Below are positions 1 to 64,000 of a stretch of 64,000 nucleotides of DNA, piece by piece. Source of the DNA: Tachypleus tridentatus (lineage: Eukaryota; Arthropoda; Merostomata; Xiphosura; Limulidae); assembly GCF_004210375.1 (NCBI RefSeq), contig NW_027467782.1, positions 32,911,771-32,975,770 on the forward strand. Direction: 5' to 3'. The first letter of the stretch is position 1, and each line of letters begins with the position of its first letter. The notes below the pieces were generated by a model, which was not told the origin of the DNA, did not search any database, and worked only from the letters and a program-made list of their open reading frames with translations. The position numbers and the translations under genes are program-made.

Positions 1-1224
1 AATAAGGTGTAAGGCTCTTAGGTCTGCTTGGTCCCCAGACTTCAGAATCAGTTAGGTCTCGTAATCTGAGGGTTGCGGGTTTCGCATCGAGTCCCGCTAA
101 ATATACTCGCTTATTCAGCCGTGGGGGCGTTATAATGGGACGGTCAATCCCACTTTTCGTTGGTAAAAGAGTAGCCCAAGAGTTAGCGGTGGGTGTTGAT
201 GACTAGCTGCCTTCCCTCTAGTCTTACACTGCTAAATTAGGGACGGCTAGCACAGATAGCCCTCGAGTAGCTTTGTGCGAAATTCCAAAAACAAACAAAA
301 AACAAAGCTTTTTGTAGTCTGAATCCATCGCCTTACAGAGAAGAGAGAAAAGTCAAGACTAAAGTGGCCGAGACTTGATGAAATTTACTACTTGAATAAC
401 TTGATTCATAACAGACTGCAAATCTTTCAGTAAAGATTTGGAGGGGAGCACCTCTCTGTGAATCATGCAGTGAACAATCGTAATGTTTGGATTTTGTTGG
501 CGCACCAGAATGACGAATCCCTTCTTTTTACCTTACATTGAAGAACAGCCATCGGTGCAAACGCTGACACAGTTATTTCAATGTAATTTGAAGAGCAAAA
601 TGTTTTCATTCACCAACTCGAAAATGTCTTGGCCTTTCCTGTACTTTTTTAAATCTTTGCAAAATTAGTATTCGTTTACGATTTTCCATCTTTTATGAAT
701 CGAACAAAAGTCAGAACTTGAGATTTTCCACTAACGTCAGAAGATTCATCAACTTCAAGAGACCAGAGCAGAGACAATTCATCTTCAGGCGCTTCCAAGT
801 GTTCGCAAACTTGATCCTTCAAATCCAACGATAAGTCTACAATTCTGAGTGAAATTGTGTCACTGGACAGTGGAACTTACTTAACCTTTTTGGCAGCATC
901 CGTTCCAAGCATAGTTTCAACAATGATTGCTAATGCTGGCACAATGACTGATTTGGCCTCCGTATGCGCTTTGCAAACAACTGAAAAACCTTATAACTTG
1001 CAATCAATCCTTTTTCGAACAGCTTCATCTATTTCACAAGCTTCCTTGATCGCTCATGTTGTTGAACCGCGAGATTCTCGAAGTAATCTTTTGGTCTATC
1101 CTTCACAGCTGAATGTTTTGTTTCCAAGTGTCTCTTCACTTTGCTAGGAACAAGCGCCTCGTTCGATAAAGCTGCATTGGAGAGTAGGCAGAATGGTAAT
1201 TGAGAATGTTCCGATTCCAAAGCG
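1..1224. repeat. Left copy of a 1.2-kb near-identical direct repeat
   Basis: This stretch recurs in the same orientation at 62782-64000. By eye the copies differ by seven one-base indels (six bases lost and one gained in the right copy) and one substitution (A/G near 110). Most indels fall in short homopolymer runs. Both copies contain the same SINE joined to the same hAT transposase fragment at the same place, so the SINE/hAT arrangement came first. The match starts at base 1 and stops at the last base of the window, so the true repeat probably extends past both edges. It could be a tandem duplication with a period near 62.8 kb or a false duplication from assembly. Confidence 0.95.
50..305 (+). 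mobile_element. tRNA-derived SINE, family 1
   Basis: A tRNA-like head carries a box B-type GGGTTTCGCATC. The conserved body follows (GTCAATCCCACTTTTCGTTG, then the GATGACTAGCTGCC and GCTAAATTAGGGACGGCTAG stretches), and the A-rich tail is of CAAACAAA type. The first bases of the head are diverged. The tail runs into the hAT fragment, whose homology starts next to it, so this SINE either inserted into the transposase or marks its truncation point. A copy is carried at 62831-63087 in the duplicate segment. Confidence 0.85.
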
Positions 1225-1315
1225 ATAAAACCGTATTCGATGTATTTGTTTTTGTACTTTCGTTTGATTCCTTGCTTTTGATTCAACACATTCTCCTTTG
1301 CAGCACCAGACTAAC
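303..1315 (-). pseudogene. Decayed hAT (Buster/ZBED5-like) transposase, N-terminal half
   Basis: Read on the minus strand in shifting frames, this encodes the N-terminal half of a hAT-superfamily transposase. It begins near 1289 with a BED-type region ending KVKRHLETKHS. A VDESSDVSGKSQ segment follows near 770 (the family's LDEST-DVS motif with the first catalytic Asp). A stretch ending HCMIHRE lies near 460, then VVNFIKSRPL near 370. After that come two stops (TAG, TGA) and LFSLLCKAMDS down to about 303, where the SINE begins. The dimerisation half is missing. Several frameshifts and at least two stops make it non-functional. Assignment to the Buster-like clade of ZBED5/SCAND3-type proteins is from remembered motif order. 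Confidence 0.85.
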
Positions 1316-1319
1316 TTAA

Positions 1320-2160
1320 TTTTTTTTTTCATGGATAAATGATAAGCTAATTCATACACGATAAGCACGAAGTTCTGCAGTTGGTATAAAATTCCTACCT
1401 ACAAAGTAGTAGCTGTAACTTACCGCATAATGAGAACGTGTTCCAGAAAGCAGTTTGATTGTTTGATGCATCATTTATGACGTACGAAGCGCTTTTTATG
1501 CATAATAAAAATTCACTGTTAATTCATACCATTATAGTTAAAGGAAAAATGTGTTGGTTAAACATAGTAGCCTACTTTTTTCAAATTAATATAAATCAAA
1601 CATAATTATGTGAATCATACATACTTACATTACAATTTTTGATGAAACCTTTTGTAGTCCATTTCTTAAGCTTTTCTAATCACATTAGCCATCTTAAGCC
1701 TAATGTTTGGAAGAGCGTAAACTTAAAACTCAATAAATCACTAAATTAAAAACACAAAACTAAATAAAAGTTCTGGATTTTCAAAAACGTAAAAAGGATG
1801 GTAAAGCTTTTGATATTACCAAGAGTTTTCTGAATTTCTCAAATTTATGTTGTTATAGATAACTAAGAGTACTTACGTTTAAATGATTCTTCCACAACGG
1901 TTAAAAACGTTCTATTTTGCTAAGCAATCGCAATTCAATATCTCAGAATAGAACAATGTGATATAACCAATCAAATTCAGCTAGGAACAAGCGACACTTT
2001 ACAAAAACGAAAAGAAAAATGAATATACTTTCTAAAATTAACAAATGTTTAAGTAATCCACTTTTTAACACATTTTTCATAATTCTTGCAACCACTTTAT
2101 TTTTTATTAATTTTTCCAAAATTAATTCAAATAAAAATTAGTTACGTTATATGCAATAAA
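1320..2160. other. AT-rich intergenic DNA, nothing recognised
   Basis: Upstream flank of the hAT remnant. I see no convincing exon, RNA gene or repeat. It may hold the original 5' end of the hAT element, but no terminal inverted repeat was found. Confidence 0.5.
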
Positions 2161-2175
2161 ACCTAAATGACAAGT

Positions 2176-2307
2176 TTGTTGTTGTTGTTGTTTTGAATTA
2201 AGCACAAAGCTACACAATAGGTTATCTAGGCTCAGCCCACCACGGCTATTGAGAGCCGAATTTTAGCGTTGTAAGTCCACAAACATTCCGCTGAGCCACT
2301 GGGTAGC
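2176..2307 (-). mobile_element. Short tRNA-derived SINE, family 2, with target-site duplication
   Basis: Minus-strand element. Its head resembles a tRNA with box A (CTCAGCGGAATG) and its tail ends in GCTTTGTGCTTAATTC plus a (CAA)n run. An 11-bp target-site duplication, AAATGACAAGT, flanks it at 2165-2175 and 2308-2318. This supports LINE-mediated retroposition of a complete element and fixes its ends. Confidence 0.85.
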
Positions 2308-2361
2308 AAATGACAAGTAATTAGAAAAATGAATCAATAATGGCATGTTTAATTATTTTTA

Positions 2362-2627
2362 GGCCCGGCATGGCCAAATGCGTTAAGGCGTGCGACTCGT
2401 AATCAAGGATCGCGGGTTCGCATCCCCATCGCGCAAAACATGCTCGCCCTTTCAGCCGTAGAGGCGTTATAATGTTACTTTCAATCCCACTATTTGTTGG
2501 TAAAAGTAGCCCATGAATTGGCGGTGGGTGGTGATGACTAGTTGCCTTCCCTCTAGTCTTACAGTGCTAAATTAGGGACGGCTAGCGCAGATAGCCCTCG
2601 GGTAGCTTTGTGCGAAATTCAAAACAT
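2362..2627 (+). mobile_element. tRNA-derived SINE, family 1, near full length
   Basis: Starts with GGCCCGGCATGGCCAAATGC (box A region), followed by GGATCGCGGGTTCGCATCCC (box B region). The family body runs to TTTGTGCGAAATTCAAAA. This is the clearest plus-strand reference copy here and was used to recognise the others. Confidence 0.9.
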
Positions 2628-2699
2628 TTGCTGCTTTTTTGTTTTCTTAAAAATACAGGCTATCAGTGATGCGTATGTGTTTTCCTGCAGTAAAAACCA

Positions 2700-2795
2700 C
2701 ATCAGGCCATCTGCTGAGTCCATCGAAGAGAATCAAACCCATGATTTTAGAATTGTAAATCCGTAGACTTACCGCTGTACCAGTGGGAGACATTG
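2700..2795 (-). mobile_element. SINE family 2 relative, tail truncated
   Basis: Read on the minus strand, GTACAGCGGTAAGTCTACGG (box A region) and GGGTTTGATTC (box B region) can be seen. The body and tail are poorly preserved. It is related to the copies at 9679-9792 and 4355-4465. Confidence 0.65.
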
Positions 2796-2857
2796 ATAAT
2801 GTTGAAAGAGATAAAATAAAATGAATTACCTAAACCTCATGTTCTATGCCTAAAGGG

Positions 2858-2984
2858 GCGGTTTGTTTGTTTGTTTTTTTAATTTCGCGCAAAGCTACTC
2901 AAGGGCTATCTGCGTCGAGGTCGAAACCCGTGTTTTCACGTTGCACATCCACTGACTTACCATGCTCTTTGCCGGGTGGCTTTC
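2858..2984 (-). mobile_element. SINE, family 1-type tail with a different tRNA-like head
   Basis: The left part (GTTTGTTTGTTT then AATTTCGCGCAAAGCTACTC) matches the family 1 tail on the minus strand. After about 60 bases it changes to a family 2-like head with box B GGGTTTCGACC and box A-like CATGGTAAGTCAGTGG. It may be a chimeric SINE or a family 1 copy with an internal deletion next to a second element. Confidence 0.55.
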
Positions 2985-3376
2985 TTCTTATCAAAGGCAC
3001 ACAGTTGGTTTTTTAATCCCAAACATTGTATATTAAAATGCTTTATACACGCAACATAACTGGATTGTATATATAAATATTTATTTACTTATCAGTTACA
3101 TGTCGCCACAGCACTACGTACATATTTCCCGAGGAGAAATATTTATAAAGTCTTCAAGTCATTTTAAACTTATTATTTTGTAACCAAGATTATTTGAGTG
3201 TGTGAATAATATTGTTCTCCTTGGCCAAATTTATGATTTTGACCAACTATTTACTGTATAGATTTCTTTTATTTTCTTTAGGTTACTAGATGATGAATAA
3301 TGAAGAACTCAAAAAGACCATAAATATTGGAAACAATATTTGCTAGTACCTTAAACATTGTCATCTCCAAAATCTG
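2985..3376. other. AT-rich intergenic DNA, nothing recognised
   Basis: Short unique stretch between two SINE insertions. No exon-like frame or structured RNA was seen. Confidence 0.5.
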
Positions 3377-3377
3377 G

Positions 3378-3610
3378 GCCCGGCATGGCCAGGTGGATAA
3401 GGCACTCGACTCTTAATCTGAGGAGTCGTGAGCTCGAATCCCGATTATAATGTGACGGTCAATCCCACTATTCGTTGGTAAAAGAGTAGCCCAAGAGTTG
3501 GCGGTGATGACTAGCTATCATCTCTCCAGTCTTACACTGCTAAATTAGGGACAGCTAGCACAGATTAGCTCGAGTAGCTTTGTGCGAAATTCAAAACAAA
3601 CAAACAAACC
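3378..3610 (+). mobile_element. tRNA-derived SINE, family 1, internal deletion
   Basis: GCCCGGCATGGCCAGGTGG head and GTGAGCTCGAATCCCG box B region. The sequence then jumps to ATTATAATGTGACGGTCAAT, so about 40 bases after box B are missing compared with 2362-2627. It ends in CAAACAAACAAACC. Confidence 0.85.
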
Positions 3611-4354
3611 CTAGGTTTAGTTCACGTAGTTTCGATTGTAACGGCATTTCATTAACATATATTTATTTTAATATGAACGATTCTTTTAGTTAAATGTATA
3701 TTAATATTTAGAAATATACGCCACTTCTTGTGTTAAATATGTATTGCGAAATTCTCCTCTATTTTATAAATTTGTAGAAGATTCTAGAGTAAAGAATCAT
3801 CAATTGCAGATATGTGTTTAAGTTCTAGTTACTGCCAGTATTGTTGCCAACTGAAATTTGAACCTTGTCTAATGATTATGAAAGATAGTCATCAAACTCG
3901 CTGAGAAATAGCATATATTGTTAGTTTGTAACAGTTAGTATACTATAAACCTCAGAACTGATAACTGTTATAAACGCTTATTAATCGAAAAAAAACTACC
4001 TATATTTGACCAAGAACGTTCATTGATGTCGAACACTGCAAACCATTTAACTTTAGACGATAGTATTTTTACGAGGACATTAGATATTTTCCGCGGTTAA
4101 AGTCAGCTTATAAACGGCGTGAGTCCAGCGAATAATAGAGTTAGCTAGTTTCCTCGTTAAGTGAACTGCATCTATATCAACTTGAAAGTTATTATCATGC
4201 CAGATAGAGGACTTGATATTGTTTTTGTGTGTATGAATCTTGTTGGCAATTATTATAAATTTGATACACATTCACATTAAATTAACTTTTAAATTAAAAT
4301 TAAAAGTTCCGGCTATTTGAACTTGTACTACATCGCAAAAATTAAAAATAAACG
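3611..4354. other. AT-rich intergenic DNA, nothing recognised
   Basis: Unique-looking sequence without a convincing exon, repeat or RNA gene. The short frame at 4080-4271 (minus) has no features of a protein. Confidence 0.5.
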
Positions 4355-4465
4355 TCCCCCAGTAACTCAACGGTATGTCTGCGGACTTAAAACGCTAAGA
4401 ACCGGGTTTCGATACTCGTGGTGGGCAAAGCACAGTAGCTTTGTGCTTAATCAAAAACAACAACG
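4355..4465 (+). mobile_element. Short tRNA-derived SINE, family 2
   Basis: Head CTCAACGGTATGTCTGCGG (box A region), GGGTTTCGATACTC (box B region), then GTGGGCAAAGCACAGTAGC and tail GCTTTGTGCTTAATC with CAACAAC. It is about 110 bp, close to the usual length of this family here. Confidence 0.8.
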
Positions 4466-4469
4466 CAAA

Positions 4470-5154
4470 ATAAATCATCGGCTCGTCAGATGTACATTAT
4501 AATACGTATGTATAATTTTGTACGTAAATATATTGAAGTGAACCAATGCCATTAACCTTTTTTCTCGCTGCTTTCATTCATATAAGAAAAACTACAAAGA
4601 CATTTTAGTTTCCGCATGTTGTTTTACCATTTATATTATACTTATGTAAATATATATAGTTTCCATAATCTTTCCAAATACAGACAAATACTATAAAACG
4701 AGTTTATATAAAATTGTGTTATGATGCAGTTGAAGTTAAAATATTAATAACTAAATCAAACTTCAAAGAGGTTGTAATATTTACAGAAATACTATGTACT
4801 ATTCATGTTAATGTAACACAAATAATATTTAATAAATAGATGTATGTCGGAATGAACATGAATTCGTGAAATCAAAGTATTTTGATGGCTAAAATTATTA
4901 TACCAAGATATTGAGTCTTACATTTACTAAAGAAAAAAACAAAGCAATTCTATAAAGATATAAGACGAAACCCCAATTTTCAAATTAAAAAAAAAAACAT
5001 CGATGCAAAAATAGTAATAATGGACACTTCATAAAAAAGGCATAATGTCAAACAAACAAATACATTAAAATTTTAGAAATAAATAACTTCACTTTTGTCA
5101 TCCTGCAATTATTATGTCAAATACATAAGCAAATACCTAATTGGATTACCGAAA
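4470..5154. other. AT-rich intergenic DNA, nothing recognised
   Basis: Very AT-rich, with short A-runs. No coding or RNA signal was seen. It ends where the 5.2-kb minisatellite starts. Confidence 0.5.
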
Positions 5155-6187
5155 CGATTCACTAAGAAACACATCGACATATATACCATAATCACACCAA
5201 ATCCAGATATTCATTAAGAAACACATCAACATAATTATACCAAATCCAGGTATTCATTAAGAAACACATTGACGTGAACACCGTAACTATACCAAATCCA
5301 GGTATTTACTAAGAAACACATTGACCTCTATATTATAATCATACAATATCCAGGTATTCTGTAAGAAACACATCGACATCAATACTATAATCATACCAAA
5401 CACATCGACATATATACTATAATCATACCAAATCCAGGTATTCACTTAGAAAAATATCGACATAAATACTATAATCATACCAAATCCATCCACATATTTA
5501 CTATAATCATACCATATCCAGGTATTAACTGAAACACATCGACATATATACTATAATCATACCAAATCCATCCACATATTTACTATAATCATACCATATC
5601 CAGGTATTAACTGAGAAACACATCGACATATATACTATAATCATACCAAATCCAGGTATTCACAAAGAAACACATCGACATATATACTATAATCATACCA
5701 AATCCATCCACATATTTACTATAATCATACCATATCCAGGTATTAACTGAGAAACACATCGACATATATACTATAATCATACCAAATCCATCCACATATT
5801 TACTATAATCATACCATATCCAGGTATTAACTGAGAAACACATCGACATATATACTATAATCATACCAAATCCAGGTATTCACAAAGAAACACATCGACA
5901 TATATACTATAATCATACCAAATCCATCCACATATTTACTATAATCATACCAAATCCAGGTATTCACAAAGAAACACATCGACATATATACTATAATCAT
6001 ACCGAAAAAATCCACATATTTACTATAATCATACCATATCCAGGTATTCACTGAGAAACACATTGACATATATACTATAATCATACGAAATCCATCCCAA
6101 TATTTACTATAATCATACCAAATCCAGGCATTCACTAAGAAACACATCGACATATATACTATAATTATACAAAATCCAAGTATGAAA
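5155..6187. repeat. Minisatellite of 52-bp and 84-bp units with a 220-bp higher-order repeat
   Basis: The plus-strand unit contains CACATCGACATATATACTAT, AATCATACCAAATCCAGGTA and TTCACAAAGAAA (52 bp). A longer 84-bp form adds a 32-bp partial duplication containing CCATCCACATATTTACTATA. In the centre, 52+84+84 recurs as a 220-bp block: 5641 onward matches 5861 onward. The left end (5155-5500) is more diverged. Because 84 is divisible by three, the minus strand stays open across 84-bp units and yields a 28-residue repeat beginning MIIVYMSMC. This is best read as a by-product of unit length, not a gene. Confidence 0.9.
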
Positions 6188-6194
6188 ATCAATA

Positions 6195-6462
6195 TTTGTT
6201 TTTGTTTCGCTTGAGGCTATTTGAGGGCTATCTGCGCTTGTCGTCCCTAATTTAGTAATGTAAGAGTAGGTGGAAGACAGCTGATCATCAGTACCTACCG
6301 CTAATTTCTTGCGTTACTCTTTTAACAACGAATAGTGGGATTGACCGTTACGTTAAAACGCACCCACTTCTAAAAGAGCGAGCATGTTTGGTGCGACGAG
6401 GATTTTAACCCGCGACCCTTGGATTACAAGTCGAGTGCTTGAACCACATGGCCATGCCGGGC
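6195..6462 (-). mobile_element. tRNA-derived SINE, family 1, near full length
   Basis: Minus-strand copy running from a TTGTTTTTGTTTCGC tail to GGCCATGCCGGGC at its head. The box B complement (ATTTTAACCCGCGACC) is slightly diverged. It directly follows the minisatellite, separated from it by only a few bases. Confidence 0.88.
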
Positions 6463-6667
6463 GAAAGTAATGAGAAGTACTTGTAGTTACTAAGGGTAAT
6501 CTGAAACAAGTAACGTTGAGATGCTTGTTTCATATGGAGGATTATCACACAAAAATATATTATTCCTGGTAGGATTTTTCTTTACTAATTAAAATACTTT
6601 TTATTGGTGTTTTAAATAGAAAGTTCTACCGTTCATGATTTTTGGCTTAAAAAGATTACACGTTCGC

Positions 6668-6765
6668 CAGTGGCGTAGCTAAGTAAGGGGGGGGGGGGGT
6701 CAAGGGTGTACATCTGTCCCCGGGCGCAGCGTCAGGGTGGGGGGCCAAATTGATGTTACATAATT
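6668..6765 (+). mobile_element. hAT-type terminal fragment
   Basis: Begins CAGTGGCGTAGCTAAG, which is typical of the terminal inverted repeat of one hAT group. A run of 13 G follows, then GTCCCCGGGCGCAGCG and GGGGGGCCAAATTGATGTTA. No opposite terminus ending GCCACTG was found within the next few kilobases, so this looks like a solo end or truncated copy. Identification is by remembered terminal sequence. Confidence 0.6.
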
Positions 6766-9700
6766 AGGAATGAATTTCAGAATGAAATGTTTTCCCTCTA
6801 ATCAAGTAATGTCCAGTGTCCCATATATGAGAGTTGCAACGTCATGTGTTGCCACAATTTGGTTGTGATTTGGTCACGTTATACCATAACGCTGTTATGA
6901 AATCGTCAAATGCAGTCACTTCATAGCGAATAATCAACGTTGTCATGTAACATTGTGTGAACGTTGTGAAATGAACATTATATGCTGTAAATCAGTAATC
7001 AGAACGCACATTACACGAGTACTTCACCGAACAAAGTCGGTAAATTGTCTATTACTTGATCCAGTTTTGCAATGCTACCATGACCTCAGCGCCTTGTCCT
7101 TCGGGAGTAACCGAACGGCTATAACAGATAATTGACCCCCGCAAGTCTGACCAATGTTTCATGACCAATGCTGTCAGTGAACAAAGGTCATGGAGTGACA
7201 TTATTCACTGGACTAAGAATGTAAGTTGAAATTCTTGATATGAGTATGCTCTCTTTGTACACACTCCCATTAAATGATCAAGAAAAAAGATGTTTAACAT
7301 TACAGATATTAGTTTTGAGGTAAAGAGGACTGGAAGGTTAAACACGAACCATCTTGTAGAAGAAGAACATTGTATTGTTTGAAATGGTAATTGAGTTGTA
7401 CCAGTGATGAATATTAGTAGTCTGTTCTCTTTATTATACTTTTAAAATTAAACAATAAGTTATTCTCTTGTAAACACTCTTAAACTCCTATATTTTGTTT
7501 GTTTTAATTGATTTTTTTTACCTAGTGTTTTCCTAGCATCATTACAATATGTACCTGATTTGCATGTTTGTTTGTTTTTCTCTTTATCATTTAATACTGA
7601 AACTTATGTTAGTGAACTTTCTATTTGTCTTTCCTACAAGAAAACATCTCTTAAACAGCAACTTCTATAACTTTTTAAGAAATAAAAATTCATTCAATGT
7701 TTTTAGGTAAAAATAAAATATCTACTATTTCTAAACTACTTAGTTCAGAGACGTCTCAAGAAATGTTTCCAGGAACAGAGGGTTAAAGTTAAGAGCAATG
7801 AATCTGCCATTACAGACAAGTGCTTACAATCAGACTTGATCATTATGATTTGTAAGACTCATTTAAGTCATACTGTAGATTTGCAGCTATATATACTCTA
7901 TAATAGTAAATGTTGGTTTGTTCTTTTCGGTTCTTAACCCTGCAGGAGAATTTCGTCCCACATAAAATAGCTGCTTATATAGGTACAGTAATCTAAAATT
8001 ACATAAAGCACATTATTTCAATGGCATTTACTGTATATGTATGGTAAGAACAAAATATATCTGTGGTAACCTGCTGCTGATATTACCAGCAAGCAGCAAC
8101 AAGTTAATCCCAATCACATTATGTCAGGGTTTACAGAATGTCATCAAGACTGCATAGATTTCTTTGAAAACCTGACTGATAATTTCCATATTTTATATCC
8201 AAGAAGCTGCTGTAGTAGTGACATTTTCCAATATTAAGCTACAAGGTAGGTATCTAAAGGTTTTAAGTAAAGCTGTTGATAAACCTGGCAATTTTTATTA
8301 GAACTCATAATCAAGTATTCTTTATAAACATAATAAAGGAGAATCAGGATTAATTTAATGCATCACTTCTTAGCTTGCAGCCTAAGCAAATGTAATTATT
8401 GTCAGAAAACAACAAAATTATAAACCCTGTCATTTTGAAACTCCTTTAAAGGTAATGAGCACATTGTTTTTTGTAACTTACAAGAGGGTAACAAATTGTA
8501 AATAATGGAAAAGTAATTAAAAGTTTTAATGACATTACAAAACCTAAAAAATGATCAAATGTTTATACACTAATATTTTAGTATTATTAAAAAGGATAAA
8601 CAAGTTCTTGCTTTTCTGACCCTGATGTTATGCACAAGAAACACTTTTATAGGGGTATAAAAACTGTTAATGCTGAGTTCCTTTAAATTTTTTCACGAGT
8701 AAAAATTACTGAAGACAACGATTGTATGAAAAGTTAACAAATGTTTGAAAATATCTAGATATTATTACTTTTGACTAGAATTTTCATGATACCAAAACAC
8801 TGGATTAACATCTCAAAAGGACAAAAATCAAATACTATGATTACATAATGCACTAAACTCATACCTCACTAAAAAACAAAATATACAACACTTCTGTTAT
8901 GTTTTACCAGATAGGGATGATAATTAACACCTAAAGGCTATAATTACCTAATAAAGCAATGTAGTTAAACCCCACTATTTAATAAAGCATGTATCACAAC
9001 CACTCAAAAAACATAGCTGATTATGACCAGAAAAAAAAAATACATACCAGTAGTGTTAAAATGTGATAAAACATTGTACTGTAGCCAGCTGTGTTTTAAT
9101 GTACAGAAAACCCACACAATGGCTCTCTATGGAGAGCATACGTCAGCTTCCACTTGATAAATCCACTACCACTGCTACATAGCCCATGAACACATTAGCA
9201 AATTTTTTATACGTACGGAATTTTTTCATCGTCTTGTGACTCCTAAAAATAACCCTCAAAGTTGATGATGAAAACATAATGATATGAGCTGTCTCAGATA
9301 TATATTTTTTCAGCTTTACGAGATTCTAGATTGACCAAATCTAGAAATAACCAAATTGTTATTATTTTACATGAATAATAAATGTAAAAAGGTTCAATCA
9401 TAAAGGAGAGATATTCTAATAAAATATAATAACTTTTAAATAGTTGTGTGAAAAAAATAGAGAAAAATTACAAATAAACTTTAAGGATATAATATAACAA
9501 GTTAGAAACTTAAAATCTCCCTCTGAATGCATTAATTAATTTAAAAACTACATGTACTTTGGACTTCAAAGGTTTATTACATGCATTAATGATCTAATGA
9601 TTTCATTCATATATAATTTCAGTTAGACAATACGGTGAGTGGATGGTAGATAATATTCTAGACATATCAGACAGAATGTGTTTGTTTTGTTATAGCAAAG

Positions 9701-10189
9701 CAACAACGGGCTATCTGCTGTGTCTACCAAGGGGAATCAAAACCCTGACTTTAACATTATAAATTCAAACACTAACCTCTGTTCTACTAGGGAACAGACA
9801 ATGAACACTTGTATAACAGTTGTTATGGGTGAATACCTTTCTAAGTTAGCATTCACAAACTTCATATCATAAAAACTGTTGTTATAACAAACTAATTACA
9901 TCAATAGTATTCCAACCACTACTGTAGTTGTTGTATGCCAGTGAGCCTTATAAGCTATTAAATGCAATGGTAGCCCACATCAAAATCTTATATCAAGGTT
10001 AAAATAGCCTTCTTGTTTTCAAATTATAAATTTCTCTAAAAACACGATTCCTAATTCTTTTAGCTTTTTTCACCTCAATCAAATACATTAAACTACTGAA
10101 GGTTTTTCAATGTGTGTAAATAATCATACTTAAATAATTTTAAACCTTTACACCACTATTATTTTCTAATGGGATTCAAAACATATAGT
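6766..10189. other. Mostly AT-rich non-coding DNA
   Basis: 6840-7200 is less AT-rich and contains several CpGs. It ends at AAT/GTAAGT (7220/7221), so an untranslated first exon on the plus strand is possible but unsupported. 7221-9678 and 9793-10189 show no convincing exon, RNA gene or repeat, apart from the SINE at 9679-9792. It could be intronic or intergenic. Confidence 0.45.
9679..9792 (-). mobile_element. SINE family 2 relative, diverged
   Basis: On the plus strand it runs from TGTTTGTTTTGTTATAGCAA through GGGCTATCTGCTGTGTC and GGGGAATCAAAACCC (box B complement) to the diverged box A complement near 9780. Several substitutions make it an old copy. Confidence 0.65.
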
Positions 10190-10513
10190 CTTCAAAAAAA
10201 GAAACGCAAAAGGCAGAATATAAGACATATTGTTAACAAGTTTATTCTGGGTAGTTCTGTGTGACATGTGTGAAACTTTGCACAGTCACTGCTGAACATC
10301 AAAGTCTGCAAAGGCGAAGTCCGTAAGATTCCCTCGAATGTGCAAAAGGACTGTTGAAGCAGTAGACGTTGCAGTGGTGGTCCTATCCCGAAGGTGACGT
10401 AATCGGATGTAGTGATCCTGTGCGGGCGTGGTCACACGAGGTCTGCCAGATCGTGGACGGTCACGAGTTGATCCATGTTGTTGGTGACGATTCCATAGCC
10501 TTGTGATGGTGCT
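10190..10513 (-). pseudogene. Tc1/mariner transposase fragment with one transposon end
   Basis: The plus-strand left end begins CTTCAAAAAAAGAAACGC, which resembles a transposon terminal repeat. Reading on the minus strand from 10513 gives STITRLWNRHQQHGSTRDRP followed by RSGRPRVTTPAQDHYIRLRH and LRDRTTTATSTAST. This is the second helix-turn-helix and GRPR linker of a Tc1-like transposase, without stops. The catalytic DDE domain is absent: coding similarity gives way within about 60 bases to the terminal region. It is therefore an internally deleted or end-truncated element. Confidence 0.85.
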
Positions 10514-10561
10514 ATATTAATATAATAAAATAAATAAATTATATATTCAAACATCTAATAC

Positions 10562-10712
10562 CGCCCTCTACATTCCGACACTCAGGTAGCTTTCGGTCAG
10601 TTACCTCTTTCTTTGTGAACCTGACAATGACCGAAGAAGGTCGAAACGTTGTTCGCTCTTCTATGTAAAATATTTTCTCAACCCAAACGAGCCGTTTTTG
10701 CAGATCTCTCAA
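10562..10712 (+). ncRNA. Repeat with degenerate hammerhead-ribozyme-like core (copy 1)
   Basis: A core at 10621-10646 reads CTGACAA, T, GACC, loop GAAGAA, GGTC, GAAA, followed by CGTTG. This matches the hammerhead layout: CUGANGA, stem II, GAAA, with a 4-bp stem II. One core base is wrong (A for the conserved G in CUGANGA). The related copy at 15055-15170 shares the block CTCyTTCTTTGTkAAyCTG just before the core. Together the two imply an ancestor with an intact CTGAAGA and GAAA core. Retroelement-borne hammerheads (Penelope-like elements, retrozymes) are the closest known type. I could not place stem III or the cleavage site with confidence. Confidence 0.4.
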
Positions 10713-11208
10713 ACAAATTTATTGGATACGCATGCGTTTTGGCGAAAATCCGATGTTTTCCTCCGTTTTCAAAGTGCACAACTTTTATTGTCATTTTGGT
10801 CTGACAATCAGTGCCTTAACACGTGTAACATCACATACTCTGAGCTTGTAACGTTATTACACATATTTCTCTTTAAAATAACAAAAATATCCCTTTTGCC
10901 TTTCTTTTTTTAAAGAGTATATTTATATATGGTGCCTTTGTTGTTAATATTTGCAATAATTTTATCAAGATACAAATAATAGTTGATACTATGGAATAAG
11001 AACCAGAATTTTATTTGATTAAGTAAGTGGTTCAAAAGTTGTATGAAGTTTAAAGTTAGGCAATTGAAAACAGATGTTTCATTTCAAAGAGAATAACTGA
11101 TATTTACCAGTAAGACAGGAGCATTATGCAGTGAAAACAATATTTTATTGTTAAAAAGGCTCCATTACCTACAAAGATTCATCAGAAATCCATCATCATA
11201 TCATATTA
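10713..11208. other. AT-rich DNA, nothing recognised
   Basis: Sequence between the hammerhead-like repeat and the left inverted-duplication arm. The short plus-strand frame at 10698-10913 shows no protein features. Confidence 0.45.
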
Positions 11209-12310
11209 TTTACAATAGGAAAATAATTAAATGTTCAAAAAAAATACCTTTCAAAATTATGTGAGAGTGTAGATGTTATCTTGTGTAATCATAGATAACT
11301 CAAATGATAAAATATTACACTTAAAATATCTTTAAAATTATTTTATAAACTGCTATAGTTTATGACTGTATATATACATATATGAAGTATAGTCAGTATA
11401 TACGTATTTTTTATCAAATTAGCACTAAAATGGTGAAAATGTTTTTATATTACATTTCTATAAAATGTGCAAATATTTGAAATTTACGTAATAACATTTT
11501 ATTGTGAAAATTATTTGTATTTTATCCAAAAAAATCACAAGCATAAGCAAAATAAGTAACTGAACAATTTAAAAATGTTTTCATCTTCAGTAATATTAGA
11601 CCCTTTGGCTCCCTGTTAATGGCCAGTGATCCCACAAGAATATATATGTGTGTGTATGAAATTTCCAAGAATGCTTCAAATGAATGTCCTAAATGAGTTG
11701 TATTATATGCTACAACAGCAGTTTCTTTGATACTATATTATCAATCAAAGACAAAAGCTTTAAGAATTAACATTTTCACTTAATCTGCTAAGTGTATTAC
11801 GTCTATTATTAATACTCTTAGGTAACATTTGAGGACTTAACTGACACCTAATAAAATTCAATTTAGATGTTAGAAAATTGCTCATACTGATGTCCAAGCC
11901 CCTAATGGCACAGCGGTATGTCTGCAGACTCACACCACTAAAATCTGGGTTTCGATGCCCCTGGTGGACAGAGCACAGATAGCCCATTGTGCAGCTTTGT
12001 GCTTAATTCTAAACAAACAAACTGATGTCCAACAAATATTCGAAATTTTGAATAACTTACAAGTTATTGTGTCACAAAATATTGTGAACTCAGATAATAA
12101 ATGAGCCATTTATCCCAGTCTCATACACACTTTGAAGAACTTTAAATTGTATTTGCAATAATTAACTTACAACTACCTCTACTACTAGTTTTGAGTTTGA
12201 TCAGCATCCGACATTGAATTTTAGCTTTACACATTTCATGGGTGTGAGCGCTAGTTCTAAAACTAATGCAATATCAAAAATTACAGATTAAAATCATATT
12301 AATTACTTAT
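11209..12310 (-). repeat. Left arm of a diverged inverted duplication
   Basis: Its reverse complement aligns along its length with 19438-21612, roughly 80-85% by eye with many small indels. Anchors include GTAATTAATATGATTTTAAT against 19442 onward, ACTTACAAGTTATTGT near 12060 against its complement near 19970, TTGGCTCCC with GGCCAGTGATCCC near 11620 against 20490-20510, and TATATACAGTCATAAACT against 21445. Both arms carry a family 2 SINE at the same site with the same target duplication, so the SINE predates the duplication. The arms lie about 7.1 kb apart. Confidence 0.85.
11899..12020 (+). mobile_element. Family 2 SINE in the left inverted arm, with target duplication
   Basis: Head GGCACAGCGGTATGTCTGC, box B region GGGTTTCGATGCCC, tail TTTGTGCTTAATTCTAAACA. 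The 12-bp duplication ACTGATGTCCAA lies at 11886-11897 and 12021-12032. The same element, inverted and with the same duplicated target, sits at 20066-20192. Confidence 0.85.
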
Positions 12311-13588
12311 CTTTTCTGTTCCCTTTGTTGTGAATTCTGAATGTATTTGTGTATAAAATTATATTTTAAAGCTATAGTTTTAGTTTTATTCAAAGAGAAA
12401 ATATATGATAACTTTACATAAGGTAAGTAAGCTTATACAGTGATTAAATGTATCTAGTAATAACACAATTAATAATCAACATCTCATTTACAATTCATTT
12501 AAAATAACTTAGGTGAATAAAGACATATAAATATTTAACTTACCAAAATCCATACATTAATGACATGAAATACTCAATTCTCCCATGTGTAAATAAGAGT
12601 AAAGCCACACAAATGACATCTGAGTCACAACTACCATAGGTATATCAACCAGATTTGAAGTGTGGTAAAGTTTATCAACATGTACCGGTCCCCTGGTAGA
12701 ACTGGTATCAACAGAAACAAAAGTATGAGAAGAGCAATTCTCTCCCAAAACAAACAACTTGGAAGCATGAAAAGTAGTGGAAAACTAAAACTCTTGAAAT
12801 GGTGTGGAATATGACAGGCTAAAATAAAAAGTGTTAAAAACAAAGAAAAACAGACTCCAAATGTCTTCTTATTGATTACATTCTTACTCAGAAACATTGT
12901 TTTACTGAAAAGAAGAAGAAATCAGTGGCTAAACCCATGAATCTAATTTCCTTAGAATTAGTCTGTATATAACGTTGAATTAAATTCCTGGAAAATCTTA
13001 CCAGTAGCATGTTTAGCTATAATGGGAATTTCTATCGTCAATACACTGATCATATATTACTGCAGCAGTAATTTGGTTTGTCAACATATTAGATACCCAG
13101 AGCTTTCATAAATGTGAACAAGTGACCTCAATGTAAGGCTCAGGAAAAAGAGGAAAATACCAAAGACAGGAATTTTGTTTCTTTTGTTGTTGTGGTTTTA
13201 CTTCTGAAAATATTTTTGACTATTTGAAAGCTGCAGGAATATTCTTCTATGATATCATATGTTTATTCTGGTTTATCAAGTGCAGTATGCAATAATTGAT
13301 TGAAATCCAAATTATTTATTAGATAAAAATTCATCTTGACCAAAAAATATAGAATTTAAACTTTTTATATTTGAAATGAAAGATATAAACCCTTAACAGA
13401 ATTAGATTTATCTACATTAATTTTTAAAAAGGTACAACTGAAGATTGTCATTTAAACTCTTAAAATGCTTCAGTAGTCTAACACTAATAATGCAAACACA
13501 GAAAACCATACAGTTGATTTAAAAAACCTTTATACTTTACATTTTTAGTAGATAATAGATACATAGATAAAAAAATAAACTACATTAC
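12311..13588. other. AT-rich DNA, nothing recognised
   Basis: It lies 3' of the ZC3H15-like exons on their strand, so the next exons of that gene would be expected here, but none was recognised. The minus-strand frames at 12557-12897 are compositionally like non-coding DNA. Confidence 0.45.
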
Positions 13589-13726
13589 CTTCATCTCTCA
13601 AGTCTACATAAATACTCTTCTTTTCACTCTTATTTTCAACATCATCGTGGGAAAACTTGCATTTGTCACCTTTCTTACACTGTCCTTACTTATAAAAAAC
13701 ATACAGTACAGATTTAGGATCAGTTC
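13589..13726 (-). pseudogene. ZC3H15 (DFRP1)-like pseudogene, CCCH zinc-finger exon
   Basis: Minus-strand exon of 138 nt between an acceptor (TTTTAATTTCAG) and a donor (GAAG/GTAATG). It encodes GTDPKSVLYVFYK, a stop (TAA at 13686-13688), then [14 protein letters not shown] and [13 protein letters not shown]. In ZC3H15 the first CCCH finger reads C-x7-C-x5-C-x3-H with the signature [10 protein letters not shown]. Here the spacing is kept, but the first Cys is Tyr (codon at 13701-13703) and a Gln codon has become the stop. ZC3H15 binds and stabilises the translational GTPase DRG1. Introns and splice sites survive, so this is a decayed gene duplicate, not a processed copy. A sequencing error could explain one lesion but hardly both. 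Confidence 0.85.
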
Positions 13727-15882
13727 CTGAAATTAAAATAGTTATATCACCTTTCTGCAAGAGATGAATAAAACTGAACTGTAGCCTTGTTGAGAGTAAC
13801 AAGATAAAACACTTCAATGCTGTGGTATGTGATTTACATTAAGCAGACTTTTATCACTTGTTTTGATTCACCCTAAGAATATCAGTGACCTAACTATTGA
13901 AAACACACAAAAAATTATGAAAACTCATTTAATATTAAAGATAGTTATGTACAGTATAATAATTCATGCTTTTAGTTAATATGTACACAATACTTGTACC
14001 ACACACTTGTTACATAAGTTGTTTTAATTTTTAAAGTTATAAAAACAGATAAAATGTACCAACATGCATTTTTAAAATGTATAAAAATAACATTCATTAA
14101 AGTTACAGTAATATAATAGCTTATGCTTTTTGTTGTGAATGAGTTTTAGCTACATAAATAATGTCATTGTACTTATAAAGCCAATTATTGTTGGTTAGTC
14201 ACAATTATCTACCTGATTTATGTCTCTGCTAAGTGTTATAACTACAGAACTCATATGGAATAAAACTGTATTTCTTTCCAACCACTCCGAAAGAAAATAT
14301 TTAACTCTCACTGATAAAGAATAAATATTTATAATTACAAGTTATACATTAGTACAATTTTAGTGCCAGACCTTAAAAAAAATAATGAAAATAAATATTT
14401 AGAACTTTAAATGGGTGAAATTGTAAACCTGATGTTCCACACTTTAGAAATTCTTTTATATATGACTAATGCTAAAAAAAATCCTCACTTATGTCAGGGA
14501 AATGTATCTCTAAAAGCAGAAAGCAAAGAGGTTCCATCTTTAAACACATTTAAGACTACATGTCAAGAGCAATATTAATATGGTAGAATACATCATGATG
14601 TATTTCAGTTTCTATATAATACATAAGGTATAAAAACCATAATAATTCTGGAAAGTATTTTAACTTTTCTTGAATAACTCAGTTTGAAAGATTCAACTTA
14701 TGTTATTTGCTATTTCTAAAAATAATATCTTAAAATCCTTTATCACCAACTTAGACAGCCAGATCATTGATGTATCCAAAGATAATCTGTATTAATAACA
14801 TTTTATGTAGTAATTCTTAAAAGTCTTCAGTTAACTATAAAATCCTATGTTTTTTAGTACTATTAAACCTCACATTGACATATTCTCCTGCTCATTTTAC
14901 ACCACTTCAAAACAAGCAAAAGCAACACTAGAAAAAAAGAAAATCTTTGTATTTATATGTTTACAAAACATGCCATATCAACATGTAGGAGAGGTTAAGT
15001 GATTAACAATATATCACATATTTCGTGATGACGAGAAACCAACTTGAAGTAAAAATGTATTTCAGGACAACTGTTGCAAACTCCTTCTTTGTTAATCTGG
15101 AGATGACCTAAGAAGGTCAAAACATTGTTCTCAATTTTGTTTTGGTATCACCAGTTGTCCTAAGATACATATCACATACTTGTTATGTTACTGGAAAGTG
15201 ATACAACAATGGGAATATACAAATTTCAGAATTTCCTGCTCACACTCTCTATTGAATTACATAGAAATAACTTATGAGAAAGCTAGTCTAATCTAGCATT
15301 TGTATTAGGTAAAATTAAAATAATAAACCTTTACACTCCATACAAAAATTATACTGCACAACAATTTTTTGAAATTTTTTGCTTCCTGAAAAGGTTTTGC
15401 TGATTGTGGCAGGTATCTGGTGGGAATGCACAAATATAGTTTTGGTTTTGCTTCATCAGTAGAAACTTTGAGAAATAGTCAGTTAACTGTTTACTGGCAA
15501 TAACTTATTTAATTGTGTTTATGTTTGTAATACACTATTAAGTTCAACATAATTAAAAGTGTTTTGCTCCTGATTTTGTTTGTATTCAATGTCCAGTGCA
15601 TCACGTTCCAGTGTTCAAGAGTAGTCAGCAAGCATTGACAAATTCCAGTTGCCCTGATATTGTTTTCCCATTGTAGCAAAACTGAAGATTTCAATGAAAT
15701 TATACGTAATGGGCAAATGTGGACGTGATTTTCATGATCAGCAGCCAAACATCTATAAGGAACAGTGTTCAAGAAGCAAAAACTTTGTTGTGCAGTGTTA
15801 TCTAACATTAACTTCATTCTCCACAAGCAAGGAAAGGTGACAGAAAAAAACCTATTTCTTAATATAAAGAGTAGTATTTTAC
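13727..15882 (-). other. Putative intron of the ZC3H15-like pseudogene
   Basis: About 2.16 kb between two exons whose phases agree (upstream exon ends with one base, G; downstream exon starts with GA to complete GGA). It contains the hammerhead-like repeat at 15055-15170. At 15510-15710, read on the minus strand, there is a short decayed coding-like stretch (for example NWNLSMLADYS, TLERDALDIEYK). It may be a transposon remnant, but I cannot name the family. Confidence 0.6.
15055..15170 (+). ncRNA. Repeat with degenerate hammerhead-ribozyme-like core (copy 2)
   Basis: Core at 15097-15122: CTGGAGA, T, GACC, loop TAAGAA, GGTC, AAAA, then CATTG. Stem II is intact, but both conserved core segments carry one change (CTGGAGA for CTGANGA; AAAA for GAAA). 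The element is enclosed by a 19-bp inverted repeat: 15055-15073 (ATGTATTTCAGGACAACTG) pairs with 15152-15170, 17 of 19 positions matching. This could form a long closing stem. It is related to 10562-10712 but is probably inactive. Confidence 0.4.
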
Positions 15883-15970
15883 CTTTCTCATCTTTCTGTG
15901 TTGTTACAGATTTTAATGTCAAGTTCAGGTCCTCAATTTCCTTCTTTTTTCTTCCTACTTGTTGATCTAC
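15883..15970 (-). pseudogene. ZC3H15 (DFRP1)-like pseudogene, upstream coiled-coil exon
   Basis: Minus-strand exon of 88 nt flanked by an acceptor (ATTACCTTAG) and a donor (GAGAAAG/GTAAAATA). It reads VDQQVGRKKKEIEDLNLTLK and SVTTQKDEK without stops. In ZC3H15 the same kind of segment (KKKE-x-ELN-x-LFKPV, then QK-x-xKGADPKS) directly precedes the first CCCH finger, and here it precedes the exon at 13589-13726 in matching phase. The residue pattern and order make the assignment firm. The N-terminal exons, with the family's conserved DKTFGLKNKKG-type segment, were not found between 15971 and 19440. Confidence 0.8.
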
Positions 15971-16610
15971 CTAAGGTAATGTGAGTAGAGGGTGATTACT
16001 CTTATATTACCAACAATTTGTTTGAACCTTTGTATCAATAACTTTAATAAACATGGCATACTATTTCACTGATTAAGTAAACAAATTATGCATTACAAAG
16101 ATAATTAGAGTTTTAAAATATTCAAAACATATTATGTAATAAATGTTCATTAAAAATAAAGAAAATGTGACAGCTGTTAAGATGAAAATTACACTTTATG
16201 AATTTGACATTAATGTGGTACTTTATAAGATAACTATATGGAAGTATTATTTTACACAGCCTTTCATACTGTTTTTCTTCATACTTTTCTACAGACAATG
16301 TTGATGATAATTATGAAATTACAAAGTGTTAAAGACATGTTAAAAGGTCAACAGAAAATTCTGCAGTTTCAAACACTGGTAAAAGTTAAGGTAGCCTTGG
16401 ATACCTTGTTTGACTAATATTTTGAATGCTAATGCACTGTCTTCTCATAAGTTTATAAGAACTGACCACACCTTTTCAGCATGATATTAAAGCAGTAAAA
16501 TGAAGTAAATAACACCCAGAATTTGCCTTTATCAGACCCAACTTAAATTCATCTGATCTATTTAGGATGTGTGTGTGTTGGTGTGCATCACCACTGAATA
16601 TACCCCAAAT
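15971..16610. other. AT-rich DNA, nothing recognised
   Basis: Upstream of the ZC3H15-like exons on their strand. No further exon was seen. Confidence 0.4.
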
Positions 16611-16970
16611 CAGTCATTTTCTGACCTCAACAAAGTATTTGGTTATTTCAAAATCAGATTTGATACACTAGCCAAAGAATACTATAAAAAAACAGAAACA
16701 AGAAACAGTCTCATCTTTACCTGACACACCATCTCATGTGCACCAGACAAAACAATATCATCAAACAAGAAGCATCACAATGTAATTGAAAAAACAATTA
16801 GTCAACATGACTGTAATCCATCATTACTACACAACCTGTGTGAGGAAATTAGTTACTCACACAATCAGCAGAACTTCACAAGTAGCATGGAAATTTCTAA
16901 GGCAGACATAAAGACAGCTTTCTGTGCAAGATGTGAACTGCCTCTAAAAAGATTAATTTTTGATTACTGA
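16611..16970 (+). pseudogene. Decayed reading frame of unknown family
   Basis: The plus-strand frame starting CAG at 16611 is open for 119 codons except for one internal TGA (codon 38), in DNA where stops are frequent. Residues include DLNKVFGYFKIRFDTLAKEY early on, and SLLHNLCEEISYS and TAFCARCELPLKRLIFDY near the end. The C-x2-C pair could be part of a zinc site. I do not recognise the family. It may be a dead retrocopy or a chance open frame. Confidence 0.25.
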
Positions 16971-17532
16971 ATATTGAAGATGGTAATAATTGGACACACA
17001 AGTTGATTATTTTCATAAAATTAATTGATTACTTTGCATGAAACTAACTCATGTATCAATTCTCATTCTGATTAAGAAATTTTGAAATTTAACCATGAAT
17101 TTTGCAACAAGTTATTTTATGGTCTGGCCTAAAGCTAAGCAATGTAAATCTAATTCAGATAGTCAAAGTGAGAGAAAAATAGTGCCTCCATCAACACAGA
17201 TAACAATTTATTTTAGTTTCTGTTCATATACATTAAAATTACAAATGGTTGATATAAATAAATCAACTTTTTTTAGACTGTTTGCAAATTTTTAACACTG
17301 CTTCCACAGGCCAGACACCCAGGATTTGTGCTGAATGGCTATCCTTAATAAATAAAATCATTCTAGAATGAGCTAAAACTCACTTTTAGAGTTTTCTGGT
17401 TGAACAAAAATCTCCTACAAAGTTTTATGAAAAAAATATGCAGATTTAGTAATGCTATTGAAAGTTTTTGACTCCCATAGTACACAGTAGTAAACTTGGA
17501 AGATGTGTATGTTATGTTATTAACTATTTGTT
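16971..17532. other. AT-rich DNA, nothing recognised
   Basis: No supported feature. The short plus-strand frame at 17095-17295 has no protein character. Confidence 0.4.
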
Positions 17533-17985
17533 CTCATTCTTGCTCTTTGTTTTCAGAGTAGGTACAAAGGCCATGACCTTCACATCAGTGGGATAATTCT
17601 CATCTAGCTATTTCAAAAGTTTGTTCTTCAATCTATCTTTCATTTCTTTAAACATCATTGACTAGAATATCAGTGCAAGTATAACTTTTTCTGGCAAAAC
17701 TTGTTGCACATTATTGGCATATGAGAATAGTTTTGTATCATCAGATTTAATTGTATTTCCAGTCATGTTCATAAGATCATCTGGATCTCCTGGAAGTAAT
17801 GTAGTACTAAAAATCCTTAATCCTGCCATGCAGAATGCAAGCAATCAACTGTTCTTTTCAAGAGCACTGAAACTTGATGCTTTTCATCGAGCTTCTTGAT
17901 TTGGAAAGTTTAATGTTGTTGTGCATTCAATACCAAATTGAATCGGCATTGCTCCTGTGCCATGTTGAAATACCACAACGTCTTG
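17533..17985 (-). pseudogene. Decayed coding sequence of unknown family
   Basis: One minus-strand frame gives protein-like text over about 150 codons with four in-frame stops. It begins near 17985 with VVFQHGTGAMPIQFGIEC and continues with TTTLNFPNQEAR, stop, KASSFSALEKNS, stop, then LLPGDPDDLMNMTGNTIKSD. Near 17600 come MMFKEMKDRLKNKLLK, stop, and DENYPTDVKVMAFVPTLK. Further frame-shifted pieces lie toward 18420. The 179-codon open frame on the opposite strand (17874-18413) looks like its antisense shadow. I do not recognise the protein. A dead retrocopy or gene fragment is likely. Confidence 0.5.
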
Positions 17986-17999
17986 CTTTTACACTTCAA

Positions 18000-19437
18000 T
18001 TTTGGATTATCTGCATCATTCATTCAGTGTCACAAACTCCATGGGATCCTCAAGTTCTGCTAGACATTTCGTCTTCATCACTCTCCAGTGGAATAGATGA
18101 ATCAGTCCTTTATTTTCTCTTTCTTCATACTTTTAAATTACCTTGCAGTTCTTTCACACCTGTTTTTTATGCAATTTTGACCTCTAAGTCTGAACCATTA
18201 CATCTACACTGTCACTTTGAACTTACAAGTCACTTTCTTCTTTTCCTGTATCAATGTTACTTTATCAATACAGGATCAGCACACTTAATCACTGAATGTT
18301 GTAGCATGTTGACATCTGTTTTGTGGCCAGCTGTAGATCAAATTTTCACAAAGTGTGCAACAGTTATCTGTATTTTGGCCAATCAGGTTTTGGTAAAGGT
18401 ATCAACCAATTAACTAAAGATCCGAAGTGACTGCAAAGTGCAATTATCTACCCATGCTGTTTTTGGTCTTGTATCTGAATTTGATTTAATGAAAAACTAT
18501 TTAATATTATAAAAACTAGTTTTTCATAGTTTAAAACTTGCACATAAAGAGTCATTAATACAATTAAGTTATAAAGAGAAGTACTTGCCCTGTTAAGTGC
18601 TCTTGAAGCTTTACTAGTTGCTTCACGTGTACAAGTGACAGTAAGAATAAAACCATAATAACCTGTAGGACTCACTCAACCACTAGAAATACCTTTTTCT
18701 GATTACAATAGAGCCACAATTCAAAGCACGTTTTTCACCATTGCCTTTAAAGTCTAAAAATTGTAAATTTACAATTTATGTAGTCCCAACTTATAAGTTA
18801 TATACTAATAATTTCATTTTAAAATGTTGTCCAAATCTACTTACATAATTCGGCAGACACTACTTGTAATGAGAATGAACAATTATTAATTATGTGGTTA
18901 ACTAACTCGTTTTCGTATTAACCCTCACAGACCAGCATTAGGCTTAGCAGCTACGATAAATTCAAGTTACAGTACATTTTTACAAGTACAAATATTGCAC
19001 TGGTTAACATTTACAATGTCCTTGTACACGACAATAAAATTTAAATATGTTTCACTTTTTTCTTCTTGTAAATTTTCTTTTCTGATTCGTTTGATTTTTC
19101 CTTGGGGTGATCACTTCACATAAATAAATCTATAAACATTTTACTGCATCATATCTTTTAACCCCAACGTATTGAATGCAATATTTTGCTTGCAAATTGT
19201 CAGTGACCTGCGTAGTAAGCTACATGTGTTATCAAGCGACCTCTACAACTCCAAAAAAGTGCCAAGCGAATCTGCAAGAAAATTCTCGTCATATTAAGAA
19301 TATTAAAAAGCTTATGTATGCTTATATTCTTGTCATTGTTAGTAGAATAGAATATTTTGTAATTCTAGCGGTATTATGAGGTTAAAAGGTGACAAATAGG
19401 ACTTGGATGATATCACAATAGTTGTCTCCAGATCCTA
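18000..19437. other. Mostly unannotated DNA between pseudogene and right inverted arm
   Basis: 18000-18420 probably holds frame-shifted upstream parts of the decayed minus-strand coding sequence. 18420-19437 shows no recognised exon. It ends AGATCCTAAG/GTAAGT at 19437, a consensus 5' splice site lying exactly at the inner edge of the right inverted arm. Confidence 0.35.
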
Positions 19438-19512
19438 AGGTAAGTAATTAATGTGATTGTAATCTGTAATGTTTAATATTGCATTAGTACTAAAACTGGC
19501 TCATGCCACGAA

Positions 19513-19780
19513 GGCCGGCATGGCCTAGCGTAAAGCGTGTGACTCGTATACGAGGGTGGGTTGCGCCAGCGTCAGCGCTAAACATGCTACGCCTCCAGCC
19601 GTGGGGTGTATAATGTTACGGTCAATCCCACTATTCGTTGGTAAAGAGTAGCCCAAGAGTTGGCGGTGGGTGGTGATGACTAGCTGCCTTCCCTCTAGTC
19701 TTACACTGCTAAATTAGGGACGGCTAGCACAGATAGCCCTCAGTAGCTTTGTGCGAAATTCCCAAACAAACAAACAAATG
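19513..19780 (+). mobile_element. tRNA-derived SINE, family 1, young insertion in right arm
   Basis: The head GGCCGGCATGGCCTAGCG is followed by a decayed box B region. The body is intact to TTTGTGCGAAATTCCC with a CAAACAAACAAA tail. The left arm lacks it at the equivalent site (near 12246), so it inserted after the duplication. A short flanking repeat (ATGCC-CAC at both sides) may be the target duplication. Confidence 0.85.
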
Positions 19781-20065
19781 CCCACAAAATGTGTAAAGCT
19801 AAAATTCTCGTCGGATGTTGATCAAAGCTGGTAGTAGCGGTAGTTGTGAGTTTATTATTGCAATTACAAACTATAAATTAAAGTACTTCAAAGTGTATAT
19901 GAGATTGGGATAAATGGCTCATTTATTATTTGAGTTCATATTGTTTTGTGATACAATAACTTGTAAGTTACTCAAAATTTCGAATAGAAAGACTTACATT
20001 TTCAAAGCAGTATAGTTTTGTAATAAACTTTTCAAATTCCGAGTGAAAATTCGTTGGATATCAGT

Positions 20066-20192
20066 TTGTTTGTTTGTTCAGAATTAAGCACAAAGCTGCA
20101 CAATGGGCTATCTGTGCTCTGCCTACCATGGGCTTCGAAACCCTGGTTTTAGTGGTGTGAGCCTGCAAACAAACCGCTGTACCATTTGAGGC
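20066..20192 (-). mobile_element. Family 2 SINE in the right inverted arm
   Basis: Inverse counterpart of 11899-12020. The flanking duplication TTGGAyATCAGT lies at 20054-20065 and 20193-20204 and corresponds to ACTGATGTCCAA on the other arm. The shared target duplication shows one ancestral insertion. Confidence 0.85.
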
Positions 20193-20425
20193 TTGGACAT
20201 CAGTATGAGCACCTTTCTAAAATCTAAATTGTATTTCATTAGGTGTCAATTAAGTCCTAAAACGTAACCTTAAGAATATTAACAATAGAAATAATACATT
20301 TAGCAGATTAAAAATAAAATATTAGTTCTTAAAGCTATAGTCTTTGATTGACAATGTAGTACCAAAGAAACTGCTGTTGTGGCATATAACACAATTCATT
20401 AAGGATGTTCATTCGAAGCATTCAA

Positions 20426-20428
<3 letters not shown>

Positions 20429-20472
<44 letters not shown>

Positions 20473-20480
20473 CATACATT
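20429..20480. repeat. (CA)n/(TA)n microsatellite
   Basis: Sixteen CA units are followed by a short TA and ATAC tract. The other inverted arm has only a short (TG)n at the matching place (near 11650), so the tract expanded after the duplication. Confidence 0.95.
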
Positions 20481-20747
20481 CTTTTGGGATCACTGGCCAT
20501 TAATAGGAAGCCAAAGGGTCTGATAATAATGAAGATGAAAAAAGTTCTTAAACTGTTCAGTTACTTATTTTGCTTATGCTTGTGACGTTTTGGATAAAAT
20601 ACATATAATTTTCACAATAAAGATTATTACTTAAATCTCAAATATTTGCGTATTTTATACAAATTTATTATAAAAACATTTTCATCATTTCAGTGTTGAG
20701 TTGATAAAAATACACATGTACTGATTATACTTTATATATGTATATAT

Positions 20748-20968
20748 TTGTTTGTTTGTTTTGAATTTCGTGCAAAACTGCTCGAGGGCTATCTGCGCTA
20801 GACATTCCTAATTTAGCAGTTTAAGACTAGAGGGAAGGCAGCTAGTCATCACCACCCAGCGTAACTTTTGGGCTAATATTTTACCAACGAATAATGGGAT
20901 TGACCGTCACATTATAACCTTCCCACGGTTAAAAGGGCGAGCATGTTTAATGTGACGGGGACTCTCAA
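20748..20968 (-). mobile_element. tRNA-derived SINE, family 1, head truncated
   Basis: A TTTGTTTGTTTGTTTTGAAT tail and body are present. The copy stops shortly after AATGTGACGGGGACT, before box A. The missing head lies roughly where the next SINE fragment (21294-21437) has one, but the two overlap in the middle and so are separate copies. Confidence 0.82.
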
Positions 20969-21293
20969 AGTAATTACAGGTATTAGAAAATATTTCTTCT
21001 GTCTGGTGATAAGGAGGGTGAGAAACTTCAAATTCAGAAATAATCCACAGTACAAATGACTCAATAAAGGAAAATGAATACTGAATACTACATGTTGTCT
21101 TCGTTTCTTTGTATCAGAAACATTCACGCTGAAAAGTAAAACAACAAAATATGTTTTGTGAGGTGGATAGACTTAAAAGTACATTATTTTGTTATTTTGC
21201 TTCTCTTGTACTCCTGGAAGGTTCTACATTTATGTTATTTCCTCTGAGACCTGAATATCCACCTTGGTGTTTGCCTTATATGGAGACTGCTAC
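20969..21293. other. Inserted DNA absent from the left inverted arm
   Basis: This block lies between two truncated SINEs and has no counterpart in 11209-12310. It is therefore an insertion or part of a composite insertion. It contains a plus-strand frame from 21151 that runs into the next SINE and a minus-strand frame at 20912-21127. Neither has recognisable domains. Confidence 0.4.
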
Positions 21294-21437
21294 TCCTTTA
21301 CCAACGAATAGTGGGATTGACTGTAACATTATAAAGCCCCATGGCTGGGTGGGCGGCGTGTTTGGTGTGACGGGATTATTTACCCGTGACCCTCGGATTC
21401 GAGTCGAACACCTTAACACGCTTGGCCATGTCGGACC
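21294..21437 (-). mobile_element. tRNA-derived SINE, family 1, tail truncated
   Basis: Body from TTTACCAACGAATAGTGGG through the box B complement (ACCCGTGACCCTCGGATTCG) to the head complement CTTGGCCATGTCGGACC. The tail half is missing. Confidence 0.82.
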
Positions 21438-21614
21438 ATATATGTATATATACAGTCATAAACTTTCGGTTGTAAAACAATTTTAAAAATATTTTTTAGC
21501 ATAATATTTTTACAATTTGAGTTATCTATAAGTATATAAGATAACGTGTACACTCTTGCATAATTTTAAAAGGTAATAGTTTTTATACATTTAATTATTT
21601 TCCTACTGTAAATT

Positions 21615-21816
21615 GTTGTTTTGTTTTTGAATTTCGCGCAAAGCTACTCGAGGGCTACCTGCGCTAGTTGTCCCTAATTTAAGACTAGAGGGAAGGTTGC
21701 TAGTCATCACCACCAATGACAACTCTTGAACTACTCTTTTACCAACGTACAGTTGGATAGACTGAACCATTATAACGCCTCCACAGCTGAAAGGTCAAGC
21801 ATGTTTGGTAAAAGAC
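21615..21816 (-). mobile_element. tRNA-derived SINE, family 1, head truncated
   Basis: TTGTTTTTGAATTTCGCGC tail, CTACTCGAGGGCTACC body, truncated after AGCATGTTTGG. It sits at the outer end of the right inverted arm. Confidence 0.82.
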
Positions 21817-23309
21817 TAACCTAGGTAGTTAAGGTTGTGTTTTGTAAAATATAATCACATTTCAGTTACATTATGCATGTATGTATATTATTACTATTTT
21901 CAAATTAATTTTTAAATTTCAGTCATTATTCATAAAACAGAAAACTATGTGAACAAATATAGAAAATAATTATCTTTGTTACCTACAAATGTTAAGGTTT
22001 ATACTTGCTTGGCATAAACTGTAAACATTGTTAAATTTAACACGAAAAAATATAAAACAAAATAATCTTTTTTAAATTTTATATATGCATTTTGAAATGA
22101 CAAAAAATATATAAATTATTATGTAAATGCCATAGAATTTCACTGCAATGTATCAAGGCTACCAACTAAGCAGCATTTGGGTCTAAAAATACATCCAATC
22201 TCCATTTTGTCTATATTTATTTAAAAGGTGGTTCTTTAGTACTTAAGCCTTGCAAAGGCTGAGAAAAGAATGTGAAGGAGAAGTCTGAGCTTTTGATTTG
22301 CTATGTATACCTCATGAAGTGCAGTGGGTTATGTGTAAAAATATGGTTTCAAAAATGGAAAAGGAGACAGAGCAATTATGGTGGATTCATTGAACAGAAT
22401 GATATCTCAGGACACAGAAAATATAAGAGGTTCTTATTTTATATTCCAGCTTGCAATATTAATAATTTGAGTTTGTAACTCATAAGAAACTAGAGATGTT
22501 GTATTGTGAGCTTTATAAAATGTAATATGACCAAACACATCACATGACAAAAAAAACTGATATTTAGCAATCTTATTTTGATATTTATTTTCAAATTAAG
22601 AAATTAAATAATGTATAGTTTTTATGCCAAATTTACTGACATGAATTTATAAAATAGTAGTTCAATAATATTTTGAATATAACTCTACAAACATGATAAC
22701 ATGCCCTCTGCCTCCAATCCATAGGAAATTTGCCTCGATGGGGTTAATCACTACAAAAAATTTATGCTTTGCCTGAGTAGTAACAATATTATAATAAGTA
22801 ATTTACATCAGTTCCATATTCCTTGAAGGGATAGTAAATTAATTAGAGAGGAGACAGGGAGTAGACATCACAATTTTCATACTGTATAAAATTAAGAACT
22901 CAAACTGACATAATATATTACATGTTTTAACATTTGATTTATTATCTTTATTTGTGACCATCTTTATTTGAAGATGTTGATACTACTATCATGATATTCT
23001 GTAAAAGGGTTGCAAAGTGCAGAAAAGGGTGCTTGTATAGAAAATGTTAAACATAAAAAAAATATAAAGACAAATTAGATTTAAAGGAAAAAATAGTAAA
23101 ATTTATCAGAAGATGTTAATTCAACAGTGTTTGTAAATGCAACATAACCCTGAAATTGTCAAGCCAAGTCATTCAGCATAGATGTATATGATATAATGAT
23201 GAATTTGTTTGATGAAGAAAAATTCTGAGTGTGAAAAAACATATACTTATACTGTGTAGAAATTTAGCAATAAAATATTTTGTGAAATAAACAACCTAGG
23301 CACACACAC
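21817..23309 (-). other. Probable ATR intron, no further exon seen
   Basis: AT-rich DNA 3' of the ATR exon on its strand. The next ATR exon would encode the remainder of the FAT domain. I searched both strands by eye here and found no match, so the intron may be long. Confidence 0.45.
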
Positions 23310-23434
23310 CTTTTCTTTTCTGATTTCTCTAATGTAGTCATAACTCGGTCATAATACTTGGCTAAATGGAAGTGACCTTCTTCCCATTCAGGCTGAATGG
23401 CAACCACATCTCGGTACATTAGAATAAGAACATT
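23310..23434 (-). CDS. ATR: ATR checkpoint kinase, FAT-domain exon (partial, runs into gap)
   Basis: The minus-strand frame is open from the gap edge to a GTGTGT donor after AAAAG at 23310. It reads NVLILMYRDVVAIQPEWEEG then HFHLAKYYDRVMTTLEK and SEKKR. In ATR this segment of the FAT domain has the form KYKDV-x5-PEWE-x-GHF-x-LAKYYDK-x-M, a very close match in both residues and spacing. Other PIKK kinases (ATM, mTOR, SMG1) lack this wording. ATR is the nuclear kinase that, with ATRIP, senses RPA-coated single-stranded DNA and activates Chk1. An AG at 23410-23411 (CCGAG/AT) could act as acceptor, but the frame stays open and ATR-like to the gap, so the exon probably continues into it. The exon ends in phase 2. 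Upstream and downstream exons were not found in the window. Confidence 0.88.
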
Positions 23435-23934
23435 NNNNNNNNNNNNNNNNNNNNNNNNNNNNNNNNNNNNNNNNNNNNNNNNNNNNNNNNNNNNNNNNNN
23501 NNNNNNNNNNNNNNNNNNNNNNNNNNNNNNNNNNNNNNNNNNNNNNNNNNNNNNNNNNNNNNNNNNNNNNNNNNNNNNNNNNNNNNNNNNNNNNNNNNNN
23601 NNNNNNNNNNNNNNNNNNNNNNNNNNNNNNNNNNNNNNNNNNNNNNNNNNNNNNNNNNNNNNNNNNNNNNNNNNNNNNNNNNNNNNNNNNNNNNNNNNNN
23701 NNNNNNNNNNNNNNNNNNNNNNNNNNNNNNNNNNNNNNNNNNNNNNNNNNNNNNNNNNNNNNNNNNNNNNNNNNNNNNNNNNNNNNNNNNNNNNNNNNNN
23801 NNNNNNNNNNNNNNNNNNNNNNNNNNNNNNNNNNNNNNNNNNNNNNNNNNNNNNNNNNNNNNNNNNNNNNNNNNNNNNNNNNNNNNNNNNNNNNNNNNNN
23901 NNNNNNNNNNNNNNNNNNNNNNNNNNNNNNNNNN
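23435..23934. other. Assembly gap, exactly 500 N
   Basis: The round length suggests a scaffolding placeholder of unknown true size. Left of it is a single-copy coding exon; right of it is satellite. The join is therefore supported only by scaffolding data, and the missing part of the ATR exon lies inside or across it. Confidence 0.95.
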
Positions 23935-26900
23935 TCTTTGTAACAAGTGTTACATTAACATGAGTCTCTTGTTCTTTGTAACAAGTGTTACATTAACATG
24001 AGGAGTCTCTTGTTCTTTGTAACAAGTGTTACATAAACATGAGTGTCTCTTGTTCTTTGAACTAGTGTTAGATTGATATGATTGTTTCTTGTTCTTTCCA
24101 ACAAGTGTTACATTATGATGAGTGTCTCTAGATCTTTGTAACAAGTGTTACATTAACATGAGTCTCTTGTACTTTTGTAACAAGTAACATGTTAATACAA
24201 CACTTGTTACAAAGAATTTATTTACTCATGTTAATGTAACACTTCTAAAGAACAAGAGAAGTCGTGTTAATAGAGCACTTGTAATAAAGAACAAGACATT
24301 CCTGTTAATGTAACACTTGTTACAAAAAACAAAAGACTCTCGTGTTAATCTAACACTTGTTACAAGAACAGAGAAACTCGTGTTATTGTAACACTTGTTA
24401 GAAAACAAAAGAAACAATGATGTTAATATAACACTTGTTTCAAAGAATAAGAGAACTCATGCTAATATAAAACTTGTTACAAAAGAAGAGACAATCATCT
24501 TTATGTTACACTTGTTACAAAGAACAAAGAGACTCATGTTAATGTAACACTTGTTACAAGAACAAGAAACAATCATGTTAATATATCACTTGATACAAAG
24601 AACAAGATACAATTATGTTAATGTAACACTTGTTACAAAACAAGAAACACTCACGTTATTATAACACTTGTTATAAAGAGAGAGAACTCGCGTTTTATGT
24701 AACACTAGTTACAAAACAAGAGAGACACCCATGTTTATGTAACACATTGACAAAGAACAAAAGACATGTTAATATAACACTTGTTACGAAAGAACAAAGA
24801 GACACTCGTGTTAATGTAACACTTTTACAAAAAGAACAAGAGAACTCATGTTAATGTAACACTTTTTACAAAGAACAAGAGAACTCATGTTAATGTAACA
24901 CTTTTATAAAGAGAACTATAAAACTCGTGTTAATGAAACACTTGTTAAAAGAACAAGAAACAATTATGTTAATATAACACTTGTTGTATTGACATCAGTG
25001 TCTCTTGTTCTTTGAAACTATGTTAGATTAACATGATTGTTTCTTGTTCTTTGTAACAAGTGTTACATTAACATGAATGTCTCTTGTTCTTAACTTTCTA
25101 ACAAGAATGTTATAATAACAAGATTTCTCTTGTTCTTTGAAACAAGATGTTAGATTAACATGACTGTTTTTTGTTCTTTGCAACAAATGTTACATTAAGA
25201 TGAATGTCTCTTGTTCTTTGTAACAAGTGTTATATTAAAACGATTTCTCTTGTTCTTTGCAATAAGTATTAACCTTATATTAGTGTCTCTTGTTCTTTGT
25301 AACAAGTGTAACATTACGAGTGTCTCCTACTTATTGTTTCCAGGTTTTCTATTATTAGGTTTTCTTGTTCTTTATAACAAGTTATTACATTAACACGAGT
25401 TCTTGTTCTTTGTAACAAATGTTATATTAACATGATTGTCTTGTTCTTATTGTTCCAAGTGTTACTATTAACATGAGTGTCTCTTAGTTCTTTGTAACAA
25501 GTGTTATATCAACATGAGTGTCTCTTTCTGTGTGTAAAGTGTTAAATTATAACGAGTGTGTCTTGTTCTTTGTAACAAGTCACATTAATACAGTGTCTCC
25601 TACTTATTGTTCCAAGTTTTTCTATTAATGAGTTTTCTTGTTCTTTTATAACAAGTATTACATTAACATGAGTTTGTACTGTAACAAGTAACATGTTAAA
25701 ACAACACTTGTTCAAAGACTACATTTCACTCATGTTAACACTTGCTACAAGAACAAGTCGATGTTAATAGAGCACTTGTAATAAGAACAAGACATTCAAT
25801 TATGTAACACTTGTTAAAACAAAGATACTCATGTTAATCTAACACTTGTTACAAGACAAAGAAGAAACTCATCTTAATGTAACACTTGTTGCAAGAACAA
25901 AACAGTCATGTTAATCTAACACTTGTTTCAAGAACAAGAGAAATCTTCTCTTGTTCTTTTGTAACAAATGTTATATTAACATGAGTTTTCTTGTTCTTTG
26001 TAACAAGTTGTTACATTAACATGAGTTCTCTTGTTCTTTGTAACAAGTGTTATATTAACATGATTGTCTTGTTCTTTGTAACAAGTGTTATATAACATGA
26101 GTGTCTCTTGTTCTTTGTAACAAATGTTATTTAACATGATTGTCTCTTGTTTTTTGTAGCAAGTGTTATATTAACACGACTTCTTGTTCTGTTGCAAACA
26201 AGTGTTACATTGATATGATTGTTTCTTGTTCTTTGTAATAAGTGTTACATTAACATGAGTGTCTAGTTCTTTGTAACAAGTTTTATATCAATACGAGTTC
26301 TCTTGTTCTTTGTAACAAGTGTTACATTAACATGAGTCTCTTGTTCATTGTAACAAGTGTTAGATAAACATGAGTGTCTCTTGTTCTTTGAACTAGTGTT
26401 AGATTGATATGATTGTTTCTTGTTCTTTGTAACAAGTGTTACATTAACATGAGTGTCTCTGATCTTTGTAACAAGTGTTACATTAACATGAGTCTCTTGT
26501 ACTTTTGTAACAAGTAACATGTTAATACAACACTTGTTATTAAAGAACACGACACTCATGTTAATGTAACACTGCTACAAAGAACAAGAGAATCGTGTTA
26601 ATAGAGCACTTGTAATAGAAAGAACAAGACATTCCTGTTAATGTAACACTTGTTACAAAAACAAAGATACTCGTGTTAATCTAACACTTGTTACAAAAAC
26701 AAGAGAAACTCGTGTTATTGTAACACTTGTTAGAAAAAACAAGAACAATGATGTTAATATAACACTTGTTTCAAAGAATAAGAGAACTCATGCTAATATA
26801 AAACTTGTTACAAAAGAAGAGACAATCATGTTCTTGTAACAAGGTTTATCTCATACACTTGTTACAAAGAACAAGAAACAATCATGTTAATATATCACTT

Positions 26901-29900
26901 GATACAAAGAACAAGATACAATTATGTTAATGTAACACTTGTTACAAAAACAAGAAACACTCACGTTATTATAACACTTGTTATAAAGAACAAGAGAACT
27001 CGCGTTTATGTAACACTAGTTACAAAAAACAAGAGACACCCATGTTTATGTAACTTGTGACAAAGAACAAGAGACATGTTAATATAACACTTGTTACGAA
27101 GAACAAGAGACACTCGTGTTAATGTAACACTTTTACAAGAACAAGAGAACTCATGTTAATGAAACACTTTTATAAAGAACTATAGAAACTCGTGTTAATG
27201 AAACACTTGTTAAAAGAACAAGAAACAATCATGTTAATATAACACTTGTTGTATTGACATCAGTCTCGTGTTCTTTGAAAATATGTTAGATTAACATGAT
27301 TGTTTCTTGTTCTTTGTAACAAGTGTTACATTATGAATGAATCTCTTGTTCTTTCTAACTAAGTGTTATAATAACAAGATTTCTCTTGTTCTTTGAAACA
27401 AGTGTTAGATTATGACTGTTTTTGTTCTTTGCAACAAGTGTTACATTAAGATGAATGTCTCTTGTTCTTTGTAACAAGTGTTATATTAAAACGATTTCTC
27501 TTGTTCTTTGCAATAAGTATTAACCTAATATTAGTGTCTCTTGTTCTTTGTAACAAGTGTAACATTAACATGAGTGTCTCTTTCTGTGTAAAAGTGTTAA
27601 ATTATAACGAGTGTGTCTTGTTCTTTGTAACAAGTCACATTAACACGAGTGTCTCCTACTTATTGTTCCAAGTTTTTCTATTAATGAGTTTTCTTGTTCT
27701 TTATAACAAGTATTACATTAACATCGAGTTCTCTTGTTCTTTGTAACAATTGTTATATTAACATGATTGTCTTGTTCTTTGTAACAAGTGTTACATTAAC
27801 ATGAGTCTCTTTCTTTTTGTAACAAGTGTTACATTAACATGAGTGTCTCTTGTTCTTTGTAACAAGTGTTACAAATTAACATGTCTCTTGTTCTTTGTAA
27901 CAAATGTTATTTAACATGATTGTCTCTTGTTTTTTGTAACAACTGTTATATTAACACTTCTTGTTACGTTGTAACAAGTGTTACATTGATATCATTGTTT
28001 CTTGTTCTTTGTAATAAGTGTTACATTAACATGAGTGTCTAGTTCTTTGTAAACAAGTGTTATATTAATATGAGTGTCTCTTGTTCTTTGTAACAAGTTG
28101 TTATATCAACATGAGTGTCTCTTGTTCTTTGTAACAAGTGTTAGATTGACATGATTTTCTTGTTCTTTGTAACAAGTGTTACATTAACATGATTGTCTCT
28201 TGTTCTTTGTAACAAGTGTTATATTAACACGAGTTCTCTTGTTCTTTGTAACAAGTGTTACATTAACATGAGTATTGTACTTTTAGTAACAAGTAACATG
28301 TTAATAACAACACTTGTTCAAAAGAACAAGACACTCATGTTAATTTAACACTTGTTACAAGAGAACAAAGACGTCATTAATAGAGCACTTGTTAATAAAG
28401 AACAAGACATTCCTGTTAATGTAACACTTACAAAGAAAGATACTCATGTTAATCTTTACTTGTTGACAAAGAACAAGAGAAACTCATGTTAATGTAACAC
28501 TTGTTACAAAGGACAAAAAACAGTCATGTTAATCTAAATACTTGTTTCAAAGAACAAGAGAGAATCTTGTTATTATAACACTTGTTACAAAGAACAAGGA
28601 CACTGATCAATATATAACAAGTGTTGTCTTTGTAACATTAATATGATAAGTGTGTCTCATGTTCTTTATAACAAGTGTTAGTCACATAAACACGAGTTCT
28701 CTTGTTCTTTGTAACAAGTGTTCTTTATAACAAGTATTAGTTTTCATGTTTCTTTGTAACAAGTGTTATATTAACATGAGTTGTCTTGTTCTTTGTAACA
28801 AGTGTTACATTAACATGAGTGTCTCTTGTTCTTTGTAACAAGTGTTATATTAACATGTCTCTTGTTCTTTGTAAAAGTGTTACATAAACATGAGTGTCTC
28901 TTGTTCTTTGTAACAAATGTTATTTAACATGATTGTCTCTTGTTTTTTTGTAAGCAACTGTTATATTAACACGACTTCTTGTTCGTTGTAACAAGTGTTA
29001 AATTGATATGATTGTTTCTTGTTCTTTGTAACAAGTGTTACATTAACATGAGTGTCTAGTTCTTTGTAAGAAGTTTTATATCAATACGAGTTCTCTTGTT
29101 CTTTGTAACAAGTGTTACGTTAACATGAGTCTCTTGTTCTTTGTAACAAGTGTTAGATAAACATGAGTGTCTCTTGTTCTTTGAACAGTGTTAGATTGAT
29201 ATGATTGTTTCTTTTGTTCTTTCCAACAAGTGTTACATTAACATGAGTGTCTCTAGATCTTTGTAACAAGTGTTACATTAACATGAGTCTCTTGTACTTT
29301 GTAACAAGTAACATGTTAATACAACACTTGTTACAAAAGAACACGACACTCATGTTAATGTAACACTACAAAGAACAAGAGAGACTCGTGTTAATAGAAC
29401 ACTTGTAATAAAGAACAAGACATTCTCTGTTAATGTAACAACAAAAAAAAAAGATACTCGTGTTAATCTAACACTTGTTACAAAGAACAAGAGAAACTCG
29501 TGTTATTGTAACACTTGTTGAAAAACAAGAAACAATGATGTTAATATAACACTTGTTTCAAGAATAAGAGAACTCATGCTAATATAAAACTTGTTACAAA
29601 AAAAGAAGAGACAATCATCTTTATGTTACACTTGTTACAAAGAACAAAGAGACTCATGTTAATGTAACACTTGTTACAAAGAACAAGAAACAATCATGTT
29701 AATATATCACTTGATACAAAGAACAAGATACAATTATGTTAATGTAACACTTGTTACAAAAAAACAAGAAACACTCACGTTATTATAACACTTGTTATAA
29801 AGAACAAGAGAACTCGCGTTTATGTAACACTAGTTACAAAAAACAAGAGACACCATGTTTATGTAACACTTGTTACAAAGAACAAAGACATCGTGTTAAT

Positions 29901-32900
29901 ATAACACTTTTACGAAGAACAAGAGACACTCGTGTTAATGTAACACTTTTACAAAGAACAAGAGAACTCATGTTAATGTAACACTTGTTAATGAAACACA
30001 AAGAACAAGAAACAATCATGTTACATATAATGATTGTTTCTTGTTAACACTTGTTACATTGACATATTGACATCAAGTGTCTCTTGTTCTTTGAAACAAG
30101 TGTTAGATTAACATGACTGTTCTTGTTCTTTGCAACAAGTGTTATATTAACATGATTTCTCTTGTTCTTTGTAAATAAATATTAACCTAATGTTGGTGTC
30201 TCTTGTTCTTTGTAACAAGTGTTACATTAACATGAGTGTCTCTTTTCTTTGTAAAAAGTGTTAAATTATAACAGTGTGTCTTGTTCTTTTTGTAACAAGT
30301 AACCTACGATTAGTGTTCTTGTACTTATTGTTCCAAGTCATTCCTACTTATTGTTCCAAGTTTTCTATTAATGAGTTCTCTTGTTCTTTGTAACAAATGT
30401 TATTTACTATGTAACATGAGAGTTCTCTTGTTCTTTGTAACAAGTGTTATATTAACATGAGTGTCTCTTGTTCTTTGTAACAAGTGTTACATTGATATGA
30501 GTGTTTCTTGTTCTTTGTAACAATTGTTACATTAACATGAGTGTCTAGTTCTTTGTAACAAGTGTTATATTAATACGAGTTCTCTTGTTCTTTGTAACAA
30601 GTGTTACATTAACATGAGTCTTGTACTTTGTAACAAGTAACATGTTAAAACAACACTTGTTCAAAAGAACACGACACTCATGTTAATGTAACACTTGTTA
30701 CAAAGAACAAGAGAAGTCGTGTTAATAGAACACTTGTAATAAAGAACAAGACATTAACATACTGTTAATGTAACACTTGTTACAAAGAACAAAAAAAAAC
30801 AGTCATGTTAATCTAACACTTGTTTCAAAGAACAAGAGAAATCTTGTTATTATAACACTTGTTACAAAAGAACAAGAGACACTGATGTCAATATAACAAG
30901 TGTTACATTAATATGAGTGTCTCATGTTTCTTTGTAACAAGTGTTACATTAATATGAGTGTCTCATGTTCTTTGTAACAATGTTACATAAACACGAGTTC
31001 TCTTGTTCTTTGTAACAAGTGTTCATTAACGTAAAGTGTTTCTTGTTCTTTGTAACAAGTGTAATATAAACACGAGTTCTCTTGTTCTTTGTAACAAGTG
31101 TTACATTAACATGAGTGTCTCTTGTTCTTTGTAACAAGTGTTATATTAACATGTCTCTTGTTCTTTGTAAAAGTGTTACATAAACATGAGTGTCTCTTGT
31201 TCTTTGTAACAAATGTTATTTAACATGATTGTCTCTTGTTTTTTGTAGCAACTGTTATATTATATTAACAGTGTTGAATTGATATGATTCTTGTTCTTTG
31301 TAACAAGTGTTAACATTGATATGATTGTTTCTTGTTCTTTGTAACAAGTGTTACATTAACATGAGTGTCTCTAGTTCTTTGTAACAAGTGTTTACATTAA
31401 CAATGATTGAGTTTTCTCTTGTTACTTTGTAACAAGTGTTACATTAACATGAGAGTCTCACTTGTTACAAAGAATACCACTTGTTACGACACTCAACATA
31501 ATGTAACACTTACTACAAAGAACAAGAGAAGTCGTGTTAATAGAGCACTTGTAATAAAGAACAAGACATTCCTGTTAATGTAACACTTGTTACAAAAAAA
31601 CAAAGATACTCGTGTTAATCTAACACTTGTTACAAGAACAAGAAAAGAAACTCGTGTTATTGTAACACTTGTTAGAAAAACAAAAACAATGATGTTAATA
31701 TAACACTTGTTTCAAAGAATAAGAGAACTCATGCTAATATAAAACTTGTTACAAAAGAAGAGACAATCATCTTTATGTTACACTTGTTACAAAGAACAAG
31801 AGACTCATGTTAATGTAACACTTGTTACAAAGAACAAGAAACAATCATGTTAATATATCACTTGATACAAAGAACAAGATACAATTATGTTAATGTAACA
31901 CTTGTTACAAAAACAAGAAACACTCACGTTATTATAACACTTGTTATAAAGAACAAGAGAACTCATGTTTATGTAACACTAGTTACAAAAAACAAGAGAC
32001 ACTCATGTTTATGTAACACATGTGACAAAGAACAAGAGACATGTTAATATAACACTTGTTACGAAGAACAAGAGACACTCTTTACAAAAGACAAAGAGTG
32101 TTAATGTAACACTTTTACAAAGAACAAGAGAACTCATGTTAATGAAACACTTTTTATAAAGAACTATAAAACTCGTGTTAATGAAACACTTGTTAAAAAA
32201 AGAACAAGAAACAATCATGTTAATATAACACTTGTTGTATTGACATCAGTGTCTCTTGTTCTTTGAAACATGTGTTAGATTAACATGATTGTTTCTTGTT
32301 CTTTGTAACAAGTGTTACATTAACATGAATGTCTCTTGTTCTTTCTAACAAGTGTTATAATAACAAGATTTCTCTTGTTCTTTGAAACAAGTGTTAGATT
32401 AACATGACTGTTTTTGTTCTTTGCAACAAGTGTTACATTAAGATGAATGTCTCTTGTTCTTTGTAACAAGTGTTATATTAAAACGATTTCTCTTGTTCTT
32501 TGCAATAAGTATTAACCTAATATTAGTGTCTCTTGTTCTTTGTAACAAGTGTAACATTAACATGAGTGTCTCTTGTTCTGTGTAAAAAGTGTTAAATATA
32601 ACGAGTGTGTCTTGTTCTTTGTAACAAGTTCACATTAACACGAGTGTCTCTTGTTCTTTTGTAACAAGTGTTACATTAACATGAGTTCTCTTGTTCTTTG
32701 TAACAAGTGTTATATTAACATGATTTCTCTTGTTCTTTGTAACAAGTGTTACATTAACATGAGTGTCTCTTGTTCTTTGTAACAAGTGTTACTTTAACAT
32801 GATTGTCTCTTGTTCTTTTGTAACAAGTGTTATATTAACATGACTTCTTGTTCGTTGTAACAAGTGTTACATTGATATGATTGTTTCTTGTTCTTTGTAA

Positions 32901-33376
32901 CAAGTGTTACATTAACATGAGTGTCTTGTTCTTTGTAACAAGTGTTATATAAATACGAGTTCTCTTGTTCTTTGTAACAAGTGTTACATTAACATGAGGA
33001 GTCTCTTGTTCATTTGTAACAAGTGTTATATTAACATGAGTGTCTCTTGTTCTTTGTAACAAGTGTTACATTGATATGATTGTTTCTTGTTCTTTGTAAC
33101 AAGTGTTACATTAACATGAGTGTCTTGTTCTTTGTAACAAGTGTTACATTCATGAGTCTCTTGTTCTTTGTAACAAGTGTTACATTAACATGAGAGTCTC
33201 TTGTTCTTTGTAACAAGTGTTAGATAAACATGAGTGTCTCTTGTTCTTTGAACAAGTGTTAGATTGATATGATTGTTTCTTGTTCTTTCCAACAAGTGTT
33301 ACATTAACATGAGTGTCTCTAGATCTTTGTAACAAGTGTTACATTAACATGAGTCTCTTGTACTTTGTAACAAGTA

Positions 33377-34140
33377 ACATGTTAATACAACACTTGTTAC
33401 AAAGAACACGACACTCATGTTAATCTTAACACTTGCTACAAAGAACAAGAGAAGTCGTGTTAATAGAGCACTTGTAATAAAGAACAAGACATTCCTGTTA
33501 ATGTAACACTTGTTACAAAAACAAAGATACTCGTGTTAATCTAACACTTGTTACAAAGAACAAGAGAAACTCATGTTATTGTAACACTTGTTAGAAAAAA
33601 CAAGAAACAATGATGTTAATATAACACTTGTTTCAAAGAATAAGAGAACTCATGCTAATATAAAACTTGTTACAAAAAAGACAATCATCTTTATGACTTG
33701 TTACAAAGATCAAAGACTCATTTATGTAACACTTGTTACAAAGAACAAGAAACAATCATGTTAATATATCACTTGTTACAAGAACAAGATACAATTATGT
33801 TAATGTAACACTTGTTACAAAAAACAAGAAACACTCACGTTATTATAACACTTGTTATAAAGAACAAGAGAACTCGCGTTTATGTAACACTAGTTACAAA
33901 ACAAGAGACACCCATGTTTATGTAACATTATGTGACAAAGAACAAGAGACATGTTAATATAACACTTGTTACGAAGAACAAGAGACACTCGTGTTAATGT
34001 AACACTTTTACAAAGAACAAGAGAACTCATGTTAATGAAACACTTTTTAAAAGAATAAGAGAACTCTAAAGAACTATGTTAATGAAACACTTGTTAAAAG
34101 AACAAGAAACAATCATGTTAATATAACACTTGTTGTATTG
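33377..34140 (-). repeat. Type T inverted block of the satellite (reference copy)
   Basis: Begins with junction variant TAATACAAC after ACATGT and ends at ATTGACATCAG, where the strand flips back. It is about 765 bp (near 19 monomers). Recognisable members in order include one with CTTGATACAAAG, one with AACTCGCGTTTATG (intact in most other copies), and one with TATAAAGAAC. Equivalent blocks run 24187-24991, 26517-27256, 37346-38111, 39057-39826, 41834-42562, 45977-46734, 47773-48550, 49571-50338, 53685-54458, 56173-56933 and 58714-59442. Those I compared are nearly identical except for one-base A-run differences, which implies recent homogenisation. Confidence 0.88.
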
Positions 34141-37100
34141 ACATCAGTGTCTCTTGTTCTTTGAAACATGTGTTAGATTAACATGATTGTTTCTTGTTCT
34201 TTGTAACAAGTGTTACATTAACATGAATGTCTCTTGTTCTTTCTAACAAGTGTTATAATAACAAGATTTCTCTTGTTCTTTGAAACAAGTGTTAGATTAA
34301 CATGACTGTTTTTGTTCTTTGCAACAAGTGTTACATTAAGATGAATGTCTCTTGTTCTTTGTAACAAGTGTTATATTAAAACGATTTCTCTTGTTCTTTG
34401 CAATAAGTATTAACCTAATATTAGTGTCTCTTGTTCTTTGTAACAAGTGTAACATTAACATGAGTGTCTCTTTTCTGTGTAAAAGTGTTAAATTATAACG
34501 AGTGTGTCTTGTTCTTTGTAACAAGTCACATTAACACGAGTGTCTCCTACTTATTGTTCCAAGTTTTCTATTAATGAGTTTTCTTGTTCTTTATAACAAG
34601 TATTACATTAACACGAGTTCTCTTGTTCTTTGTAACAAATGTTATATTAACATGATTGTCTTGTTCTTTGTAACAAGTGTTACATTAACATGAGTGTCTC
34701 TAGTTCTTTGTAACAAATGTTATTTAACATGATTGTCTCTTGTTTTTTGTAGCAACTGTTATATTAACACGACTTCTTGTTCGTTGTAACAAGTGTTACA
34801 TTGAAATGATTGTTTCTTGTTCTTTGTAACAAGTGTTACATTAACATAAATGTCTCTTGTTCTTTGTAACAAGTGTTATATTAACAAGATTTCTCTTGTT
34901 CTTTGTAACAAGTGTTAGATTAACATGACTTGTTTGTTTTTGTTCTTTGTAACAAGTGTTACATTAAGATGAATGTCTCTTGTTCTTTGTAACAAGTGTT
35001 ATATTAAAACGATTTCTCTTGTTCTTTGCAATAAGTATTAACCTAATATTAGTGTCTCTTGTTCTTTGTAACAAGTGTTAACATTAACATGAGTGTCTCT
35101 TTCTGTGTAAAAGTGTTAAATTATAACGAGTGTGTCTTGTTCTTTGTAACAACAAGTCACATTAACAAGTGTCTCCTACTTATTGTAACAAGTTTTCTAT
35201 TAATGAGTTTTCTTGTTCTTTATAACAAGTATTACATTAACATGAGTTCTCTTGTTCTTTGTAACAAATGTTATATTAACATGATTGTCTTGTTCTTTGT
35301 AACAAGTGTTACATTAACATGAGTGTCTCTTGTTCTTTGTAACAAGTGTTATTTAACATGATTGTCTCTTGTTTTTTGTAACAACTGTTATATTAACACG
35401 ACTTCTTGTTCTTTGTAACAAGTGTTACATTGATATGATTGTTTCTTGTTCTTTGTAACAAGTGTTACATTAACATGAGTGTCTAGTTCTTTGTAAGAAG
35501 TTTTATATCAATACGAGTTCTCTTGTTCTTTGTAACAAGTGTTACATTAACATGATGTCTCTTGTTCTTTGTAACAAGTGTTACATTAACATGAGTGTCT
35601 CTTGTTCTTTGTAACAAATGTTATTTTAACATGATTGTCTCTTGTTTTTTTGTAACAAGTGTTACATTAACATGAGACTTCTTGTTCTTTGTAACAAGTG
35701 TTACATTGATATAATTGTTTCTTGTTCTTTGTAACACTTGTTACATTAACATAAATGTCTCTTGTTCTTTGTAACAAGTGTTATAATAACAAGATTTCTC
35801 TTGTTCTTTGTAACACTTGTTAGATTAACATGACTGTTTTTGTTCTTTGTAACACTTGTTACATTAACATGAATACTCTTGTTCTTTGTAACAAGTGTTA
35901 TATTAAAAAGATTTCTCTTGTTCTTTGCAAGAAGTGTTAACATAATGTTAATGTCTCTTGTTCTTTGTAACAAGTGTTATATTAAAACGATTTCTCTTGT
36001 TTGTTACAATAAGTATTAACCTAATATTAGTGTCTCTTGTTCTTTGTAACAAGTGTTAACATTAACATGAGTGTCTCTTTCTGTGTAACAAGTGTTAAAG
36101 AACAACGAGTGTGTCTTGTTTAATGTAACAAGTTACATTAACAAGAGTGTCTCATGTTTATTGTAACAAGTTACAAATTAATGAGTTTTCTTGTTCTTTA
36201 TAACAACTTGTTACATTAACAGAGTTCTCTTGTTCTTTGTAACAATGTTATATTAACATGAGAACTCTTGTTCTTTGTAACAAGTGTTACATTAACATGA
36301 GTGTCTCTAGTTCTTTGTAACACTTTTTATTTAACATGATTGTCTCTTGTTTTTTGTAACAACTGTTATATTAACACGACTTCTTGTTCGTTGTAACAAG
36401 TGTTACATTGATATGATTGTTTCTTGTTCTTTGTAACAAGTGTTACATTAACATAAATGTCTCTTGTTCTTTCTAACAAGTGTTATAATAACAAGATTTC
36501 TCTTGTTCTTTGAAACAAGTGTTAGATTAACATGACTGTTTTTGTTCTTTGCAACAAGTGTTACATTAAGATGAATGTCTCTTGTTCTTTGTAACAAGTG
36601 TTATATTAAAACGATTTCTCTTGTTCTTTGCAATAAGTATTAACCTAATATTAGTGTCTCTTGTTCTTTGTAACAAGTGTAACATTAACATGAGTGTCTC
36701 TTTCTGTGTAAAAAGTGTTAAATTATAACGAGTGTGTCTTGTTCTTTGTAACAAGTCACATTAACACGAGTGTCTCCTACTTATTGTTCCAAGTTTTCTA
36801 TTAATGAGTTTTCTTGTTCTTTATAACAAGTATTACATTAACACGAGTTCTCTTGTTCTTTGTAACAAATGTTATATTAACATGATTGTCTTGTTCTTTG
36901 TAACAAGTGTTACATTAACATGAGTGTCTCTTGTTCTTTGTAACAAATGTTATTTAACATGATTGTCTCTTGTGTTTTTTGTAGCAACTGTTATATTAAC
37001 ACGACTTCTTGTTCGTTGTAACAAGTGTTACATTGATATGATTGTTTCTTGTTCTTTGTAACAAGTGTTACATTAACATGAGTGTCTCTAGTTCTTTGTA

Positions 37101-40100
37101 AGAAGTTTTATATCAATACGAGTTCTCTTGTTCTTTGTAACAAGTGTTACGTTAACATGAGAGTCTCTTGTACATTGTAACAAGTGTTAGATAAACATGA
37201 GTGTCTCTTGTTCTTTGAACTAGTGTTAGATTGATATGATTGTTTCTTGTTCTTTCCAACAAGTGTTACATTAACATGAGTGTCTCTAGATCTTTGTAAC
37301 AAGTGTTACATTAACATGAGAGTCTCTTGTACTTTGTAACAAGTAACATGTTAATACAACACTTGTTACAAAGAACACGACACTCATGTTAATGTAACAC
37401 TTGCTACAAAGAACAAGAGAAGTCGTGTTAATAGAGCACTTGTAATAAAGAACAAGACATTCCTGTTAATGTAACACTTGTTACAAAAAACAAAGATACT
37501 CGTGTTAATCTAACACTTGTTACAAAGAACAAGAGAAACTCGTGTTATTGTAACACTTGTTAGAAAAAACAAGAAACAATGATGTTAATATAACACTTGT
37601 TTCAAAGAATAAGAGAACTCATGCTAATATAAAACTTGTTACAAAAAGAAGAGACAATCATCTTTATGTTACACTTGTTACAAAGAACAAGAGACTCATG
37701 TTAATGTAACACTTGTTACAAAGAACAAGAAACAATCATGTTAATATATCACTTGATACAAAGAACAAGATACAATTATGTTAATGTAACACTTGTTACA
37801 AAAAACAAGAAACACTCACGTTATTATAACACTTGTTATAAAGAACAAGAGAACTCGCGTTTATGTAACACTAGTTACAAAAAACAAGAGACACCCATGT
37901 TTATGTAACACATGTGACAAAGAACAAGAGACATGTTAATATAACACTTGTTAAGAACAAGAGACACTCGTGTTAATGTAACACTTTTACAAAGAACAAG
38001 AGAACTCATGTTAATGTAACACTTTTATAAAGAACTATAAAACTCGTGTTAATGAAACACTTGTTAAAAAGAACAAGAAACAATCATGTTAATATAACAC
38101 TTGTTGTATTGACATCAGTGTCTCTTGTTCTTTGAAACATGTGTTAGATTAACATGATTGTTTCTTGTTCTTTGTAACAAGTGTTACATTAACATGAATG
38201 TCTCTTGTTCTTTCTAACAAGTGTTATAATAACAAGATTTCTCTTGTTCTTTGAAACAAGTGTTAGATTAACATGACTGTTTTTTGTTCTTTGCAACAAG
38301 TGTTACATTAAGATGAATGTCTCTTGTTCTTTGTAACAAGTGTTATATTAAAACGATTTCTCTTGTTCTTTGCAATAAGTATTAACCTAATATTAGTGTC
38401 TCTTGTTCTTTGTAACAAGTGTAAAATTATAACGAGTGTGTCTTGTTCTTTGTAACAAGTCACATTAACACGAGTGTCTCCTACTTATTGTTCCAAGTTT
38501 TCTATTAATGAGTTTTCTTGTTCTTTATAACAAGTATTACATTAACACGAGTTCTCTTGTTCTTTGTAACAAATGTTATATTAACATGAGTGTCTCTTGT
38601 TCTTTGTAACAAGTGTTACATTAACATGAGTGTCTCTTGTTCTTTGTAACAAATGTTATTTAACATGATTGTCTCTTGTTTTTTGTAGCAACTGTTATAT
38701 TAACATGACTTCTTGTTCGTTGTAACAAGTGTTACATTGATATGATTGTTTCTTGTTCTTTGTAACAAGTGTTACATTAACATGAGTGTCTAGTTCTTTG
38801 TAACAAGTTTTATATCAATACGAGTTCTCTTGTTCTTTGTAACAAGTGTTACGTTAACATGAGAGTCTCTTGTTAATTGTAACAAGTGTTAAGATAAACA
38901 TGAGTGTCTCTTGTTCTTTGAACAAGTGTTAGATTGATATGATTGTTTCTTGTTCTTTCCAACAAGTGTTACATTAACATGAGTGTGTAACAAGTGTTCT
39001 AGATCTTTGTAACAAGTGTTACATTAACATGAGTCTCTTGTACTTTGTAACAAGTAACATGTTAATACAACACTTGTTACAAAGAACACGACACTCATGT
39101 TAATGTAACACTTGCTACAAAGAACAAGAGAAGTCGTGTTAATAGAGCACTTGTAATAAAGAACAAGACATTCCTGTTAATGTAACACTTGTTACAAAAA
39201 ACAAAGATACTCGTGTTAATCTAACACTTGTTACAAAGAACAAGAGAAACTCGTGTTATTGTAACACTTGTTAGAAAAAACAAGAAACAATGATGTTAAT
39301 ATAACACTTGTTTCAAAGAATAAGAGAACTCATGCTAATATAAAACTTGTTACAAAAGAAGAGACAATCATCTTTATGTTACACTTGTTACAAAGAACAA
39401 GAGACTCATGTTAATGTAACACTTGTTACAAAGAACAAGAAACAATCATGTTAATATATCACTTGATACAAAGAACAAGATACAATTATGTTAATGTAAC
39501 ACTTGTTACAAAAAAAACAAGAAACACTCACGTTATTATAACACTTGTTATAAAGAACAAGAGAACTCGCGTTTATGTAACACTAGTTACAAAAAACAAG
39601 AGACACCCATGTTTATGTAACACATGTGACAAAGAACAAGAGACATGTTAATATAACACTTGTTACGAAGAACAAGAGACACTCGTGTTAATGTAACACT
39701 TTTACAAAGAACAAGAGAACTCATGTTAATGAAACACTTTTATAAAGAACTATAAAACTCGTGTTAATGAAACACTTGTTAAAAAGAACAAGAAACAATC
39801 ATGTTAATATAACACTTGTTGTATTGACATCAGTGTCTCTTGTTCTTTGAAACATGTGTTAGATTAACATGATTGTTTCTTGTTCTTTGTAACAAGTGTT
39901 ACATTAACATGAATGTCTCTTGTTCTTTCTAACAAGTGTTATAATAACAAGATTTCTCTTGTTCTTTGAAACAAGTGTTAGATTAACATGACTGTTTTTT
40001 GTTCTTTGCAACAAGTGTTACATTAAGATGAATGTCTCTTGTTCTTTGTAACAAGTGTTATATTAAAACGATTTCTCTTGTTCTTTGCAATAAGTATTAA

Positions 40101-43100
40101 CCTAATATTAGTGTCTCTTGTTCTTTGTAACAAGTGTAAAATTATAACGAGTGTGTCTTGTTCTTTGTAACAAGTCACATTAACACGAGTGTCTCCTACT
40201 TATTGTTCCAAGTTTTCTATTAATGAGTTTTCTTGTTCTTTATAACAAGTATTACATTAACACGAGTTCTCTTGTTCTTTGTAACAAATGTTATATTAAC
40301 ATGATTGTCTTGTTCTTTGTAACAAGTGTTACATTAACATGAGTGTCTCTAGTTCTTTGTAACAAGTGTTATATTAACATGAGTGTCTCTAGTTCTTTGT
40401 AACAAGTGTTATATTAATTTTCTTGTTCTTTGTTTGTTGTAACATGAGTGTCTAGTTCTTTGTAAAAGTGTTATATTAATATGAGTTCTCTTGTTCTTTG
40501 TAACAAGTGTTACATTAACAAGTGTGTACATATTAAAACAGAGTCACTTGTTCTTTGTAACAAGTGTTAATTTACATTAACAAAACAAGTGTTAATGTAA
40601 CACTTGTGTACAAAAGAACAAGTTCATTTGTAACAAGTGTTACATTAACATGAGTGTTCTCTTTTCTGTGTAACAAAAGTGTTAAATTATAACGACTTGT
40701 TATTGTCTTGTTCTTTGTAACAACAAACAACATTAACACAGTGTCTCATGTACTTATTGTTCCAAGTTTTCTATTAAATGAGTTTTCTTGTTCTTAATAA
40801 CAAGTATTACATTAACACGAGTTCTCTTGTTCTTTGTAACAAATGTTATATTAACATGATTGTCTTGTTCTTTGTAACAAGTGTTACATTAACATGAGTG
40901 TCTCTTGTTCTTTGTAACAAATTGTTATATTAACATGTCTCTTGTCTCTTGTTTTTGTAACTTGTTATTATAACACTTGTTATATTAACAAGATTTCTTG
41001 TTCTTTGTAACAAGTGTTACATTAACATGAGTGTCTCTTGTTCTTTGTAACAAGTGTTACATTAACATGAATGTCTCTTGTTCTTTGTAACAAGTGTTAT
41101 ATTAAAACGATTTCTCTTGTTCTTTGTAACAAGTATTAACCTAATATTAGTGTCTCTTGTTCTTTGTAACAAGTGTAACATTAACATGAGTGTCTCTTTC
41201 TGTGTAAAAAGTTAAATTATAACGAGTGTGTCTTGTTCTTTGTAACAAACACATTAACACAGTGTCTACTACTTATTGTAACAAGTTTTCTATTAATGAG
41301 TTTTTCTTGTTCTTTGTAACAAGTATTACATTAACACAAGAGTGTCTCTTGTTCTTTGTAACAAGTGTTATATTAACATGATGTCTCTTGTTCTTTGTAA
41401 CAAGTGTTACATTAACATGAGTGTCTCTTGTTCTTTGTAACAAATGTTATTTAACATGATTGTCTCTTGTTTTTTGTAGCAACTGTTATATTAACACGAC
41501 TCTCTTGTTCTTTGTAACAAGTGTTACATTGATATGATTGTTTCTTGTTCTTTGTGTAACAAGTGTTACATTAACATGAGTGTCTAGTTCTTTGTAAGAA
41601 GTTTTATATCAATACGAGTTCTCTTGTTCTTTGTAACAACGTTAACATGAGAGTCTCTTGTACATTGTAACAAGTGTTAGATAAACATGAGTGTCTCTTG
41701 TTCTTTGAACTAGTGTTAGATTGATATGATTGTTTCTTGTTCTTTCCAACAAGTGTTACATTAACATGAGTGTCTCTAGATCTTTGTAACAAGTGTTACA
41801 TTAACATGAGTCTCTTGTACTTTGTAACAAGTAACATGTTAATACAACACTTGTTACAAAGAACACGACACTCATGTTAATGTAACACTTGCTACAAAGA
41901 ACAAGAGAAGTCGTGTTAATAGAGCACTTGTAATAAAGAACAAGACATTCCTGTTAATGTAACACTTGTTACAAAAAACAAAGATACTCGTGTTAATCTA
42001 ACACTTGTTACAAAGAACAAGAGAAACTCGTGTTATTGTAACACTTGTTAGAAAAAACAAGAAACAATGATGTTAATATAACACTTGTTTCAAAGAATAA
42101 GAGAACTCATGCTAATATAAAACTTGTTACAAAAAGAAGAGACAATCATCTTTATGTTACACTTGTTACAAAGAACAAGAGACTCATGTTAATGTAACAC
42201 TTGTTACAAAGAACAAGAAACAATCATGTTAATATATCACTTGATACAAAGAACAAGATACAATTATATTAATGTAACACTTGTTACAAAAAACAAGAAA
42301 CACTCACGTTATTATAACACTTGTTACAAAAAACAAGAGACACCCATGTTTATGTAACACATGTGACAAAGAACAAGAGACATGTTAATATAACACTTGT
42401 TACGAAGAACAAGAGACACTCGTGTTAATGTAACACTTTTACAAAGAACAAGAGAACTCATGTTAATGAAACACTTTTATAAAGAACTATAAAACTCGTG
42501 TTAATGAAACACTTGTTAAAAGAACAAGAAACAATCATGTTAATATAACACTTGTTGTATTGACATCAGTGTCTCTTGTTCTTTGAAACATGTGTTAGAT
42601 TAACATGATTGTTTCTTGTTCTTTGTAACAAGTGTTACATTAACATGAATGTCTCTTGTTCTTTCTAACAAGTGTTATAATAACAAGATTTCTCTTGTTC
42701 TTTGAAACAAGTGTTAGATTAACATGACTGTTTTTGTTCTTTGCAACAAGTGTTACATTAAGATGAATGTCTCTTGTTCTTTGTAACAAGTGTTATATTA
42801 AAACGATTTCTCTTGTTCTTTGCAATAAGTATTAACCTAATATTAGTGTCTCTTGTTCTTTCTAAGAAGTGTAACATTAACATGAGTGTCTCTTTCTGTG
42901 TAAAAGTGTTAAATTATAACGAGTGTGTCTTGTTCTTTGTAACAAGTCACATTAACACGAGTGTCTCCTACTTATTGTTCCAAGTTTTCTATTAATGAGT
43001 TTTCTTGTTCTTTATAACAAGTATTACATTAACACGAGTTCTCTTGTTCTTTGTAACAAATGTTATATTAACATGATTGTCTTGTTCTTTGTAACAAGTG

Positions 43101-46100
43101 TTAGATTAACATGAGTGTCTCTTGTTTTTGTAACAAGTGTTACATTAACATGAGTGTCTCTTGTTCTTTGTAACAAGTGTTATTTAACATGATGTCTCTT
43201 GTTCTTTGTAACAAATGTTATTTAACAAGTGATTGTCTCTTGTTCTTTGTAGCAAGTGTTATATTAACACTTCTTGTTCGTTGTAACAAGTGTTACATTG
43301 ATATGATTGTCTCTTGTTCTTTGTTTGTAACAAGTGTTAGAATTATATCAATGAGTTCTCTTGTTCTTTGTAACAAGTGTTATATTAACATGAGTGTCTC
43401 TTGTTCTTTGTAACAAGTGTTAGATTAATATGATTTTCTTGTTCTTTGTAACAAGTGTTACATTAACATGAGTGTCTTGTTCTTTGTAACAAGTGTTATA
43501 TTAATATGAGTTCTCTTGTTCTTTGTAACAAGTGTTACATTAACATGAGTCTTGTACTTTGTAACAAGTAACATGTTAAAACAACACTTGTTCAAAAGAA
43601 CACGACACTCATGTTAATTTAACACTTGCTACAAAGAACAAGAGAAGTCGTGTTAATAGAGCACTTGTAATAAAGAACAAGACATTCCTGTTAATGTAAC
43701 ACTTGTTACAAAAAAAAAGATACTCATGTTAATCTAACACTTGTTACAAAGAACAAGAGAAACTCATGTTAATGTAACACTTGTTGCAAAGAACAAAAAC
43801 AGTCATGTTAATATAACACTTGTTTCAAAGAACAAGAGAAATCTTGTTATTATAACACTTGTTACAAAGAACAAGAGACACTCATGTTCATAACAAGTGT
43901 TACATTATGTTAATGTAACATGTTCTCATGTTCTTTATAACAAGTGTTACATAAACATGAGTTCTCTTGTTCTTTGTAACAAGTGTTACATTAACATAAG
44001 TGTCTCATGTTCTTTGTAACAAGTGTTATATAAACACGAGTTCTCTTGTTCTTTGTAACAAGTGTTACATTAACATGAGTGTCTCTTGTTCTTTGTAACA
44101 AGTGTTATATTAACATGTCTCTTGTTCTTTGTAACAAGTGTTACATAAACATGAGTGTCTCTTGTTCTTTGTAACAGTGTTCTTTGTTGTTACATTAACA
44201 TGATTGTCTCTTGTTTTTTGTAACAACTGTTATATTAACACGACTTCTTGTTCTTTGTAACAAGTGTTACATTAATATGATTGTTTCTTGTTCTTTGTAA
44301 CAAGTGTTACATTAACATGAGTGTGTTCTTTGTCAAGTTTTATATTAATACGAGTTCTCTTGTTCTTTGTAACAAGTGTTACATTAACATGAGAGTCTCT
44401 TGTTCTTTGTAACAAGTGTTAGATAAACATGAGTGTCTCTTGTTCTTTGAACAAGTGTTAGATTGATATGATTGTTTCTTGTTCTTTCCAACAAGTGTTA
44501 CATTAACATGAGTGTCTCTTGTTCTTTGTAACAAGTGTTACATTAACATGAGTCTCTTGTACTTTGTAACAAGTAACATGTTAATACACTTGTTACAAAA
44601 GAACAAAAAAGAACATGACACTCATGTTAATGTAACACTTGTTACAAAGAACAAGAGAAGTCGTGTTAATAGAGCACTTGTAATAAAGAACAAGACATTC
44701 TGTTAATGTAACACTTGTTACAAAGAACAAGAAGATACTCGTGTTAATGTAACACTTGTTACAAAGAAAACAGTTATTGTAAACTTGTTAGAAAAACTGA
44801 AACAATGTTAATATAACACTTGTTTACAAAGAATAAGAGAACTCATGTTAATATAAAACTTGTTACAAAAGAACAAGACAATCATCTTTATGTAACACTT
44901 GTTACAAAGAACAAAGAGACTCATGTTAATGTAACACTTGTTACAAAGAACAAGAAACAATCATGTTAATATAACACTTGTTACAAAGAACAAGATACAA
45001 TTATGTTAATGTAACACTTGTTACAAAAAACAAGAAACACTCACGTTATTATAACACTTGTTATAAAGAACAAGAGAACTCATGTTTATGTAACACTAGT
45101 TACAAAAAAAGAGAGACACTCATGTTTATGTAACACTTGTTACAAAGAACAAGAACATGATTGTAACAAATGTTTTGTTAATGTAACAAGAACAAAGAAG
45201 AAGAGAACTCATGTTAATGTAACACTTGTTAAAGAACAAGAGAACTCTTGTTCTTTGTAACAAGTGTTAAAATTAACAAGACTGTCTCATGTTCTTTGTA
45301 ACAAGTGTTATAATTAACATGAATGTCTCTTGTTCTTTGTAACAAGTGTTACATTAACATGAATGTCTCTTGTTCTTTGTAACAAGTGTTATATAACATG
45401 AGTGTCTCTTGTTCTTTGTAACAAGTGTTACATTAACATGAGTGTGTTCTTTAACAAGTGTTACATTGTAACAAGTGTGTGTTCTTTGTAACAAACATGA
45501 GTGTCTTGTTCTTATTGTTAAGTGTTACATTATTATGAGTGTCTCTTGTTCTTTGTAACAAGTGTTATATTAACAAGATTTCTCTTGTTCTTTGTAACAA
45601 GTGTTATATTAACATGAGTGTCATTCTTGTCTACTTTTGTAACAAGTGTTACATTATTGATGATTGTTATATTTCTTGTTCTTTGTAACAAGTGTTACAT
45701 TAACATGATTTGTCTTGTTCTTTGTAATTAAAGAAGTGTTATATTAATATGAGTGTCTCTTGTTCTTTGTAACAAGTGTTACATTAACATGATTGTCTCT
45801 TGTTCTTTGTAACAAGTGTTAGATAAACATGAGTGTCTCTTGTTCTTTGTAACAAGTGTTACATTAACATGATTGTTTCTTGTTCTTTGTAACAAGTGTT
45901 ACATTAACATGAGTGTCTCTTGTTCTTTGTAACAAGTGTTACATTAACATGAGTCTCTTGTACTTTGTAACAAGTAACATGTTAATACAACACTTGTTAC
46001 AAAAGAACACGACACTCATGTTAATGTAACACTTGCTACAAAGAACAAGAGAAGTCGTGTTAATAGAGCACTTGTAATAAAGAACAAGACATTCCTGTTA

Positions 46101-49100
46101 ATGTAACACTTGTTACAAAAAAAAAGATACTCGTGTTAATCTAACACTTGTTACAAAGAACAAGAGAAACTCGTGTTATTGTAACACTTGTTAGAAAAAA
46201 CAAGAAACAATGATGTTAATATAACACTTGTTTCAAAGAATAAGAGAACTCATGCTAATATAAAACTTGTTACAAAAGAAGAGACAATCATCTTTATGTT
46301 ACACTTGTTACAAAGAACAAGAGACTCATGTTAATGTAACACTTACAAGAAGAACAAGAAACAATCATGTTAATATATCACTTGATACAAAGAACAAGAT
46401 ACAATTATGTTAATGTAACACTTGTTACAAAAAACAAGAAACACTCACGTTATTATAACACTTGTTATAAAGAACAAGAGAAATGTAACAAGTTACAAAA
46501 AAAACAAGACACCTCATGTTTATGTAACACTTGTGACAAAGAACAAGAGACATGTTAATATAACACTTGTTACGAAGAACAAGAGACACTCGTGTTAATG
46601 TAACACTTTTACAAAGAACAAGAGTAAACTCATGTTAATGAAACACTTTTATAAAGAACTATAAAACTCGTGTTAATGAAACACTTGTTAAAAGAACAAG
46701 AAACAATCATGTTAATATAACACTTGTTGTATTGACATCAGTGTCTCTTGTTCTTTGAAACATTGTTAGATTAACATGATTGTTCTTGTTCTTTGTAACA
46801 ATGTTACATTAACATGAATGTTCTCTTGTTCTTTCTAACAAGTGTTATAATAACAAGATTTCTCTTGTTCTTTGAAACAAGTGTTAGATTAACATGATTG
46901 TTTTTTTGTTCTTTGCAACAAGTGTTACATTAAGATGAATGTCTCTTGTTCTTTGTAACAAGTGTTATATTAAAACGATTTCTCTTGTTCTTTGCAATAA
47001 GTATTAACCTAATATTATTATCTCTTGTTCTTTGTAACAAGTGTAACATTAACATGAGTGTCTCTTTCTGTGTAGAAAAAAAGTGTTAAATTATAACGAG
47101 TGTGTCTTGTTCTTTGTAACAAGTCACATTAACACGAGTGTCTCCTACTTATTGTTCCAAGTTTTCTATTAATGAGTTTTCTTGTTCTTTATAACAAGTG
47201 TTACATTAACACGAGTTCTCTTGTTCAAATGTTTATAACAAATTGTCTTGTTAGTGTTATTAACATGAGTGTCTCTTGTTCTTTGTAACAAGTGTTACAT
47301 TAACATGAGTGTCTCTTGTTCTTTGTAACATGAGTGTCTCTTGTTCTTTGTAACATTAAAATGTCTCTTGTTCTTTGTAACATGTTATATTTGTCTCTTG
47401 TTTTTTGTAACAAGTGTTATATTAACATGAGTGTCTCTTGTTCTTTGTAACAAGTGTTACATTAACATGATTGTTTCTTGTTCTTTGTAACAAGTGTTAC
47501 ATTAACATGAGTGTCTCTTGTTCTTTGTAACAAGTGTTATATTAATACGAGTTCTCTTGTTCTTTGTAACAAGTGTTACATTAACATGAGAGTCTCTTGT
47601 ACATTGTAACAAGTGTTAGATAAACATGAGTGTCTCTTGTTCTTTGAACTAGTGTTAGATTGATATGATTGTTTCTTGTTCTTTCCAACAAGTGTTACAT
47701 TAACATGAGTGTCTCTAGATCTTTGTAACAAGTGTTACATTAACATGAGTCTCTTGTACTTTGTAACAAGTAACATGTTAATACAACACTTGTTCAAAAG
47801 AACACGACACTCATGTTAATGTAACACTTGCTACAAAGAACAAGAGAAGTCGTGTTAATAGAGCACTTGTAATAAAGAACAAGACATTCCTGTTAATGTA
47901 ACACTTGTTACAAAAAAAACAAAGATACTCGTGTTAATCTAACACTTGTTACAAAGAACAAGAGAAACTCGTGTTATTGTAACACTTGTTAGAAAAAACA
48001 AGAAACAATGATGTTAATATAACACTTGTTTCAAAGAATAAGAGAACTCATGCTAATATAAAACTTGTTACAAAAAGAAGAGACAATCATCTTTATGTTA
48101 CACTTGTTACAAAGAACAAGAGACTCATGTTAATGTAACACTTGTTACAAAGAACAAGAAACAATCATGTTAATATATCACTTGATACAAAGAACAAGAT
48201 ACAATTATGTTAATGTAACACTTGTTACAAAAAAAACAAGAAACACTCACGTTATTATAACACTTGTTATAAAGAACAAGAGAACTCGCGTTTATGTAAC
48301 ACTAGTTACAAAAAAACAAGAGACACCCATGTTTATGTAACACATGTGACAAAGAACAAGAGACATGTAATATACATATAACACTTGTTACGAAGAACAA
48401 GAGACACTCGTGTTAATGTAACACTTTTACAAAGAACAAGAGAACTCATGTTAATGAAACACTTTTATAAAGAACTATAAAACTCGTGTTAATGAAACAC
48501 TTGTTAAAAGAACAAGAAACAATCATGTTAATATAACACTTGTTGTATTGACATCAGTGTCTCTTGTTCTTTGAAACATGTGTTAGATTAACATGATTGT
48601 TTCTTGTTCTTTGTAACAAGTGTTACATTAACATGAATGTCTCTTGTTCTTTCTAACAAGTGTTATAATAACAAGATTTCTCTTGTTCTTTGAAACAAGT
48701 GTTAGATTAACATGACTGTTTTTTGTTCTTTGCAACAAGTGTTACATTAAGATGAATGTCTCTTGTTCTTTGTAACAAGTGTTATATTAAAACGATTTCT
48801 CTTGTTCTTTGTAACAAGTATTAACCTAATATTAGTGTCTCTTGTTCTTTGTAACAAGTGTAACATTAACATGAGTGTCTCTTTTCTGTGTTAAAAAGTG
48901 TTAAATTATAACGAGTGTGTCTTGTTCTTTGTAACAAGTCACATTAACACGAGTGTCTCCTACTTATTGTTCCAAGTTTTCTATTAATGAGTTTTCTTGT
49001 TCTTTATAACAAGTATTACATTAACACGAGTTCTCTTGTTCTTTGTAACAAATGTTATATTAACATGATTGTCTTGTTCTTTGTAACAAGTGTTACATTA

Positions 49101-52100
49101 ACATGAGTGTCTCTTGTTCTTTGTAACAAATGTTATTTAACATGAGTTCTCTTGTTCTTTGTCTCTTGTGTCTCTTGTTCTTTGTTGTTATATTAACATG
49201 ATTGTCTTGTTTTTATTAACACGATTGTCTTTCTTTGTTGTTCTTTGTAACAAGTGTTACATTGATATGATTGTTTCTTGTTCTTTGTAATAAGTGTTAC
49301 ATTAACATGAGTGTCTAGTTCTTTGTAAGAAGTTTTATATCAATACGAGTTCTCTTGTTCTTTGTAACAAGTGTTAGATTAACATGAGTGTCTCTTGTTC
49401 TTTGTAACAAGTGTTAGATAAACATGAGTGTCTCTTGTTCTTTGAACAAGTGTTAGATTGATATGATTGTTTCTTGTTCTTTCCAACAAGTGTTACATTA
49501 ACATGAGTGTCTCTAGTTCTTTGTAACAAGTGTTACATTAACATGAGTCTCTTGTACTTTGTAACAAGTAACATGTTAATACAACACTTGTTACAAAGAA
49601 CACGACACTCATGTTAATGTAACACTTGCTACAAAGAACAAGAGAAGTCGTGTTAATAGAGCACTTGTAATAAAGAACAAGACATTCCTGTTAATGTAAC
49701 ACTTGTTACAAAAAAACAAAGATACTCGTGTTAATCTAACACTTGTTACAAAGAACAAGAGAAACTCGTGTTATTGTAACACTTGTTAGAAAAAACAAGA
49801 AACAATGATGTTAATATAACACTTGTTTCAAAGAATAAGAGAACTCATGCTAATATAAAACTTGTTACAAAAGAAGAGACAATCATCTTTATGTTACACT
49901 TGTTACAAAGAACAAGAGACTCATGTTAATGTAACACTTGTTACAAAGAACAAGAAACAATCATGTTAATATATCACTTGATACAAAGAACAAGATACAA
50001 TTATGTTAATGTAACACTTGTTACAAAAAAACAAGAAACACTCACGTTATTATAACACTTGTTATAAAGAACAAGAGAACTCGCGTTTATGTAACACTAG
50101 TTACAAAAACAAGAGACACCCATGTTTATGTAACACATGTGACAAAGAACAAGAGACATGTTAATATAACACTTGTTACGAAGAACAAGAGACACTCGTG
50201 TTAATGTAACACTTTTACAAAGAACAAGAGAACTCATGTTAATGAAACACTTTTATAAAGAACTATAAAACTCGTGTTAATGAAACACTTGTTAAAAGAA
50301 CAAGAAACAATCATGTTAATATAACACTTGTTGTATTGACATCAGTGTCTCTTGTTCTTTGAAACAAGTGTTTTGTTCTTTGTAACAAGTGTTACATTAA
50401 CATGAAACAAGTGTTAGATTAACATGATTGTTTCTTGTTCTTTGTAACAAGTGTTACATTAACATGAATGTCTCTTGTTCTTTGTAACAAGTGTTATATT
50501 AAAACGATTTCTCTTGTTCTTTGTAAATAAGTATTAACCTAATATTAGTGTCTCTTGTTCTTTGTAACAAGTGTGTAACATTAACATGAGTGTCTCTTGT
50601 TCTTGTAAAAGTGTTAAATTATAACGAGTGTGTCTTGTTCTTTGTAACAAGTGTCACATTAACACGAGTGTCTCCTACTTATTGTTCCAAGTTTTCTATA
50701 AATGAGTTTTCTTGTTCTTTGTAACAAGTGTTACATTAACATGAGTGTTCTTGTTCTTTGTAACAAGTGTAACAAGTGTTACATTAACATGAGTGTCTCT
50801 TGTTCTTTGTAACAAGTGTTATATAACATGTCTCTTGTTCTTTGTAACAAGTGTTACATTAACATGAGTGTCTCTTGTTCTTTGTAACAAATGTTATTTA
50901 ACATGATTGTCTTGTTCTTTGTAACAAGTGTTATATTAACATGACTTCTTGTTCTTTGTAACAAGTGTTAGATTAATATGATTTTCTTGTTCTTTGTAAC
51001 AAGTGTTACATTAACATGATTGTGTCTTGTTCTTTGTAACAAGTGTTATATTAACATGAGTTCTCTTGTTCTTTGTAACAAGTGTTACATTAACATGAGT
51101 TCTCTTGTAACTTTGTAACAAGTAACATGTTAAAACAACACTTGTTCAAAGAACACGACACTCATGTTAATTTAACACTTGCTACAAAGAACAAGAGAAG
51201 TCGTGTTAATAGAGCACTTGTAATAAAGAACAAGACATTCCTGTTAATGTAACACTTGTTACAAAAAACAAAGATACTCGTGTTAATCTAACACTTGTTA
51301 CAAAGAACAAGAGAAACTCATGTTATTGTAACACTTGTTAGAAAAACAAGAAACAATGATGTTAATATAACACTTGTTTCAAAGAATAAGAGAACTCATG
51401 TTAATATAAAACTTGTTACAAAGAACAAGAGACAATCATCTTTATGTAACACTTGTTAAACAAGAAACAAGAGATGTTAATATAACACTTGTTACAAAGA
51501 ACAAGACAATCATGTTAATATATCACTTGTTACAAAAAGACAAGATACACTTGTTACAAAGAACAAGAGACTCATGTTAATGTAACACTTGTTGTAACAC
51601 TTGTTACAAAGAACAAGATACAATTATGTTAATGTAACACTTGTTCACTCACGTTATTATAACACTTGTTATAAAGAACAAGAGAACTCGCGTTTATGTA
51701 ACACTAGTTACAAAAAACAAGAGACACCCATGTTTATGTAACACATGTGACAAAGAACAAGAGACATGTTAATATAACACTTGTTACGAAGAACAAGAGA
51801 CACTCGTGTTAATGTAACACTTTTACAAAGAACAAGAGAACTCATGTTAATGAAACACTTTTATAAAGAACTATAAAACTCGTGTTAATGAAACACTTGT
51901 TAAAAAAGAACAAGAAACAATCATGTTAATATAACACTTGTTGTATTGACATCAGTGTCTCTTGTTCTTTGAAACATGTGTTAGATTAACATGATTGTCT
52001 TGTTCTTGTTCTTTGTAACAAGTGTTACATTAACATGAATGTCTCTTGTTCTTTCTAACAAGTGTTATAATAACAAGATTTCTCTTGTTCTTTGAAACAA

Positions 52101-55100
52101 GTGTTAGATTAACATGACTTTTTGTTCTTTGCAACAAGTGTTACATTAAGATGAATGTCTCTTGTTCTTTGTAACAAGTGTTATATTAAAACGATTTCTC
52201 TTGTTCTTTGCAATAAGTATTAACCTAATATTAGTGTCTCTTGTTCTTTGTAACAAGTGTAACATTAACATGAGTGTCTCTTTCTGTGTAAAAAGTGTTA
52301 ATTATAACGAGTGTGTCTTGTTCTTTGTAACAAGTCACATTAACACGAGTGTCTCCTACTTATTGTAACAAGTTTTCTATTAAATGAGTTTTCTTGTTCT
52401 TTATAACAAGTATTACATTAACACGAGTTCTCTTGTTCTTTGTAACAAATGTTATATTAACATGATTGTCTTGTTCTTTGTAACAAGTGTTACATTAACA
52501 TGAGTGTCTCTTGTTCTTTGTAACAAGTGTTATATTAACACGAGTTCTCTTGTTCTTTGTAACAAGTGTTACATTAACATGAGTGAGTGTTCTTTGTAAC
52601 ACTTGTTACATTAATTAACAACACGTGTCTTTGTAACAGTGTCTCTTGTTCTTTGTAACACTTGTTACAAACAAGACACTCATGTTATATTTTGTAACTT
52701 GTTACAAAGAACAAGAGAAACATGTTAATAGAACACTTGTTAATAAAGAACAAGACATCATGTTAATGTAACACTTGTTACAAAGAACAAAGAAGTCGTG
52801 TTAATATAACACTTGTTACAAAGAACAAGACATCATGTTAATGTAACACTTGTTACAAAGAACAAGAGACACTCATGTTAATGTAACACTTGTTACAAAG
52901 AACAAGAAACAGTCATGTTTTTATAACACTTGTTACAAAGAACAAGAGTGAAATCATGTTAATTCTTGTTGTAACAAGTGTTACATTAACATGAGTGTCT
53001 CTTGTTCTTTGTAACAAGTGTTACATTAACATGAGTGTCTCATGTTCTTTGTAACAAGTGTTACATAAACATGAGTGTCTCTTGTTCTTTGTAACAAGTG
53101 TTACATTAACATAAGTTCTCTTGTTCTTTGTAACAAGTGTTACATTAACATGAGTTCTCTTGTTCTTTGTAACAAGTGTTACATTAACATGAGTGTCTCT
53201 TGTTCTTTGTAACAAGTGTTATATTAACATGTCTCTTGTTCTTTGTAAAAAGTGTTACATAAACATGAGTGTCTCTTGTTCTTTGTAACAAATGTTATTT
53301 AACATGATTGTCTCTTGTTTTTTGTAACAACTGTTATATTAACACGACTTCTTGTTCGTTGTAACAAGTGTTACATTGATATGATTGTTTCTTGTTCTTT
53401 GTAACAAGTGTTACATTAACATGAGTGTCTAGTTCTTTGTAACAAGTTTTATATCAATACGAGTTCTCTTGTTCTTTGTAACAAGTGTTACGTTAACATG
53501 AGAGTCTCTTGTTCATTGTAACAAGTGTTAGATAAACATGAGTGTCTCTTGTTCTTTGAACAAGTGTTAGATTGATATGATTGTTTCTTGTTCTTTCCAA
53601 CAAGTGTTACATTAACATGAGTGTCTCTAGATCTTTGTAACAAGTGTTACATTAACATGAGTCTCTTGTACTTTGTAACAAGTAACATGTTAATACAACA
53701 CTTGTTACAAAGAACACGACACTCATGTTAATGTAACACTTGCTACAAAGAACAAGAGAAGTCGTGTTAATAGAGCACTTGTAATAAAGAACAAGACATT
53801 CCTGTTAATGTAACACTTGTTAAAAAAACAAAGATACTCGTGTTAATCTAACACTTGTTACAAAGAACAAGAGAAACTCGTGTTATTGTAACACTTGTTA
53901 GAAAAAAAAACAAGAAACAATGATGTTAATATAACACTTGTTTCAAAGAATAAGAGAACTCATGCTAATATAAAACTTGTTACAAAAAAGAAGAGACAAT
54001 CATCTTTATGTTACACTTGTTACAAAGAACAAGAGACTCATGTTAATGTAACACTTGTTACAAAGAACAAGAAACAATCATGTTAATATATCACTTGATA
54101 CAAAGAACAAGATACAATTATGTTAATGTAACACTTGTTACAAAAAACAAGAAACACTCACGTTATTATAACACTTGTTATAAAGAACAAGAGAACTCGC
54201 GTTTATGTAACACTAGTTACAAAAAAAACAAGAGACACCCATGTTTATGTAACACATGTGACAAAGAACAAGAGACATGTTAATATAACACTTGTTACGA
54301 AGAACAAGAGACACTCGTGTTAATGTAACACTTTTACAAAGAACAAGAGAACTCATGTTAATGAAACACTTTTATAAAGAACTATAAAACTCGTGTTAAT
54401 GAAACACTTTGTTAAAAGAACAAGAAACAATCATGTTAATATAACACTTGTTGTATTGACATCAGTGTCTCTTGTTCTTTGAAACATGTGTTAGATTAAC
54501 ATGATTGTTTCTTGTTCTTTGTAACAAGTGTTACATTAACATGAATGTCTCTTGTTCTTTCTAACAAGTGTATAATAACAAGATTTCTCTTGTTCTTTAA
54601 CAAGTGTTAGATTAACATGACTGTTTTCTTGTTCTTTGCAACAAGTGTTACATTATGAATGTCTCTTGTTCTTTAACAAGTGTTATATTAAAACGATTTT
54701 CTTGTTCTTTGCAACAAGTGTTACATTAAGATGAATGTCTCTTGTTCTTTGTAACAAGTGTTATATTAAAACGATTTCTCTTGTTCTTTGCAATAAGTAT
54801 TAACCTAATATTAGTGTCTCTTGTTCTTTGTAACAAGTCACATTAACATGAGTGTCTCTACTTATTGTTCCAAGTTTTCTATTAATGAGTTTTCTTGTTC
54901 TTTGTAACAAGTATTACATTAACACGAGTTCTCTTGTTCTTTGTAAGTTGTTATATTAACATGATTGTCTTGTTCTTTGTAACAAGTGTTACATTAACAT
55001 GAGTGTCTCTTGTTCTTTGTAACAAGTGTTATATTAACATGAGTGTCTCTTGTTCTTTGTTGTAACAATATGTTCTTGTTATGTAACAATTGTTACATTA

Positions 55101-57703
55101 ACATGAGTGTCTTGTTCTTTGTAACAAGTGTTACATTAACATGAGTTCTCTTGTTCTTTGTAACAAGTGTTACATTAACATGAGTCTTGTACTTTGTAAC
55201 AAGTAACATGTTAAAACAACACTTGTTCAAAAGAACACGACACTCATGTTAATTTAACACTTGCTACAAAGAACAAGAGAAGTCGTGTTAATAGAGCACT
55301 TGTAATAAAGAACAAGTAACATTCCTGTTAATGTAACACTTGTTACTTGTTAAAAAAACAAAGATACTCATGTTAATCTAACACTTGTTACAAAGAACAA
55401 GAGAAACTCATCTTAATGTAACACTTGTTGCAAGAAACAAAAACAGTCATGTTAATCTAATACTTGTTTCAAAGAAAGAACAAGAGAGAAATCTTGTTAT
55501 TATAACACTGTTAAAGAACAAGAGACACTGATGTCAATATAACAAGTGTTACATTAACATGAGTGTCTCATGTTCTTTGTAACAAGTGTTACAATAAACA
55601 CGAGTTCTCTTGTTCTTTGTAACAAGTGTTCATTAACATAAGTGTTTCATGTTCTTTGTAACAAGTGTTATATAAACATGAGTTCTCTTGTTCTTTGTAA
55701 CAAGTGTTACATTAACATGAGTGTCTCTTGTTCTTTGTAACAAGTGTTATATTAACATGTCTCTTGTTCTTTGTAAAAGTGTTACATAAACATGAGTGTC
55801 TCTTGTTCTTTGTAACAAGTGTTATTTAACATGTTGTCTCTTGTTTTTTGTAGCAACTGTTATATTAACACGACTTCTTGTTCTTTGTAACAAGTGTTAC
55901 ATTGATATGATTGTTTCTTGTTCTTTGTAATAAGTGTTACATTAACATGAGAGTCTCTTGTTCTTTGTAACAAGTTTTATATCAATATGAGTTCTCTTGT
56001 TCTTTGTAACAAGTGTTACATTAACATGAGAGTCTCTTGTTCTTTGTAACAAGTGTTAGATAAACATGAGTGTCTCTTGTTCTTTGAACAAGTGTTACAT
56101 TAACATGATTGTTTCTTGTTCTTTGTAACAAGTGTTACATTAACATGAGTCTCTTGTACTTTGTAACAAGTAACATGTTAATACAACACTTGTTACAAAG
56201 AACACGACACTCATGTTAATGTAACACTTGCTACAAAGAACAAGAGAAGTCGTGTTAATAGAGCACTTGTAATAAAGAACAAGACATTCCTGTTAATGTA
56301 ACACTTGTTACAAAAAAACAAAGATACTCGTGTTAATCTAACACTTGTTACAAAGAACAAGAGAAACTCGTGTTATTGTAACACTTGTTAGAAAAAACAA
56401 GAAACAATGATGTTAATATAACACTTGTTTCAAAGAATAAGAGAACTCATGCTAATATAAAACTTGTTACAAAAAGAAGAGACAATCATCTTTATGTTAC
56501 ACTTGTTACAAAGAACAAGAGACTCATGTTAATGTAACACTTGTTAAAGAACAAGAAACAATCATGTTAATATATCACTTGATACAAAGAACAAGATACA
56601 ATTATGTTAATGTAACACTTGTTACAAAAAACAAGAAACACTCACGTTATTATAACACTTGTTATAAAGAACAAGAGAACTCATGTTAATGTAACACTAG
56701 TTAAAAAAACAAGAGACACCCATGTTTATGTAACACAGACAAAGAACAAGAGACATGTTAATATAACACTTGTTACAAAGAACAAGAGACACTCATGTTA
56801 ATGTAACACTTTTATAAAGAACAATAGAACTCATGTTAATGAAACACTTTTATAAAGAACTATAAAACTTGTTAATGAAACACTTGTTAAAAGAACAAGA
56901 AACAATCATGTTAATATAACACTTGTTGTATTGACATCAGTGTCTCTTGTTCTTTGAAACATGTGTTAGATTAACATGATTGTTTCTTGTTCTTTGTAAC
57001 AAGTGTTACATTAACATGAATGTCTCTTGTTCTTTCTAACAAGTGTTATAATAACAAGATTTCTCTTGTTCTTTGAAACAAGTGTTAGATTAACATGACT
57101 GTTTTTTTGTTCTTTGCAACAAGTGTTACATTAAGATGAATGTCTCTTGTTCTTTGTAACAAGTGTTATATTAAAACGATTTCTCTTGTTCTTTGCAATA
57201 AGTATTAACCTAATATTAGTGTCTCTTGTTCTTTGTAACAAGTGTAACATTAACATGAGTGTCTCTTTCTGTGTAAAAGTGTTAAATTATAACGAGTGTG
57301 TCTTGTTCTTTGTAACAAGTCACATTAACACGAGTGTCTCCTGCTTATTGTTCCAAGTTTTCTATTAATGAGTTTTCTTGTTCTTTATAACAAGTATTAC
57401 ATTAACACGAGTTCTCTTGTTCTTTGTAACAAATGTTATATTAACATGATTGTCTTGTTCTTTGTAACAAGTGTTACATTAACATGAGTGTCTCTTGTTC
57501 TTTGTAACAAGTGTTATATCAACATGAGTGTCTCTTGTTCTTTGTAACAAGTGTTACATTGATATGATTTTCTTGTTCTTTGTAACAAGTGTTACATTAA
57601 CATGAGTGTCTAGTTCTTTGTAACAAGTGTTATATTAATACGAGTTCTCTTGTTCTTGTAACAAGTGTTACATTAACATGAGTCTTGTACTTTGTAACAA
57701 GTA

Positions 57704-57987
57704 ACATGTTAAAACAACACTTGTTCTTTTAAAAACACGACACTCATGTTAATTTAACACTTGCTACAAAGAACAAGAGAAGTCGTGTTAATAGAGCACT
57801 TGTAATAAAGAACAAGACATTCCTGTTAATGTAACACTTGTTACAAAAAAAGAACAAAAAACAGTCATGTTAATCTAACACTTGTTTGTTATTGTAAACA
57901 AAAACAAGAAATCTTGTTATTATAACACTTGTTACAAAGAACAAGAACAATATAACACTTGTTACAAGAACAAGAGACACTGATGTC
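57704..57987 (-). repeat. Type A inverted block of the satellite (reference copy)
   Basis: The junction variant is TAAAACAAC followed by ACTTGTTC. The block is only about 280 bp and ends in GATGTCAATATAACAAGTG, where the strand flips back. Other members start at 25691, 30640, 43571, 51125 and 55206; 28296 is intermediate, and the one at 51125 runs on into T-like sequence. In the right part of the array T and A blocks alternate (53685 T, 55206 A, 56173 T, 57704 A, 58714 T), giving a composite period near 2.5 kb. Elsewhere T follows T at about 1.8 kb. Confidence 0.8.
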
Positions 57988-60135
57988 AATATAACAAGTG
58001 TTACATTAATAACATGAGTGTCTCATGTTCTTTGTAACAAGTGTTACATTAACATGAGTGTCTCATGTTCATGTTCTTTAACAAGTGTTACATAAACACG
58101 AGTTCTCTTGTTCTTTGTAACAAGTGCTTCATTAACGTAAGTGTTTCATGTTCTTTGTAACAAGTGTAATATAAACACGAGTTCTCTTGTTCTTTGTAAC
58201 AAGTATTACAGTAACATGAGTGTCTCTTGCTCTTTGTAACAAGTGTTATATTAACATGTCTCTTGTTCTTTGTAAAAGTGTTACATAAACATGTGTCTCT
58301 TGTTCTTTGTAACAAATGTTATTTAACATGATTGTCTCTTGTTTTTTGTAGCAACTGTTATATTAACACGACTTCTTGTTCGTTGTAACAAGTGTTACAT
58401 TGATATGATTGTTTCTTGTTCTTTGTAATAAGTGTTATATTAACATGAGTGTCTCTAGTTCTTTGTAAGAAGTTTTATATCAATACGAGTTCTCTTGTTC
58501 TTTGTAACAAGTGTTACGTTAACATGAGAGTCTCTTGTACATTGTAACAAGTGTTAGATAAACATGAGTGTCTCTTGTTCTTTGTAACAAGTGTTAGATT
58601 TATATGATTGTTTCTTGTTCTTTCCAACAAGTGTTACATTAACATGAGTGTCTCTAGATCTTTGTAACAAGTGTTACATTAACATGAGCGTCTCTTGTAC
58701 TTTGTAACAAGTAACATGTTAATACAACACTTGTTACAAAGAACACGACACTCATGTTAATGTAACACTTGCTACAAAGAACAAGAGAAGTCGTGTTAAT
58801 AGAGAACTTGTAATAAAGAACAAGACATTCCTGTTAATGTGACACTTGTTACAAAAAACAAAGATACTCGTGTTAATCTAACACTTGTTACAAAGAACAA
58901 GAGAAACTCGTGTTATTGTAACACTTGTTAGAAAAAAACAAGAAACAATTATTGTTAATATAACACTTGTTTCAAAGAATAAGAGAACTCATGCTAATAT
59001 AAAACTTGTTACAAAAAGAAGAGACAATCATCTTTATGTTACACTTGTTACAAAGAACAACAAACAATCATGTTATTATATCACTTGATACAAAGAACAA
59101 GATACAATTATGTTAATGTAACACTTGTTACAAAAAACAAGAAACACTCACGTTATTATAACACTTGTTATAAAGAACAAGAGAACTCGCGTTTAAGTAA
59201 CACTAGTTACAAAAAAAAGAGACACCCATGTTTATGTAACACGTGACAAAGAACAAGAGACATGTTAATATAACACTTGTTACAAAGAACAAGAGAACTC
59301 ATGTTAATGAAACACTTTTATAAAGAACAATAGAACTCATGTTAATGAAACACTTTTATAAAGAACAATAGAACTCGTGTTAATGAAACACTTGTTAAAA
59401 AGAACAAGAAACAATCATGTTAATATAACACTTGTTGTATTGACATCAGTGTCTCTTGTTCTTTGAAACATGTGTTTGATTAACATGATTGATTAACATG
59501 ATTGTTTCTTGTTCTTTGTAACAAGTGTTACATTAACATGAATGTCTCTTGTTCTTTCTAACAAGTGTTATAATAACAAGATTTCTCTTCTTCTTTGAAA
59601 CAAGTGTTAGATTAACATGACTGTTTTTTGTTCTTTGCAACAAGTGTTACATTAAGATGAATGTCTCTTGTTCTTTGTAACAAGTGTTATATTAAAACGA
59701 TTTTTCTTGTTCTTTGCAATAAGTATTAACCTAATATTAGTGTCTCTTGTTCTTTGTAACAAGTGTAACATTAACATGAGTGTCTCTTTCTGTGTAAAAA
59801 GTGTTAAATTATAACGAGTGTGTCTTGTTCTTTGTAACAAGTGTCACATTAACACGAGTGTCTCCTGCTTATTGTTCCAAGTTTTATATTAATGAGTTTT
59901 CTTGTTCTTTGTAACAAATGTTATATTAACATGAGTGTCTCTAGTTCTTTGTAACACGTGTTATATCAACATGAGTGTCTCTTGTTCTTTGTAACAAGTG
60001 TTAGATTGATATGATTGTCTTGTTCTTTGTAACAATTGTTACATTAACATGAATGTCTAGTTCTTTGTAACAAGTGTTATATTAATACGAGTTCTCTTGT
60101 TCTTTGTAACAAGTGTTACATTAACATGAGTCTTG

Positions 60136-60191
60136 ATTCATCAAGAGGCCCATTACACCATGAGCAGAATAGGTGTAAGCTCAATACAATG
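60136..60191 (+). CDS. Candidate exon of an unrecognised gene, at the satellite edge
   Basis: The plus-strand frame ATT at 60136 gives IHQEAHYTMSRIGVSSIQ plus the first two bases of a Trp codon, ending at the donor GTAAGG (60192). The 174-bp intron that follows ends TTTTTCTAACAG, and the next exon supplies the third base (TGG), so the phases agree. The exon's 5' edge touches the last satellite monomer, so its true start or acceptor is not visible. I do not recognise the protein. Confidence 0.45.
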
Positions 60192-60365
60192 GTAAGGAGA
60201 AAGATAACTTAAACAACATCAAATTACATACACACACACACACAGAACAAATTATAAATTCAAAAACATACTATGTCAAATACTGATTGAGGTGTTTAAG
60301 ACTGTTAAGGGAAATTATAAACGTAACAGTTGTCTTTAACTAAGACAACTTTATTTTTCTAACAG

Positions 60366-60501
60366 GGTAGCTGACCCCTCAAAAGGATTGCTTTCAGATG
60401 TAGTACATGCAGTTAATCTGAGGAAGTTAAGGGGAAGACACATTACATATCTGAATAATAAGGGATGGCTTTTAGTGTTTTGTTATTATTTTAGGGTTTA
60501 G
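60366..60501 (+). CDS. Second candidate exon, possible WH2-like motif
   Basis: After the AG at 60364-60365 the frame reads VADPSKGLLSDVVHAVNLRK then LRGRHITYLNNKG, and stays open to a TAG at 60499-60501. LLSDVVHAVNLRKL loosely resembles the actin-binding WH2 pattern (LL-x2-I, then L-K/R-K/R about ten residues on). That is an inference from a short motif. No good donor is visible, so this may be a terminal exon, or coding may stop near 60470. I do not recognise the whole protein. Confidence 0.4.
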
Positions 60502-61555
60502 TACAGTGGATAGGACAGTCTCAACATACTGGCATATTCCTTGTTGTTTTTAAATTACATGCATTTATTTGTACACACAATATTTTTCTCTCTCCCTAAT
60601 TCAGGCTTTTCTTCAAACTAGTAGATAATTTTAACTTTCAAAATATAAAATTCAAAGTTGAACCATGGTTACACAGTGTGTTAAGTTTTTACCATTCTTG
60701 TGAACACTTATGACAAAGACAGCACAACCCTTAGACAAAGAACTCGATACAGCATCCTAATTTTAAAAATTCTCCATAAAAAGAATTCAATATCATAATT
60801 TTATTAACACGCCTTACAACACAGAAATTTACCACCAAAGTACAGAACAACTATATAAACCCTATAATGAACACTTCAGAAACTTTTAACAAAGAAATGC
60901 AATAAAGAAAAACCCTTCCATAATGATTATACAAAATAAATTTTAACATAGCAGAAAATACAAATTTCAATCTCAATACAAAAATGATTTAAATAATATA
61001 CATTTAATGTATAGTTACAATGAAAAATAATGTTTAAGAATAATACATAAAACTGCAAACAATGAAATGCAAAATAACCCTTGAATAACAACTCATGACA
61101 TAAGAGGAAGCTATTCTTTAGATGAACTAAAGATAGATAAATTAATAACTTCTTTTGCTCTATGACAAATGAAGAACAAATCAGCATTAGATCAAAAATT
61201 AAGCCTTTATACATTAAATAAAATTACTTCTAAAAAAATTTAAAAGTATATATAAAATAACACTTAATAATACATACTAAACAAATTAATCTTTTGAAGA
61301 AATTCAGTACTAACATAATGATTATAATAAAAAAATGTAGGGACATATGTACTGAAATTGGTATGTTTACATTATAAAACCAAATAAATCAAACCCACTA
61401 GCCAGCCACTGCAAATTATTTATACTTTAATCAATTACTCATTCTTAAATACCAAAAACAATATATCAGAAGAGAAAAAGCAAATAATAAAAAGAGAAAA
61501 TACCACGATGCTTATATATCACTCAATTAAATATATATATATATATATACACATA
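60502..61555. other. AT-rich DNA, nothing recognised
   Basis: Contains a (TA)n run at 61530-61549. The 95-codon minus-strand frame at 60927-61214 is rich in Phe, Ile, Leu and Cys as expected from AT-rich non-coding DNA, and is not called. A short (CA)n lies at 60229-60243 within the intron upstream. Confidence 0.45.
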
Positions 61556-61945
61556 CAGGGAGTGAACAAAAGAAGTTGCCCCTTTTAAAATGTTAATTTG
61601 TTATGTCTTTTAATAAATAATAGAAAAATTTGTAAAAACTATGTTTTTAGAATGTGCTATTTTATCAAATATGATATCAAATCCTAATTTTACATGGCTT
61701 TTGTAAATACCTGAACGTTTTATGATTTTTGTGACATTTTATCATAAGAAGTGATGTGCACCCTGCTACAGTTTCTTAGATATTCTTATTCCTAGTTGCC
61801 TACAATTGTTAAAATTAGGATTTAAGATCATATTTGAACAGATCTCATCAAGTGTGTTCTAAAAACGTATGTTTTAGATATTTTTCTGTTATCTAACAAA
61901 AGATATAACAAATTAAAAAGGCAACTTTTTTTTGTCCACCTCCTG
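61556..61945. mobile_element. Palindromic MITE, Tc1/mariner-like ends
   Basis: A 390-bp element. Its left end, CAGGGAGTGAACAAAAGAAG then TTGCC, is matched by the inverted right end (CAGGAGGTGGACAAAA then AAGTTGCC). The inverted similarity extends inward for about 135-140 bp per arm: 61629-61694 pairs with 61811-61873, with shared AAATCCTAATTTTA and GTTTTTAGAA. A TA precedes the left end; CA follows the right end, probably a mutated TA target. There is no coding capacity. It is a non-autonomous, foldback-like miniature transposon. Confidence 0.82.
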
Positions 61946-62781
61946 CACATGGGGAAAATTTATACTAACCTAAGCAGCAGAAATGAGGTCTAGCTTTCAT
62001 CACTCACACTTCATATCCAACATCACACCCTCTATAGTGGCAGTGGATCACCACTTGGCTGCTATGGTGTCTCTTATTATTTCTCTAGCTCAGTCTAAAG
62101 TTTGGCTGGCTTAAGCCAGCTCTGTCAGCAGCTGGTGGTGTTACTGCAGTAGATATTTGCAGTTATACATGGTCCAAGTTTTTGTGGATATTTCCTGACG
62201 TGCATACTTTAAAAAATTGAACTTGCATCACTGTCAGGACTATGGCAATGAATGTTGATGGTTTCATTTACAAGTCAGCCATCATCTGCAACTGATGCAA
62301 TCTTCAGAACCTCTTGGTCACTGGCCTCATATTTAACACTGCCAGTAGTCCAGTGATCCCTTTGTTTATCCCTCTGTTGTTATTGATGACACTACTGACA
62401 ATAAGATCTTCACAGTTTGTTGGCTACTAGCAACAATGATTCCAAAGGTGTTGTATTTGTTATTTGTGGTACTGAGTTCTGGAAGACGTGTTTCTCTGCC
62501 ACCCAACATTCAGCTGTCCTTTAGGACAACCTCAACTCTCACAGGGCTTCTCTGGCTTAGAGATATAGTGATATTTTGCACAGACCAATGCACATACACT
62601 ACTTGTGGCTCATTGTTTATAGACACATTATGATAAGACACTTAGGAGAGGGTTCTTGATACTGAAGGGCCTACCATTCATCTTTCTTGATAACAATGTT
62701 TTGGAAGCTGACTGCCATGTCTGCACCACTGGTACAAAAGTGGTGCTTAGCTAATCATTAGTGGATTCTGCCACTCTGTCC
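61946..62781. other. Moderate-GC intergenic DNA, nothing firmly recognised
   Basis: Less AT-rich than its surroundings, with short open frames on the plus strand (for example 62436-62633). It could be an old retroelement, but no motif supports a family. It ends where the large direct repeat begins. Confidence 0.4.
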
Positions 62782-62830
62782 AATAAGGTGTAAGGCTCTT
62801 AGGTCTGCTTGGTCCCCAGACTTCAGAATC

Positions 62831-63087
62831 AGTTAGGTCTCGTAATCTGAGGGTTGCGGGTTTCGCATCCGAGTCCCGCTAAATATGCTCGCTTATTCAG
62901 CCGTGGGGGCGTTATAATGGGACGGTCAATCCCACTTTTCGTTGGTAAAAGAGTAGCCCAAGAGTTAGCGGTGGGTGTTGATGACTAGCTGCCTTCCCTC
63001 TAGTCTTACACTGCTAAATTAGGGACGGCTAGCACAGATAGCCCTCGAGTAGCTTTGTGCGAAATTCCAAAAACAAACAAAAAACAA
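62831..63087 (+). mobile_element. tRNA-derived SINE, family 1 (duplicate copy)
   Basis: Same element and same junction with the hAT remnant as at 50-305. It differs by an extra C beside the box B region and an A-to-G change. It reached this site by the large duplication, not by a separate insertion. Confidence 0.85.
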
Positions 63088-64000
63088 AGCTTTTTGTAGT
63101 CTGAATCCATCGCCTTACAGAGAAGAGAGAAAAGTCAAGACTAAAGTGGCCGAGACTTGATGAAATTTACTACTTGAATAACTTGATTCATAACAGACTG
63201 CAAATCTTTCAGTAAAGATTTGAGGGGAGCACCTCTCTGTGAATCATGCAGTGAACAATCGTAATGTTTGGATTTTGTTGGCGCACCAGAATGACGAATC
63301 CCTTCTTTTTACCTTACATTGAAGAACAGCCATCGGTGCAAACGCTGACACAGTTATTTCAATGTAATTTGAAGAGCAAAATGTTTTCATTCACCAACTC
63401 GAAAATGTCTTGGCCTTTCCTGTACTTTTTAAATCTTTGCAAAATTAGTATTCGTTTACGATTTTCCATCTTTATGAATCGAACAAAAGTCAGAACTTGA
63501 GATTTTCCACTAACGTCAGAAGATTCATCAACTTCAAGAGACCAGAGCAGAGACAATTCATCTTCAGGCGCTTCCAAGTGTTCGCAAACTTGATCCTTCA
63601 AATCCAACGATAAGTCTACAATTCTGAGTGAAATTGTGTCACTGGACAGTGGAACTTACTTAACCTTTTTGGCAGCATCCGTTCCAAGCATAGTTTCAAC
63701 AATGATTGCTAATGCTGGCACAATGACTGATTTGGCCTCCGTATGCGCTTTGCAAACAACTGAAAACCTTATAACTTGCAATCAATCCTTTTCGAACAGC
63801 TTCATCTATTTCACAAGCTTCCTTGATCGCTCATGTTGTTGAACCGCGAGATTCTCGAAGTAATCTTTTGGTCTATCCTTCACAGCTGAATGTTTTGTTT
63901 CCAAGTGTCTCTTCACTTTGCTAGGAACAAGCGCCTCGTTCGATAAAGCTGCATTGAGAGTAGGCAGAATGGTAATTGAGAATGTTCCGATTCCAAAGCG
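63084..64000 (-). pseudogene. Decayed hAT transposase, duplicate copy (cut by window end)
   Basis: Second copy of the hAT fragment at 303-1315, with the same motifs (VDESSDVSGKSQ near 63550, KYRKGQDIFELVNENILLF near 63400). Extra one-base deletions shift the frames relative to the first copy. The BED-type N terminus lies beyond the window edge. Confidence 0.85.

What the first reader, a model, noticed from the sequence alone, without database searches (positions are those of the whole stretch)
23935..60134. A 36-kb satellite whose 40-bp monomers flip strand in a regular pattern
Most tandem satellites keep one orientation for long distances. Here blocks of plus-oriented monomers (several hundred bases) alternate with blocks of minus-oriented monomers throughout, with at least 21 clean plus-to-minus junctions. 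The locus is effectively a chain of large inverted repeats that could form long hairpins in RNA or cruciforms in DNA. Such a structure could be a small-RNA source, a fragile site or a chromosome-structural element. The function is inference; the alternation is seen directly.
Basis: seen in the sequence. Interest (0 to 1): 0.8.

Follow-up and report, generated by a model that had tools for sequence, protein, structure and literature searches.

The report
Palindromic repeat satellite in horseshoe crab
In a horseshoe-crab genome, a satellite made of 40-letter repeats flips direction at regular intervals because its real repeating unit is a near-palindrome of about 1.8 kb that was copied as a whole, and such arrays sit in duplicated DNA at many places on one chromosome.

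Summary
The alternation is real. I re-segmented window 23935-60131 into 47 single-strand blocks with 23 plus-to-minus switches. These are not separate inversions: 21 of 23 share one junction sequence, and the 16 long minus blocks (mean 757 bp, CV 4.4%) are 79-99% identical to each other. The true unit is a higher-order repeat (about 1.8 kb, with a 2.5-kb derivative) holding a plus and a minus segment; 20 of 20 units tested align to their own reverse complement nearly full length, at about 77%. A sister array repeats it very regularly (23 minus blocks, CV 2.5%). The junction occurs 609 times genome-wide (up to 3 mismatches; reversed-pattern control 0).

Both array edges recur (13 and 17 places, mostly contig C19), and flanks read at three sites are 97-99.5% identical: arrays travel in segmental duplications. 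The genome is a horseshoe crab's (Coagulin family). The kilobase around one junction folds in silico as one long hairpin, but mirror register pairs no better than a one-monomer shift, so selection for exact arms is not supported. Closest known: palindromic Tribolium satellites. I judge it a new, longer-armed, dispersed variant; function undemonstrated.

The parts
23435..23934 (.). 500-N assembly gap hiding the left end of the array; it cuts the ATR-like exon to its left
   Evidence: in the next copy of that exon the sequence runs on into other, non-satellite DNA (L051)
23935..60131 (.). satellite array of about 960 40-bp monomers (partial ones counted) in alternating orientation; consensus ATTAACATGAGTGTCTCTTGTTCTTTGTAACAAGTGTTAC
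   Evidence: right edge fixed by comparison with two other arrays
48547..50334 (.). example of one 1.8-kb palindromic higher-order unit: plus 48547-49570, minus 49571-50334
49561..49593 (+). plus-to-minus junction J1, GTAACAAGTA|ACATGTTAATACAACACTTGTTA, here after 49570; its core GTAACAAGTA|ACATGTTAA is in 21 of 23 switches
   Evidence: 609 matches genome-wide with at most 3 mismatches, reversed-pattern control 0
50319..50354 (+). minus-to-plus junction J2 of long minus blocks, ATATAACACTTGTTGT|ATTGACATCAGTGTCTCTTG; 14 of 16 long minus blocks end at it or a close variant
   Evidence: extended 82-base pattern 255 matches with at most 1 mismatch, control 0
24187..24986 (-). long minus block
25691..25942 (-). 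short minus block
26517..27255 (-). long minus block
28296..28605 (-). short minus block
29311..30050 (-). long minus block (its minus-to-plus end departs from J2)
30640..30888 (-). short minus block
31457..32238 (-). long minus block (its plus-to-minus junction departs from J1)
33377..34136 (-). long minus block
34137..37345 (+). 3.2-kb plus stretch with only two 16-bp minus remnants (break in the rhythm)
37346..38107 (-). long minus block
39057..39822 (-). long minus block
39823..41833 (+). 2.0-kb plus stretch with only a 33-bp minus remnant (break in the rhythm)
41834..42558 (-). long minus block
43571..43925 (-). short minus block
44576..45243 (-). long minus block (diverged; its minus-to-plus end departs from J2)
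45977..46730 (-). long minus block
47773..48546 (-). long minus block
49571..50334 (-). long minus block
51125..51944 (-). long minus block
52656..52965 (-). short minus block (its plus-to-minus junction departs from J1)
53685..54454 (-). long minus block
55206..55532 (-). short minus block; part of it matches one end of a long minus block at nearly constant offset, 92-93%
56173..56929 (-). long minus block
57704..57985 (-). short minus block
58714..59438 (-). long minus block
60118..60159 (+). fixed right edge of the array, ACATTAACATGAGT|CTTGATTCATCAAGAGGCCC...; array ends at 60131
   Evidence: 13 matches genome-wide, 12 on C19 and 1 on C14, control 0; read in context at 3 of the 13
60132..64000 (.). 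flank F, duplicated next to other arrays
   Evidence: 97.99% identical to the C14 flank over 8784 aligned bases (window continued into L050) and 99.06% to the C19:1.02-Mb flank over 6986
1..11310 (.). second copy of F, next to the neighbouring upstream array: position 1 matches 62782
   Evidence: 96.81% identity over 11387 aligned bases; end of the upstream array and the join to F seen in L053

Best explanation
This is a palindromic higher-order-repeat satellite. Shown: the repeating unit is not the 40-bp monomer but a block of about 1.8 kb (with a derived form of about 2.5 kb) that contains one plus run (about 1 kb) and one minus run (about 0.76-0.80 kb), joined at two recurrent junctions. 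Shown: both kinds of array edge recur as fixed sequences, and where I read the flank behind the right edge (three sites, plus the second copy in the window) it is 97-99.5% identical; most copies are on one 69.8-Mb contig (C19). Inferred: a monomer array suffered an inversion or fold-back template switch, plausibly at the short palindromes the monomer provides (J1 contains the perfect 8-bp palindrome AACATGTT); the unit holding both orientations was then multiplied by unequal exchange or replication-based amplification; later, arrays were copied with their flanks as large segmental duplications. Inferred: the array needs no function to exist. Its long-hairpin potential may promote replication stalling and rearrangement, and so its own amplification, but that step is not shown.
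For: Same J1 core in 21 of 23 switches, 609 copies of J1 genome-wide, control 0; J2-centred 82-mer 255 copies, control 0. The 16 long minus blocks are 79-99% identical as whole blocks, although single blocks are only 79-92% identical to the monomer consensus. Minus-block length CV 4.4% here and 2.5% in the C19:0.45-Mb array; lowest of 200,000 random simulations 29%. 4 of 4 other arrays read show the alternation. In 21 units of the C19:0.45-Mb array mean pairwise identity is 93.4%. 20 of 20 units tested (19 from that array, 1 from the window) align to their own reverse complement, mean aligned length 1816 at 77.0%. Edges: right 13 copies, left 17 copies, controls 0. Flank identity 97-99.5%; tandem neighbour about 62.8 kb upstream.
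Against: Plus-run length is irregular in the window (CV 60%). Two of 23 plus-to-minus switches (31456, 52655) lack the J1 core, 2 of 16 long minus blocks (ending 30050 and 45243) do not end at J2, and short minus blocks end at other sequences, so some switches may be later events. Unit identity is high only in the regular array: pieces of 1.6-2.05 kb cut at fuzzy J2 matches (up to 7 edits, which also hit false places) averaged 93.4% in C19:0.45 Mb, 86.1% in C14, 79.9% in C4 and only 74.6% among the 4 pieces from the window. Edge-anchored comparison of arrays is only partly collinear (window versus C14 per 500 bp: 98, 92, 94, 98, 80, 83, 90...; a one-unit-shift control on the pair window versus C19:1.02 Mb scores as high as the unshifted pair), so joint duplication is clear from the flanks, not from the arrays. 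The sequence behind the gap at the C19:0.5-Mb array and that before the gap at C4 is not F. The left edge was read in context at 1 of 17 places. The arms show no memory of a common inverted parent (83-86% at changing offsets, like other registers), so the founding inversion is inferred, not seen.
Confidence: 0.8

Rival explanations
1. A foldback- or Helitron-like mobile element: the array, or array plus flank, is a transposon that carries inverted tandem repeats, and its copies are transposition events.
For: Two edges recurring at 13 and 17 places, on C14 and C19 (right edge) and C4, C6, C8 and C19 (left edge). Some right and left edges lie only about 9.3 and 13.5 kb apart (C19:36666327-36675651 and 35828895-35842438, positions; the DNA between was not read).
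Against: Homology continues at least 13.9 kb beyond the right edge into ordinary repeat-rich DNA. A neighbouring array joins the same flank 0.77 kb further in, so the edge is not an obligatory terminus. Copies are concentrated on one contig, and one pair is in tandem. Transposase and target-site duplications were not tested.
Confidence: 0.11
2. A selected structural element: the alternation is kept because long hairpins, or double-stranded RNA from them, serve chromosome structure (centromere-like), small-RNA production or silencing. This concerns function and could be true together with the best explanation of origin.
For: Strong predicted single hairpin around one junction (z -31); longest exact stem within 300 bp median 27 bp at 95 junctions against 6 bp at 60 plus-only control positions; very regular unit in the C19:0.45-Mb array; a parallel proposal for Tribolium (PMC13081366).
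Against: Mirror register is no better paired than a one-monomer shift; rhythm lost over 3.2 kb and 2.0 kb in the window; arrays and edges are dispersed along C19 (0.46 to 68.9 Mb) and on other contigs rather than at one site per chromosome. No expression or chromatin data.
Confidence: 0.12
3. Assembly artefact: strand switches are read-join or fold-back read errors.
For: 4 of the 5 arrays read touch a 500-N gap, so these regions are hard to assemble.
Against: The same junction sequences hundreds of times, with listed places on three contigs, recurrent edges, arms only about 77% identical, and a gap-free stretch holding 23 minus blocks.
Confidence: 0.03
4. Many independent inversions inside an ordinary one-direction satellite.
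For: Two plus-to-minus switches without the J1 core, two long blocks without J2, and the separate short-block class.
Against: 21 of 23 switches at the same base with the same core sequence; long-block length CV 4.4%.
Confidence: 0.03

Closest known systems
Tribolium madens TmSat1/TmSat2 satellites with macro-dyad symmetries (PMC13081366; seen: abstract, passages, section 7 part 1 of 2, Discussion part 1 of 2)
   Same: Satellite whose monomers change orientation, with highly conserved inversion sites, a near-palindromic repeat unit (TmSat2: 704 bp with about 300-bp imperfect inverted repeats) and predicted long hairpins.
   Different: Here the monomer is 40 bp, the palindromic unit 1.8-2.5 kb, and switches mostly recur every 0.3-1 kb; in T. 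madens arrays predominantly have two subarrays, several kb long. Here arrays are dispersed in duplicated DNA, mainly on one contig, rather than filling putative pericentromeres of all chromosomes.
[quoted passage not shown]
   Same: A tandem unit that is itself a long inverted repeat.
   Different: Here each arm is about 0.8-0.9 kb and is made of about 20 tandem 40-bp monomers, at about 77% arm identity; relation in sequence was not tested.
Human alpha-satellite higher-order repeats (PMC9859433; passages seen)
   Same: Higher-order units of diverged monomers.
   Different: Inversions within those units are described there as few, with orientation typically maintained; here inversion is part of the unit.
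Foldback (FB) transposons of Drosophila (recalled, no call)
   Same: Long inverted repeats built from short tandem repeats.
   Different: The array is many units long, and one neighbouring array joins the flank at a different base; target-site duplications were not tested.

Membership tests
Satellite DNA with higher-order repeats | long head-to-tail arrays of a diverged monomer | tested here: met
   961 monomers (counting partial ones; 846 with at most 4 gaps) in 36.2 kb, block identity to the consensus 79-92%
Satellite DNA with higher-order repeats | multi-monomer units far more alike than other registers of the same block | tested here: met
   long minus blocks up to 99% identical to each other (lowest pair 79%); one pair tested in pieces 98-100% at offsets within 3 bp, against 81-85% between registers of one block. 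Within the window whole 1.8-kb pieces average only 74.6% (4 pieces)
Macro-dyad (palindromic) satellites, Tribolium type | orientation change inside the array at conserved inversion sites | tested here: met
   J1 core in 21 of 23, J2 in 14 of 16; genome-wide counts
Macro-dyad (palindromic) satellites, Tribolium type | unit that is itself an imperfect inverted repeat | tested here: met
   20 of 20 units, 77.0% over mean 1816 aligned bp
Macro-dyad (palindromic) satellites, Tribolium type | (peri)centromeric location on all chromosomes | tested here: inconclusive
   the 100 listed places of each junction search are only on C4, C14 and C19, dispersed along C19, but both lists are capped; edges also on C6 and C8; centromere positions unknown
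Macro-dyad (palindromic) satellites, Tribolium type | common ancestry with Tribolium satellites | not tested
   no Tribolium sequence at hand; the likeness is in architecture only
Foldback / Helitron-like transposon | fixed termini | tested here: inconclusive
   edges recur 13 and 17 times, but a neighbouring array joins the flank elsewhere
Foldback / Helitron-like transposon | target-site duplication or empty sites, transposase | not tested
Centromere | CENP-A binding | not testable with these tools
   needs ChIP or CUT&RUN

The most novel reading that the evidence does not exclude
C19 is an ampliconic chromosome (sex-linked or selfish) that has multiplied fragments of the checkpoint kinase gene ATR together with palindromic satellite arrays; the arrays act as hairpin-forming fragile or recombination sites that drive the amplification, so that a palindromic satellite and a DNA-damage/meiotic-silencing gene have spread as one package.
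Probability: 0.1. Interest if true: 0.85.

Novelty: new variant of a known kind. Interest (0 to 1): 0.5.

Why it matters
In the one paper on the subject that I read, satellites with palindromic units are described mainly for Tribolium beetles and are argued to matter for centromeres. A longer-armed case in a chelicerate, made of a 40-bp monomer and lying in segmental duplications, would show that the architecture arises in distant animals and without one block per chromosome. That would weaken the step from macro-dyad symmetry to centromere function, and it offers a natural series of arrays of different regularity and length in which hairpin-driven instability can be measured. It also marks C19 of this horseshoe crab as an unusually amplified chromosome.

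Tried and rejected
Arms as an exact folded-back copy: rejected; in one unit, rc(minus) pieces match the plus arm at 83-86% with changing offsets, like other registers within an arm (75-88% plus, 81-85% minus), and mirror register is not special. Array inside an ATR intron: not supported; the N gap cuts the exon, and in the next copy that exon continues into other DNA, 97.4% identical to a C4 copy over 2.6 kb (L051, L052). Whole-genome DNA search with the 80-bp dimer found nothing; that search skips very common words, and pattern searches replaced it. Further ATR exons in the window: no family or structure search was run on the other open frames listed; I only looked at them by eye against recalled sequence, which is not a test. 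Exact horseshoe-crab species: not determined. Literature, listings only unless said otherwise: a search for alternating or inverted satellite arrays gave 1 unrelated paper; foldback, inverted-orientation and tandem-array terms gave 0; head-to-head/tail-to-tail terms gave 7, 6 listed, none on such a satellite by title; horseshoe crab + satellite DNA gave 6, none on a horseshoe-crab satellite by title; horseshoe crab + sex chromosome gave 26, 10 listed, used only to look for context. Two similarity printouts were cut for length; I used the parts shown and a concise rerun.
Full report
WHERE THIS IS. The window is contig C19 (69.8 Mb), 32911771-32975770, of a 2.17-Gb assembly in 205 contigs. The genome holds the horseshoe-crab clotting family Coagulin (PF02035): 19 matches, best E 1.5e-25, against 0 of 14 control genomes. 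That Coagulin is confined to horseshoe crabs is recalled. I did not determine the species.

OBSERVATION. A Viterbi segmentation on 8-mers of the 40-bp consensus gave 57 segments; after merging small interruptions by hand I worked with 47 blocks. 47 of 47 fit the called strand far better than the other (1.01-1.67 against 0.08-0.51 per bp). There are 23 plus-to-minus switches. The plus and minus monomers have the same majority consensus. Minus blocks fall into two classes: 16 of 668-820 bp and 7 of 249-355 bp. The long class has a length CV of 4.4%, while 200,000 simulations of random switching never fell below 29%. The rhythm is broken twice, by plus stretches of 3.2 and 2.0 kb, and plus-run length has a CV of 60% (22 of 24 plus blocks).

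THE SWITCH IS PART OF A LARGER UNIT. In 21 of 23 plus-to-minus switches the sequence is GTAACAAGTA|ACATGTTAA; 14 of 16 long minus blocks end at ...AACACTTGTTGT|ATTGACATCAGT or a close variant. The 16 long minus blocks are 79-99% identical to each other over their whole length; the first 600 bp of plus after them are 75-99% and the last 500 bp before them 77-98% identical between units. In one pair tested in pieces, identity is 98-100% at offsets within 3 bp, against 81-85% to other registers of the same block. So monomer order is inherited: this is a higher-order repeat of about 1.8 kb, with a form of about 2.5 kb that has an extra short minus block. The one short block tested matches one end of a long block at 92-93% over part of its length.

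IT IS A FAMILY. The J1 pattern (33 bases, at most 3 mismatches) occurs 609 times (310 forward, 299 reverse), reversed-pattern control 0. An 82-base pattern over J2 (at most 1 mismatch) occurs 255 times, control 0. Both listings stop at 100 places; those lie on C4, C14 and C19 only, so contigs after C19 are not excluded. Four other arrays read all alternate. The one at C19:450011-500856 is the most regular: 9.4 kb of plus, then 23 minus blocks (mean 790 bp, CV 2.5%) alternating with plus runs (22 runs, the two end runs left out: mean 1015 bp, CV 6.1%). Its 21 comparable units average 93.4% identity (adjacent 94.2%, non-adjacent 93.3%). Elsewhere unit identity is lower: 86.1% within C14 (11 pieces), 79.9% within C4 (3), 74.6% within the window (4), and 78-91% between arrays. 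These pieces were cut at fuzzy J2 matches of up to 7 edits, which also hit false places, so the low values mix divergence with wrong cuts.

PALINDROME. 20 of 20 units tested (19 from the C19:0.45-Mb array, 1 from the window) align to their own reverse complement, mean 1816 aligned bases at 77.0%, so each arm is about 0.8-0.9 kb. Near 95 junctions in the five arrays the longest exact stem within 300 bp has a median of 27 bp (maximum 45), against 6 (maximum 7) at 60 random plus-only positions. The 1000 nt around position 49570 fold, as single-stranded DNA, into essentially one hairpin of -307 kcal/mol (20 shuffles: mean -116, sd 6, z -31); an all-plus kilobase gives -121 (its shuffles: mean -84, z -5.9). 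Shorter 140-nt folds agree: -46.4 at J1 (z -12.0) and -33.2 at J2 (z -6.9), against -8.2 to -14.7 (z -0.5 to -2.5) at three non-junction sites. Against a selected exact hairpin: mirror-register identity in 40-bp bins 2-8 is 77-83%, after a one-monomer shift 77-81%, after two 77-80%. The pairing is about what any two opposed runs of this monomer would give.

EDGES AND AMPLICON. The right edge...ACATTAACATGAGT|CTTGATTCATCAAGAGGCCC, occurs 13 times (12 on C19, 1 on C14), control 0; I read it in context at three. The flank behind it is 99.06% identical between the window and C19:1.02 Mb (6986 aligned bases), 99.51% between C14 and C19:1.02 Mb (6976), and 97.99% between C14 and the window (8784). 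The opposite edge was read at one place, on C4, where the array meets a 34-bp minisatellite without a gap; that sequence occurs 17 times (13 on C19, 2 on C4, 1 each on C6 and C8), control 0. Flank sequence beyond the gaps at C4 and at the C19:0.45-Mb array is not F. The window itself holds two copies of the flank: 1-11310 matches the right flank from 62782 on, 96.81% over 11387 aligned bases. Just upstream of the window another array ends at about C19:32909891 and joins the same flank 0.77 kb further in. So array plus flank recurs in tandem with a period of about 62.8 kb. Copies in the two orientations also lie close to each other (for example C19:12.56-12.70 Mb). Arrays themselves are only partly collinear from the edge inwards, and a shifted control does as well on one pair, so they have turned over since, or are too repetitive to tell.

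ATR. Left of the gap lies a truncated exon whose translation matches PDB chains named ATR (E 7e-9, species not shown) and, below its curated cut-off, the FAT domain (19 against 24.2 bits). The 375-bp segment holding it has 26 copies at 95-100% identity, the window's own included: 22 on C19, 3 on C4, 1 on C3. The UME domain has 18 exon matches: 14 on C19, 2 on C4, 1 each on C3 and C9; none of the 14 control genomes matched (that UME marks ATR is recalled). Whether UME and FAT copies belong to the same gene copies was not tested. A segment at 15400-16000 has 40 scored copies at 95-100%, 37 on C19, out of 2312 candidates at first look, so this is a lower bound. The array is not shown to lie in an ATR intron.

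MECHANISM. Shown: recurrent junctions, palindromic unit, recurrent edges, nearly identical flanks where read. Inferred: a founding inversion or fold-back, block amplification, then segmental duplication. The order is an inference from divergence: flanks about 0.5-3%, units of the regular array about 7%, arms about 23%.

COMPARISON. Closest are the macro-dyad satellites of Tribolium (PMC13081366, read in part), where conserved inversion sites and palindromic units are described. That paper names a 1061-bp T. brevicornis unit with about 470-bp inverted segments as the most prominent intra-monomeric case reported to date; the arms here are nearly twice as long, though only about 77% alike and built of small monomers. 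I found no paper on this horseshoe-crab satellite in the searches (listings only; the library holds open-licence papers only). The mangrove horseshoe-crab genome paper (PMC7210998, passages seen) has no occurrence of 'satellite' in its main text.

VERDICT. Real, more ordered than reported, and explained by a palindromic higher-order repeat in duplicated DNA. A new variant of a known kind; function not shown.

Noticed in passing
window 23267-23434 (minus strand): Truncated ATR-kinase exon at the gap; its segment has 26 near-identical copies (22 on C19), and the UME domain has 18 exon matches (14 on C19): ATR sequence looks strongly amplified on this chromosome.
   Followed up: partly
window 15400-16000: At least 40 copies at 95-100% identity, 37 on C19, spread over about 7.5-38.7 Mb in the 40 best: C19 seems to carry a large amplicon family. 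Whether C19 is a sex chromosome was not tested.
   Followed up: partly
window 5157-6178: A minisatellite of 32-, 52- and 84-bp periods inside the flank, which leaves an open frame on the minus strand (5827-6216).
   Followed up: no
L040 from 7029 on; L045 from 7761 on and L046 (C4:21003029, C14:8967761): A 34-bp minisatellite (about ACTGCTTACCCCCGTTGCTAGGGACATTTCCCC) borders the other side of the C4 array directly and follows the gap at the C14 array; 12 kb of it on C14.
   Followed up: partly
C19:12.56-12.70 Mb: Arrays in opposite directions lie side by side (right-edge matches at 12563074 -, 12632873 +, 12670633 -), suggesting very large inverted duplications.
   Followed up: no
window 60132-60145: The first bases of the flank after the array, CTTGATTCATCAAG, form a perfect 6+2+6 inverted repeat; meaning unknown.
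   Followed up: no
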